A DNA stretch of 64,000 bases from Asterochloris sp. CNOR1 (Eukaryota; Chlorophyta; Trebouxiophyceae; Trebouxiales; Trebouxiaceae): contig OZ017758.1 in the NCBI GenBank assembly GCA_963969365.1, positions 1,426,001 through 1,490,000 of the forward strand, read 5' to 3'. Of this stretch, positions 1 through 64,000 are shown piece by piece. Position 1 is the first letter of the stretch, and each line of letters starts with the position of its first letter. A program made the translations under genes and the position numbers. The notes under the pieces are model-generated. The model was not told where the DNA came from. It made no database searches and saw only the letters and a program-made list of their open reading frames with translations.

Positions 1-975
1 GCAGCACTTCTTACAATGCGCCCCGCCCTGGCGAGGATGCTCGAGCTGCAGCTGGCGAAATCTCACCTGCGGCAAAGGTGGCCCCGGAAGCAGCTCTGAA
101 TTGTGAGCGCTGCAGCCTGCTGCACCAGGCTGTATCCCCTGCGGTTGCTGGAACAGGACGCTGGCAGTGCACTGGCTGGCCTCCCTGTCAGGCTTGCCTG
201 CAACATTATTGCAGACAACTCCTCTCCTGCAAGACCTGTGCCGTCCTGCCCCTGGTTCAATGCATTCTCTACGGGTGCTGAGCTGCAATGAGCCTGGCTG
301 CCTGGAGCATGCTCAGGACAGTCAGGAGACCCGTGAGTCTGCTCGCTTCCGAGGGCATCTGCTGTGGGCATCCTGCTGTCACTTAGCGGCCCTGGGGCCT
401 GTGATTGCCACGGCCACCGGCAGCCGCCTGCACCAGTGCCCCCTGGCTGCGCAGCATCCTCTAATGATAAGAAGCTGGAGGCACTGCGGCATGCTGCCTC
501 CCGCTCACAACCTTCCATGGGCTGCCTAGGGGTGGCAGGTGCTGGGCTGCTATCCTGACCGCTGCCGCTGAAGCTGCTGTCCCTGCTGCTGAGCTGCAAA
601 TCAGAGTCGCTGTTTGACTCGCTGCCATCCTGAGCAGGCACTGGCTCTGCTGCAGGCGGCAGGCCTGCCTGGACAGCAGGGACTGCTGGCTCTGGACACG
701 CCTGCTGTATGCTTGCCAAGCCCTGCATATTTGCAAGACAGCTGTACAATGCATGATGACTGCTGGCAGCAACTGCAGAGCTGCAAGGCACACAGCAGCC
801 TGACCTTCAGGTATGCATTCAGCTGTTTACATCTTGCCAGGACATCACCAGACTGCTGCATGGCCATATATTGCAGACCCTGTGATGTTCTCTGCCTGAA
901 GTCCTCCTCTTCCACCAGTCTCTTGACCAGGCTGCTGGTTCGAGACCGCGCATGCTGCTGCGGAGCCGGGGGCAT
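1..975 (-). CDS. IQ-motif protein, 3' part outside window
   Basis: Seen: two likely exons on the minus strand. The first (805 to at most 975) encodes a basic, helical stretch (SSLVKRLVEEEDFRQRTSQG). It ends at AAG|GTCAGG. The second (67-722, acceptor ATATGCAG) joins in phase 0 and is Ser/Asp/Gln-rich and low complexity. It closes with a textbook IQ motif, TIQSCFRGHLCRR, interrupted by a donor (CGCAG|GTGAGA at 67/66), so the gene continues past base 1. Known: IQ motifs (IQxxxRGxxxR) bind calmodulin or myosin-light-chain-like EF-hand proteins. Inference: a calmodulin-binding or scaffold protein; the motif alone does not give the family. The ATG at 975 is only the first Met of the open frame, and earlier exons may exist. 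The intron is 82 nt, short for this window. Confidence 0.5.
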
Positions 976-1238
976 AGGGACAGCAAGGGAGGCAGTCCAC
1001 TCAGATGCCTCCCTGGGACTGCAGAGTTGGACTCTCGGAGTTTGCCCAGAATCCCGGACAAAGGTTGCATTGCAGGATATATAGCCGCATCAGGATGGGA
1101 GCCGAGCACAAAGGCCAGTTCCTGGTCCTGTTTCATTGGCCTGCTGCTCCTGATGCACCAGCTCATCTACTGTCACACCCGGTACTGTCTGATCAGCTTG
1201 TTGCTTCATCACACATGTCACACAACCCCTTGCTGCAG

Positions 1239-1599
1239 ATAAACTTGCTGAGACCAAGCATGCAGAGCAGGATAGGATGGAGGCTCATCGCAGAGAGTTG
1301 GAGGCAGCAAAATCCGCCAAAGAAGAGGTGAGCAGTGGCACCACACAGCGTGCAACCTGTTGGCCACCCCAGAGCCCAGCCAACCCTTTGATTTGCAGAC
1401 TCGACAGCGGGAGAGGGCTGCAAATAAAGAGGCACGCGCAATGGCGAGCACCCTCAACAGCGACCTTCCCATCAGCAAAAGGGCACAGAAAGAGGCGCGC
1501 GTTGCTGCCAAGCGGGATGCGCGGGCAGAGACTGGGCAGGAATGCGAGCATGGCATCTGGCGCTGCAAGATCTGCTTCCCTCCTGACAAGTCCCACTGA
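1239..1599 (+). CDS. Small basic coiled-coil protein with CxHGxWxCxxC C-terminus
   Basis: Seen: exon 1239-1327 follows an acceptor (TTGCTGCAG) and ends at GAAGAG|GTGAGC. Exon 1399-1599 follows ATTTGCAG in the same phase and ends at TGA 1597-1599. The joined product is rich in Lys, Arg, Glu and Ala (heptad-like, probably coiled coil). It finishes with CEHGIWRCKICFPPDKSH, a Cys-His-Trp-Cys-x2-Cys cluster that could hold a metal ion. The start is not settled: ATG 1277 lies in the first exon shown, but the open frame runs upstream to the acceptor, so a 5' exon probably lies between 976 and 1237. I do not recognise the family. It sits between an IQ gene and the CFIm68-like gene with no functional link visible. 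Confidence 0.42.
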
Positions 1600-1661
1600 G
1601 TCTGAGACTGATTGCATGACGGCTGTGCGATGAAATTGATTAATTCATGAGGCAGGCAGCA

Positions 1662-3879
1662 CTATACAAGGCGAGCACGCTTTGCAATGTCATCAGATTC
1701 GCTGCGTGGAGGTGGTGCTGGGCCCCTGATGCCCATGCCTGCAGCAGTGAGCACTTTCAGCAATAGCTGCCTGCTTGTTGTGCAGGCAAATGTTACAGGC
1801 AGACTGACCTGGAAGGGGGTTGAATGGCAGGCTGGCCATAGGTGCACCCATCCCCTGCATCCCCATGCCCTGCATCCCCATGCTCATCTGCTGCTGCTGC
1901 ATGAGAGCAGCATAGCCGGGGTGCAGAGGCATCCCCAGGTTGGGGATTGGTGCTGATGGACGCATGGCCATGCTGGCATACGGCATGTGCATGCCTGTGC
2001 TGCCATAGGTACCGATGCTGGCCCCGGGCACCTGCAGGCAGAGCTAGAAAGCATGCCTGAAGCAGGAGGGAAGCATTGGTAGACACATCTGCTCAGCAGA
2101 CAGCTGCAGAGGCTGGCAAAGCTGGCAGAGACAACATGATGCCAACAACGCTCCAGGGCTTGTCTTGCGAAGATGCCTAACAACAGCCTCCTTATGCAGC
2201 AGTCTCAAGTGCTCAAGCACTCTCCAGGCCAGAGCCTGCACTGCTGAGCTTACCGCCAGGTGGGGCCTAAAGATGCCAAGCCCAGCAGGTCTGGGGATGC
2301 CAGGCACCCCTGCTGCTGCGGTGTGCAGGCCTGCAGACACCACAGCACCCCTCCCTGCTGCTGCCAGAACAGAGCTCGGCCTTGCCGCAGGTGTGGCCTG
2401 TTTGTACGTTACAACACACGCCCTGCCACTGATTTCTCGCCTGCAAGATGAGAGGGCACACTTCTGCGGCTGGCCTCAACACTTGCGGGGCACCAAGGTG
2501 CAAACAGGATGTGCACCTGTACCTCATGCCAGGCAGAGCCCTGCACTGGAGCCTGTTTTCGACTCAAGCTGCACTGAGAACCTGTGAGGGCTCAGCACTG
2601 CACAGTCAACCACTCTGGTGCTACCTGTACACCTCACAGAGCCTTCCCAGGAGCACTTGATGACATGCAGAACAAGATTCGGCACTGCCCATCCACCAAA
2701 AGCAATCATGGATGGCCCTGGCTGCTTGTCAGAACGTCTGCCACAGTAACAACCCAGTGCGCCAAGCAGTGGCCCCTTCCACTTGGCGCACCCCTCCCTG
2801 GAACTGCTCTGGCTGCTTCTTAGGAACATGCTGTGCAGACCACCACGGGGAAAGCGCCCCAGCCACATCTGGCACTCACCCGTTGAACTGCTCCTTACAC
2901 GCCTGGGCTGCCTCAAAGGTGGCAAACTCCACCAGAGCATAGCCCTTGGACTTGCCATTGGCCTTGTCCTCATAGGTGGTGATCTGCAGCACCTCACCAA
3001 ACTCGGAGCAGAGGGCCTCAAGCTGAGCGTCTGTCGTCCACCACTGAAGGCTGCCGATGTAGACAGAGGTGTTTGGGGCGCCAGTGCCATTCTGCTGTGG
3101 CACGGCCACCGTGGCGCCCAAAGAAGCCCCTGTCCGGCAGAGCAGAGGTGTCAATGACCATGGGTGCATGTTGGGACCCCGGCCTCACACGAAGCTGTTC
3201 CTCCCTGCTTCAGCAGGGTTGCCCCGGGCACCATGCTCAACAGGCAGGGAAGCAGCGACAGTGAGGCAGGTTCAGGTGCAGCGTCAGTGCAGGTGTGCAG
3301 CTCATGTTGCCGCTGTGACCCACCTGAGGTGGAGGCAGCTTGATGACTGGCCACCCGCTGAGCCTGCTGGATAGAAGCCAGTGCAGGCCCTGCGTCACTG
3401 GTCTGAGGCAGCCCATGCTGTTGGCTAGGCTGCAAAGGCGACGCCTGAGCTGAAGCTGGCTCTACAAACGATACAGACACAGCAGCAGGCTGCAGGGCCT
3501 GTGATGCAGTGGGAGCGGCCTGACTCTCAATGGGAGCAGCTGCTGCATACGCAGAGACCTTGATCACCACTGGATCTGACTGGTTTGGCACAGAAGACTT
3601 GACCAGCAGCGGGAGGCAGTTTGTTACAGCAAAACAGAAAACACTTGAGACACGCAGCTGGCTCATCAAACGCAGCTCTGGTTCAAGGGGCTTCTCAGAG
3701 CAGCAGGCCAACATGTAAAGGCCAGCTGTCAGCGCAGCACCTGACTCTCCTCCATCTCCATACAGGTCCTGATACAGGTCATCCTCTGCAAGATCTGCAG
3801 AATCAGGTGAAAAGGCCTGGGAGTCCCGTCAGGCGTTGCAGCGGTGGCAACATGAAGAAGTCAGGGACTTGCCTGACAT
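1662..3879 (-). CDS. CFIm68/CPSF6-like RRM protein (pre-mRNA cleavage factor Im large subunit)
   Basis: Role known for the family: the large subunit of cleavage factor Im binds UGUA-bound CFIm25 and recruits the nuclear poly(A) cleavage machinery. Seen: the RRM exon (2880-3129) carries VYIGSLQWWTTDAQLEALCS and then the RNP1-like KSKGYALVEF. The WWTTD motif is diagnostic of CPSF6/CPSF7-type RRMs. The RRM continues in exon 2254-2440 (NGREISGRACVVTYKQ across the splice). A Pro/Gly/Met-rich tail follows: exon 1809-2031, with MGMQGMGMQGMG-like repeats, and exon 1662-1738, ending RSESDDIAKRARLV. The N-terminus is acidic (EDDLYQDLYGDGGE), as in CPSF6. The proposed first coding exon is only 7 nt (3873-3879), spliced through a GC donor (TCAG|GCAAGT) to 3794, which gives MSDLAEDDLYQ. 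Phases of the last four exons were counted and close. Introns between 3794 and 3324 are uncertain because the frame stays open. It is head to head with the MOR1 gene. Confidence 0.86.
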
Positions 3880-4169
3880 GGCCGTCTGGTCTCTACCGCA
3901 CCCTTCTGGAGGCCAGCCTTTTCTGCTATACAATAAGGTTGGCCAGAAGCCCCTGAAGCCCTTGGTCAAACTTAACAGATCAGAATTTCGGTGGCCTGCT
4001 GCTCCTCAAGGCAGCCCTCGTTGGGCTCCAGAGACCAGAGGTGTGCCCAGCAGGCCCAGAAAATTCCAGTTGCACCTCGGTGTGTGCACAGTACAGGAGG
4101 GTCCCCATCTTTTGAGAGCCTCTCAGCAGTGAAAGCACTCATAGAGGCAGCTGCTGTGCTGCTGACAGC
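3880..4169. promoter_or_regulatory. Shared 290-bp head-to-head promoter region
   Basis: The start codons of the CFIm68-like gene (minus, 3879) and the MOR1 gene (plus, 4170) diverge from this 290-bp interval, so both core promoters and both 5' UTRs must fit here. I see no clear TATA box. The assignment rests only on the two gene models. Confidence 0.4.
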
Positions 4170-7100
4170 ATGGCAGATGATGAGGCAGCAATGTTGCAAG
4201 CTGCCCGCTCTCAGCCCCTGGGTGACCGGGTGGCTCACAAGAACTGGAAGGTCAGATGTGAGGTCTATGAGGAGATCAAGGCCTCCTGCCAGAGGGTCTG
4301 TAGCTCGGAGGACCCCATCCTGAGTCAGTATGGTGAGTACAGGCCGCTCTATGGGAGCCAGAGTCGCAAGCTCGCCAGCTCGTGCGGGATGTGGGGTCCA
4401 CCCTCAACGTGATATGGAGAGTTGCAGCATTGGCAGTCTGCTTTTTAAAGCCCTTACCAAGTCTCCGCCTGTCTGCAGTGGGCGTCTTTCCTAAGGCGAT
4501 GGCAGACGCTAATGCTGCTGCCCTGGACAAGGCGCTGGAGGCGCTGTCTGCACTGCTCAGCAAGGCTGATGAGTCTGTGGCTGCCAGGCAAAGCCTTGCG
4601 GGCCCTTCGCCTTCCTCCACTCGCCTTTGAAAGTCCACCACTACCATTGCCAGTGCTTGACAGCAATGAGCTCTGCCTGTCAGGGCAGGTGTAGTAGTAA
4701 CGTATTCTGCCTGCTGAAGCCTCACAATGGCCACTGTATGCAGGATTGCGGGGCCATTGTGCTCTGGATTGGCCAGCAAGGTGCTCAAGCAGCGGCCTGG
4801 CACAATACAGCGTGCCAAGGACGTCTGCCTGGAGTTCTGCGAGCTGGAGCAGGGCGAGGCAGTCGTGGTGGGTAACATGGCAAGGTCATGCTGCTGAGTG
4901 CAAAAGTGAGCCAGATGCCTGCCTGAGGTCTGCCTGCTGCTGACAATGCTGTTTCTTGAGGCCATGCCTGTGTGGGACTCACTCCTGAGGCAGTGCTCGC
5001 TGGAGGTCTGCCTGCTTGGCACCAGGGCCAGTCTTGCTGAGCTCACTCTGGCCCGGCAGCCTGCCGCCTAGTAGAGGCAATGCGGCATGCACCAGCTAAC
5101 ACCCACGCGCCGTCAGTACTGTGGCTGCGGCTGCAGGAAAACATCATGAAAGCGTTCACAGACAAAGTGCCTAAGGTCGTTGTGGCAGCTGCGGACATTA
5201 TCACGACTGCAGTGAGGTAGGCAGCACATATCAACAATGGAGCCACCTGTGCCAGGATCTGGTCAGCTGCTGGACCCCCAATCCGTGCTTTGCTGTTCAT
5301 GCCTCAGCAGAGCTCGTTTCAGTGTGCCACTGCTGTGCTGCAGCCAATTTGGTGTCAAAGTCATCCCCCCACAGCAGATCTTGAAGAGCCTGCCTAAGCT
5401 GTTTGAGGCAAAGCAGGAGCCTGTCAGAGACGGAGCCAAGAAGCTGACAGTAAGCAGCGCTACTCATGCGGCATGCAGCAGATGCGTGTGTGCCTGCAAA
5501 GCTCGACATCCATGGAAACCCCAAGCGGTGTCTACTGCCTGCGCAGCAGCTAGGCCTTCTGCTGTGTCAAGGGACTTCAAGCTGCCCAGAACCATGTGGC
5601 TCTGCCCGCATGTGCCAGCTTGCATGTGCCCTTGTCTGCTGATCAAGTGTCAGCACAGTGAACACCGCATGTGCCACTGCAGCCACAGACCTGTGGCCTT
5701 GCAGAACCGAGGCCGCTGCTTGCCACCTTCTGATGACACTGGCCGACCCCTCTGCTGCCCCTGCAGATGGAGCTCTGCAGCTGGATGGGGGCGGCAACCG
5801 TCCAGGCCACCCTGGTGGACAAGATGCCTGATGCCATGCGCAAGGACGTGGAGAAGTCTATCCAGGAGGCACCTGCTGGGCGCAGGCAGCCCGAGCGCTT
5901 CACGCGCAAGGAGCAGGCTCGCAGGGCGGCCGCTCCAGCTCCTGAGCCCGCCAGCAGGCCTGACGAGGCTGCTGCTGCGGGCCCAGCAGCTTCTGCTGCA
6001 GCAGAGCCTGAGGAGGAGGAGGAGGTGTGATTTGGCATCCCCGGTGCCCAGCACCTGCGTCACTCGTGTCCGCACAGTGTCTGCAGCACAACCTGACTGC
6101 TTTTACGTTCCAGGTCAGCAGGCTCCAATCGAGGCAGCTTGCTTCCCTGCATTCATTCTTGATTGCACACTGGGGGAGCCAGCCCCAAGTATCGCAGCTC
6201 TCAGTGATTCACCCTGTCAGGGGTAAAACTGTGCTGCCTTGCTGCAGCACATGAAGCCTTACGATTGCTCTGAGGCCGCAGACTGCAACTGTGCAGCCTT
6301 GCTGAAGGGCACAGGTGGCCACGATATTCTCTGAGCCTGTGGACTGCAGCTGTGTTGCCCTGCTGCAGGGAACAGATGCTTATGACTTCTCTGAGCCTGT
6401 GGACGTCCTCAAGCAGCTGGGCAAAGAGTTTTGGTCTGGGCTGGCGTCCAAGAAGTGGACTGAGCGGAGGGATGCACTCCAGTCTCTGCGGGCGCTTGCC
6501 AAGACCCCCAAAATTGCTCCAGGCGACTTTGGGGAGGTCAGCAGGTGAGCTTGCTCTTTTGCTGCTTGTGCAACTGCCATGACCACCTCAGCCTGAAGGT
6601 TGTACTTCTTGCCAAGCCCTTGTCCGTGAGTCATCTTCCATCACAGCAGATTTGCCATCTCTTGACCCACTTTTGGAATCCACCTGCAGCAGAAAACTGA
6701 AAGGTGTAGCTGCGACTGCCATGTCTTGCACCATTGGTTCCCTATTGTTGCCTGCGGCTGTGCAGGGAGCTCAAGAAGATCCTCACCAAGGACAGCAACA
6801 TTGTCTGTGTGGCTGAGGCTGCCGCTGTCATGGGCCTGCTGGCTAAGGGACTCCGTAGCAGTTACAGTAGCACAGCCAGGGCTCTCTGCCCTTCGCTGCT
6901 GGACAAGCTGAAGGACAAAAATATTGTTGCCTGCCAGAACCTGGCAGAGGCACTCCGGTACATGCACAAGTGAGTTGCCTCAAAGCCGCCCAGGGTTAGT
7001 GCTGCCATTGTCCCCAGCAGGTAACAGGCCTGTCTCTGATGAGTAGCGCCTCCTTTGTAGCTGCCCTAGTCCAAGCCTGCGCTGTTAACGTGGATCATCC

Positions 7101-10100
7101 ACTAGACTTCCACTCCTGCTAGACTGTGCACACGGGCTGATGCTTGCCTGGTGTGCATGATTGACACCATGGCATTTTGCTCTTGGCCTCTATCTGCAGC
7201 AGCTACACTCGGCACACACTGCCATGTGCTTCATCTTTCAGGTACTGTTTCAGCCTAGCAGACATTCAGGATGACCTGGTGGCAGCCCTGGACCACAAAA
7301 ACCCCAAAGTGAAGGTGGAGACCTTGAAGACCATTCAGGCGTTTGTAGGAAGCACCAGCAAGGCGTCCGCCGCCAAGGTCCACTCCACGGTGCTGCCAGC
7401 CGCTGCCAAGGCAGCTGGGGAGGCTGCCCCTGACATACGGGAGGCAGCGCTGGGCGTGTTGGTGGCGTTTGCAATGAAGGCGGGGAGCGCGTCTGTGCTT
7501 AGCAAGGTGAGCACAGTGTGGCGGAATTCTGAGCGCCTGAGTTCTTCAGGTGAGGCCTGCTGAGGCCTGCTGAGAAACTGGGCTGAAACTTGGCCAGACC
7601 TGCTGAGGACGTTTGCCATCAGGGCAGCAGCGCGTCTGTGGGGAGACCTCCCAAAAGCTGGCAGGGTACCATTACAAAGCTTGTTCTGATCAAGCACATG
7701 TTGCGCATTCAAATACTCAGCCAGCCCAAGCCAGACCTATTCAGTAAGCGACAGCCAAGCTTGACAGACCCCCTGGAGCTGCAACTGCATTCAAGCATCA
7801 GTAAAGTCATCGTGCACCAGGCAGAGGTGCAACAGGAGAGCTGCTGCTGTTTCTTTAGACCACTGACGTGCCTCTCTATATCCGTCTCAAGCTGCAGTAT
7901 GCTCGCCCCTGCCCTGCTCTCAAATTCGGGGCTTTGGCTGCCAGCACTGCAGACCACTGTACATGTTGTTGTCTGGCCTGCTTCTGATGTGGTGCATGTG
8001 CCTGCCACTGCAGGCCACTGCCAAGCTGGACGATGCCCGCAAGAAGAAACTGGACGAGATGTTCCAGCAGGCTGTGTCAGGGGGAGGCACCAGTGCAGCG
8101 GTAGCTGCCAAAGGTGGCATCACCGCCACGTCCTCTGCCAGCAGTTCCCCAGGGATCAGGCGCGGCACGAACATGCCAGTGAGTGCCTGGGCGCCTTCCA
8201 GGTCTTTGCCGTCAGCATCTTTCTGGTCAAAATCCCTGATTGCTGCAGGCAGCGGCCATCGTTGTTGCACTCAAGATTCCGCAGACTGCTGCGCTGCACG
8301 ACCTTAACTGTGCTGAAGAGCCCAGTAGCTTTCTAAGATTGCATGCCAGGGCAGAATTGCACACAGCTCAAGGACTGTTTGAGCTCCATTGGTCATGAGC
8401 CTCTGAGTTGAGGCTGAGAAATTACTGACACATGCATTGACATATGTGTTTGCAGGCCACGGGGCCCTCTGCAGAGCCGCCTGTACTGGCCACACGCAGC
8501 TCAAATGCGCAGCCTGCAGCAGGGACTGGCACCTCAGGCAAGGCGCCTGTGGCCCGGCGCCTGGCCCCTACAGGGTCACAGAAGGGCAAGCCGGCAGCTG
8601 GCGCTGGCAGCGGTTCGGGTGTGGCTGACGACGATGATGCAGGCCTGGCAGCCGGGACGCTTTCCAAGGAGGATGCAAAGCAGACTTTGCTGCAGCTGTT
8701 TGGCGAGGGTGAGCACTCATGGCGCCCCGCTGGCCTGGGGAAGCTGTCAGCTGTGAGCTGCTGCAGGGACTCATGTTGTGTGTGCATGACTTGGCAAGGC
8801 CTTTTGAGAGGATGCAGGCCATGTCAAGGCAACTCCAATGGGCAGGAGCCACAGCTGGGCACTGCCACCTGATGCCCTTCGAGACCTGCTGAAACGGCAG
8901 CCATGATGCCTTTGCACCATGAACACTAGGCACTGCAACCATGAGTCTTGCTAAAATGTGCCTGTGGGCATGCCGCCTAAATGGACTGCAGAGACACACT
9001 GGATGTGTCTGTGTGCAGGCGTGCTGGTGGTGCGGCAGAGGGCTGGGATCACAAAGACTGCGACGAGACAAGAAATTGTTTGTGTGCAGGCGTTCTGGAG
9101 GGGCTGCAGAGCGCCAACTGGAAGGAGCGGCTGACCAGCATGGAGCGCCTGCTGGAGCAGGTGCATGCCACAAAAGAGAACCTCAACGGCTCAGCCTCCG
9201 CGCTTGTGCAGAGCATGTCCTACTTGCCGGGCTGGTCAGAGAAGAACTTTCAGGTGGGTTCAATGGCTCACAAAGGTCATATACTTGTGTGAGCAGCTGC
9301 CCTGGACTCAGCCATCGGCAACCGGCAAGCACCTGCTTTGATTTCATGCAGTTTGGGGCAAGGGAGCCAATATTTGAGTCCTACTGAACAGTTCTCACAT
9401 GCTGCAAAGGCAACAAGGGCTGTGCTATGGGCCTCTGCAGCAATGGCTGAAATGTATTGTGTGAGCAGTCTGGCTTGCATCATGGCTCAAGCACCTTGAT
9501 GCCCTGCTGGAAATCAAGGTGCACGTCGTCAGCTCCAATCATGGGCACCCTGGAGGTGATGTGCAGGACTGCCAGACCCACCTCCCACCGGGCACTCTGC
9601 AGGTGATAAGCAGAGCATGATTCCCATTCTGGGCACCCCTGCAGGGGATGTGCAAGGCATTCTTTTCTGCCTACAGTACTCTCCCATCGTCGGCTCCCTG
9701 CAGGTCATGAGCAAGGCGTTTGAGCTGATCAGCTTGGTGGCCACTGAGTCCCCCTCTATGACCAAGAAGGACGCCTTCCTGGCCATTGGGGGCCTGGTGG
9801 ACAAAATGGCGGACATCAAGCTGAAGGGGCCGGCAGGGCAGGCCCTGACAGCCACCTCAGAGGCGCTGGGGCCCCAGTTTGTGTGCATGCAGCTGCACAA
9901 GAAGGCGGTGGCCCACAAGAATCCCAAGGTGCAGGCCCAGTCGTGCCTGTCATACTGCTTGCTGGCGCAAGGATGTTGCGGCCTACAAACCCCTAAAGGT
10001 GTGCATGCTGATGTCTCTGTCTAGTAAGGCTGAGGCGCAGATGCTGGTGAAGCCGCAGTGCAACTGCGCATGCCACAGGTCTGTACTCGGCCTGATGCAC

Positions 10101-13100
10101 TGGACACCATATGCAAGTTGCTCTGCAATGCCAGCATCCTTCTGGAGTGGTGATTGAGAGGGCTGCTGTGCCTGCCAGGCCTATCAGCTTTTCTGTCCAT
10201 CCCCCGGCGCCAGTGATGCTGCAGGTCCTCAGCGAGTCGCTGATGTGGATGGGCACAGCTGTGGAGGAGTTTGGGCTGGGACCCTTTGACGTCAAGGCCC
10301 TCATCGAGTGGGCCAAGGCAGACCTGGCTTCCAGCAATGCCGGCGTGCGCAACGCCACCATCCACCTGCTGTCCATCTGCCACAAGCAGCTGGGCCCCGG
10401 GCTGGCTGACATGCTGCGCAGCGATGTCAAGCCTGCACTGATGACAGCGCTGGAGGACTCTTTCAAGAGAAATCCCCAGCAGCAGGTGGGCGGCCTGGTG
10501 AAGGAACAGAGGTGTCAAATAAGTTCACAATGATGCTGCCCTCATGACAGTACCAGACTCTTTCCACAGCAGGTGGCCCACTGGCCTGGACACAGAAGTG
10601 TCAAGCATCCCCATAGTGGGCTATTTGAGCGGAGAGACAGCCATGCTGCTGCTGCTTGCTACTCTGCCGCTGGACCAATCCGCTCAGGGCAACTGTCGGG
10701 CATTTTGTGCTCAATCTAGCATGCTGCATGAGGCTGCAAGTGGTGATTGTGGGTGTAGTGGACAGACAGCTGAAGGAAGGCACAGGCCGGCAAGATGTAA
10801 TAACTCCTCTCAGCTTGCTGCCTCATGCTGCAGGTGGTGCCAGCGCGCATGGTGCGCAGGGTTGGCAGGGGCCAGAAGCAGCAAACAGGCAGCACGGCAG
10901 CTGCTGGGCCTGCTGAGGCAGCAGAGGATATCCCTGCAGCTTTTGACCCAGACGAACTGCTGCCCCGCACAGACATCAGCGGGCACATCACTAGCAAGCT
11001 GGTTACCAGCCTGGGCAGCGCCAACTGGAAGGAACGCAATGCAGCTGTGGAAGAGTTTGAAGAGATCCTTAAGGCCGCGGGCAGCAGGATTCAGCCAAAT
11101 GTAGGCGATCTGATGCCAGCGCTGAAGGTGAGTTTGGGAAACAGCACCCTCTACATGTCACCTGTCTGAAGGCAATGGGAGGCAGGGTGCCAACCAAGCG
11201 TGGGTGATATATCATTGGCGCTAAGCGTAGAAGGAAGGTGAGTGAGGCTGTCATCTGTATGACTTGCCTGAACCGTGCTGGAGGCAATTCAGCAGTCAGA
11301 GGCTAGGGACCTGATGCCGGTGCTCAAGTTGACAAAGCGCCTTTCATGTCACTTGTCAAGGAATCCTGACACTGGCGCTGTGCGCCAGCTGCCCGTGGGA
11401 GCTGCAGCCTGCTCTGCTGCTTGCAGCTGACTCTGCCTAGGATTGCCCGTGACCTCACATAGCGAAAGCCTCACCTCATCCCACAGGAGGTGAGCTGCAA
11501 GCACACTGCTCACTGTGTCACCCGCCCAGTTGATGAGAAGCATGCTGGCAGCAAGACCCAGTCAGGTGTTGTGGACATTATGCCAGTGCTGCAGTCAGTC
11601 AAAGCAATGTGTGCAAATGACTCTCTGAAACAGAATCCAGCCGCTTTGTCATGCAACTTTAATGCCCCTTCCATGACTCTGTGCAGGCCCGTCTGGGTGA
11701 TAGCAACAGGAATCTTGCGGCCAGGGTCCTACTGCTGCTGGGAGAGCTGGCCAAGGCAATGGGATCTGCCTTTGATCGCATTGGCAGGCCACTTCTGGGC
11801 ACTGCAGTGGCAAACCTGTCTGACAGCAAGAGCCAGGTCCGCACTGCCCTGCTCTGCCCATCACAACTGCATGCGACACAACTCTCGCTTCAGGACCTGT
11901 CTAGCCGCATGCAAGCCTTCTTGGGCTGCATTCGGCCACCTCAGCTTGCGCTGGTGTCAGAGCTGCACTGTCAGGGTCCACTGGCACAGCATCTGCATTG
12001 CAGCATGGCCTCTCCTCCACCTGCTTGCTGAGCGGCTGGCGGCCTGCAGGTTAGGAATGCAGTGGTGACCATGTTGGAGGCCTGGCAGAGTACCACAGGC
12101 CCAGACCGCCTCGTGCCAGCAGTGGCTGATGCCATCGCCACCCCCAAGGCCAGCACAGAGGCCAAGCTGGCAGGGCTGCGCTTCATCAGCAGCGTGGTGG
12201 AGGGCGGGCAGGCTGGCAAGTGCCTGGACGCTGTTGTTCGGGCTGCTGCTGTCGGCCTGCAGGACAAAGCTGTGGACCCTCGAGAGGCAGGCGCAGGAGT
12301 CATTCAGCAAGTCCTTGCGGTGGGTGCCAGGCTGTCGGGGCGGGGCTGCAGGCTGGCAAGCACCTGTCAGCAGCAGGTCAGAAGGCATGGTCACTCTTGG
12401 CACATGGTGGGCTGGCTTTGACGGGCTGCAAGCGCTATGCAGCTGCGCAGGGGCATATGGGATGATGATGTCCTTGCAGTATGTGCCTGGCTACCTCTAC
12501 ACCTTTGTTTATCTGCCAGCCTGTCTGTGCAGGACTGTTCTGCTGCTGTGCACTGTTTGGGCAGGATACTCGGCTGCCACGCAGCTGTGCGGTCTCTGTT
12601 GCAGCACGTGTACAGAATTGGAGGTGCTAGGCATGTCCACATCCAGTTCATTGGAGGATCTTGCCTTTGCATCCATGTAAGCAAAGCAGCAGTGCCCCGT
12701 GCCCAAACTACTTGTGCTGAGCATACCACACTGCTGCAGGTGCACGGTCCAGAGGAGGCGGCAGCAGCCGCTGCCTCTCTGCCTGCAGCAGCCAGGCAGG
12801 CAGTGCTCGATACGGCGGCCAAGGTCGGAGTTGCAGCGCCTGGTCCTGGCCCAGCCAGCAGAGCTGCAACGGCCAGCAGGGGCGACGCTGCAGGTGACAG
12901 CTGATTTGAGCCAGCGGCTGCCAGGCATTGCATGCCCGGCTGACCTCAGCAGCATCCTTGCAGAATAAGCACCGTTTCCCCTTGGGAGGTGTTTGCCTGC
13001 TGGTGGCTTGACAAAGAGCAACCAGCTGACCACGAAACTGTGTGTGCAGGGGTCAAGGTGCCAGAGATCAAGCTTCCATCTCGGACCAATTCTGTTGCCA

Positions 13101-16100
13101 GCCTTGGGAGTCGCCCAGCCTCTGTGCGTGGCTCAAGGGCGGCAGGCCTGCAGAGCCGCAGCAACAGTGCAGCCACGCTAGCTGCTGCAGCATCTGCGCT
13201 GGGCAGCAACGACAACGGGCCGTGTTTGCTTGTCAGTGACCGCAAGGATGATCGGGCCAAGAAGGTAGGCTCCGCACGGCCTGCCTGTGAGGCTGCCAGA
13301 CTGTCCGCTGTGGTTCTGCTCCAGGTAGTGCACTGCGGCGGCCGCAAGGCATGCTGTCGGGGTACAGGGACTGCTGCTTTCCTCACCTGCCTCACCTGCA
13401 CCACCTCGGCCTGCACATGAGAGGTAATGCATGCTGCGATGTACCTGCAGGCGCGCTTCACCCTGAAGACTGGCAAGTTTGAGGGTGTCAGGGAGGATGA
13501 GGCTGAGGCCTTGGAGACAGACCTGGCGCCACAGACGTCAGACACCCTCAGGTGTGCAGAGGGAGAATGTGTCTTTGGGGATTGCTGCATACGGGACAAG
13601 GCTGCGTGTGGGCAGACACCGGTCATCCCTGCCTTGCCTTTACACCTGTGACAAGCTGCAGCATTGTACCATACGCCTCTGAAGCTCTCTTACACCACAA
13701 GGCTGCAGCTGGACAGTGCTGGGAACCTGCATGCTGCTGGAGCCCCTGGGCACAGCAGTGAACCTTGGCCCCGCCGAAAGACCTGCCGCCCTGTGCAGGG
13801 CCCTGCTGTTCAGCAAGGACTTCCGGCAGCATGTGGAGGCAGCAGACCTGCTGTTAGGGCAGCTGTCTGACATCCCTGAGGCTGCGGTGTCCAACCTGGA
13901 CCTGCTCCTGCGATGGGCTGTGCTGCGCCTGTGCGACGGCAACACACAGTGCCTGCTCAAGGTCCTGGAAATGTGCAAGGCGCTGTTGGAGCTGTGCCAG
14001 CAGATGGTGGGTGGCAGTGCGCTGTAAGCGCGTCTTCTGGCTGACATATCCCGCCTTCTGCAGCTGTACTGGTTGACAATCGGCAGCAGTGTGCGCTTGT
14101 GCTGGCAGACTTGCCCAGTCTGCTTGACCGCTGCCTGTCTGCCTGGGCCCATGGCAGGCATGGCTTGTCTGCCTGCATGGGCATTTTTGAAATGCGCATG
14201 GAGCTGTGTTGGCAGAGTGGGGCTGTAGTTGCGTGCGGCTGAAGGGGATGCTTTGCACAAAGTCTTTCTGGTTGTGTCTTGCTGCTGATGCAGCCCCCTG
14301 CATTCCGTCAGAGCTGACCGCTGATAGTTGGGCTGATCAATGCTGCCTGCATGCATGCTAAAGGCAAGCCAGCAGGTGGTGGGCGACAGTGTGCTGTGAC
14401 TGCCTCAGCTGGCTGACCTGTCCTGCCCGCGCTGGTGGTGCTGGCTGCACCACATGCTTGTGTGCTGGCTGGCTGCCCTCTGGCGCCACCATCTCTGCAG
14501 CTGCTTTGGGAATTTCTGTTGAAACGCTTTCCATCTGGCACTGCAGGACTGCCAGCTGACAGAGTATGAGGCAGCTGTGATTGTGCCCTGCCTGATTGAA
14601 AAGGCAGGCCACAATCAGGTGATCTGCTGGCATAAATGCTATGAGCAGGCTTGTGTCTTTGCCAGGCATGTTGCGCTACTTGCCCTGTCTGCAGTACATG
14701 CCCCCAGGTGCTTTCCAGCCCTGCCTGCTCGCTGCATGTGGTGCATTCTACAGAACGTGCGTCATGTGGCCCCGTGTCCTGACCTCTGCTGCCAGCAGGA
14801 CTATCTTAGACACTTGATGCTGCGCTGTGCCCAGCAGATGCCTTGCACCCCACTCTGCTTTCAAATTGGTGCCATGAGCCTACCTGAACCATATCAGGCA
14901 CCTGTACTATCTGTATGCTGTGCTGTGTACTCTTGGTCGTCTAGCAGTCACAGTAAACTTTGCCGTGATGCCGCTTGCAGGACCGCATCAGGCACCTGCA
15001 CAGGGAGCTACTGCGGCAGGCGCGTGCCCTGCACCCCACGCTGCGCATTGTCGATATGCTGGTGGTTGGGCTGGCCTCCAAAAATAACCGTACACGGGTG
15101 GAGGCGGCAGAGGCGCTGGGGGACATCATTGCAGATGAGGGGGTGCCCGCCATTGAGAAGGCGCGCCACCGCCCCCTGCCAGCACTTGCTCAGGTCAGGA
15201 CGCTCTGTCGCCATGAGCTTGCCACCTGGAGAATCTGATGCAAATGAAGGGCCATGGCTCCCAGCCCTTGCCAGCCCTGGTGCCCATTGAGGTCCTGGTG
15301 CCAGCAAGTCGCACTGATGCCAGCAAGTCAAGCTTATGGGTACCTGTCCCTGGAGGAGGCATGGCGCCACGCCCTGCTTGTGTGGGTCGACCCCGTGTGT
15401 CTATGCAGCAGCATGCAGGGGTCTGCTCCAGGCAGTGAGAGGAGTGAAACTGTCAGCCTTCGTGTAACTGGGGCCGCTGGTGCCACAGGGGCCCATCTGC
15501 TTGGGTTTGGCGTTCAAGCTGCACAGGTCAACAAATCTCCCTGGAGCAATTTTTGAGCATACAGGTGAATGCAGCTGATGAGGAACATCTCCCAGAGGAA
15601 ACTGGATGCAACACATGAGCAGCCACGTGGTGTCTCCTTCTTTAATCTTGTCTCTCTCCCACTGACTCCTCTGTTCTAATGCCCGCAGCTGGTGTCGGAC
15701 CGCGACAAGGCCACCCGCAGTGCAGTGCTGGGCGCGCTGGAAGCTGTGTACATGCAGGAGGGGCCCTCAGGCTTCTGGGAGATGCTGGGGCACCTGAATG
15801 ACCAGCAGAAGAGCCTTATCAGCGAGCGCCTCAAGTACACGGACAAGCAGGTATTTTGAATTGCTTTCTGGCCTCTACCGGGTGACACTCAGCCCAATGC
15901 TGGCGGCATGGCACAGCACTTGGATGGCAAAAACGTCAGCAGATGCAGAGGCAGGCCGCTGCCGCACACATGCAGCAAGATGCTCAGCACAGCTTCCTGA
16001 TGCATATAGTGCTGCTCTCAAGCTGCAGCTATCAGTCCAGGCTTGCCAGCACACAGCATGCACCGACTTTACCAGCTACATGGAAGTGGCAGAATCCAAT

Positions 16101-19100
16101 GCATGTTCTGCTGCAGGCTGTCAAGACTGGCTCAAGGCCCGGCTCGCGAAAGGCAGCCAGGCTAGGGCAGGATCAGGAGGTGGAGGCTGAGCCATCCTCC
16201 TCGGCACCTCCCAGGTGAGATCTAAGCGTTCTTGGCAAACAGTGAAAGACTTGAGAGAATGAAGGTCCTTTTGTAACACCTGTCTGCCAGGAGAACTGAG
16301 GTCTGTGGGGTCACCTCTGTGTGCAGGTCTGAGAGTCAGGTGGGGCTCAGGCCGCTCAGCAGGAGCAGTTTTGGGGCACCTGCTGTCAGCCAGAGCGGCA
16401 GCTTCCAGCCAAATGCGCTGGCCTCACATGCGTTGAGCAATCTCTCTGCCCCATCAGCAGCTGCCAGGCGGTGAGGAAGTCGCATTACAAAGGCTTTCGG
16501 CTTGAGAGAGAAGCAAGCAGACTCATACAGCACAGGAATGGTTGAGTACAGCAGCCATTCTGTTCGCTGTGCTGACACAGGTTTGCAATGCTGCAGACCA
16601 GCGGCATTGGCAACCCCTCCTATTCGGGCTGAGATGACTCCGCCCCATCAGTCGGGCAATGGTGCTGTGCCAAGCAGCATGCCTACGCCTGTGCCAGCTG
16701 CCACACCTATGCCAGGTGACAGACAGCAAATCAGACTTACTTCCTAGATAAGCACAAGGCTGTGGCACATGCATGTCCCACTGAATCAGGGGCTGCTGCT
16801 TTCCTGGAAAACCTCCCCACGCATCTGACGAAGCCTTGCATAAGTTGCAGCCGAGTCTGCAAAAGCTTACTTCCAGATCCAACATTTGTCCTGTAGGTGT
16901 TGTGGCTGCCACACCTCTGCAGACGCCACCCCCAGATGGCTCTGGGGTGCAAGCGCAGAGGCGGGATGAGGAAGTGGAGGAGCAGTGGCAGCGAGGGTTT
17001 GCCATGCTACAGGGTCGCGACCTGCCACAGGTGAGGCAGGGCTGGCAGTGCAATGTGTGAAAGGGTGACAGCGAGGGCTGTACATGCTGTACGAGAACAA
17101 CCTGCCGCAAATGAGGCACTGCTTGAATAAGTGCTGCAGCTGGAGCGGTCCATGCTATAGGGCCACGAATTGCTTCGGTGACGCAGGGCAGGCACTTATA
17201 AAGTCTGCTTGCAGCCGGGCCTGGTCCGCTGGCGGATGCAGCTTGCCACAGCTGAGGCGGAACAGGCACTCAATCAACTGGGGCCGGCTGGGGTAGAACT
17301 GATGTTGCTGCAGCGCCACAACCTGCCATGATGAGGCAGGCACTCTGTGGAGACTACTAGCCTGCTGGTCAAAGCAGGGGCCTGGCTGAGCATGCTGCAG
17401 AAATGCAATTTGGCAGAAGTGAGGTGGGGCAGACGCTGTGTGGAACCAGTAAGCCGATAACTGCATGATCCCGAGCTCCTCATCAAGACCCATGCAGCAG
17501 GTCGGCAGAGCTAGGAGCGAAGGTGTGCCATGCTTGCCTTGCGCATCTGGCTGGTCTGGGGCTCAGCTAGCAGCATTTCCTGGCCTCATCCAACAGAGGA
17601 AGTGGCACGGCAAGCGCGACATAGGCATTGCAAGGCATGGAGGAGCATAGAGCAGGTGCATGAAGGGCTCAAGCAAGCAATGTTTGCTGCAGGCAGTGGA
17701 GGGCATGAAGGTGTTGTGCTACGAGCTCATGGAGGCGACGGCTGGCAGAGCGAGCCCATCCACGCTGGGCAACTGCGCAGCCCAGGCAGACGGGCTGGTC
17801 AAGGAGCTGACAGCCAAGGTCCATCAGGTCAGCACACCTGCTGGACCCTGTTGTGTGCTCCTTGCCAAAGGCACAGCAGAGCAACATGAACAGCACTTCC
17901 TGATCTTAGGTGAGGCACGCTTGCCACCAACAACTGGCTTTCTTGAAAGTATTTTTATCATAGCAGACACCCAGCTGGATGGAGCAATGCAGGCAGCCCC
18001 AGGGAGCTTCTCCCACAGCACTTGGCAGTGCTGTCTGCCTTGCATTGCCTTGATCAGTGTGGCTGGGTCTCTGCATTGCCGCCAGCTGAGCAGCTTCTGG
18101 CTACCAGCTCTCTTTGCAGGGTCATGCTGGCTGCAGGTGTTTGGTGCAGCCATTCAGGACGTGGTGCAGACAGGACTAGCGCCCAGCTCGCTGGTACGCA
18201 CTCAAGTGAATGCTGTGGTGCAATATTGCCTGCAGGTGTTCGATGCAGCTATTCAGGACATGGAGCGGACGGGGCTGGCGCCCAGCTCACGGGGATGCAA
18301 GTATGCGCTCAACACGCTGATGCAGACCTTCCAGCTGAAGACAATGGCGACCAACATTGCCTCCAGGACGGTGCGTGCCAGCAGCTGCAATGCTTCTGGG
18401 TGGCTTGCAGTGACTGCGATATTGCTGAAGAGACCCCTACAACTGTGCCATGCAGCTGCAGTGCTGGCCATGGGACCTTGCTACAACACAAGACGTTGCA
18501 TATGCTGGCAGGGTGTCTTGTTGCTGGGCCACGATGGATGCCTGGATCATTGCAACAGATCAGCAAGCCTGTGGAGCCCTGCTGGGTTTGCACATCTGGT
18601 GTCTCTACCTGTCAACACACTGCATGCCTGGTGGTGTCCAGCTGCCTCACAGTGTGCTGTCTGCTGCCTGCAGCTGCGTGAGTGCTGTGCTGCGCTGCTG
18701 GTGCGCCTTCTGGACAAGCAGGTGCCAAAGCTGCAGGAGGGCACCCAGCTGCTTAAGGCGCTGAATGTGCTGATGCTGAAGATTCTGGACCATGCCAACA
18801 GGCAAGGCATTGCTTCGTCTGACGTGAGCTGCTGATGTTTATCTTTGGGGGCAAAAGACTTGAGGGCAGTTGGCTGCCTGCTTGCTGCATGTCTGCATCC
18901 AGCAGGTGGCACTTCTGCACGGCTTCGTCCAGCTGTGAATTGGAGTCCGCTAGCCTATTCTGCAAGCAAATTCCGGTGGACTATACACAGCATCTGCTGT
19001 CGCAGGACATACTCCTTCAGCGCGCTGCTGGTCCTGCTGAGGTACCCTCCTGAGGGTCTGCACCGGCAGGGGCCTGCTGCAGAAATCCAGTTCAACGACC

Positions 19101-22100
19101 TGGTGGTCAAGTGCCTCATCAAGCTGACCAAGGCGCTGTCCACCACCATGGACGTGAGTAAAAAGGCAGCTCACTTCTTTCCTGGGCCCGTCGGTCACTG
19201 CACTGACAAGGCCAGTTGCACGTAAGCAGAATTGATTACCAGCCTGGTCCTCAAGCAGGGTATGCTCAGTGCCACCATGTTCTTCACAATCACCATGTCT
19301 TGTGCCTCAACATGCAAGCCAGGCATGCACACCAGCAGCCGCAGCGCAGCTGGCACAGCATGCACACCGGCCGTTGCTGGCTGCTGGCAGCATGCCTGCC
19401 ACAGACGCACAGCGGCAGCCCCGCTGTCAATAGCAGTGGCATGCTGTGGCATGCGCCTCAGTGGTGCTCTGGCCTGTGCTGGGCGCAAGCTGTGGCATGG
19501 CGCTTCCCCCAGTTTGAGGCAATGGCAGCCTCAGCTTGAATGCTGCTTGGCACTTATTGATTTGAGTCGGCCTGTCAGAGCACTGGAGCCTCTCAGCAGC
19601 ACGCAGGAAGTCGACCTACAGCTTCTGAGCTCCTGCACACCATTCAGACCTTTTTTGCCTCCTCAAAATGCTGCAGAGTCTCCCAGCCTTTCGAGCAGCT
19701 GGCTGTCAGTAGCTGCAGCAATTGGATTTGGACAAGTTCCTGCTCACCCTGAAGACCTCGATCTGTGGGGCCTTCTCCCGCAGCTGAGTTTCTCAAGGAC
19801 CCCGAGCATATGACGGTCATTGGCTGCAGGAGGTGGACCTTGATGAGCTTCTGCTCAGCATTCACGACTTCTTCATGGGCCTGGGGGTGGACGAGATCAG
19901 GAGGAGGGGTGCCGATGACGACAAGCCGCTGCGCATGGTCAAAACCATCCTGCACGAGCTTTGCAAGATCAAGGTCAGCCCATGAGCCTTGAGGGTTGCT
20001 GACAACCGCTATCGTGCGTAGTAAGGACCATCCTGCTTGATGAAAAGGCGACTCAGATGGCGCAAGGGTGTGTTGAGAGGTGCTCATGCAATCAGCCTGT
20101 TGTGCACCATTGCAATTGTCTTGCTCCAAGCTCCGAGAGACCAAGATTGGGCTCACAAAGACTCAAGAGAGCAGTGGCGTGGTGACAATGACAAGCCACT
20201 GCGGCATGAACCATGCTGCATGCTGGGCTGCCAGGCATGCTACTCACCTGCCAAACAGGCTGGGCTGCGTCCAGGGATCTTGGCCCTCAGCGCATAGCGA
20301 CTAAGATCCACGCCTGGCCTGACACATCGCCATGGCTGCCTGCTGCTGAGCATTGGAGGTGCCTTGCTGCAGGGCACGGAGATCAAGCAGCACATGGCGG
20401 GCATTCCCCACAACCATGACCCTGCCCCCATCATACATGCCTATGTGGACCTCAATTTGCAGACGCTGCACTCTGCTGGCCTCATCAGTGGGCCAACACC
20501 GTCTCAGGTCTGTCCTCAGTGCTCTTGGCTCTGCACACATCTTCAAGCTCTGGCAGGCAGTGTGCCTCTATATCCTACTGCCTCAGATGCTTGCCTGCCA
20601 TAGTGTACCTCAAGACACCAGCGCAATGCAAGGCCTGCATCGCCCGGTTTGACAACCTGATGCCCCTCAGTCCTGGCTCCAGACGTGCATTCAAGCGCGC
20701 ATGTGCTTGCCTGTGCTGACCGCCCACCTGTCCTGCAGACGGCAGCCCCTGCTGCGCCGACGCAGGCGTCTGGCCGCACTGCTGCTGCCCCGCAGGGTAG
20801 CTCAAGCTGGCCGCCTTCAGCAGGCATGCCGCTGGCCCAGGCTGGCAGCAGCAGCTCCCTGTCCCACCAGGACAGCACTGCGGGGGTGGGGTCGGGGCAC
20901 ACCTCGCCCCCTGGCAGCACGCACAGCAGCAACTCCCCCACCACTCAGGTGGGCCCTGCTTGGCCACTACATGCGCGCTGATGCATCCGGCAAGACTGCC
21001 AGATGAGCTCGCTGTGTGTATGCGGCCTCCAAGGTTGCCCTGTCAGTCGACAATGCCTGCCAGATAATTCTGGCTGTTACTGGACAACTGCTGTCTCCTG
21101 TAGCCTGTTGTCGCCAAACTTGACACCGGCAACACCTCTGGAGGATGCCTTCCAAATGCAAGAAGTACTTGGCATGACCAACAGATGTGCTGGGATGAGC
21201 AGCAACCTGCGAATTAGGTCACCATTCATCAGCCATGATACAAGCATACTCCCTCTCCATGCAGGAGACTAAGGCTCGTCTGGCCGGCATCTTCAAGAAG
21301 ATTGGGGACAAGGCCACAACAGAGCGAGGCTTGGAGGAGCTGTGGCAGTTCCAGAAGGACTTGCCAGAGGTGGATATCAAACCCCACCTCGCCAAGACCT
21401 CGCCCCAGTTCAGGTCAGCACTCGTGGCATTGCTGTTGGGCCTTGTCGCCTTTAACTGATGGCAGCTCGGCGCCTAGGGCTTGGCCCCTCTGGCCACAGC
21501 CGCACTAGCCCATCACACGCATTCCAATGGCGCAGTGCCAACCTGGTAGGGCATTGTGTTTGGCATGCTTGCCCTACTTGCGGCTGCACAGTCGATGTCC
21601 ACGACCTCCTGAGGCTTTTGACTTGACCTGTATTCTTGACTTGACCTGCATTGTTGACCGGGGCTATCTTTGCGCTGCAGGCAGTACATTGAGAGGGGAC
21701 TGGCCAAGGTGGAGCGGCGGATGCAGGCCCAGCAGGCAGCAGCCTCCCAGCCTGTGTCGTCAAACGGCATCGCCAATGGCGTTGCAGGTCAGCATGCAGT
21801 GGGGTGCCGGGCTAGTGCAGGTCGTGGCCATGGGCGTCCTCAGCGGGGCAGGTTCTCATGGAGGGCGTGTCAGGATTGTGACAGCTACAGAAGTGCTGCT
21901 GCAAAGCGCCAGGCAGCACGTAAAGATCAGAGATCTGCACCTGGCCGCACACTCGCAGGCAATGTGAGGGCCACATACCCTTGCAGCATGTGGCTGCCTA
22001 AAACAGATTTAGCGGCTCATGCAACTGCCCTGGCGCAGGGTGTGAGCAGGAAGTCAGTGTTGCTTGTTGCTGGATGGCTCCTGCTTGCTCAGGGCCTGCA

Positions 22101-22504
22101 CGTTTGATTCTGAGTCCAGCTATCCCTATGGCATGGATCAGGTTGATGAGCTGTTGGCAGTCCGCCGCTTGGTGTGTGGCTACATGCTTTGGGGTGCTTC
22201 CCAGCTGCATTTTGCTTGCCATTGACTCCACTCTGTGCTGTGACCTGCAGCTGAGGCAGTGAAGTCGCCGACAAGCATTGCTTCAGCAGCCTATGCCTCC
22301 CCCAAGTCCTCTGGAGGGGCTGACAAAACCGTAGATGCCCTTCGCGAGCGCCTAAATCGGGTGAACATGAGCTCTGGTGGCAGGCCTGATAGTGCCCATG
22401 TGCAGCAATCTGGCAGCTCAGGGGAGGGGGCTGCCACAGGCACCATGGCGGCGCTGCAGCTACGCATGCAACGTCTCAGAATGGGCTCAAAGGACGAGCT
22501 CTGA
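4170..22504 (+). CDS. MOR1: MOR1/XMAP215/ch-TOG family microtubule polymerase, multi-TOG
   Basis: Role known: XMAP215/Dis1 proteins bind tubulin through TOG (HEAT-repeat) domains and speed plus-end growth; plant MOR1/GEM1 organises cortical and division arrays. Seen: ATG 4170 opens TOG1 (LGDRVAHKNWKVRCEVYEEI), exon 4170-4332. It continues at about 4479, 4744-4867, 5137-5216 (KVPKVVVAAADIITTAV), 5344-5449 and 5767-6024, which ends in an acidic Ala/Glu linker. TOG2 starts near 6367 (GLASKKWTERRDALQSLRAL), then 6766-6969 and 7242-7506. TOG3 starts at 9090 (LQSANWKERLTSMERLLEQV), with parts near 9703-9940 and 10222-10484. TOG4 starts near 10834 (LGSANWKERNAAVEEFEEIL), with parts near 11687 and 12052-12318. 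A Ser-rich basic linker lies near 13050-13260. TOG5-like exons follow, near 13440-15850 (LASKNNRTRVEAAEALGDII). The C-terminal conserved region runs from about 17690 to 21760. The protein ends MQRLRMGSKDEL (TGA 22502-22504). The gene is long because introns are numerous, and many contain echoes of their own exons (listed separately). Not every internal exon was pinned. Confidence 0.93.
6241..6420 (+). repeat. Exon echoes before TOG2 first exon (two decayed copies + exon)
   Basis: Three head-to-tail units begin near 6241, 6301 and 6362, about 60 nt each. The third is the real exon edge encoding AYDFSEPVDVL. Shared words include CTCTGAG, CCTGTGGAC and GTGGACTGCAGCTGTG-like text. The two upstream units carry stops or frameshifts and lie inside the intron. 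Confidence 0.8.
7605..7643 (+). repeat. Exon echo downstream of MOR1 exon 7242-7506
   Basis: The stretch from 7605 to 7643 repeats exon positions about 7460-7500, including the shared AGCGCGTCTGTG near the exon end. It lies about 145 nt downstream inside the intron. Confidence 0.55.
9008..9127 (+). repeat. Exon echo upstream of TOG3 first exon
   Basis: Positions 9008-9057 repeat 9078-9127 at an offset of 70 nt, starting with the acceptor text TGTGTGCAGGCGT in both. The downstream member is the real acceptor and exon (VLEGLQSANWKE). The upstream member keeps the acceptor but diverges after about 30 nt. Confidence 0.72.
9543..9725 (+). repeat. Four-fold acceptor-region echo in TOG3 intron
   Basis: Four related units begin near 9543, 9591, 9634 and 9692, each a variant of GGGCACYCTGCAGGTGAT followed by an AGCA/GCAAGGC stretch. 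The last is the real exon edge (VMSKAFELI). Spacing is about 43-58 nt. Confidence 0.65.
11060..11610 (+). repeat. Three decayed copies of the TOG4 exon end
   Basis: The exon end at 11075-11128 (QPNVGDLMPALK and its donor) is echoed near 11181-11243, 11278-11360 and 11548-11605. The second copy keeps GACCTGATGCCGGTGCTCAAG and also resembles the intron that follows the true donor (CATGTCACTTGTC). All copies lie between true exons. Confidence 0.78.
12198..12371 (+). repeat. Exon echo after MOR1 exon 12052-12318
   Basis: Exon text 12198-12232 (GGGCAGGCTGGCAAG core) recurs at 12335-12371 in the following intron (GGGCTGCAGGCTGGCAAG). Confidence 0.45.
13992..14450 (+). repeat. Exon/intron-boundary duplication in TOG5 region
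   Basis: About 85 nt around the donor near 14006 recur near 14361-14448. Shared order: CAGCAGRTGGTGGG, CAGTGYGCTGTGA-like text, CTGGCTGACMTRTCC. A further weak copy lies near 14195. Confidence 0.65.
14793..15054 (+). repeat. Exon echoes upstream of DRIRHLHRELL exon
   Basis: The exon starting near 14981 (DRIRHLHRELLRQARALHPT) is preceded by a full-length decayed copy at 14793-14869, which shares CAGGAC at the start and TGCACCCCACTCTGC/ACGCTGC near the end. A partial copy lies at 14876-14922 (ATCAGGCACCTGTAC). Confidence 0.8.
16985..17437 (+). repeat. Tandem array of about five decayed exon copies
   Basis: The exon end encoding QRGFAMLQGRDLPQ, with its donor GTGAGGCAGG (16985-17049), is repeated near 17064-17128, 17139-17197, 17215-17270, 17290-17344 and 17377-17437. 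Most copies keep CATGCT, an ACCTGCC-like block and a GAGGCRGG block. Spacing is about 75-85 nt, and all copies are frameshifted or stopped. Confidence 0.78.
18130..18318 (+). repeat. Exon duplicate, about 83% identical, still open
   Basis: Positions 18131-18195 and 18230-18294 are copies offset by 99 nt. I counted about 11 differences over 64 nt. They encode VFGAAIQDVVQTGLAPSSL and VFDAAIQDMERTGLAPSSR. The upstream copy has an acceptor and a possible donor (GCTG|GTACGC). The downstream copy continues into the conserved exon. Confidence 0.85.
19601..19874 (+). repeat. Two echoes upstream of EVDLDELLLSIHDFF exon
   Basis: The real exon start at about 19828-19874 is echoed near 19601-19662 and 19711-19764, spacing about 110 nt. 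Each copy starts GCAG then a GTCGACCT/TTGGATTT block, then TTCTGCTCA-like text. Confidence 0.78.
19998..20232 (+). repeat. Two echoes downstream of ADDDKPLRMVKTILHEL exon
   Basis: Exon text 19912-19972 recurs near 19998-20048 (GACCATCCTGC kept) and near 20175-20232 (GACAATGACAAGCCACTGC kept). Both copies lie in the intron after the exon. Confidence 0.7.
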
Positions 22505-24354
22505 CCCAAGGCCTGGCCCCTCACCAAATGAACCATTCATGACTTCAGTCTATTTGCCTGTGCATTGTTCATCAGCTTCATTGTGATGGCATTTCATACA
22601 TCTGAGACATCAAAGTACCTGAGATTGCACCAGCTGGCAGCCTGTTGTTGCTGCACTACTGCTCTTGCGGAAGTCATGACTCACTAACAGACCATCTGAC
22701 TGTGCAAGACTGACCCTGTGTAGATGCCTGCTGTCCTGATGGCAGCATGGCCATGATAGACAATGCAGACATGAAGCACACAGTCATGAAATTGTTATGG
22801 TGACAAACAGCTCATCAAGGGCTGCCTTGTGACGGAGGTTGAGACACAAAAAGCTGTGGGCAGTGACGCAGGCCACTTCATCAGCTGCGCTTGGCCCTCT
22901 CAGGATGCATCATCCCCTTTTCCGGCTCAATCGGTGTTCTTGCTGCTCCTCAGACCTGTCAATCTCTGGCAGCATTGTGAGCTACTTGAACTAGATGTCA
23001 TGTACAGGGTCCACTGCAGGTAACAGCAACTGAACGAGTGTACACATGTGAGACTTCAGAGGCAGCAGTACGGCTGGCAGCACTCAAAGACAAGTTCTGA
23101 AGCCATCCAGAGTGTACAAAACTGTGTCCTCAGCAGGCTTCAACTTGGGGGCTGCCTGAATGCTGTCGCCTCCTCCACTGCTGCTGGGCTGCAGTTGAGC
23201 CAATTGATCAGATATCTGCAGCCAGGACCAGCGTCATGGTACCATGTGGTGGCATGCACAGTGTGCAGCCACCAGCAGACATACCCACCCGCACACCTGC
23301 TGCATGCCGAGAGCCACAAGCATGCATCACTAGGTGACCAATGCAGCCCAACCACACGAGAATGCACAGGCCTAAGTACAAGTGTTGAAGTCCCCAAAAG
23401 CAGCAGCAGGTTCCAGCCCAGGGATGGCCTGCGCAGCCATCGGGGGACGGCCACGGCTGCCAGGCACCCTGACGCAGACCCTAGCTGGCCTCCCAGCCGT
23501 ATTGTGCAGGCCAGGACACCTGGCAAGATGTTCAGCACACGCCTGCACGCAAGGCATGCTGCTGAGGCATCCTGCTTCTGACACATGCTGTGACCTGATG
23601 GCCATAGCGGCATGCGGGGACAAGCCTCTTCGAAAGCAAAGACGTTCATGAAGACCAGATCCTCCTTCAAGTTTTCCACTTTGACAAGGTCCTGCCAGGT
23701 CCTGCTGTTCCGCAGAGGCCTTGTTCTGGAGCCAGCTCAGGCTACACATGGCATTTTCATGGAAGGGTTCCCGTGCGCAACAACGCCGTCCAGGCGCCCT
23801 GTGACTGCGTAGCCTTTTGCTTGGTCGCCACACTATGCTGCTAGGTCTGGGAGATCAGAAGCAAAGAGGCAGAGGCAAACTCTGCACAAACCGAGGCAGA
23901 GGTGCCCATGTAACCACCTTTAGCTTAATCTGCTTAGACTTATAAGCAGATATCGCAACCTGTGCTGCACAGCGCTGGCCAACTCCTGCACAGTGACATG
24001 CACAGCACACACAGGCATTCGCTGTCAGATGCCTTCAGCTGGCTCATCCCATGCTGCTGGCCTCAACGTGCCAAGTTGATCTGCATTGTCACGTGAACCC
24101 GCTCACCATCTCATCACCAGAATGATCCGTCAAGATAGGCTGGGGGCCCCTTGCTAGTGATGAAGCTTGCTTAGGATGTGTGTGCATGTGTCACAGAGGA
24201 TGTCAGGATGTTGGCCCCATGACCCAACTGCTGACTTGACGGATTCTGAATGCTAGAATCTAAATCCCAGCATGGCCTGCAAGTTCCCACTGGTACCTTG
24301 ATTGGCTGTGCTGTGTTGTTCAGATCGTGCTCAGATCGATCACAACCTCCTGAC
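22505..24354. other. 1.85-kb interval with no confident gene
   Basis: It lies between the MOR1 stop and the SCC3 start. The only coding hint is on the minus strand near 23620-23690 (DLVKVENLKEDLVFMNVFAF), which looks exon-like but has no flanking exons I can join. A short 8-bp inverted repeat (ATCTGCTT/AAGCAGAT, about 23929-23953) is present. The interval must hold the MOR1 3' UTR and the SCC3 promoter; a degenerate minus-strand gene is possible. Confidence 0.4.
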
Positions 24355-27300
24355 ATGACAACGAGGACCCGCCCTTCCCACAACAAGTTAGCAACAGAAC
24401 CCGCTGCTGTCAGCGATGAGGGGGCTGACAGGTATGCGCATCCCGTTGATGGCTCTTGCTTCTTATAGCAAGCAGTGTAGCCATCCTTGCATGCTGCAGC
24501 GACCATGACCGGGCTCTCAAGGATGGTGAGGGGGGCAGTGATGGAGAGCGCTCCCACAGTGAAGAAGAGGCACAGCCTCTGACGCCAAAGCGGCGCAAAG
24601 TAGGGCCTGCATTACTTATGAATGCATCGCTTCTTCCTGCTGGTGCATTCAGTGCCACCAGCCCTTTTCCATCCAGCCCTTCTCCAAGGCCCGTCTTTGG
24701 CTATGTCATGTGCGTGCCGCATGCAGGTAACCCGTGCTGCAGAGCGTCGCAGAGCGCAGAGGCAGCAGGCTGACGATGGTTCTCTCTTTAGTACGTGATA
24801 GCCCAAGCCATGCTGCACACAATTGCTGCATGCAATGAGCGTTCCCCTCCACTGCTTTGCTGGACTGTGCTGTCACCATGTCATTCTTACTCATGCCAGG
24901 TCCCTGGGGTGGCTACAGGTCTGATCAGGCATGTCAGAGACCCAGATGTGGAGAAAGCAGCGGAGGCAAGCAGCATGCCCTTGTCCTGGCTGCCCTGCTG
25001 CTGCTCAGGTCGCCAACTGCCTCTGCTTTGTGTGACTGGTCCTCAGCAAAGCTCAGTAACGCACACTACTGATGCAGGACTGGGTGGGGCACTACCAGCT
25101 GGACGCAGCTGCAGCCACAGCTGAGCTACTGACGCTGATAGCCCAGGTGGGTTCGCTGCAGGGCAGGAGTCTGCTTGTCATGCTCAGCAGAAGCAGTGTT
25201 GCAGTAGCGCTGACGCAGAGCTCAGTTGTAACCCATGTGCATGCCTCGTGCAGGCAGCTGGCTGCAATGTTGAAGTCACCAAGGAGGAGGCAGAGGACGG
25301 AGAGGTGGACAAGCTCGTGGCGCGGCTACTGGAGGTTGCCATGCAGGTAGCCTCAACTGCACACGGGCCTGTTGCCTGCATCAGGTGTCGTCTGCTAGAC
25401 CCCTCAAGGTGGACAAGCTGGTGGCAGGCTGCTGGAGGTGACCATGCAGGTGGGGCTTTGCTGGCAGGCGTGCCTGCCGCCGGCATGGGAGCCTCCAGTT
25501 TGAGGTTCTGAAATGGACAGGCTTGTGACATTCTACAAGCGGTTTTCTTTCCAGCTGGCATGCTGGTCTTCTGCATCATGGGGCCTTGTGCTCGGACATT
25601 GAAACAGACAGGCCGTTGGCAGCCTGCTGGAGGTTGCCAAACAGGCAAGATGACTTCAGACATACCTGTCTGAGCATGGCGGGCTTCACCTTTATGTGCA
25701 TGAGCTTGTAGCGATGGTACAGGAGGCTGCTATGCAGGTGGGTGTTAGCAAGCCAGCATGCCCAACTTTTGCATGAGGGGCCTCTTCCAGTAATTCTAAA
25801 AGTGAACGAGCTGGTGGCAGGCCAGTCAGCTGGCCAGACAGACCAGCTTCCGGCTGACAGGCATGTTCTGCTAATCCCTGAGGCCAGCAAGTGAAAGTCA
25901 CCAGCTCAACCTCACCAACCACCGCTGTGCCGTCCGGGATGGCCAGGAAGGAGCACAGCAGATCTGCAGGCTTTCTTTTGGACACGCAGCGTTGCCTTTC
26001 CATGATGATGACGAGCACCCTGTCACAAGCATCAAGACAATGGTCTTTGCCCTGCCCTGCAGGATGAGTTCCACGACCCCTTCAAAGCTCGGCAATCCAA
26101 GGACTTCCGCAGCAATTACCTGGAGCTGTGGCACAGGCTCATCCGGGCAGCCAAGGAAGATGATCTGCTGTTTGACGAGTTCATGCTGGACAAGGTGTCC
26201 ACCCTCCTGCTGGCCCTCAACTGGTGAGGCATCGCACGCCTGAAAGCACTGCAGGCAGCACAAGATGCATCGTGCATGAGGCCTGCCGGGAGCAGCCCGT
26301 ACCCAGACAGACAAGGGAAGGGAGGCTCAAGAGACACTGACAGATGCTGGGCACCCACCCTTCATGGTACCCCTCCAGACAAGCTCATGGAACCTTCTGC
26401 AGTGCACCTGCAGCCTTAACCCTGGGCCCGCTCGGCTGCCACTCTGGTATATCCGCAGACAGCTGCGTGACCCAGGGCGAGTTGCCTGCTTCCAGGGGCG
26501 ATCAGCTGCATCTCACCGGCAGCTGGGCCTTGCAGTGGCCCCCTGCAATGGTGGCACACTGAGAGCTAGGCACACCTCCGCAGATAGCCAAGAATCTTCA
26601 CCTGGCTCCCACTCCACCTGCATTGTGGCCATGTGCATCAGAGGGTCTGCTCAATACCACCTGCTGGGTGCCCGTAGCTTATGGTGTCCTATTTTGGAGC
26701 GCATCTCCCTAGCAGCCCTGCCTTGGCACGCACAGCTGCACCGCTCCCACTCTTTGCTGCAGTTCAGTGGTAAGGCAGTTCCGCTACACGTCCACGCTGA
26801 CGGCAGTCCAGCTGGTGACATCCTGGCTGCACGTGATGGGCGTGCTGTCTGAGGCCCGAGACACAGCTGAGCGCCAGCAGGCAGCTGAGAGGAAGAAGGG
26901 CAACAAGGTCAGGCCTGTCATGCAGCGCTGGCCCCAAGCTGCAGAGGGTTGGTGGCAGAGGGCTGGTGCGTCCTCGCCTGAGTCTTAGGCTTGTCACTCC
27001 ATGACTGCCACCATTTCAGCGGCAGGTTCAGCATTCTGCCTGCGCCAGGATGAGCTGTTGCCTTTGGGCTGCGTCCTCCCAACATGAACAGCGCAGCTTG
27101 CACAAGGCACAGTTCCTCCCCCCCGACTTGCATGCGTGTCACCCTCACTGCCTTTGCAGGCATGCAAGGCCAGGCACCAGCCAAAGGTGTAGGCACACCT
27201 GCACATGCTCAGCAGTGCTGCCTGTGCCCCAGGTCCTATGTTTGCAGATGGTTTGCAGACCCACAGCTGACTTTACTGCCCCTCCAGGCGTGTCAGGCTG

Positions 27301-30300
27301 AGGCCCTGCAAACCATCTGCGGAGTTGTGACATGCCCCCCAGCAGACCGCTGTCACCGCCACATTCTAAGGCTTTGCTGAACCGCTCGCTGCCCAAGCTC
27401 AAATCTATCTCTGGTGCTGCACGCCTGCAACCTCACCTGCTTGCAGATTGTGAACAGTCATCCGGCTGAAAGTGCAGCCCCACTCCAGGCATGTCTGTCC
27501 ATAGCTCAAGTTCCCTGACCCTGCAGGCGCGTGAGGCCACCCACCAGCAGACCATCGACCGCTGCCACACCCACGTGACTGCACTGAAGGCCCACGTGGA
27601 TAATCTGTTCCAGAATGTGATGGGCAACCGTTTCCGCGATGTGGCTGAGGAGATCCGGGCGCTGGTCATCGAGGGCATTGGCACCTGGATTGAGCAGATG
27701 CCCTCCGAGTTCCTGCAGGACAAATACCTCAAGTATGTGGCCTGGGCCCTGTCTGACAAGGTGAGACAGGCTGCTGTTTCAGGCCCTGCATGTCCACTCA
27801 CCAGCCAGCAGCCTGTCTGGCCATCAGGACCGAGGGAGCGGTCGAGCAGCAAACCACCTGCATGCTGTGTGAAGCATGTCCTTGCCGACATGTGGCCCGA
27901 GTCCTGACTGATAAGGGGAGTCTTGCCCAGCCGACCGCCTGCATGTCGCCTGGGACATGTAGACCAGCGCCTGCAGTGGGCCCAACGCCCTACCTGCATG
28001 TGAGCTGGGCTGAGGGGGCCTGAAGGCAGCCTGCTCACCATGCATGAATGCTCAGATCTCCACTGCGGCCAACCCCTGCTTCGAGTAGCAGACGCAAGTC
28101 CGCACGTCTGCAGGACCCCCTGGTGCGTGACGCAGCAACGTCTGCCCTGCTGGCCATCTACCGCAGCAGCGAGCATGTGGACAGCATGCGCGCCTTCACG
28201 CAGCGCTTCTCCCAGCGCTTTGCCGAGCTGGTGTACGACGTGGACGAAGAAGTTGCCGTCAAAGGGGTGGGGCTTCATCTGGGCTCTGATTCCACGTGGG
28301 CTGCAAGGCGTCCTGTGAAGGGGTGCAGCGGTGCATGCTGTGGCTGGCCAGAGTGTTGAATGCATGGCAGAAGGATACCCGTATGCCACCAAAGCGGTGG
28401 GAGAATGTGCAGTCAAGAAGGATGTGCACTTCAAGGCTTGGCAAGGCACAATCAGCAGTTTGCTGCCCTGCTCCGTCATATCGATAAGGATGTGGCCTTG
28501 GAAGGGACTGCGTTGCCATCAGCTGCTCAAGTGCTTGGCTAGAATGGCCCTGCAGGTGGGTGATGGTGTACGGTCGTCAGCAGGTGACGCTTTCAGAGGC
28601 CTGCACAGCTTGCTATGCCGTCACAGGCATGAGACACACGTCTATGACCTTGCTGGGGTGATGGGGGTACCAACTGCATGTCAGAGGTCTGCTTACTTGT
28701 TGCTGCTGTTATGACTGCCGTTTCCGGCATTGCTGCTCTTGTTTGGTTGCTGGGGGGGTGGTGCCCAGCACGCATGTGTGATGGGCTACTTTGTTACATG
28801 CCCAATCTTAACCTGTTTGCAGCAACTGCAACATGCAAGCTGTTGGGCTGCTGCAGATTGAGCTGCTGACTATCCTGGTCAAGCTGGAGGAATTGCCCAC
28901 AGCCCAGGCAGCTGAGGTGTATAGATTGCTGCTGGACGACAGCCGGGCAGTCAGGCATGCAGTGGCTGAGCTGGTGGCCAGCGTCCAGGAGGCGCAGGGG
29001 CAGAGCTTCCTGCAGTCCCAGCAGGTGAGGACAGCCTGCACTGGGGCAAAGATTAGCTGCAGTCTCAGCAAGTGGTGGCAGCTCGTTTCAGTGGCAGAAA
29101 AGGTCTCGGTCCCAGCATTGTGGGACACACTCTGAGCTTCATGCATTGCAAGCTGGTGATGCTTGTGGGCATCTTGACGACCTGCTAACTGGTGCTGAAG
29201 TTGACCTTCCTCCTGCAACCTCTGCGCATCACATTTCTTGGATCTGCAATACGGTGCGCCACAAGCACATGCTATTCAGATGACTGTGCCTGTGCCGTTG
29301 TGATGATTGCTGCTGGTCGCTGCAGACTCAGACACAGAGCCAAGGGAAGCGCGCAAGGAGCCAGCGCGCAGGCAAGGAGAGTCACAGCAAGCCGGAGCTG
29401 CAGCTTTCAGGCCTGCTGCACCTCATGCAGATGCTGGCCAACATTGAGGTAGGCATCGTGTGAAGTGTCCCTTCACAATCTCAGAGTTGCACACTGCACT
29501 CTACTGGCAGCCGCTGCACCTGGCTGCTCCACATCAGCTGGTTGCACAGCAACAGCGGCAGAGAACTTCCCTGCATGCCCAATGCAGCACATGTCGTTGC
29601 ACAGCATTGTGGTTCTACGGCACATGCCATGTGCCAGGCCCAATAGCAGCCCCTTTGCTGCAAAAAGCATGCTCCAGCCCTCACTTGAGCCCTATTTGCT
29701 GCCCAAGCCCTTGCAGTGGCCACGCTGCCGCAGTGCGCAACCTTTGCTCCGTGCAGGTCTTGGGCTGCTCCCAGCTTCAAAAAAGGTCCTTCTGCTGCAG
29801 GATGGGGAGACACTGGAGGACAGTGAGCGTCTGCGACTGTCCAGTGCTGGCCTGAGGGGGGATGAGCAGCCACTGCCGCCCCGGATGGTCAGCTTCATTG
29901 TGGACGCACTGCAAGACAGGTGGGGCCCCAGATTGCAATGCTGACCCATGGCTGTGTGGGCTGAGTGACTTGTTGCTGGGGTCTCAGCTGATGCTGCAAG
30001 AGCAGTGCTGCTCTTGCTGCGGGTCCTCACAGGTCAGACAGGCTTGACCCCTGATCTGTTGCCAGAGCTGTACTTTTGGCAATCATATATTGACTGAAGT
30101 CGCTGCTCTGTTGTCCAGAATGGAGGTCCTCAAGAACTGGAAGGTCATGACAGAAGGCCTGCTTTTTGATGAAGCAGTGGAGGCGCGCTCCAGTGCTGCC
30201 ACCACCAATCTGGTGCAGCTGCTCAGGGAGGCAGCCCACAGGGCGGCCGGAGGCAGTTTAAGCCAGGGTGACACTAAGTGAGCAGCAGGGGCCATGCTAT

Positions 30301-33300
30301 CCATGATGTGTATGTGAATAGCTCGCTTGTGTGCAGCTGAGGCTGCATGCATCACCCTATATGTTCACCTGTGTGCACTTCCTTACGAAGAAGTGTCTGC
30401 TGTGAATGGTCAGGGCGGCATCTACCAGTCAGCTGATAGAGTGCTGTGCAGGAAGCAGCCCACCAAGGCCAGGATAGCAGCTGCAGCACAGAGCAAGCAG
30501 CAGCTGACCCTGGTGTTGATGAAGTGCCTGCCAGACCTGCTGATGCGATTCCAGGCAGACGCCGTCAAGGTGCAGCACAGCGCCGTCTGCATCTGGATAG
30601 GATCATACCTTCTGCAATGCGGGCAAGCGCAGCGCATTTACACAGCGGCGTCTCTTGTGCTTTTGCTCCAGAGGGCTGATCTCGAGACAGTGGTGCTGTT
30701 TGCTCTGGTACTGCTGAGGCCAGAACATTTCACACTGGTGTTCAGGCCTGAATCTTGCATGCAGGCTGCTGCACTGGTCAGCATGGTGCGCGATGTGAAG
30801 CTGGAGCTGTACCCCTTGAAACAGCAGCAGGAGGCCTTCATACAGCTGCTGCGAGCCGTGGTTGACATCCTGGACAAGCATGTGGACACGGCAGCTGTGG
30901 TCGAAGCCTGCACCACACTTGTGCACTGCCTCCGCGAGGCCCCTGAGGAGCTCAAGGTGCAGCTGCTGCAGGACACATGTGCGATGCGTATACTTGCTGG
31001 GCAGGTTTGTCTGTGCATGCTGCCTGCATAAGCTGCAAATCCAGGGTGCATTCTTTCAGCTCTACTTCTCATGCAGGTATGCTCATCTGGCAGGCAGAAT
31101 GTCATCAGATTGAAGTGCTGGCACCTCTGACTTGCCTGGTTGTGCTGGCCGCGAAGGTGCTGGCTGGCTGCACATGTGTGGCCCGCCCCTGCTGCAGGAC
31201 AGCACTTGAGCTGTGCTGAGGAGCCCAGTGCATGCCCAGCCCCAGAAGGCAGCTCTGGACAAGTGCACAAGCTGCTGTGGTGATTGAAGGGCGCCTGACG
31301 ACATGCCGATGCGCTGCCCTGGCGTTGCTGCAGGACAGCACCCAGCTTGTGCTGAGCGAGGCAGTAAATGCCCAGTCTCACAAGCTCAAGGAGGCTGCCA
31401 TCTCCATCAGTGTTATGGCAGCAGAGGATCTGGCTGCAGCAGCTGAGGTGTATGGCAGCGAAGGGAGCCTGGGCACAGACCTGCGCCAAGAGGATGAGGA
31501 CCTGTTTGCCTGTAGGCAAGTGGACAGGGCTTGATAGGGATGCTGCTGCCCCTGAAAGCTTTTGGGCAAGTTGGCAACAACATGTGGTGTCTTGTGTTCA
31601 ACTGCTGCATTGCATTGCCGCATCTGAATGCTTCACAGGAACAAGTTTTGCCATTTTCAGCTGGAGCTTCTGATATTTGTGGGTGGCTGTACGCAGGGCG
31701 GCCCTGCTCAGGCTGACAGGTCTTCAGATCAGGTGCCAGCAGGCAAATGAGGGCCCCGAGTTGTGGGACAGCCTGCAGATCCTGCTGCAGGTGAGCCTTT
31801 CTTGTCATGCACTGCCATCGGAAGGTTGCACAAATCGCTCAGGGCGCCTTGCGGCGGATGCTGCCATGCATCATCAGTGCCTGCAACTGTCTCGCCTGCA
31901 TCTGTTGTGCACATATGCCAAAGTGACAGCCCGCTTCTCTCATGCTGAAAGCCCTTCTGCGGACATGCAGATGGCAGCAGATGGGCGGTCGCCTGGCCTG
32001 CCCATCACCGGCCTGGCCATCCAGGCTGCCTTTGTGCACCTCCTGTGGGGCCTGCAACGCCTCAAAAGCACAACCAGCCCCTCCAGCCAGGAGCTGACTG
32101 ACTTGGCAGGGCAGGCACAGGCCCTGGCAGACCAGCTGGAGCGCATCTTTGCCACGGCCGAGACCCTGGAGCAGCAGGACGCCGTCTTCCAGACACAGGC
32201 AGACCTGTTCCTGATCTTCAGCCCGGACAAGCTGCTGGTGAGTGCGCACTACAGCACATGTGCCTGGGGCCTCATGGTCACTGGGTCCTGGTGCGCACTG
32301 CTGCCTGCTGCTGCGTCTTATAGCTGCCGTTTGTGTGGCCGGCCTGCTTGGTGCAAGCCACTTTTGAGCACTCTGTGCCAGTTGACATGATGAACATCTG
32401 AGGATCAGCAGCATTTTGGAATTGACAGCACCTGCCAGGCTGATGCTCCCTCTGCGCCCCTCTGCAGGCTCGCTTCGCCGCGGTGGCAGTCCATCCCAGT
32501 GAGGACTGCCTGCGCCACTTCTGGGACCACTGCGAGAACCTGCTGCAGCGCCCTGGGCCGCATGTGGAACGGCAGGGCCTTGACAGCAAGCAAGTACAGG
32601 AGCTGCAAGATGCAGTGAGCAGATTGCAAAGATGTTTGAAAAGACATGCTGGTTTTGCGTTGTGAATGTTGGGTGCCTGCTGCCGGAGCTTCTTCACAAG
32701 GGCACACTGGCAGGCTCCAATGGTCAAATTGAGGCAGTGTCCAACACTGCACAAACCAGGTCGCTGCTCTGTCTCCGGGCAAGGCAGTGGGAGCCTCCGC
32801 AGAGTCGTTGCTGTATGCATGCGGATGCTGCCAGAGCCCAGCGCTGCAGGCACACCTGGGGTACCACCGACAAGCAGCACTGGGCTGCACTTCCGCAGGC
32901 CATGTGGCGATTGACTTCCGTTGTGTGGCACTGCTCTGCAAAGGCATACACCAACTGTTGGCTGCTGCTGCAACATCTGAACACCGCCCATCTTGGTGCT
33001 ACTGCAGGCCCAGGACCAGGCAGAGCGCAGCAAACAAGATGCTCTGAGCTCTGTTGGGCGCCTGGTTGCCTTCCAGGCCGCCTCCGCGCACCAGTGGCTG
33101 GCGGGGCAGCTGGTGTCGCACATGGTTGGCCATGACAAGGCAGTAAGCCGTAGCAGACTCTGGCAGGCTGTATCCAGCATCCTGCAGCTGCAGGGGCTTG
33201 AGCTTTGGCATCTTGAATTTTTGCGTGAGCAGCTCTGATCAGGCCCTGGCAGGCTGCTGTGTCAGGCACATGTGGGGTGTCTCCATGTTCTCAGGGAGGA

Positions 33301-36300
33301 CATATTTTGGCTGTCCTGCCCCTTGATTCTTGCAGGCAGGCCATGTCAGTATCAAGGGCCTCCTGAGTGTCTCAGGTGGCAGATAATGCCTTCTCAACAA
33401 TTCTCGCAACATAGACAACCCCAGCTAATCACCCCCAGACCAACATGCTGCCCTGTCTGCAGGTTTCAGATGTGGTCAAGGAGGTGTGCAGCCACATCAA
33501 GCAAACTGACAAGGAGCAGCTGCCCCTGGTCTACCTGGCAGCCCTGGAAGCCGCCTTCAAGCAGCACGTGGCAGATGATGCCAGTCAGCACAGCTGGGAG
33601 CACTTCCTGGAGCTCAGCCGCCGTGTGGCACACATGTACACTGGGTTCAACAAGAAGGCCCAGAAGCCAGTGCTGCAGATTCTGCAGGTAGGCCTGCTGT
33701 TGTAAGCAGAAGAGGGGCCCGCGGGGAAACTGATTGCGCGAGTCCAAGCTGGGCGGAGCTGTGCTTGCATGATGTGGTGCCTAAAGGCAATGCATCGAGC
33801 CCTGGGGTTCAGCTGGAGCATGCCGATGGTGGTGATGGAGATTACGCATGGCAAAGGTTGTTTGCTTGCTTGGGATCAGCAGCCATGTGAGGATGGGGCC
33901 ACTCAAACACAGAAGCCACTGCTCAGCTCCTGCTCATCAGAGGTAGAGTCTCTGCAGTGTTAGTGCATTACCTTAACCTATGGTTGTGCTGGGAGGCGAC
34001 GCTGATCTGACAGCTGCCACATCTTGCTTCCAGAGACTGCCAACTCACATATGGGGTGAATCATGTCAGTAACAGGGGCCCCCTGCTGACAAAGGATAAG
34101 GCAGCTGGAGCACCCGCTGCGCCCCCATCTGGCCAGCGGAAAAAAAAACCAAGCCTGCGCTGCAGGGGGGCGTAAAGTTTGCGCTGGAGGAGGCTCCCAC
34201 CCGTCTGTCCTTCCTGGTTGGGCTGGGCCGCCTGGCACCCTGCCTCAAGCAGGTGACCACACGCGATCTCTCAGTGTGCTGGCTCATGCTGTGACAGTCA
34301 GGGGGTTGGCTCACGCTGTGACAGTCAGGCTTAGCCGGTCAAGCGTGCCAGGCCCCATGCCTCAAGCAGGCAGCCCCCAGCACTTGCTTCAAGGTGCTGT
34401 TGCTGGCAGCTGTGCATGCATCAAGACAGGCCCCAGGTCTTGCTTGTTCCATCTGTGGGCCTCTGAAGCCAAGTGCAATGCACACCCTCTTGCAGGCAGC
34501 CTCAGAGGCGGTGGCCACCTTTGTGGAGCAGGCAGCTGAGCGCTGCTGGGGGGTGGAGAGGCCTGCAGAAGAGGACCCCGAGTGGCGCCAGCTGTTTGCA
34601 TTCTTGACCGCTGTGCGCCAGCGCAGCACCAAGGGGCAGCACCCAAGGAGCGCCATGAAAGGTGGGTGAGGGGCATCATCCCTGCAGGCTGTGCGCCCGC
34701 TTGATGCACAGACAGGACACCAGGGAGCGCCATGAAGGCAAGACGAATAGGGTGGCGGCTTGTCACTGATCTATGCAGGCAGGTCTGCACTAGCAGCCTC
34801 CATCTGTCTGCAGCAGCACGTTGCAATCAAGTCCTGGTAATTGCTTTTGTTCCTTGGGATACCCCGCCGCTGCACAGCTTGCTCTGTGTCATACACAGCC
34901 CGCAGGCCGCTCATTGAGCTGATACATGGTTTCAACAAGCATGGCAGGCTGCAATGCCACTCGTGGCGGCTGTGCTGAGGGTGTGCCTGTACGGTTGCAG
35001 GCAAGAAGGGCACCCCAGGGCAGCGCAGCAAGGTGGGGTTCAAGCGCAGAAGGCGAGCCGGCAGGGGAGAAGAGTCAGGGGAAGAGGAGCAAGCACAGCT
35101 GCCAGAAGAGGAGGAGGAGCCAGAGGAGCCCACTCCCTCCCAGAAAGCCAGGCAAGCTTGTGAGATGTATCGTAGAGGACTTTACCATTGACATGGCATG
35201 CGCTTCTGACGGCAGAGCGGCTGTCAGGAAGGGGAGGTGATCGAGTCACAGCTGCCCCCTTTTCTCATAGGCCAGGCCAGGCTGTGCTGCGTCACTCGCT
35301 TTGCATGGCCAGTGGCAAAAGCAGGTGAAACGGGCCCACATAAGCTATATCCACAGGCAAAGCACGCCCTCCTGAAGCCAGCAGAGCTGTGTCGTGTGCA
35401 AGCCTGTGGTGCCGTCTCATGTGCAGGGCTCAGTTGTCTGCACAGCGTGTCTCAAAAACCTGCCGGCAGGCCGCACGTCTGGGTGTGTAAGACCATCTGG
35501 GATGGCACATGACGGATGTGCTCTGTTCCGCAGGCATCATTACAGGAAGACGCACCAGCCTGCCAGCACCACCCCTTCGCGGCAAAGCGCCCGCAACTGG
35601 GGCCCTCCTGAGGAGGCAGAGGTAATTGAAGATGCGGAAGTCAAGGATGCCATGGATGTTGACCATCTGGCTGCTGAGGACTCTGATGAAGGTGGGCTCA
35701 CAGGAGAGTGCCAACAGGTCATCCCTGGCTGCAGCTGCAGGCAGTTCACATGCAATATTTTTCCTGCACACTGTCCTAATGCGCAGATGATGTGCCGCCT
35801 GTTCGTGGACGAAGACAAAGCTGCTGCAGGGCACAGGCTGCTTGAGGTGGCGCCTCCCTTTCACATGGCTGCAGGCTCAGAGCAAGAAGAGGATGATCAG
35901 GTAGAAACCAGCGAATCCAGCGGACGTCCCGGCCCCACTCAGTCATCAGGTGAGGGTGCTCACCACCTCCGCTCTTGTCAAACAATTGCAGAGGCCCTGG
36001 TGGAGGCAAGGCTTCCTGGCAATCTGCAAAGCCGAATTGTCAGGCTGGTGGCCAAAGCTGGGGTCCCTCAGGGGCTTGCCAGAGAAGTCCCCCTCCCAAC
36101 AAGCCACTGCGGGGACCAACGCCCACAAATGCACTGTATGGCCAGGAGGCCCGACCGGTGGCCCGTCACTGGAGGCTTTGAAGAGACTGTCAGAGAGGCA
36201 TCTGACCAGCAGTGACGAGTGTCTGTGTGCCCTGCAGAGCAAGGAGACCAGATCAGCGCCTTGTCACTGGGGGATCAGCGGAGCCAGCTGGGCTGGCAGG

Positions 36301-37079
36301 CCACAGGGCCCTCAGAGGAGCGCCGCCCAATGCAGCCTGCCCAGGCATCCCACAGACAGGCTGGCAGCAGACGGTGGGGGCACTTTCTAAGCTCTCCCCT
36401 GGGCTCCCCCAGTACTGGGCACCTTGCAGCACGACCAGCCCCTCATGCCCCATGAAGCAGGCCTGCATCCTTGCAGCGGCGCCATGTGATCCAGCCAGAC
36501 GCTTAAGACAGCCAGATACTGAAGCTGAGTCATGTGCTGCTGCAGGGAGGCTACCAAGCAGCCAGCCAGGCTGCAGCAGCTGTACACCTCTGACACAGAG
36601 CTAGAGCCCCCAGACCTTCACGCAGAATCGGAAGATGATGAAGCCCTGCTGGCCCCAGCTCTGGGACGGGCAGCAAAGCGTGGCCAGCAGCAGAATTCTC
36701 AGCAGCCTGCTGGCACTGACGATGATACAGAGCCTGGTGCCAGGAGCCCTGCCTCAGGGCAGCAGGCTGCGAGGGCAGGCGGCGCCCAGAAACGCAAGCT
36801 GCCCATCGTGGAAGGTGAGGATGCATGATAGCATACTGCAGCCAGCCGCGGGCGGGAGGGGGGCGGGGGGGGGGTTTTGCCCGTGGTTGGCACTTACGGC
36901 ACAGGGGCATATTCAACTGCCAGCATGCTAAGTATTGGCCCATAACATCAGCAGAGCATTCGTCACTGCCGTGCCTTCTGACTTTTGAAGATTAATGCAC
37001 AGATGGCAAGAGCATACCTGAAATGGGTGCCTGTTCTGCAGGTGAGGACGCTCCTCCCATTAGCAGACGACGGTGGTGA
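24355..37079 (+). CDS. SCC3: Cohesin subunit SCC3/STAG (stromalin)
   Basis: Role known: SCC3/SA/STAG is the HEAT-repeat cohesin subunit that binds SCC1/RAD21 and is needed for chromatid cohesion. Seen: ATG 24355 begins MTTRTRPSHNKLATEP. A Ser/Glu-rich basic segment (TPKRRKVG) follows. Conserved exons are 25078-25146 (DWVGHYQLDAAAATAELLTL), 25254-25346 and 26063-26223 (KDFRSNYLELWHRL, LFDEFMLDKVSTLLLAL). Next come about 26763-26908 (VRQFRYTSTLTAVQLVTSWL) and 27527-27760 (the stromalin conserved domain: FRDVAEEIRALVIEGIGTWI, LKYVAWALSDK). Then about 28114-28267 and 28857-29024 (YRLLLDDSRAVRHAVAELV). Later HEAT-like exons run to about 34660, followed by an acidic, low-complexity, basic-patch tail. 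The last splice, 36814 to 37042, is phase-consistent and gives KLPIVEGEDAPPISRRRW, TGA 37077-37079; intron retention would stop at 36828. Introns carry many exon echoes. The 3' end is convergent with Psb27, 200 bp away. Confidence 0.9.
25302..25841 (+). repeat. Array of five decayed copies of one SCC3 exon end
   Basis: The exon end at 25302-25346 (VDKLVARLLEVAMQ plus donor) is echoed near 25408-25452, 25512-25541, 25600-25650, 25694-25744 and 25802-25841, spacing about 90-110 nt. The first copy is nearly identical but has lost one base, which breaks the frame. Later copies are progressively worse. Confidence 0.85.
27722..28020 (+). repeat. Echoes of the LKYVAWALSDK exon end and donor
   Basis: 27734-27767 (TGTGGCCTGGGCCCTGTCTG.. 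through GTGAGAC) recurs near 27890-27923 with the donor changed from AAGGTGAG to AAGGGGAG. Weaker copies occur near 27938 and 27993. Confidence 0.7.
28231..28523 (+). repeat. Echo of DVDEEVAVKG exon end
   Basis: The exon end at 28231-28280 resembles 28473-28523, which translates as HIDKDVALEG in one frame. It lies about 240 nt downstream in the intron. Confidence 0.5.
31189..31395 (+). repeat. Echo upstream of DSTQLVLSEAVNAQSHKL exon
   Basis: 31189-31255 and 31325-31395 share GCTGCAGGACAGCAC, TGTGCTGAG and ATGCCCAG in order, at an offset of about 136 nt. The downstream member is the true exon. Confidence 0.75.
34282..34330 (+). repeat. 27-nt tandem repeat in SCC3 intron
   Basis: Two copies of TGGCTCAYGCTGTGACAGTC, offset 27 nt, sit downstream of the LGRLAPCLKQ exon donor. 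Confidence 0.75.
34641..34744 (+). repeat. Echo of SCC3 exon end near 34660
   Basis: 34641-34669 and 34716-34744 share GGAGCGCCATGAA followed by an R/G-rich donor-like stretch, offset about 75 nt. Confidence 0.6.
36850..36876 (+). other. G-run in last SCC3 intron
   Basis: A run of GGGAGGGGGGCGGGGGGGGG-type sequence on the sense strand inside the proposed last intron (36815-37041). It could form an RNA or DNA G-quadruplex. It may also be a sequencing weak spot because of the homopolymer. Confidence 0.7.
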
Positions 37080-37278
37080 AGCCTTGTACAATTTTGAATG
37101 CAGGCAGACCAGCAATTGCTCCTTTGCATGATGTTGAATGCAGTCATTGACAGCTTTGCTTTGCTGTGCTTGAGTTTCGAACTCTTTACAACTCTCGACA
37201 ATGAAAGGCACTCAAAATTTCAGCTTGCACCAAGAGGGCCAGCAGCGTTTAGAAAAAAATTAGCATATAGCATATAGA

Positions 37279-39180
37279 TCACCTGCCGCGCTTCAGCAGC
37301 TTGTCAGCGTCTTCTAGCTCCTGTATGGCATGGCAGTGGGGTTCATCACGTGCACTTGGTGCTTGATAGACAGTCAGAGGCGCCAGCAAGGCAGAAGACA
37401 GTGGCTGCCAGCTGTGCAAGTAGGCATGACTACAGTGTCAGATCTGACATTGTGGAGCCGACAGCAAGCCGCCTCTGGCTGACAGGTGCACAGCTGACAG
37501 AAGTGAAGCTGAAGCAGGCTGTGTGCTCTGATGCTTGGACTCCGTGCAGCTTATATTGCTGGTCAGGGCTTTTGTCGCGGGTGGTTGGCTTCTGGAGCGC
37601 CTTGCTGCTTGCTCTCCACTGTCAAGGGACCCCCACCTTCTGAATGCGGTCCAGACGCTTCTTGGGCACCGGAGCTGTCAGTCCATATGAGTTGAAATGG
37701 CCAGCCAGGGCATTGACAGCAGAGTAGGTGTTGCTGCAGGCAGGCAGGTGGTGCAAGTGAGATTGCAGCGTGTGGTTGCGCATGGCCTCACAACAGGTGG
37801 CAGGGGGACAAATCAACATGCAAGGCAGCAGAGGCAGTCAGGCGCCGACAACCTGGCAGGTGGATAGCTACAGAGCTGAAGACCTGCCATCAACCACTTT
37901 CCCTCGCACAGTCAGCCAGCCAGACAGTTGTGTGCAGGGTGCAAAGATAAGCCCAGCCCCTCCCCACCTGAAGGCGGGCCCTCCAGGAAACCCCCTCGCT
38001 CGAAGTTGCTGAACACCAAAGAGGCACCTAGATGGAGCAGGGGTGCAAAGACGAACCAGCCTGCTCACCTGAAGGACGGGCGACCCTGGAATCCCCCTCC
38101 CTTGCGGTACTTGGCCACCCAGGCCTCCCCCTTGTCCTTCACCTCCTGAAAGGCCTGCTCCCGGTTGGAAGCGTCCTTGGGCAGGGTCAGGGCAGAGGTC
38201 ACCTTCTCCACCAGCAGAGCCTGCAGCAGTCAGCAGACGGGGTTCATGCCTTGAGCATTATGCAGCCTGTGCTCCTGCTCAAGGGCTGGGCAGGGCCAGG
38301 GGAGACTTTGCCGGTATAGCTGGCAGCACTCAAGGGCCTGCAGGGCCACCAGCACACCTGCATGCGTCGCATGAGCTGTGCAGGCATAGCATTGGACAGC
38401 AGAGCCTAGCATGATGCATCTCACCCAGCATGGAGCCAATGAGGAGCTAGGAGATGTGCAACAGCCTGTTGGCTCCACCACAGCAGCAGCAGCAAACCAG
38501 GCAGCTGGGAGCCAGCCAGAGGTGTATGAGGCACAGCAAGGCCCCTGCCCAAGCTGCTGGCCTGTGCTACCTGCAGTGCTTCCATGCTGTTGGCGGCAAT
38601 GCAGAGAGCGAGTTGCATTTGTGGCTGAAATGCTCGAGGTTCTTGCGCGAGCTGCAGGCCGCACCACAGCACTCACCGTGTCAGAGCTGTAGATGTCATT
38701 GTCGCTAGGGCCGCCCAGAAGCCCAGCCTGAGCAGGGCGGACTGCTGCTAGGGAGATGGCTGCCAGGCCAGCAAGCGCCACCTCGCGACGGCTGACCTCA
38801 GCGGCTCCCTGCTCACGCTGCACAGGCCCAGTAGTTCACCAAGCTGTGTATTGACTTGCAGCACATCAAGCTGCAATTGCTGCACGTGACACAACATTTG
38901 CACGAGCCATTGTTCATGCCAGTCTTCATGCATCATGGCACATCATTTATTACACAAGCATGACACTGCCACCAGGCATTCTCTGTGGCCCAGATCGATC
39001 TTGCCTGGTGGGCATGGGCCTGAACAGAGCTTCTGCTGGTCACCCTCCTGCTCACGTCCCTGTGGATGGCATGTCAGAGTGAGGGAAGGGATGCCTCGGA
39101 ATGTCAAGATTTTTGGCTACCCACCTGTCGCGCTGGCCCTGTACGGGGCTGGGCTTCAGAGTTGCAGAGATAGCTTGCAT
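37279..39180 (-). CDS. psb27: Photosystem II assembly factor Psb27 (thylakoid lumen)
   Basis: Role known: Psb27 is a small lumenal four-helix protein that binds CP43 and aids assembly and repair of photosystem II and its Mn cluster. Seen: six exons, 39125-39180, 39005-39059, 38677-38817, 38069-38220, 37637-37733 and 37279-37320, total 543 nt, all phases closing on 180 residues. The N-terminus (MQAISATLKPSPVQGQRDRD, then SRRVTSRSS) is a plastid transit peptide. It is followed by a twin-Arg lumen signal SRREVALAGLAAISLAA ending PAQA. The mature part has SDNDIYSSDT, LPKDASNREQAF and AWVAKYRKGG. It then has the family hallmark NTYSAVNALAGHFNSYG and KKRLDRIQK, ending ELEDADKLLKRGR. Intron 2 uses a GC donor (CACCAG|GCAAGA). 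Length matches the family (about 170-180). It is divergent from the GT2 gene. Confidence 0.94.
37934..38119 (-). repeat. Echo of Psb27 exon 4 end
   Basis: 37934-38016 repeats 38038-38119 (exon 4 end, its donor and flanking intron) at an offset of about 103 nt, roughly three quarters identical by eye. It lies in the intron downstream on the minus strand and still contains a donor-like CACCTGAAGG (plus-strand reading). Confidence 0.8.
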
Positions 39181-40003
39181 GATTGACTGCTGCTTAGCGA
39201 ATCAATGGGATTAGACCTGAAATCTGCTGAGGTTTTGCATGGTTGTAGGTCAACAGCTGTTTTTTTTGGTTCCCCTCCAGCAGCCACCACGCAGGCACCC
39301 TCGTGACGACCGCTTGAGGACGTTTTCACCACTTATTGACTCAGTGACAGGTGAGCTGTCTGCTCTAGGAGTCCTCTCTCCCCGAGCACACGATCACATT
39401 CTCCAAAACTGTTCACCCACAAGAGGTCAGTGTGCGATGCTCCACTTTGCCGGCTGCAACAGTTGCAGAGCTGCATCTTGACTCGGCTGCACTGCATCTG
39501 CACATCTTGCCATGTTCATGTCTTGCACAGCAGAAGTGGTGTGGGGCTCCTTCTCATTCATTTGATAGGACCATGGCAAGGTCCCACCACCTGGCTCATT
39601 TTACTAAGTGGAGTTCAGCGCGACTTCTGCTGGGTTCCATACACCTTTGACCCCAGGTCAATCTGCTATTCAGGCCTCTGAGGCCACAACATCAGAACCT
39701 GCAGTACTGCAAGCGCCACCTGGAAGTTCAGGCAATCCTCGAACGTGCTCCTGCTGGTCCACAGGTACTCAACCCTGCCCTGCTGCCGCGCTGTGTGTAT
39801 TGCTCAGGCCAGGCATGGGTACCTCTTTTCCCATGCACACCCAGCCACTGATATTGCTGACATCTGCATTGGAGCAGGTCTCAAAGCCCCCCTCCTGCCA
39901 CTTTCCTCCAGCAGGTGCCTTCAGATGGCTGCCTCCTGAAGCTGTGATTACCTATAGCTGCTGAATGCACTGCAGGCGCCCCTGCTGAGCACAACCAGGC
40001 AGG
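39181..40003 (+). other. Psb27/GT2 intergenic interval with weak plus-strand exons
   Basis: This 823-bp interval separates two divergent starts. Plus-strand stretches with plausible splice edges are present: about 39280-39350, which reads HPRDDRLRTFSPLIDSVT and ends at a GTGAGC donor, and about 39657-39761. They could be a 5' leader of the GT2 gene or a small unrecognised gene. No start codon with a joined frame was established. Confidence 0.3.
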
Positions 40004-43000
40004 ATGAGTGGGTTCGTACCCTATGCATCCGATGATGAGGCGACCCCGCCTACCAGGCTCAACACGCCGCGCAGGGGTGCAGGCCGGTGGCAGGAGCCTG
40101 TGTCACAGCCAGAATATGAGGCAGCAGGGCCGCTGGGAGCTGCAGCAGGCAGAAGCACCACACCACAGAGGGGTGCCACCCCCCACAGCAGAAGCAGGGA
40201 TGGGACCCCTCGCCGCAGCCGCAGTCGGTCGCCCTACAGGCCATCGGGGCAGGAGAGCCCATATGCACCTGGCGGCGCGGGCTACCAACAGGGTGAGCGC
40301 AGCTGGCGCTGGACAGTGGAGCAGCTGTGGGGTGTGGGCGGTTCTCAGTGCCTTGCATGGGGGCCAACCTCCCTGTGGGGCGTCATCGCCCAGCAGAGCT
40401 CGCCACAGCTGACAAGTTGAGCTGCCTGCTTCCTCCACAGCAAACGCCGCTGTGAACGCTGCCGGCACTGCCTCTGCAGGCTCTGATGGTGTGGGGCCTT
40501 TCCCCTATGTCAAGCAGACTACCCCAACCTATGGCGATCAGCCGTATGCCCCACCCTTTGTGGAGGCAACCACCCCAACTTATGGGAACCAGCCCTACCC
40601 TGTGGCCAACCTGGCAGCAGATCCTGCTGCACATGATCTGCAGCAGCAGGTTCTTATCGCAGAAGAGCAGCCGCGCAGCGATGCATACAGCTACGAAGTC
40701 CCAGCTGTTCGCCAGGCTGGCTACCCGCTGCAGCCAGGCGGCAGGAAGGCAAGCCCTGCTGCTGGGCGCTCTTCGCAGCTGGCATGCATGCTCTGTGCTT
40801 GTTGCTTGCCAGGCAGCAAAGTTTGGCCCACACCACTTATCTTAGGCCGGTGTCATGTGCACTCTCAGGTCGGCCCGCCCTGCTGCTGTCTGCATTGCCC
40901 CTGCCTACCAACCACAGGCTACAAGAAGTTTTGCTGTCCTTCTGCTGAGCAAGGTGTAGTGCCAGCGCATGGTGCACCTCACATCACACCACTGCTGAAT
41001 GCCTGCAGTTTCCCAGCAAGAACGGCAGGGCATCGCCCGGGGAGCTGACTCCCGACGGCAACCTCATCAAGCCTGGCGTGGAGACCTTTGACATCGAGCA
41101 GGGCGACGGAGTGGTGGAGGAGCAGAGGAGCACCTTTGCCCGTGCAGTGTCCTTTGGCCAGGTGACCCTCTGCCTGGCTCACCAGCTCAGCGCATGCCGC
41201 AGCACCCCAACAGCCCGTTGGCCTACATGCTCACAGATCAACACACTGCAACACTTGGTGGTCTGTATGCTGCCATAATGCTATCGCCCGCCCTTGTGGC
41301 TTCCAGCGGTGGCACGACTGCGGTCTGCAATCCACAGCAGGCAGCTCCACACTGTAAACATGTTGCCTCAGAAGCCGCCAGTACTGAGTTGCGTTGTGTG
41401 GTTTGCAGGTGCAAGGCCGGCACCACCCCTCAGCTGCAGCAGCCTTCCCCCAGGCTAAGGGCATTGCAGATGTGGACTATGGGCAGGGCCCTGGTGCAGG
41501 GGTGGCGGGTGATCAGCGTTGGAAGGCCCCTGTCCTGCCCCCAGTGGATGAGCCTGTCGGGAAGAGGCGCCTGGAGTGGACACGTGAGTGTGCCTGTCCT
41601 GCCCCTGGCATTCGAGGGGTGCCTTGCCGGAAACAGACCTCATTGGCTCGCATGGCCTGCCCCAGTTGGTGAGCCTCTCTGTGAGAGGCGCCCGCGGTGG
41701 ACACGTGTGCATGAGCAGGCAGCCGGGTGGGTACCTTGCCCGGTGCTTTCATGAAAGCCTTGTTGGCTCATATGTTACAGTTGTAGTGCAAAGGCCTGAT
41801 GGGAAGCAGCGGTTTGGGGAGGACACAGGGGCATGTATACCCAGGCCGGCACCCCGCGCATGCACAAGCTTGTTGGCTTGCATCCTGAACTTGCTAGAGA
41901 GGGGGAGGGTGGTTGTTGCCCAGATGCCTGCCAATGCTGGCTGCCTCACAGTTGAGCCATTGATGGCTCACGTGCAGAGCCTTACCTTCTGCCAGGGGGC
42001 CGTGACGGGCTTGGCTTTGCTTTGCCTTGAAAGGTGCTGACTCTGTCAGCACCTTACCGCAGCCGGCAGTTGGGGGCTGGCGGACCACGCTATGCACAGG
42101 TTCGACGCTCCGCCAAGGCTCAGCCTCAGCAGCAACCATGTTGTGCCTTACACCGTCACATCATCATGCAAGGCTGCCAACCAGCTCAGGTGGACACTGT
42201 CTGGGGGTTGCTGGCTCCTTGTACTGGTCTGGGGCCCGGCTGGGCGCCACAGCTGCTTCGTCATCGTCTGTGCTGTGAAGGTGGAGACTTGATGCTGCAG
42301 GTCCCCAGCCATTAGGCGTGCCGCATTGTTTGAGACACAAGTGCTGGGCTTCACAAGGCTGACTCTGTGCCCCACACTCTGCTCACTCGATCCCTGCGTT
42401 GATGCAGGTCCCAGCCAACGCAAGTGGAACATTGCCTGGGAGATGGTTCTGCTCGTGCTGGCCTGGTTGGCAGTCACCATTGCTTATGTGGTGGTCCGCG
42501 CCACCAAGTCCCTGCACCTGGGACCTGCTACAGCCTACGGGGTGTGGGTCCTGGTCATGGAGGCATTGGGAGCCACCACTCTCGTCATCTACTCCATCCA
42601 CCTCTGCGTGCGCATCCGCAAGTTCACCCCTCCACCGGTGAGCGACCGGCGAGCCCACCGCAGCCAGGATGGTGCACTGCTCAGCACAGCCCCTGTGGCC
42701 AGTGCAAGGCAGAAAGGCATCCAGCCGAGACCAAACGCACTGCTCAGCACAGGCGCCCCGTGCCGGTGCAAGGCAGAAGTGCACTTGGCCTGCTACAGTC
42801 CAGATGCAAAGACAGCACTTGCCGATCAGTCCACCAGCAGCAGGCCCTAGTGTCTGCGTGGCGCATTGTGCCTGTGCTTGCTCGATCTCTGGGACAAATG
42901 CATGAGGCATGGTTTGTGTCTCAGTCTGCCTGCCTGCCGGCAGGTGCGCGACCCCTTCAGTGTGCGTGTGATGGTCCCCTGCTACAAGGAGGACATCGAG

Positions 43001-46000
43001 ACCCTGAATGACACCCTGACAGCTGCTGTCAAGGCGGCCAAGCTGGCGATGGACGCAAACATGGCCAATGCAGGTCAGCTGAAGTGCAGCCACCCGCACA
43101 ACGAGCGTGCATGCCTGAGGCTTGCAGCCAGGTCCCTGCACATGGACCACCTGAGCAAGCGTGGATGCAACAGGTCCACAGTCACTGCATGCAGCCTGGG
43201 ACCACATAAGGTTTATTTTGCCATGCAGGCCAGGGGTCTTGCTGCAGCTGACCTGCTGGTGCAGGGTATGCTGCACCACGCCGGCAGAAAACGAAGCTCC
43301 TTTTGCGCCCCCGTCATGCACACTGCCATGCATCACCACGTGCCGTGTGATGTGTGCGGGTTGCAGGCAGGCACCTGGCCGTCTGCCCTGCGCCCATCTC
43401 GCGCCTGCCTGCTCACTGCCTGTCGCAATCTTGCGACATGTCTGCCTGGGTGTCCCCAAGCAGGACATTGTACAGATTATTGCCCGCCCAACTCCTGCCC
43501 ATTGTCTGACTGCAGTTCACGTCTACCTGTGTGATGACTCCCCCAAGGGCTTCATGGAGGAGCACAACGGGGTCAAGCGCCTGGCTGCTGACCTGCACCA
43601 GGAGGTGGCAGACTACTTGGTGCAGGTAACCTCTCAAAGACCTTTGCCCAGGAGACATCTTGGGCCAGTCTCCACCTCATTCACCCATTGCTCCTCAGAC
43701 CCCCACCACTACCGCCCTGAGGCCAGGCTGGACTCAAGTTCCTGCCCTCTTGGTATTAGGAAGGCCAAGTTTATGGACTCGTTCACCGGTTTGCTTCTGA
43801 ACACCTGAGGAAGCAACCACCAAGCTCAATACCCCGGCCTGTCTCTTTCAGCAGGTCTCACTGCCCTGGCCTCGGGACCAACCCCTCTACCGTTTTGCCT
43901 GCAGCTTTGCGAAGACCTGAGGCACGCTCCTGGGTTGGGCCTGACTCATACGCCTGCTTTCCTGCAGGAGCATGGCATCCCCATCATCCGCGTCACGCGT
44001 GAGAAGGACAAGGGCGGCGAGAGCAACCCTAAGAGCTCCAACCTGAACAACTGCCTGCGCCAGATCTACGGAGACTCAGTGCCACCAGCCTCCGAGGTGG
44101 GACTTGTTACCTGCTTCTGCATGCACCGCTCGTGTTGTCAATGTGCAAGAGGACAGACAGCAACAAGCGCCCAAATACACAAATGCGGCAGCTTGAGATG
44201 CGGCAGCCCAGCATTGGTGGTGGTGCTGGCATCCGATATTGCCAAGGTGCAGCATAGCAGCTGGCAAACTTGGCACATACCAGCGCACAACTAATCTTCA
44301 CTCAGGCCCTGGCCCTGAGCCTGTATGTGCATCAGAGCTAGAAGCCTGCTGTCAGGCACATTTCAAGCTGCTCTGCTGTGCACTTGCAAATGAGTGTAGT
44401 ATGTCATGCAGCCCGCACTGCCTGCATGGAGCTGCTTATGGCACGTCACTGCCTCTGAGCTCGAGGATGGCTGCTCTCAACCTCTTGAGACGAGTACCAG
44501 CATGGCCGATATGTGTGCTCTGCATGCTGCCTGCAGGTCATTGCAGTTTTTGATGCCGACCAGGCTGCCCATGGGTACTTTTTCACAAAAGTATTGCCTT
44601 GGATGGACGCTGGAGATGATGTTGCAGTTGTGCAGTCTCCTCAGGTGCGTGCTTGCACAGGTGCCAATGCCTGGTGATGCTTGATTAGCTGGACAGCTTG
44701 GCCTCATGCACCTGCAGTCACCCCAGCTGCAACTGCTGCCCCTGCTTGGTGGTGCCAGCCACCACGATGCCCTCTCCAGCAATGCTGGGCTGGCCTTTCT
44801 GCAGCAGCGCTAGGTGTTGCAATCCCTCAAGGCCTTGGACTGCTCACACAGCCTCCCAAGCTCCCATGCTGCCTGCACCGTTCCCCAGAGCTGAGAATCC
44901 GTGGCCTGCTGCAGGTCTTCAGGGGGGTCAGCTACTGGGACGATGTGTTCAACCATGAAAATGTGGGCTTCTGGCACTACCTGCAGCCTGCATACAATGT
45001 CATGGGCTTCATCTCCTGCGCTGGCACCAACTTCCTGATTCGCGCCAACGCCTTTGCCCAGGCAGGGTGGTTCCCCACTCACACTCTGACCGAGGACTAT
45101 GCCCTCGGCATGGAGATGCGCAGGTGAGCGCTTGTCTCTGTTTGGTGCGCTGTGTGTGGTTCAGGCGCTGGGCAAGCGGGGTGGTTCCCATCTCACACTC
45201 TGACGGTGCCCTTGGCAGATGAGCTGGTCTGGATGTGGGCCAGTTGGGACAGCAACAGTCTCCTTCTGTTGCTCTGGAAGACCCTGCACTGACAAAGCAC
45301 TACACACAAGGCATGGAGAGGCACAGGTCAGGTGTAGCAGAAGCCTGGCTGCTGAGGCTGTTGACCTAGCAGGCATGGGCGGGCTGCACCTTTGTTGTAC
45401 CGTCCGCATGTCATGCGAAATGAGGCCTACGGTTTGAGCTTGACAGTCCCCACATGGGCAGGCTATGCTCACTTGCACAGCTGGCTGTTGCAGCCAGTGC
45501 TCTCAACTGCTGTGCATGATTCCTGCTGACAGGGCTCATCCGCACCAGCCAGAGCTGGTCTGCCCTCTGTGCGCAATAAGTGACCCTGTCGTCCTGATGC
45601 AACAGCAATATCTGAGCCGGTCTGCCGTGCCTGTGCAGGCGGGGGTGGAGGGAGGTGTATGTGGAGCAGGAGCTTGTGCGTGGGTCTGCCCCAGACAAGG
45701 TTCGGGGCGCCTTTGGGCAGCGCTCACGCTGGTGCAAGGGTAAGGCTTGCCCCAGCATGTGAGCGCAGGCACCCCTGGCCACATGTCTGGCCAATGCTTG
45801 CTGCAGGAAAGGTTTGACATGCTGGTGGTCATGCTGAAGACCTGGGGCAGACCTGGCACAGTCCTGCTGCACTGCTGCCCACCTCACAGTTGTACCTCTG
45901 CCACAGACGTCATGCAGCCCATGGGGCCTTGGACAGAGCTATGTGCCTCTGGCTGCAGGCCCCTATCAGATGCTGTTCTCCAGAAAGTCCCCTCTCTTTG

Positions 46001-47858
46001 CCAAAGGCCTCAACCTCCTGGACCGCATCCTTTACCTATCCCCCTGTTATATTTATGTCGTCAGTGGCATCGCCACGCCCACCTTCATTGCAATCCCCCT
46101 GGGTGAGCTCTGCCTGCCTATGTATGACAGCGCTTGCTGGCTGCACACAGTGTGTCTCACACTGTGCATCCTTGTGGGGCACAGGGGTTGCACAGCAGCA
46201 CTGCAGGTGCTGAGCTCAAGGCTGCTGCAGTTTCAGCTCGAATCTCCTGACCGACGCAACATGGGTTTCCATGCTGCACCAAAGGCTGTGCCTCAGAGTC
46301 TCCTTGTGCTGAGTTCAGAGGAGACATTCTCCCCGTGGCATCAGTGCCACCAGCGCAGTTGCCAAGTATCTCCTTTTGGCTATGCAGCCTGAGACTGTAA
46401 TTGTATCAATGGGCTGGCAGCAGATGAGATGCCACAGACATTGTTAAGGTCCCCCCTGCTGCCATGCAGTTTACATATGGGCTGGCAAGTTCCCAGCTTC
46501 CCTGACATCCAGTGTCGTCAGCCTGCTTGTGGCTTATGCCATCCTCAGCTCTGTGGTCAAGTACTACGTCCGCCCAGGGCGCAACATCATCCACGACATC
46601 AAGTGAGCCCTGGTGCACAAGCATATTGGCTCAGCCAAATATATCGGACCCACTGGTGCCAATCCCTGTTGATCATGCATCCTCCTGCACCACCAGTTGG
46701 CTGCTCACTCCTCCCCTGCTGGTCATCTGTCCCTGTACCAAATCGGGGCTGCTTTGTCTGAACGCTTTGCACAGGCAGCATGTTGGCCCTCTCAGCAGAC
46801 TGGCTGCCCAAGATGGCAAACTGTACGAGGGGAACAGTGCAAAGTCATCCAGCACTGCTGCACAGTGCCAGAAGTGGGATGGCTGCGACTGCGCAGGTCT
46901 CACTGGAACGCGGAGGTGTCCACCAAGAACTTTTGGTGGATGTACATTAAGGCAGCTGTGCGCGGCACCATGAGCAAGTGCGGCTGTCTGACCCTGGGGT
47001 GGACGCCTGGCGCAGGGGGCAAGAAAGTGGCCAACTGCTGGACCAAGTCCTGCGAGGCCAAAAATGACCTGCTGCCCCACTGCCTCTTTGCGGTGAGCCT
47101 GGATCATCATCAGTACACGGGTCAAGGCCACAACAAGCTGCTGGACCAAGGTCTGCGAGGACTCCCTCACAGCCTGTTTGCAGTGAGCCTGGTGTTCTGC
47201 ACCAACCACGGGGTGCTTGTGTTGCTCCTGGCGGCTGTGCAGCTGCGGAGGGTCCGGCACTTAGGTGGCTAGCACAGGCGTGCTGACACTGATCATCACC
47301 CCTCTGACGTCCTTCCCTGTTGCACTGCAGTTCATCATGGCTGCCACCATCGCGTATGGCTTTGTGATGGTCGCAGCTGGGGCCAAGTTCGTGGGGCCGC
47401 TGGGCATCTCACTTGTGTGGGCGTGCTACCACCTCACATCTCCTCTCCTGCTCATCCTGTACACGCTTCTACCCTTCAGGCATGAGGTCAGGCATGACAA
47501 AGTAAGCTCCCCAAACCCCTCTGTCATATGCTTGACACTGAGCCTGCACCTGAGGAAGGTGCTCCAGGCCAGCTGCTTTCTGCTCCTCCTGTGCAGGCAC
47601 ACACATTGCTCTGCAGCTAATTGTTCCCGCTGCCATGCACAGGTGTTTTTCAATGGTGGAAGGTGGCTGTTCACCATCATTTGTCAGATTGGTTTTGTAG
47701 CCTCGTTTGGAAGCTTCGTTCTGGCCATCGTCCTGGCCTACAAAACCAAACATCTGTGTGCCTTCTCGGCCAGCTGCGGTGATGATTCCTGCTATTGGAT
47801 GAGTCCCTCCCACACTTTCAGCTACATGCGAGGCAGGCATGTACCCGGCACATGCTGA
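40004..47858 (+). CDS. Membrane GT2 polysaccharide synthase, cellulose-synthase-like
   Basis: Role inferred from family: processive beta-glycan synthesis from a nucleotide sugar at a membrane. Seen: ATG 40004 starts a long cytosolic N-terminus with Ser/Arg-rich text (GTPRRSRSRSPYRPSG) and two TPTYGxQPY repeats (exon from 40441). Transmembrane segments appear near 42420-42630 (WEMVLLVLAWLAVTIAYVVV). The catalytic core comes next: RVMVPCYKED (about 42966), VYLCDDSPKGF (43523), IAVFDADQAAHGYF (about 44540), a GTNF segment and TEDYALGMEM (about 45090), and GAFGQRSRWCKG (about 45705). These match the D, DxD, TED and QxxRW motifs of processive GT2 enzymes. C-terminal membrane helices follow near 46020, 46510, 47330-47480 and 47640-47730 (WLFTIICQIGFVASFGSFVL). 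The last open frame ends at TGA 47856-47858. A Cys-rich insert (SKCGCLTLGW, near 46975) sits between C-terminal helices. Product (cellulose or another glucan/mannan) cannot be read from sequence. Several exon joins are approximate. Confidence 0.85.
41530..41900 (+). repeat. Echoes of the PVDEPVGKRRLEWT exon
   Basis: The exon end and donor at 41530-41593 recur at 41651-41713 (offset about 121; GAGAGGCGCC and GTGGACACGTG kept), near 41790-41834 and weakly near 41884. Surrounding intron text (GGGTRCCTTGCC, TTGGCTC) is duplicated with them. Confidence 0.8.
42674..42778 (+). repeat. Tandem pair in GT2 intron
   Basis: GCACTGCTCAGCACAG followed by GTGCAAGGCAGAA occurs at 42674-42716 and 42738-42778, offset about 64 nt, downstream of the first membrane exon. 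Confidence 0.75.
47027..47193 (+). repeat. Echo of the Cys-rich GT2 exon end
   Basis: 47027-47106 and 47123-47193 share CTGCTGGACCAAG, CTGCGAGG and TTTGCRGTGAGCCTGG in order, so the donor is copied as well. The reading frame stays open across both, and it is not certain which donor is used. Confidence 0.78.
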
Positions 47859-48551
47859 TGCTTCTTGTCTCACGATGTAAACAACAAGGTGATGATACTT
47901 CGTGATCTCATCAAAAAGCTTTATGCATGTCTCTATGTTGCAGCATGACAGCTGGACGCTGCTGTTGATCTGCTGAATAAGTGTGCAAGCCAGTCTTGTG
48001 GGCAGACTGCTTGACATCCAGCAATTGATTCTGCATGTCATCTTGCTTCTGAGCAGTGGCCACATCAAGTTCCAGTGCCCCTGTGATGCATGCATCAAGT
48101 CATTTTGTAATCACCTCCTGAGTGTAGCAACAGTGCCAGCCTTTGTTGGCCCTCAGCTGAGCCTTACATCATGCTTGGCTAGCATGAGGGCACACGATTG
48201 TCATGACTGCCATTGGCTGGGCTATTTACCTCCCCATGCAGGGCGATGAGGTCTAGCGCCTGGCTCTGTGCTGATGGATGCTACCCTCTAAAGGAAGATA
48301 GTAGTAGTCCCTCAACCAGCACAGAGAGCTTTGTCCAGTTGCCCTGCAGCCTTCCAAGTTTGCAGATAGTTGCAGACATCTTGCACGCAGCCATCGCTTG
48401 CACCCATTGGGCACTGGCATTGGTGTATCACCAAGCTATGCATTATACAGGAAATCAACAATTGACTTGGTCAACTGCTTTGAAGGCTTTTGTTGTACGA
48501 CGATATCAATGATTATGTAGGCTCAGCCAGCTCAAAGGGCTGTGTTCCGGA
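47859..48551. other. 693-bp intergenic interval
   Basis: This holds the GT2 3' UTR and the promoter of the next plus-strand gene. No coding stretch with usable splice edges was seen. A 29-nt direct repeat starts at 48520 and overlaps the next start codon region. Confidence 0.4.
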
Positions 48552-48587
48552 ATGAAGGGGCTCAGCGAGCTCAAGGGGCTTGTGCCC
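48520..48587 (+). repeat. 39-nt-offset direct repeat at start of unknown gene
   Basis: GGCTCAGCCAGCTCAAAGGG at 48520 and GGCTCAGCGAGCTCAAGGGG at 48559 are 39 nt apart, each followed by a CTGTGTTCC/CTTGTGCCC block. The ATG at 48552 lies between them, so the repeat spans the 5' UTR and first codons (KGLSELKGL). Confidence 0.75.
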
Positions 48588-51500
48588 TTTTCGTGGGATG
48601 GCCGGATCGATGATCATCCGGCTGGGGAGGCCGCAATGCGGGACTTCCAGGGTGAGCCTGTGCAGCAGACTGGCCATGCTCGGTCAGCAGCCTAAGGCAG
48701 CGGCCATGCACACAACAATGGTCTCCCTGCTGCAGATGCCTTCAATTGGCAAGGGAGCCGCCCCACTCGCAGGACTGTTGGGCTAAGCCCAGTATATGCT
48801 GCTCCCAGCAGGAAGCGTGCCAGCCGTGGCCAGGTGGGCTGCTGTGCATTCTCTGGTCAACTCTCAGACATGAAGCCAATCAAGCCTTTGCGGCCAAGAA
48901 TAGGGATCCTTTGTACATTGCATGTCCACCTGCAGGCTGATGACGGGCAGGACGCCAAGAGGCAGAAGGTGGGTACCCCAGTGAGATCTGCTGTGTGCGT
49001 GCTGTACCATGCTGCAAAGAAAATTCCTTAAGCTGCAGGGCAAGGAGAACAGCCCTGGCACTGCAGCCACGCCGACCTCCAGACAGACAGAAGCTGGGGC
49101 AACCCCAGTCAAATCGACAGATGCAGGCAAGCCGTGCAATTTGGGCATCGTTGCTGACTGGACGTGGGGCAGAAGGCTGTCATTGACCATAGAGTACCAT
49201 CTGCAGCTCTCTGTGCTGTTGTATGTGAGGCTTGCAGTCCACCCAGCTCCAGCAGGAGGCATGCCTAATGCATTTGCAGGTGCACTGCAGGTGCAGCACA
49301 GGCCGCTGCACACTCAGCACCCCCAGTGCTCAGCGGCAAGACAGCCTCTAGGCTGGCGAACAGCAGCAGCACGCCTTGTCAGTCACGCTCAAGCACCAGG
49401 TGGGCTTGGTCCATGGAGATGGACTTGAAATGGGTATACACATGGCCTTGCAGTTCGTACATTGCCTGTCCTTAGGGCTGTAGGGCCAAGCAGCCGCCTC
49501 TACCTGGTCTCTGCTCCTGACACTGCCATCTGCAAAATTGGCTTGTACATCCACCTTCTGGCATTGGACGCAAGGCATGCATGATCCTCCCCAACCTTCT
49601 GGGCGCATGTGACAGCAGCCTACTGCAGGTGGGCCAGAAAGGCTCGTGCCATCATGCCGGCCTTCTCTTCTGCAGGGTTGCCGCCCACAGCGGGCCCCAG
49701 TCAGACCCTGGCGCCAAGCCAGGCAGGACAGCCCTGCTGCTGTCCCCCGACAGCACCATGCAGCCGGCGCGGAGCAGGCTTGGGGCGAGCACAGCGTCTG
49801 CAGGCCCTGCTGCAGAGTGCTTGCCTGCAGGGCTGGCTATCAGTGTAGAGCGGACGCCTGCAAGGCAGCAGCAGGCAGCTGTTGCCACGCCGGCCAGGGC
49901 TGCTGGGCGCACCAGCACCGCTCATGCACCCTCGGAAAGTAGTGCACCGGGACTGGCAGGGGCGGGGGCAGCCTCTAGCGTCAGACCTGCAGCACAGCAC
50001 CTGCAGGGCGAGGCAGCTGCAGAGGTCGTACCTGGGCCCGCCAGACTGGCAGCAGAGGGATCTGTGGGCGCCGAGCCTCAGCAGGCAGCCACGGGGCCGC
50101 AGTGTGCTGTGACCCCGGAGGCTGGGACCGGCGTGGCTGCCGTGGGGCGGCCTGCCAGTGACGGCAGCGCGGACAGGGGTGCTGCCGGTGAGGCCTGCCG
50201 TGCCAGTCAGGCTGCAGCACTGGTCATGACATCCGTCTGTTCAACAGCTGAAGCCATGCTGCCAAAGTTGCACAGCCAGCTGCTCACCAGATGCCTTGCC
50301 ATGCTGGTGCTGGGCCTGCACCCAGGCCTGTGGTGTTGAAGTGCACTGCTCGTGCAGTCTCCTGTGGCAGAGTCATGGCTACGCCCGCAGCCAAGCAGGT
50401 CGACTCTGGGTCCAGCAGCGCCGCCACGAATGCGAGGAAGAGGGCTCTTGCATTCACTGGGGCCAAGAGCAATGCAGTGGCCATCGACGTGACCATTCTG
50501 ACAGCTGGCGCCCAGCAGCGGGGCCAGGCAGCTGCTGGGAGTGCTGCAGCTGACATGCTTGGCAGGGAGGGGCAGGAGGAGGCCACAGAGGGCGCTGGTG
50601 GCGGCATCGAGTCTGCCACGACGCAGCTGGCAGCAGCTGCAGGCACTGAGCAGCGTACCAGCCCAGATGCCGCTGCAGCAGCCGGCCTGTTGATGGACCT
50701 GGCAGGTATGATGTGTGCTGCTGTCACAGCACGCAACTCCGGGGGTCTCGACCCTATCCGCGTTCTGCACATGGCAGCCGACAGGCGCTCCATGGCAGAA
50801 GGTCTGCCAGTTTGCACAGCTGCTTGCCAAGCATGGCAATGGGTATGCTTGCGATCCCTGCAGCTGCCTTGAATGCAACGCAAGCTGAGCAGAGAGAGAC
50901 CCTAAGCTTCCCGACTGCACTCCTGCACAAAAGTTCCGGGCAGGCATTCCTGCACATGCAAGATAGCTGAGGTGCAGCATGCGCTATGCCACAGGAGAGG
51001 CAATCACAAAAGCTGTGCTCCTGTGACTCCCGGCTGTGGTATTCCGCTTGAGCCCCAAGCAGGGCTGCCTGCACCTGCCTGCAAGGGAAGCTAAAGAGCA
51101 GCACATGCCACGCAACCTTGGAGCTAGTCATCCATGTGGGTCTAGAGCTCACCCTGTCATTGTTCCATTCAAGCCCTAGGCAAGCTTACAGCATCTGCCT
51201 GCAGGCGGAGCTGAGGAGCAGCCTGCGACACGCAGGCATCCAGCCAGAAGGCAGCTGCGTGGCGGCACACGGGCCGGCGTGACAGGCAGGGCCCCTGCCC
51301 GGCGCTCTATCGCTGCGGCCGCAGCCTCAGAGGATGACTGGGAGCCAGCACCTCGAATTAGGGAAGCAGCTGCGGCAGCTGCAGCTGCAGCGGCAGCGGC
51401 AGTTGCAGAGTCAGAGCAGTCCAGCGAGGAGGGCCCCCAGGAGGAGCAGCCAGGGGCAGCTGAGCCGGAGGCTGCTTGGGAGCCTGCCTCCCACGGAAGT

Positions 51501-53653
51501 GATGCTGTGCGGCGCCTGACGGAGCCTGTGCCGCCCTTGCCGCTGTACCATGAGGGTGAGCTTGGTGCCCTGAGGTTGTTGCTGCCTGCCTCAGACAGCA
51601 GGGCTGCCACGCTGTTCATGATAGGGCCGACGACGCCAGTGCTGTCTTGCAAGAGTGAGCATGGTGTAGGTGGCGCAGCCGCAACTGAGGCTGCCTGGAT
51701 CAATGGGCCTGCAGCATTGTGCTTGATGGTCCTGTGACGGCAGTGCCGCAGTGATTTGAAGGTGAGTCTGGTGAACAGGATCCCAGCTCGCAGCCTGCCC
51801 GCCGGTGTCTGTGCAACTCTCAATGTGTCAGTCAGCTGGATACAGGGACCATACAGCAGGTCCCCCAAGAATGAAGTGCTGCATCATCGTGGACCAGGCA
51901 AAGCCTGCATGTAGTCAAGAGAGGCCTGCCTGCCGAGGCGCATCGAGCCACTGCAAAGGAAGGAAAGCAGCATGAGGCAAAGCTGTCTGCTGTGCAGATC
52001 GTGAGGTACAGCGCGGTGCAGGACCCTCAGTGCTGGCCCTGCTGCCAGCAGGCCCTGCTGGCAGTGTGCCTCCTGCTGGCTGCACGCCACCTCTGTTCAA
52101 GCTGACTGCTGCAGCTATGCTGCGCTCCAAGGCAGCCTCGCAGCCCTCTGCAAGCCAGGTGGGTGCCAGTAGCTGCAGGAGCAGCCCCTGCCAGTCAGCT
52201 GTGCATGTTCATGGCGGTCCTCATGGTCTCAGAGCAGTGTGCGTGATCAGCACAGCAGGCAGCAGGACACGGTCAGAGAAGCTGCTGGTTTCCACTGACC
52301 ACAGCGAACCATCTTTAATGCCATGCACATTGTGTGGTGACAAATCTGGCTGGTCACTGCTGAAGCCAGGCCACCTTGCAATCGTGTGGCTCAAGAATTG
52401 TTTTGGGGTTGTGCCTCTCTGCCGTCATGCAGACCAGCACCTGAGTGACTTGTGTCCTGCATGCAGGTCAGGCAAGCCAAGGCCTGGGCAGAGGAGCAGC
52501 AGGGGAGGGCTCTTGCCCAGCTGGCAGGCCCCTCAGCAAGGCAACTTGGCATGGAGTATGAAGGGCTGCAGGTGGGCAAAGCAGCTGGCCACATCGCCTT
52601 GCATATGTCCACCAAGTGTCGATGTGCAGGCTGCCACAGAGCGCGTACAGGTCACGCTTGCTGTGCACCAGACGAGCGCTCTGCCCCCCAAGCTGCTCTA
52701 CTGACAACACGTGCTGCCCCTGCAGTCTGGCCAAGAGGTGGGCATGCCTGTGGCCACAGTCCAAGCCAGCACAATGCCTATGGGCGCGGTCAAGGCCAGC
52801 GCAGCGCCTGAGGCCAGCATCCAGCGTCCTCGCCGCAGAGGAGTGGGCATGGTTAGGGCAGACGAGTCCGTGGGCAGGGTGCTGAGGTCACATGCCGGTC
52901 AGGACCAAGGTGGGGCACCCAGAGGAGGGGAGAGCCTGCAGCCTGGCCTCGATTGGGGCAGGGGGGCCTGTGCAGCAGCAGCGCATAGCAGGCCTGAACA
53001 AGCGCTAGCCTGCAGTGTGGGAAGGCAGCCCTGCAGCTTAGCAGACCCACTGACGCGGACAGTCAGCCTTCATTTGGCTCGCCTCAGCCGGAGTTGGTCT
53101 GGCCAAGCTTCTGCAGCTCACAGCTCATGTGCCAGCAGGCACAGCTCAGCTGCCACCAGGCTGCAGACGTGGATCACTGCAGCCTCGCCTATCTTTCGTG
53201 GCTTGCTTACAGCACAGCACAGCACACGATACAGCCAGCGCCTGCAGGCTTTGCACAGATGCTGTGTCACTGCCTGCACCTCCTGCCCTGCAGGAGCTGA
53301 TGCTGAGCTTGATCCCAGCATTACAGAGGTGATGGTGCACAGGTGCGCCGCTAGACAACTGCCTTGCCTTCTGCTGCCTTTTCTGGTTTCACGGCAATCA
53401 CAGACTTCATGCAATATGCAGCTACCTGGCAGCTCAGCCCACCAGTGACCGGACGCGCTGCCAGGAAGAGATGCAGGCTCTCAAGCAGTATCTCCAGTGT
53501 CCAGGTGACCCCTTCTCTGGCCGCTGTGCCTTCCCTAAGATCTAGGTGTCCTTGCCGAGTCAGCTGCCACTTGTTCATGCAGGCCTGTCACCAGTCATGA
53601 GGTCAAGCCTGCTCATCAAGCTGATGGATGCTAGGCAGGGGTACCTGTATTAA
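48552..53653 (+). CDS. Unrecognised low-complexity protein, probably nuclear
   Basis: I do not recognise this protein. Seen: ATG 48552 gives MKGLSELKGLVPFSWDGRID. It splices (CAGG|GTGAGC to CTGCAG|ATGCC, phase 1) into AFNWQGSRPTRRTVGLSP. A basic stretch follows: SRKRASRGQ, then ADDGQDAKRQK, then GKENSPGTAATPTSRQTEAG. A long Ala/Ser/Gly/Pro-rich region (about 49676-50830) is followed by an acidic Ala-tract exon (about 51270-51550; EDDWEPAPRIREAAAAAAAA, then EQSSEEGPQEEQPGAAEPEA). The C-terminus is more ordered: LHAICSYLAAQPTSDRTRCQ and MQALKQYLQCPG splice in phase 1 to SPVMRSSLLIKLMDARQGYL, TAA 53651-53653. Nuclear-localisation-like basic clusters and disorder suggest a nuclear scaffold. No catalytic motif was seen. 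The region could hide two genes, because the middle exon joins were not all closed. Confidence 0.55.
51050..51246 (+). repeat. Echo upstream of the Ala-tract exon
   Basis: 51050-51127 and 51170-51246 (offset about 119) share AAGCCC, a CTGCCTGCARG block, GGAGCTRAGGAGCAG-like text and ACGCA. The downstream copy leads into the open Ala-tract exon. Confidence 0.68.
51361..51410 (+). repeat. GCN (alanine) codon tract
   Basis: A run of GCA/GCT/GCG codons encodes about 13 consecutive alanines in the unknown gene. Codons are mixed, so this is not a pure triplet expansion. Confidence 0.85.
51596..51771 (+). repeat. Echo downstream of the Ala-tract exon
   Basis: 51596-51664 and 51706-51771 are related (ATGRTMGGKCCKRYGACG-type core and a GTGAG donor-like end), offset about 110 nt. 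Confidence 0.5.
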
Positions 53654-53983
53654 AAGCTGTACACTTTGATCAAGGCACCTCTGGATCTCACCGACCACAC
53701 CTTTGCTTTGCTTGCTGAAGTAGTGGACATTTCACTCTAAGACTTTTGCATTCTTGGGCTTGCAAGCTTCTTCAAACCGTGGATCGGAGCATGCAGTATC
53801 TGAGACCGCCACTTGCATGGCACAACACACCGATGGAGCTCCATCGGATTCCTGGACCTTTTGGCCGGCCAGCCCATTTGCACCACATAGCCCTGTGCTG
53901 CCTCACAGGCAAGGAGCCCGCGCATTAGGACCCAAAAAGCCTTGAAGGCAGCCCTGGACCAATCAGTCTCGATGACTGCAGGC

Positions 53984-55627
53984 GTGGCAGGGGGCACCTT
54001 AGGCTTTCATTTGGTGGTCTCATCCAGATCTTCTCAGTTCTCGTGTCACTGTCCACGCTGCTGGCAGTCCTCAGAGTGAGCGTACTTGGAATGAGCCTGC
54101 CTCAATGCTGTTCCAGGGCAGTGTGTCAGCAACACACAGACGTGACCAGCCAGCACCAGAGGCCAGCTGGCTGTGCCAAAGTTCTTCCATCTGCAGCCTT
54201 AACCGCAAGGCCGTGCTGCAGATGACAACAGTTCTCAGCTCCCAGAAGCAGGAGCCCTATGGCTTGGCCCAGCAGGCAGCCCTTTGGCAGAATGCAGCCC
54301 TGACTGGCACCCGCCATGCTGACAAGCACCCGCTGCCCCACCTGACAAACCTGGTTGTGGTGGCTGCTCATGCTGTGTTCACTGGCTTTGACTTCACCAA
54401 GTCAGAGGATCCTGGTAACTGGTTCCTGCTGTCTTATCAGAGGGTGAGTCTGCTTCAATCAAAGCATAAAGCTGCTTTGGGGTCAGGCATAGGCATGGCC
54501 TGGGGGTCCACCAGGCATAGTGATGACACCCTGCAGCCTTTGCTGATGGTATGAGCAGCTCAGGCAAACAGCGTAGTGCATCTGCAATGATCGAAGCAGC
54601 TCTGTCCAAGTGCATTCTGCTAGAGGCCTCTGACAGCCTCGCTGGCCTGCAGGGTGTGGAGGGGCAGAGCCACAGTTTTGTGGAGCACATACAAATCGGG
54701 GTGAAGCATGCGGAGGCTGATCCCAGCAGCCTGCTGCTGTTCTCAGGAGGGCAGACACGCAGAGCTGCTGGGCCTCGCAGCGAGGCCGAGGGCTACTGGA
54801 TGGTGGCAGCAGCTGCTGGCTGGTGGGGGCACAACGGCGTGCAGGATCGAGCCTTCACAGAGGTGCCCCACCTAAAAAAGCACTATGCCGGCCTTATATA
54901 GAGTAACTGTGCTGTGGCATAGAAAGGCTGCCCTTGTATGCAATACGGCTTGCCCCTCATGCAACGAGGTTGACTCCCTTCATGCTCTGCCCTCGCTGCA
55001 GGAGCACGCCCGTGACAGCTTTGAGAACCTGCTGTTCAGCCTCTGCCGCTTCCACGAGCTGACTGGCTCCTACCCTGAGCACCTCACAATGGTCAGCTAT
55101 GACTTCAAGCGAGCTAGATTCCTGGAGGTACATAGGGCAGCCCTCCGGTGGCCTGAGGAGCGCATGTCGTTCCTGGGCTCGCGCACTCTCTCCCGTGACG
55201 CCGTTCAGGTGCGATTGGCACTGCCAGCAGCCAAGCACTTACAGCTGGGGCTTGCTACTGGAGCAATCCCGGCTCTGCTGGTCCTTCTTGGGGTCTGGCT
55301 GCTGCTCAGGAGGCCCTCTTGGGGCCTGCTGCTTGCTGAGGTCGATTTTGGCAGACTAGCTTGCATCCTGCACATGAGCTTGCCAGGGAACCTGAGTTGC
55401 ACCATTGCCGGCTTCAGTCACACTCATCAATGCTGCAGAATGAGGCCTCAACCCTCAAGGCATTTCAGGCAGATCCTTATGGATGTCACGGTGATCTTCT
55501 GGCAAAGAAGGAGGCACGCGATCCATTTGCCTTGGGGCCATATGATGGGCACCGCTGCCCTGGCATGAGCGGTCTCCTCAGCTACTGTTCCCACACTTTG
55601 TATAGCGACAGGCTGCCCTGGGATTGA
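53984..55627 (+). CDS. DUF218-domain protein
   Basis: Known: DUF218 proteins (SanA/YdcF superfamily) are often membrane-anchored with an alpha/beta fold; the biochemical role in algae is not established. Seen: four exons with counted, consistent phases, 54222-54443, 54653-54862, 55002-55208 and 55439-55627, give 275 residues from ATG 54222. Motifs in order: NLVVVAAHAVFTGFDF, NWFLLSYQR, FVEHIQIGVKHAEADPSSLL, LLFSGGQTR, GPRSEAEGYW, EHARDSFENLLFSLCRFHEL, TMVSYDFKRARFLEVHRAAL, ADPYGCHGDLLAKKEARDPF, PYDGHRCPGM, ending SDRLPWD. These are all the family's conserved blocks, so the catalytic domain looks complete. ATG 54222 follows a CTGCAG acceptor, so an upstream exon is likely. A hydrophobic stretch near 53995-54078 (LIQIFSVLVSLSTLLAVLR) ending at a GTGAGC donor in the same phase could be its membrane anchor; that start is a guess. 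Confidence 0.85.
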
Positions 55628-55750
55628 AAGTGTGCTGTTTGCAGGTAGGTGTTGTGTCCTGCTCCCAAAGAGAATGGGTGTAGGTCGGATGCAATAGTAT
55701 TGCAACAGTATTGACATTTATCCGTTGTTGCGACACTTCCAGTCAAGCAG

Positions 55751-56242
55751 TTGTTGAGACACTTCCAGATTGCAAAGAACCTATGTCACATGGTGGTCAA
55801 TCTGCGGGACGACTTTGTCTCGGAAGCTGGCTGCATGTGTCCCCAGGTACTTCTGACAGCAATATGCCCAGGAGACAGGTGGAGATCCCTGCAAAATTAC
55901 AGCCACCTCTCTCAAAGGTCACAGCAGCCTGGCATGCCATCAATGCCTGCCAGCAGGGTGCCGTGCAAAAGGCGAGGGCACAGCAGATTCACACACATCT
56001 TGAAAGACTCCATGTCCAGAGTGACATGCCGTGCCAGTTTCAGCCCCCGAGATGGGCAACATATGTTCTGCAAGGCAGAGGTGCCAATGAGGAATGAGGA
56101 AGAAGCTTTGGCATCCAGCATGGTGGCTGAGGAAATGCGGGAGCTCTGCAAAGGCTCTGGCCTAAAGCGTATTACAGTTGAAGCCTATGACGTCAAGTAC
56201 AGCTGGCGCAGTTGGCGATTGAGCTACACCGTGAAAACTTAG
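55751..56242 (+). CDS. Doubtful small open frame
   Basis: A 163-codon open frame reads VVNLRDDFVSEAGCMCPQ near its start and EEALASSMVAEEMRELCKGS then ITVEAYDVKYSWRSWRLSY at its end, TAG-type stop near 56240. It overlaps a probable donor (CCCCAG|GTACTT). A 26-nt tandem repeat (GTTGTTGMGACACTTCCAG, 55724 and 55750) sits at its start. No family recognised. It may be two exons of a small gene or chance, lying between the DUF218 and aldo-keto reductase 3' ends. Confidence 0.22.
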   Translation: MLRHFQIAKNLCHMVVNLRDDFVSEAGCMCPQVLLTAICPGDRWRSLQNYSHLSQRSQQPGMPSMPASRVPCKRRGHSRFTHILKDSMSRVTCRASFSPRDGQHMFCKAEVPMRNEEEALASSMVAEEMRELCKGSGLKRITVEAYDVKYSWRSWRLSYTVKT

Positions 56243-56585
56243 CCATCCAAAGCCACAGTCATCACAAGGACCCATGCCAATGACAGCTTTGGTTGGTTGT
56301 GAACTGGTGCAACACATCATTGTTCTGTGGCAAGGTTCACTCAGACGTTTCTGCCCTTGAGGCAAATGCAATTTCAATTCAGGAGTCCACATGCTGAAGA
56401 CATTCATGGTGAGACTGTCAAGTCAATGGGCACTATGGGGCAGAGCTTACTCAGCAGCATCCTACATGGAAAATTGCTGCAAAACACTACTCTGCATGAG
56501 GGCGCTGCTCATCCCACAGCTCCTCATAATGCCTGAACGGACCGTGGGGGCTGATGAAACCTGCAGGAGGGCAGGCTGCAGCTGA

Positions 56586-59500
56586 TCATACCCAAAGGAG
56601 ACTTACATGCGCAGCAGCATGAGTTGAGTCTGTGTGCAGCGCAGCACTGGCGCACTCGACAGACAGCTCCTGCTGCTTGTGCTTCACTGGCAACACTGCG
56701 GTTCGTTCCTCACCTTCACCATCAAAGTATTTGATTTGCTTTCCAATGCTGGACAGTTGTGCCATGTCATCGGGCGGCAGCTGCCACCCCAACGCTCCAA
56801 GGTTGTACTGCAGCATGCGGCGCGCTGTGAAGTACAGGCTGGCGACGGAGCATCTGAGTGCGCAGATATGAACCACAGCAGCATGTGGCACACTGTGTAG
56901 CTCAGGCGGGCAATGCAGTGGTTGAAGTGTGCAGAGATCAGCTTCAACAGCGCATGGCATGCTGGTTGGCAGCGCACCAGCAACACTCATTGCAGGCAGT
57001 CAGCAAGCACACAACAGACAGGTGGCACCCACCTGCATGTGCCGAGCGTCTGTTGACTTGGGCATCACGCTGACGCCGGTCTGCAGCCCCCACCTCAGCA
57101 GCACCTGGGAAGGTGTTTTGCTGTTCTTGTGGGCAATCCCCTTCACCTTGGGATCCTGCATGCAGCCGGAGGTGGTGCTTCAAGGGCAGTGCTGACATTG
57201 CAGCCCCTTCCGCTCAGCAAACCGTTGGCTTTCATCGAGTCAGGCAACAAGCGCAGAGGCTGGTGGTTCTGATGAGCAGCCTCACGAACTTGGCAGGTCA
57301 GAGCAGCGTCAATCTCCGCCCAGCATGCTCACCCTCATCAAATTTGGCAAGCTTTTGCCCATGCTGAGCATGGTCCCAGGGCTGGACAGAGGGCCATAGG
57401 CAGTCACGTGGATGTTTTGCTCCGTGCACCACTGCCGAAGCCGCTCATTCCTGAAATGGGGGTGCACCTCCACCTGCACAGTCGAGGTCAACCCTGTAAA
57501 CAGAGGCTCGCCATGTTCTGGTGAGAGCCACCAGATGAAGCAGCAGGCAATGCCTATTCATGCAACAGACATGGGGGGACCCACAGGCTGGAGTGCTGCG
57601 AAATTCACTGTGCTGGTGACCACTGCAGCACAGTCTTGCTGAAGCCAGCAGCAGGGCGGCACGGGCAGGCAGCACAGGCAGGCAGCACCAGCATGCATTC
57701 CTCCCAGGACGTGTCCACACAGGTGCTGGGCATAACAGAGATGCCACGTCAGCAGTCAGCCGTCAGCAGCCAGCAGGCTGGCAACCACAGCACTCACTGC
57801 TGATCTTACCTAATCGCTGGGCACAGCCAGGCTGCAGGAAGCCAGCATGACTTGGTCAAACCAGTCATGCAAGTCTGTCTGTGGGGGTTGGACGACCGTG
57901 GGGCAGTAGATGACCGTGCAGCAGTAGCAAGAGCACCTCCTGCAGCAACCCCAGCATGCACCTGCACAAGCTGCATGTGGCAGCAGGCAGCCCCATACTC
58001 CAACAGCACCCACAGCCCGCCCCACAGCTTGATCCTACCTGATCGCTGGGCACAGCCAGGCTGCAGGAAGCCAGCATGACTTGGTCAAAACAGCCATGCC
58101 ACTTTGTCTGTGGGCAGTAGATGACCGTGCAGCAGTAGGAAGAGCACCTTCTGCAGCAACCCCAGCATGCAACTGCACAAGCTGCATCTGACAGCAGGCA
58201 GCCCCATACTCCAACAGCACCCACAGCCCGCCCCACAGCTTGACCTGACTGCCCAGTAGTAGCCACACCTGCAGCTGTACCGTCTACAAGCAGCCCGGCA
58301 GCACTCTTATGCAAGGCCTTGCACGGTCGGCTACCCCTGCATGCAGCACTGGCAGCATGCCCCACCTGATTCACGTCAGGCTTGATCTTGGCGACCTTCA
58401 GCACGGCCTGCGTCTTTGACGGCGAGAAATTGCTGATGCCAATGCTCCTGACCAGTCCCTCCTCTACAAGCCCCTCCATGGCCTGCCACGTCTCTTCCAG
58501 GGGCGGATCAATTCGGGGTCCCGGCTTGCCCGTGTACGGCCTGCATGCAGGAGACCGCTGTGGGCAAGCATGATCTCAGCTTGGTGCAGGGGCACTGGCA
58601 CCTTGTGAGGCTTCCCTGTGCAGGGCTGGCCACGGGCAGCACTGTCTAAAGCTGTGGGCGCAGCGCTGCAGGTGAGGGTGTCACCTCAAGGCATACGCAG
58701 AAGCTGGCTGCAGCACGTGTGGGCCGCATGCTGAAAGCTCATCGCATTGCCCAGCTGAGCCTACAGCAGCCTGCTGCCTGTCCATGCATGCTGGGGCAGC
58801 GTAGGTGCACAGATCCTCAGCACTAAGACAGAGCAGGCCCACCAGCACATGCAAAACCAGCTGCAGCAACTTGTTCCTGACTGCATGAAAAATCACTGCA
58901 GTGCCCAGCTGAGCCTGCAGCAGCCTGATGCCTTGTCACTGCAGGGATGCATGCTGGGCTGGCTTCAGGCAAACCATGCACTCAAGCTCATCACCAGGAC
59001 CAGAGCAGGGCCGCCAGCTGTGTGGGGCCAGCTAACTGCATCTTACACACATGCTGCATGCCCCCTGACTGCCCACAGCTCCATGTAGACAGCTCCAGCC
59101 CACCATAACATGTCATGGGCGGCCCACTCCTTGCCCAGTGAACAAGGCCAGCAGCAAGCCTGGCAAACCAGTTGTCATGCAGACCAAGACCCAACCAACC
59201 TCACAAACATGCAAGGAAACCGTGCTGCGGGGAGGTGCAGCGGCAAGTAGGATCAGAGATCCTGGATGAAGGATGTGGTGAGAGTCCTGAAACGCCAGCT
59301 CTGGCTTACAATCTTTGCGGACTATGTTTGCTGTACAGGGTAAGGCAGTGTGAATCCATGAGTGAGGTGCAGGAGCAAGCCAGCACCAGCATTTGTGATC
59401 GATCACCAGTGAATGAGGTACAGGTGCAGCAGCAAACCTGGCAAGCCAGCTTCACGGTTACCAAGGCATGCCATCAAACTATGCCAGGGAGGTGCAGCGG

Positions 59501-60714
59501 CAGGCCACCAGCACTTGAGATGAGATTGCTCACCAGTGGATGAGGTACAGGTCCAGATGATCCAGCTTCAGCTTGGCCAGGGAGGCTTTGGCAGCCTTCT
59601 TGACATTGGCTGCCGCATGGTTGTTACTCCACAGCTTAGTGGTCACCCAGAGCTCCTCGCGCTTTACGCGGCCAGCGCCCAACATGGTGGACAGGGCCCC
59701 ACCAATCCTGTGCTCGTTGCCATACTGCTCTGCGGTGTCAATGTGCTGCAAGGCAGGGGGCAGGCGTTGCCGAGGTAGTACAGTGTCTACCTGATGCAGA
59801 ACATTGGGGCCTGAGTTTGTTGCCAGAAAATGCTCTATGATGACGTTGTCCTGCAGGTCAGAAGTGAATGTGTGTGAGGGCAAAGCAAATCTGTGCTGCT
59901 GCACAAGGAGGTGGACAGGGCTCGCCTGTCCAGTGCTTGTTGCTGGACAGCTCTATGCCGTGTCGATGTGCTGCAGGGCAGGGCAAAGGAGGGGAGGGGG
60001 AGAGTGTACAATGGTGGAGTGCCATGCACAGCTCGCCCTGCCACCTTGTGCTGCAGGGCAGAAAGGACATGGCTGTGAAGAAACTCATGCGCCGCCAATG
60101 CTGTGCTCAGTGCCTCCAGCTCTGCTGTGTCCCAGAACAAAGCACAGATATTGTTCTGGGACATAGCAGAGCTGGAGGCATTTACATGGCAAGATGTGGG
60201 CATGGACATGCTGGCAGCCAGGAAATGCTGGGCAGCCTGCGCACTGTTATACCAAAGAATGGCCCCTTGTCTCCAGTGCTCTGCATGGGATGTCATGGGA
60301 ACTCCATGGAAATGCTCAGCAAGCATCACAGCATCAAAAGAGATAGGACATCTCTGAGCACCACCATACGTATTTCCTTTTGGGGCTACGCACAAGGGAG
60401 AAGAGCCACAGCAGCAGGTGGCTCACCCTGTAGCCCAGATCGATGGCCTTTTTCACAGCAGTTTCACACTCATCACCCTGTGCCTGGGAAGTCCCAAGCC
60501 CGAGCAAGGGCATTTTATTGCCTGAGTTCAATTTCACATGTGTGTCCCGGGCAGTTGCTGATACTCCAGGAGCAGGCTTTGTTGACATGTTTTGCAGGAA
60601 TGGTAGGGTGGCGCCAGTGGCAAGCACCTCCCTGCGGGTGAGGGATGCTGTGCATGGCTGCATGCCACGATGTGACAGGCCTGCACACAGGGGACTAGTA
60701 ATTGCTCTCTGCAT
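56586..60714 (-). CDS. Aldo-keto reductase, probably organelle-targeted
   Basis: Role known for the family: NAD(P)H-dependent reduction of aldehydes and ketones in a TIM barrel with a Asp-Tyr-Lys-His tetrad. Seen: seven exons, 60427-60714, 59534-59745, 58366-58540, 57333-57473, 57033-57155, 56714-56807 and 56586-56629, sum 1077 nt with phases closing on 358 residues. The N-terminus ([20 protein letters not shown], then [17 protein letters not shown]) looks like a transit peptide with a possible twin-Arg signal. Core: [38 protein letters not shown] (Asp and Tyr), [13 protein letters not shown] (Lys), [12 protein letters not shown] (His), [65 protein letters not shown] and [20 protein letters not shown]. 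The tetrad is intact, so it should be active. The NADP-site text [12 protein letters not shown] differs somewhat from the usual PKS..RI.EN. Introns carry tandem duplications and an inverted echo. Confidence 0.92.
57802..58240 (-). repeat. Young tandem duplication in AKR intron 3
   Basis: Copy 1 (57802-58030) and copy 2 (58031-about 58240) are about 93% identical by eye, apart from an indel of about 20 nt. Both hold CGCTGGGCACAGCCAGGCTG and CCATACTCCAACAGCACCCA. This is the freshest duplication in the window. Confidence 0.9.
58691..58937 (-). repeat. Older tandem pair in AKR intron 2
   Basis: 58691-58774 and 58852-58937 (offset about 161) share CAGCTGCAGCA-like text, GCATG, CATYGCATTGCCCAGCTGAG-like text and CAGCAGCCTG in order. 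Confidence 0.75.
59220..59560 (-). repeat. Echoes of AKR exon 2 end
   Basis: The exon-2 end and donor with flanking intron (59484-59555) are echoed at 59365-59437 (offset about 119; CACCAGTGAATGAGGTACAG against CACCAGTGGATGAGGTACAG) and partly at 59230-59280 (GGGAGGTGCAGCGGCA). Confidence 0.82.
59931..60143 (-). repeat. Echoes of AKR exon 2 start ([12 protein letters not shown])
   Basis: On the minus strand the exon-2 acceptor and start (59695-59760) recur at 59931-59988 (HIDTA then a stop; CCCTGCAGCACATCGACAC). The acceptor alone recurs near 60032-60066, and a third copy lies near 60091-60138 (GACACAGCAGAGC and GAGCACAGCATTGGCGG kept). All lie in intron 1. Confidence 0.78.
60111..60180. repeat. 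30-bp near-perfect fold-back hairpin in AKR intron 1
   Basis: Arm 60111-60140 and arm 60151-60180 are inverted copies with one mismatch in 30 (a G-U pair if the plus strand is transcribed; C-A on the minus strand). The loop is 10 nt (AGCACAGATA). Pairing stops sharply at both ends. Arm 1 overlaps the third echo of the AKR HIDTAEQ exon. Confidence 0.92.
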
Positions 60715-60922
60715 CACTCTGGTGAAGTGCAAACCAATAAGGCAGATCCCCAGCGACAAATTAGATATTGCTGTGAACAATTGTGCTTGGGCTCCTTGAC
60801 GTGGGCCATGTATACTCTCACCTTTCATGACAGACCGCATGCTGAATTCCGGCACAATTCGCTGCATCCCTTACTTTCTTGCAGAACTAAAAATTGATTA
60901 ACAAGAGTGGGCATGAGGGCAG

Positions 60923-62806
60923 CTAGCTTTCAAAAGGGTCTTCTGCAGGGGGCTCTGAGTCCTCATTATCATCCTTTGGATGAACATCCTGCCTCTGTTG
61001 GGCATATCTGTCTCGGAGTTGCCTGGTGGGCAGCATGTCCCCCTGTGCATCCTCCCCCAGGAACAAGGTGTACCCATAGGGATGCACAAAGCGATCATTG
61101 CCATGCTCATCTGCCCAGGTCAGTGGGGCCTGCAGGCATACCACGAACATGTCAGTCAGCAGGGCTATCTGCGCAGCCATGTGTTACAGGAAGACGTAAA
61201 AGGGGAGCTTCCGGTGCCCCTTATTGATTTGAAAGGGGCTGGACACTGTATGACGCTGCCCAGGACCACAAACAACAGGTTGTGATGCAACCTAGCACTG
61301 ATGAAGCCTTCTGCCATCATTGTGATGAGTCATGGCTCCTACCTGAGGAGCTGACAGCAGTTCCTCTGCTGCATAAGCCACAGCTGGCTGATCCTGCGGC
61401 CAGTCCCTGTGGTCAAGTAGCACATGGTACCACCGTTGGGCCGCCCCTTGCTGCAGGTCACCCACCCCTGCAGATCGCTGCCACTCCTCGTCTTCACAGC
61501 AGCTCTCATCCCACCTGCAAGTCATTGCAGGCTTTAGACAACGGTCAAAAAGCATGATCATGAGCACTCCAGCCAGGTAGGGCCAGCCGCCACTTGTGTG
61601 CCCAGGGGTGCGTGGCTCACCCAACGACTACCCCTTTCCAGTTTGCTTTCTTATTTGCGACCCTCTTGCCCAGGCGGAAGTTTTTGCTGGACTGCCTGAG
61701 CACTTTCAGCCCATCGGCCTGTGCCTGTGCCAGGTTGGCTTGCTGCTCAATCTGCCGCAGATTGTCCCGCAGAGCAGCGGCATCCGTGTACCTGCACACA
61801 TGGATGCGTTGGGCTTCAAGCAGCAGCTGCAGCTCAGTGACCACCTCTGCAGACGCTGCGGCTTAGAGATGTACTCCCAGATACACACACAGCCTGCAGA
61901 TTTTTTGGAAAGGGCCACAGCCAAGCTGCCGTGGCTCTGCCTGACATCTGTGCAGTGCATCCCACCAGGTATGCAGGAATGCTGTTGTGGCATGCCACCA
62001 GTGCTGTGCCTGCACAATGCACCAACAAGCTCACCGCTCCTCTTCCACTGCTCGCTGCATTTCAGACTTGAGCCTCAGCCCTTCTGAGGCTATGTCAGCC
62101 AGCTCAGTCTGTGTTGCTGCCCGGCACCCACAACCTGGGCCCTTGGATGCCTGCAGTGCAGCAGGAGGGAACCAGCTTACACCAGAGCCTTTCTCTCAAG
62201 CCAGTGCACCTGCCGGCCCCATACCTGGCTGTTGATAAAGGTCAAGGGGCCCTCCTTGCACACCCATGCAGGCAGGCAATAAGCACCTCTCGATGAGCGC
62301 AGCGGGCGGCTGCCAATGAGTAATCGCCGCATTGGCGCCGCCTTGCGACCTCACCAGGTGCGCAGCAAGGACCTTGTCCACCTGCTCCCGCCTGGTCCTG
62401 ATGTCCTGAGCGACATCAAACTCCTGCCTGTTGAGAGCACGCTGCAGGCCCCGGTCCAAATTCTGCAGCCAGGCCAGCCACAGCGGTAGGGGTCTGGGCA
62501 TGACCGCCCAGGAGCAGAAATTTTGCCCCGCATCTGCAGCTGCTGGCTGACAGGTATAGTTGACGCCTAGAGCAGGCAGCCAAGCAATGCATGGTGAGGT
62601 GTGGGAGGGGTGGGTCCCTTGCGTCTGTATACGGATCTGGTTTGAGTGAGCCAAGCGCCGCACCAGTTGCAGGATGAATAGGAGAAGCTCTGTCTCGATT
62701 ATTTTGCTGGCAAGGGGGTTGGGCTCTGGATCTTGCCGCTTGGCAAATTGTTCAAAGAATGACGCACGGCAAGACGTACGTGCGCATTTCCTCTCAGGTA
62801 TTACAT
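60923..62806 (-). CDS. ClpF-like plastid Clp adaptor (UVR + YccV/HspQ-like domains)
   Basis: Role known: Arabidopsis ClpF has an N-terminal domain, a UVR motif and a YccV-like domain and works with ClpS1 to deliver substrates to the stromal Clp protease. Seen on the minus strand: exon to 62806 with transit-like text (ERKCARTSCRAS), then FFEQFAKRQDPEPNPLASKI and LLLFILQLVRRLAHSNQIR. A UVR motif exon ends at 62355 (RGLQRALNRQEFDVAQDIRT, REQVDKVLAAHL). Next an exon ends at 62035 (ELADIASEGLRLKSEMQRAV). Exon 61621-61791 carries ALRDNLRQIEQQANLAQAQA then FRLGKRVANKKANWKGVVVG. It splices to 61343-61514 (GWDESCCEDEEW, QRWYHVLLDHRD) and 60923-61129 (DEHGNDRFVHPYGYTLFLG). The last three exons' phases were counted and close; ends PPAEDPFES. 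The GWDxxC..EEW text is the YccV/HspQ signature. The first coding exon with the ATG was not found; it probably lies between 62807 and 63100. Confidence 0.83.
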
Positions 62807-63183
62807 CTGCAGTCGCAATTACGATGTTGGCCTCAAGTCAAGGAGACCAACAGGCAGGGGCAAGCCTCAAGGCAAAGCACTCACATCGCACATGTCTCCT
62901 TAAGCAGTGCCCTGGTCCCCACACAGTCTCTGGCCGACATGGATGCTGCCAGCAGGAGCACCTGAAAGTGAGCTGGGAATGCAGAGGGATATGCTGAGAT
63001 TGCTGACAGGAGTTGAAGATCTGAGCATGCATGCTGCTGCAGGTAACCCCTAGGGCATTCCAGATCACTCGGCCCTCAACGTTTAGGACAGTGGAGCTTC
63101 AGAAGAGCCAAATGACACGTTGCACACCTACTTTAAACTCTGGTCCACTGGTCAACGCTCGAGAGCTCTGACTGCAAACCCAT

Positions 63184-64000
63184 CATGCCCATCCGCAGCA
63201 AGCCCAACGCGAAGAAGCCGTCTGCAAAGAGAGTTGAAAGGCTGGACAGCTCTGTGGACGATGATGACAGCCAAGATGTCAGAACAAAGCTGCTGCTGGA
63301 CGGTGAGGTTGCTAAATGGAGACATGGCTGTGCAGGACGCCCAGACTAAAATGCTGTTGTCGGACATCAGAGGCAGCTTGTCTCCTGACTCTGCAGAGTA
63401 CATGGCGAAGGAGGCAGATGACATGATGGCACAGCCAGCGACGCAGCCAGCAGGCGTACCTACAGGCAGCCCCATGATGCCCTGCAGTGTGTCAGGCATC
63501 ATGGCAGGAGCAAGCAGTGGCGCCCTTGGCCTTGTGTATGGAGCTGGTGAGGCACAACATGGCTAGCTGAGACCTCAATGACGACTGCGATGCTGCAATG
63601 AAGGTGCAAGACCTATTCCAAGAGCAAATGTCAGGAATCATCCAGAGAGCTTATCATCCAGCCTCTGCTGTGTCTCTTCTTGGCCATGCTTTTCCCACCA
63701 AGACAGCGCAGACACTTGTGGAGGACCAGCTTACTGCCTGCACCTGGGAGCCAGGATCTGAAAAGAAGTCGCTTCCCCTGTGCGGCTGAAGCCCAGGCTC
63801 ATGTGTGCAGGCAGCACACTGGTGACACACAGGGGGCCGGGACGTCTGGCAGCCTGCCGTGCAGCTGGCTGGAGTTCTGCCGTCAGCTTTGGCGTGATGG
63901 GCGCCATGTATGCAGGAGTGGGGTGCTTTGTGAAGCGCCTGAGGCAGAAGGAGGATGCGTGGAACGCAGGCGCGGCTGGTTTTGCCACAGGTCAGTGGCA
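63184..64000 (+). CDS. Tim17/Tim22/Tim23 (PRAT) family protein, 5' part
   Basis: Role known: PRAT proteins have four membrane helices and act in mitochondrial protein import, as complex I subunit B14.7/NDUFA11, or as plastid OEP16 channels. Seen: ATG 63184 gives MPIRSKPNAKKPSAKRVERL, then an acidic stretch (SSVDDDDSQDVRTKLLLD) to a GTGAGG donor near 63301. The next exon (about 63338-63548) reads DAQTKMLLSDIRGSLSPDSA and a Gly-rich helix SGIMAGASSGALGLVYGAG. The next exon, from about 63810, reads SFGVMGAMYAGVGCFVKRLR, KEDAWNAGAAGFATG and runs off the window at a probable donor. The xxxYAGxxCxxxxxRxKxDxxN-GxxxGxxxG layout is the PRAT signature. The acidic N-terminus is unusually long. Which subfamily cannot be decided without the 3' half. 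It is divergent from the ClpF-like gene. Confidence 0.75.

Follow-up and report, generated by a model that had tools for sequence, protein, structure and literature searches.

Introns of Asterochloris sp. CNOR1 carry local, direct copies of the edges of their own neighbouring exons, referred to here as exon echoes. The repeated pairs resemble short tandem duplications in being directly oriented and close together, and they are quite probably the product of ordinary tandem duplication of DNA, in which units that span an exon-intron boundary are absorbed by the intron. We analysed 304 kb of DNA, comprising a 64-kb window (the whole contiguous stretch presented here, to which all coordinates refer) and 24 stretches of 10 kb from elsewhere in the genome. 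The gene models are self-trained predictions from DNA only, hence introns, donors and acceptors are predicted throughout. Echoes were detected in 68 of the 469 introns (14.5%, about one in seven) in the 304 kb, thus extending to the rest of the genome sample a phenomenon originally described in the window. The genome measures 56.4 Mb and has a G+C content near 58%.

The similarity of introns to their own exons was measured in the first 244 kb, which contain 400 usable introns (at least 100 nt long, not near the stretch ends, and within gene models of at least 240 coding bases); introns were dropped where the relevant exon was shorter than 40 nt. At a score of at least 30, the end of the own upstream exon was found in 30 of 347 introns (8.6%), compared to 0.17% for non-cognate exon ends and 0.6% for the own end reverse-complemented. 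Similarly, the start of the own downstream exon was found in 23 of 339 introns (6.8%), compared to 0.16% for non-cognate starts and 0.3% for the reverse complement. At this score, the own flanking edge is matched 40-50 fold more often than the edges of other exons. The original prediction held that introns carry copies of their own exon edges and named non-cognate exons as a control; on that comparison it is confirmed.

For the classification of repeated pairs over the 304 kb, gene models with fewer than 200 coding bases were dropped, exons shorter than 30 nt were removed (internal ones being merged into introns), and pairs closer than 40 bp or more distant than 600 bp were excluded. Within these limits, 136 pairs are direct and one is inverted, the inverted counts excluding self-palindromes (33 in 304 kb). 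At E<1 and distances up to 500 bp, the numbers are 161 direct and two inverted, and direct pairs get sparser beyond. The spacing ranges from 56 to 529 bp, with a median of 122 bp. Seven of the 136 pairs lie outside gene models and were retained as a separate class, and whole-exon copies are rare (one pair). Whenever a predicted donor or acceptor falls within one copy, the partner copy sits in the neighbouring intron, positioned such that the outer splice site remains the one used: the intronic copy lies upstream of acceptor-spanning exon edges in 37 cases and downstream of donor-spanning edges in 30, with no case of reversed order for either. Random placement of the matched pieces would give 8.3 pairs in the observed order and 3.1 in the reversed order for each of the two classes, (intron, acceptor) and (donor, intron). 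Simulated tandem duplications reproduce the polarity, with 0 to 0.3 wrongly ordered pairs per 304 kb.

Near-complete, adjacent copies make up 18 of the 136 pairs, and most of the others are eroded. The matched length is short relative to the spacing (median ratio of 0.43 for 111 pairs), which speaks against ordinary duplication, since simulation at a constant rate gives 0.96; values of 0.33-0.43 were obtained only when large indels were added. In 18 pairs, the breakpoints overlap past the unit by a median of 9.5 nt, compared to -1.5 nt in simulations (p = 0.001), an overlap that either short homology at the breakpoints or extra array copies might produce. The several near-identical copies expected of a minisatellite array are not seen in the TRF rows: none of the 12 rows with a period of at least 60 reaches a 95% match (three are at 90-94%), and 21 of the 24 rows with a period of at least 30 have fewer than three copies.

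The window contains 17 local direct pairs at 40-600 bp (blastn, E<=0.01 per 10-kb piece). The MOR1 gene (forward strand) has a tandem of about 2.9 units of about 61 nt at 6227..6404, the last unit of which crosses the acceptor of the exon that begins at 6369 (TRF period 61, 2.5 copies; intron/acceptor blastn pair at 77%, E 5e-17). Two further exon starts in this gene have echoes, that of exon 9090-9253 at 9006..9114 (spacing 71; 84%, E 1e-5) and that of exon 18236-18370 at 18128..18299 (spacing 99; 81%, E 1e-13), and the end and donor of exon 13799-14006 are echoed at 13996..14427 (spacing 372; 78%, E 9e-8). In SCC3 (forward strand), the end of exon 25254-25346 is echoed at 25303..25451 (spacing 104; 87%, E 7e-9), with a further, weaker copy at 25607-25645 (79%, E 0.002), and the start of exon 31334-31519 at 31190..31384 (spacing 136; 80%, E 1e-5).

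The GT2 gene (forward strand) carries an echo of the end of exon 41409-41583 at 41531..41707 (spacing 122; 80%, E 3e-7) and one of the end and donor of exon 46897-47092 at 47035..47192 (spacing 103; 69%, E 0.002). The end region of exon 44915-45123 is repeated at 45059..45204 (spacing 114; 88%, E 5e-5, class exon/intron); this match stops short of the donor, and the first ~70 nt of the intron also align with the intron of the paralogue. In the AKR region (reverse strand), a tandem duplication of about 225 bp is found at 57781..58243 (85%, E 4e-82), whose donor class depends on an uncertain predicted exon of 44 nt (58225-58268). Exon 59534-59745 is echoed on both sides, its end and donor at 59361..59556 (spacing 125; 76%, E 3e-8) and its start and acceptor at 59686..59983 (spacing 224; 79%, E 6e-10). 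Intron-internal duplications, in which neither copy includes an exon, are found in GT2 (42674..42778, forward strand; 86%, E 4e-6) and AKR (58732..59018, reverse strand; 71%, E 2e-10). Among the genes originally named, echoes are thus clear in MOR1, SCC3, GT2 and AKR, but weak in Psb27 (own-exon scores of 31 and 28) and in the unknown gene (28), neither of which has a pair passing E 0.01. The spacing of the exon-edge pairs in the window is 60-372 nt rather than the predicted 45-240 nt.

Introns with an echo have a median length of 541 nt, compared to 308 nt for those without. Once the largest spacing is subtracted, the median of the echo-bearing introns is 355 nt and the difference is mostly gone (p = 0.095), so these introns are longer by about one unit. 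Among introns shorter than 150 nt, none of 53 has an echo, and the share rises to 29 of 94 among those of 500-800 nt. The prediction that introns grow by duplication of their boundaries is partly supported, as far as local, direct own-exon copies and the added unit are concerned. A special duplication of boundaries is not supported, because 34 intron-only pairs exist and some settings of random duplication reach the observed ratio of boundary to intron-only pairs. Nor is there support for duplication as the explanation of gene length, as had been suggested, since the visible duplication spans represent only 7.2% of intron DNA.

A comparison of GT2 with its paralogue covered 12 introns, of which two lack a separate counterpart in the model of the paralogue and one gave no clear result; to be counted, an echo had to outscore all control edges for its intron. 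The two genes share their intron positions, while most echoes are private to one copy. Five introns have an echo in one copy only, and in four of them the intron is longer in the echo-bearing copy. The echo at 47035..47192, for example, was not detected in the paralogue's intron (score of 37 in its own intron and 19 in the paralogue's, with a highest control of 24).

Under the explanation that we favour, a stretch of DNA would be duplicated in tandem through slippage or the repair of breaks, perhaps where short homologies flank it, and duplicates would be kept because the mRNA stays the same when the outer splice site is used. The copy hidden in the intron would then decay neutrally while the exon copy is held by selection, and each event would add one unit to the intron as well as one decoy splice site. 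Boundary units would need no special targeting, as they would simply be those random duplications that are tolerated by selection and remain recognisable for the longest time.

The copies could alternatively be functional duplicated exons, alternative or mutually exclusive, a reading we consider improbable. In its favour, many echoes retain the splice dinucleotide (AG in 29 of 37 and GT in 20 of 30, values biased upward because pairs were required to cross the junction), as originally predicted, and echo acceptors have scores near those of real acceptors (median of 7.6 versus 8.5), with donors falling further short (3.4 versus 6.8). In addition, the gene predictor called part of the MOR1 echo at 18128..18299 as an exon. 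Of the echo acceptors, 24 of 37 reach the 10th percentile of real sites, as do 16 of the 30 echo donors, so that sites of decoy strength are present, in line with the original suggestion. However, mismatches at codon positions 1, 2 and 3 (165 of 901, 130 of 903 and 209 of 899) give a third-position excess over the first two of only 1.42 (1.21-1.66; 76 of the 86 pairs, the other 10 being left out as their echo is partly called as exon), and two constrained copies should give clearly more. The spacing of 67 edge pairs is spread evenly over the three remainders modulo 3 (22/22/23), and both the strict polarity and the single whole-exon copy among 136 pairs also argue against functional exons. The codon-position data fit an echo that would evolve free of coding constraint. 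We give even less credit to the creation of the introns themselves by tandem duplication (the Rogers model, with the donor in copy one and the acceptor in copy two). This would involve the same raw event, a tandem duplication near CAG|GT sites, but no (donor, acceptor) pair was found among the 136 pairs at 40-600 bp in the 304 kb, and the GT2 paralogues share intron positions while their echoes mostly differ. Least credible is an origin from dispersed elements such as introners or transposons, for which we found no supporting evidence: introns match their own exon, and inverted copies are nearly absent (one versus 136 direct). Among the best candidates scored in a DNA search of the genome, three echo loci, including MOR1 18137-18370, which matches only itself, have matches only in the same gene, and a GT2 locus matches the same gene and paralogous exons, with no dispersed copies. 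The originally proposed distinction from introner or transposon insertion is thus supported.

It is also conceivable, although we are doubtful, that exon-intron boundaries are true hot spots, preferred by the duplicating process (for example, owing to transcription structures or motifs common to splice sites), with introns growing mainly from their ends, as originally proposed. Our confidence in this reading does not exclude ordinary duplication, because the duplication step is common to both. Boundary pairs are in 3.6-4.5 fold excess over random placement of the matched pieces in the 304 kb (a null applied to 244 kb, then to 304 kb), but this null is unfair, as what survives as a match is shorter than the unit that was duplicated, and forward simulations were used instead. 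Simulated random duplication yields boundary to intron-only ratios of 0.74-2.6 depending on parameters, the observed ratio being 86:34, or 2.5 (the 86 include exon-intron pairs). Moderate settings give 0.74-1.3, which favours hot spots over ordinary duplication, whereas near-frozen exons combined with heavy intron turnover give 1.65 and 2.62 (1.23 for near-frozen exons without turnover). For longer matches, these two settings give 2.15-4.14, equal to or above the observed ratios (54:20, 30:13 and 15:7) in most comparisons. The codon-position data suggest that exon constraint is weaker than in the near-frozen setting. Hot spots are also favoured by a boundary excess that is stronger, not weaker, in the pairs that have diverged less (6.3 and 4.9 fold at identity of at least 83%, 3.8 and 3.1 fold below), and by the low number of pairs outside gene models (7 versus 14.1 expected), which sits poorly with ordinary duplication. 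On the other side, the 34 intron-only pairs are located near-randomly within introns (mean rank of 0.44 for 33 of them, one being left out), and exon conservation makes boundary pairs easier to detect. Given the range of ratios spanned by the forward simulations, boundary targeting was dropped as the main claim.

Echoes had been predicted to diverge progressively with distance, but divergence and distance are uncorrelated (Spearman -0.004, 67 pairs). Copies at least 90% identical are almost missing (2 of 86 pairs with L>=45, compared to about 35 of 160 in a constant-rate simulation), a further point against ordinary duplication, and this near-absence of recent copies suggests that the duplications came as a past wave. 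That boundaries were the preferred sites of such a wave, of ~60-300 bp tandem duplications that has since nearly stopped, seems to us slightly less plausible than hot spots in general; if true, a burst of growth from their ends lengthened the introns, leaving datable fossil decoy splice sites behind. Error-prone birth, with copies born diverged, predicts equal mismatch at every codon position and was rejected as the sole cause because the observed ratio is 1.42, with a lower bound of 1.21. Repeat-induced or CpG-type mutation was also rejected, as C to T and G to A changes are not above A to G and T to C at first and second codon positions.

In plants and animals, short tandem duplications that arise by slippage or during the repair of breaks are local, direct and tens to hundreds of bp long, and are usually catalogued as young insertions; here, in contrast, nearly all are old and sorted by splice polarity. 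Rogers in 1989 and Gao and Lynch in 2009 reportedly described intron gain through internal tandem duplication. As in that process, tandem duplication and a splicing choice turn exonic DNA into intron, but no intron is created here. Such gain, with AGGT proto-splice sites, is among the topics reviewed in PMC3443670. The potato RdRp gene, as summarized in PMC4974935, gained an intron by a tandem duplication across an intron-exon boundary, spanning the intron end and the start of the next exon; in that single gene, the duplicate gave rise to a new intron plus an additional piece of exon, whereas here the extra copy is absorbed by an existing intron, in 68 of 469 predicted introns. For Drosophila, PMC2891723 describes novel intron positions arising by sliding or tandem duplication, including cases in which part of an exon is duplicated and one copy is then intronized, and cites frequent tandem duplications in natural populations. 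There, a handful of cases changed intron positions; here, in the single paralogue pair examined, the positions are kept and it is the lengths that differ. Exon copies in introns are not mentioned in the available portions of the Asterochloris glomerata (PMC6652019) and Coccomyxa (PMC3446292) papers, and no genome-wide description of such echoes is apparent from titles and opening lines of abstracts in a literature mostly outside subscription journals.

In our judgement, intron lengthening without transposons is rarely visible, and in these introns the added DNA still lies next to the sequence it came from, where its origin can be read. The orientation rule, by which exon starts are copied upstream and exon ends downstream, tells tandem duplication filtered by splicing apart from other routes. 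Decoy splice sites whose age can be measured are predicted to be in standing supply, and a small alga-like genome allows a direct test of how duplication, cryptic splicing and intron length are linked. For annotation, gene-prediction programs may mistake echoes for short exons, as happened with the 27-nt exon at 18137-18163 in the raw MOR1 gene model.

Decayed intronic copies of the adjoining exon's edge, here called echoes, exceed chance. In 244 kb (the window and the first 18 sampled stretches), the terminal or initial 80 nt of the exons on either side of an intron were matched against that intron, with 60 non-cognate edges and the reverse complement as controls. At a score of 30, 30 of 347 introns match their own upstream edge (reverse complement 0.6%, non-cognate edges 0.17%) and 23 of 339 their own downstream edge (0.3% and 0.16%). 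The majority of introns carry no signal, as the median per-intron p is 0.39 for the upstream and 0.46 for the downstream edge.

All 64 kb of the window (C13:1426001-1490000) were inspected within a genome of 56.4 Mb. Eighteen 10-kb stretches, positions 300-310 kb on each of contigs C1-C18, and later six more were added to ask whether the repeat pattern is confined to the window, giving 304 kb in total. A hidden Markov gene finder, self-trained from a seed of exons identified by eye, supplied the gene models, which yield the splice consensus CAG/GTGAGC (donor) and TGCAG/G (acceptor). Ten predicted protein stretches were submitted to Pfam, with matches to Psb27, SCC3/STAG, XMAP215 TOG, GT2/cellulose synthase, aldo-keto reductase (AKR) with YccV-like and UVR, Tim17 and RRM; one had no match and another matched DUF218 alone, below the cut-off. 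The predicted gene at window positions 48552-55683 has a C-terminal stretch with a weak, sub-cut-off DUF218 match, and its first half is alanine-rich by eye. Single models join MOR1 with SCC3 and AKR with the YccV-like domain; we take these to be fused neighbouring genes, so that part of the intergenic DNA is scored as intron.

The repeats are almost exclusively direct. Excluding self-palindromes, the window compared with itself (E<10) has 23 direct pairs and one inverted pair at most 500 bp apart, and the 304 kb have 136 direct and one inverted at spacings of 40-600 bp; 33 of the 34 inverted matches listed within 600 bp are self-palindromes. A strong palindrome lies near the AKR gene at 60111-60180 (71 columns, 87%, E 5e-17). 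The direct pairs are polar: in transcript order, 37 run from intron to acceptor and none from acceptor to intron, while 30 run from donor to intron and none the other way. The remaining classes are intron-intron (34), exon-intron (10), intron-exon (9), outside (7) and others (9). Matched pieces hold a median of 35 exon and 13 intron bases in acceptor pairs, and 30.5 and 19.5 in donor pairs. The splice dinucleotide is kept in 29 of 37 echoes (AG) and 20 of 30 (GT), proportions biased upward because the match was required to cross the junction. Spacing has a median of 122 (range 56-529); among the 67 edge pairs it shows no correlation with identity and falls evenly into the three classes modulo 3. 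Several copies occur in some introns, with spacings of 112, 305 and 418 in stretch L010 and of 88, 154, 308 and 393 in L016. Among the freshest acceptor-spanning cases is L005 8523-8888 (TRF period 130, 94%, at 8642-8888), with extra copies of the exon start upstream. At L004 4936-5097, a 75-nt tandem duplication, a multiple of three, lies within a predicted exon.

Matched pieces placed at random give far fewer boundary pairs than observed, with a larger excess among less diverged pairs, a null limited by surviving matches being shorter than the duplicated units. When random tandem duplication was simulated forward, rejecting units inside exons or across whole exons, the observed polarity and main classes emerged. 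The simulated ratios of boundary to intron-only pairs were about 0.8-1.3 (three runs with duplication), 0.78-1.22 (seven settings) and 0.74-0.99 (four), and 1.23, 1.65 and 2.62 in three settings with near-frozen exons; the observed ratio is 86:34, or 2.5, and restricting matches to a minimum of 45, 60 or 80 columns gives 54:20, 30:13 and 15:7. The two near-frozen settings near or at the observed ratio produced 126 and 81 pairs per 304 kb (observed: 136), with ratios of 2.15-4.14 among longer matches. Since simulated ratios reach the observed one, targeting of duplication to exon-intron boundaries is neither required nor excluded.

The copies of the 18 least decayed pairs are adjacent, with ends that overlap by about 10 nt. 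This overlap, the adjacency and the direct orientation lend weak support to slippage or repair between short homologies as the origin of the tandem copy. The gene models place the splice sites at the outer positions, and the inner copy is thereby concealed in the intron, a step better supported than the slippage or repair origin. Decoy splice sites persist: of 37 echo acceptors, 24 score at or above the 10th percentile of real sites and 12 equal or exceed their own real site; for the 30 echo donors the figures are 16 and nine. Intron gain through tandem duplication is an accepted process (PMC2891723, PMC3443670, PMC4974935); here the duplicate is absorbed by an existing intron, a sister outcome. 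No genome-wide account of such absorption was apparent in the titles and abstract openings searched.

In 76 of the 86 pairs whose exon side is known, mismatches reach 18.3%, 14.4% and 23.2% at codon positions 1, 2 and 3, and 21% among intronic bases. The third-position excess of 1.42 (1.21-1.66) in these 76 pairs fits an unconstrained echo facing a constrained exon; it exceeds what divergence present entirely at birth would give, and probably falls short of what two coding copies would show. The mutation spectrum shows no methylation-type bias. Young copies are scarce: two of 86 pairs of at least 45 columns reach 90% identity (about 35 of 160 in a constant-rate simulation), and none of 12 TRF rows with a period of at least 60 reaches 95%. 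The simulated quiet periods ranged from none up to 0.16 neutral substitutions per site, and those of 0.11-0.16 came closest, judged by eye; assembly collapse might instead explain the dearth.

Whole-genome DNA searches with the echo loci of MOR1, AKR and L005 gave, among the best candidates scored, no match beyond the same gene. The GT2 echo locus matched paralogous exons as well as its own gene, and a GT2 exon is matched at four further places (contigs C1, C6, C12 and C14; 77-83% identity), a ready set for dating echoes. The C12 paralogue (L028) has intron positions in common with the window gene, and matching stretches are 69-88% identical. Of 12 introns listed, five have an echo in one paralogue only, two in both and two in neither; two were not comparable and one was inconclusive. 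The echo-bearing copy is longer in four of the five one-sided cases (620/247, 830/306, 1002/219 and 346/294; the exception is 238/268). The first ~70 nt of one intron, including the start of the window's echo, align between window 45124-45193 and L028 4760-4827 (score 42; 19-28 for other compared introns). Either this echo may be older than the paralogue split, to judge from the alignment, or gene conversion produced the similarity.

The share of introns with echoes is 0/53 below 150 nt and then, with rising length, 4/87, 8/100, 18/108, 29/94 and 9/27. Median length is 541 with an exon echo (n=68), 558 with intron-only duplication (n=22) and 308 with neither (n=379); subtracting the largest spacing brings echo introns to 355 (p 0.095 against 308). 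These data support rather than prove that echoes make introns longer, since wider spacings also fit more easily into longer introns. Start-to-start spans of duplicates take up 13,643 bp (7.2%) of the 188,708 bp of intron, an upper estimate for the duplication still visible.
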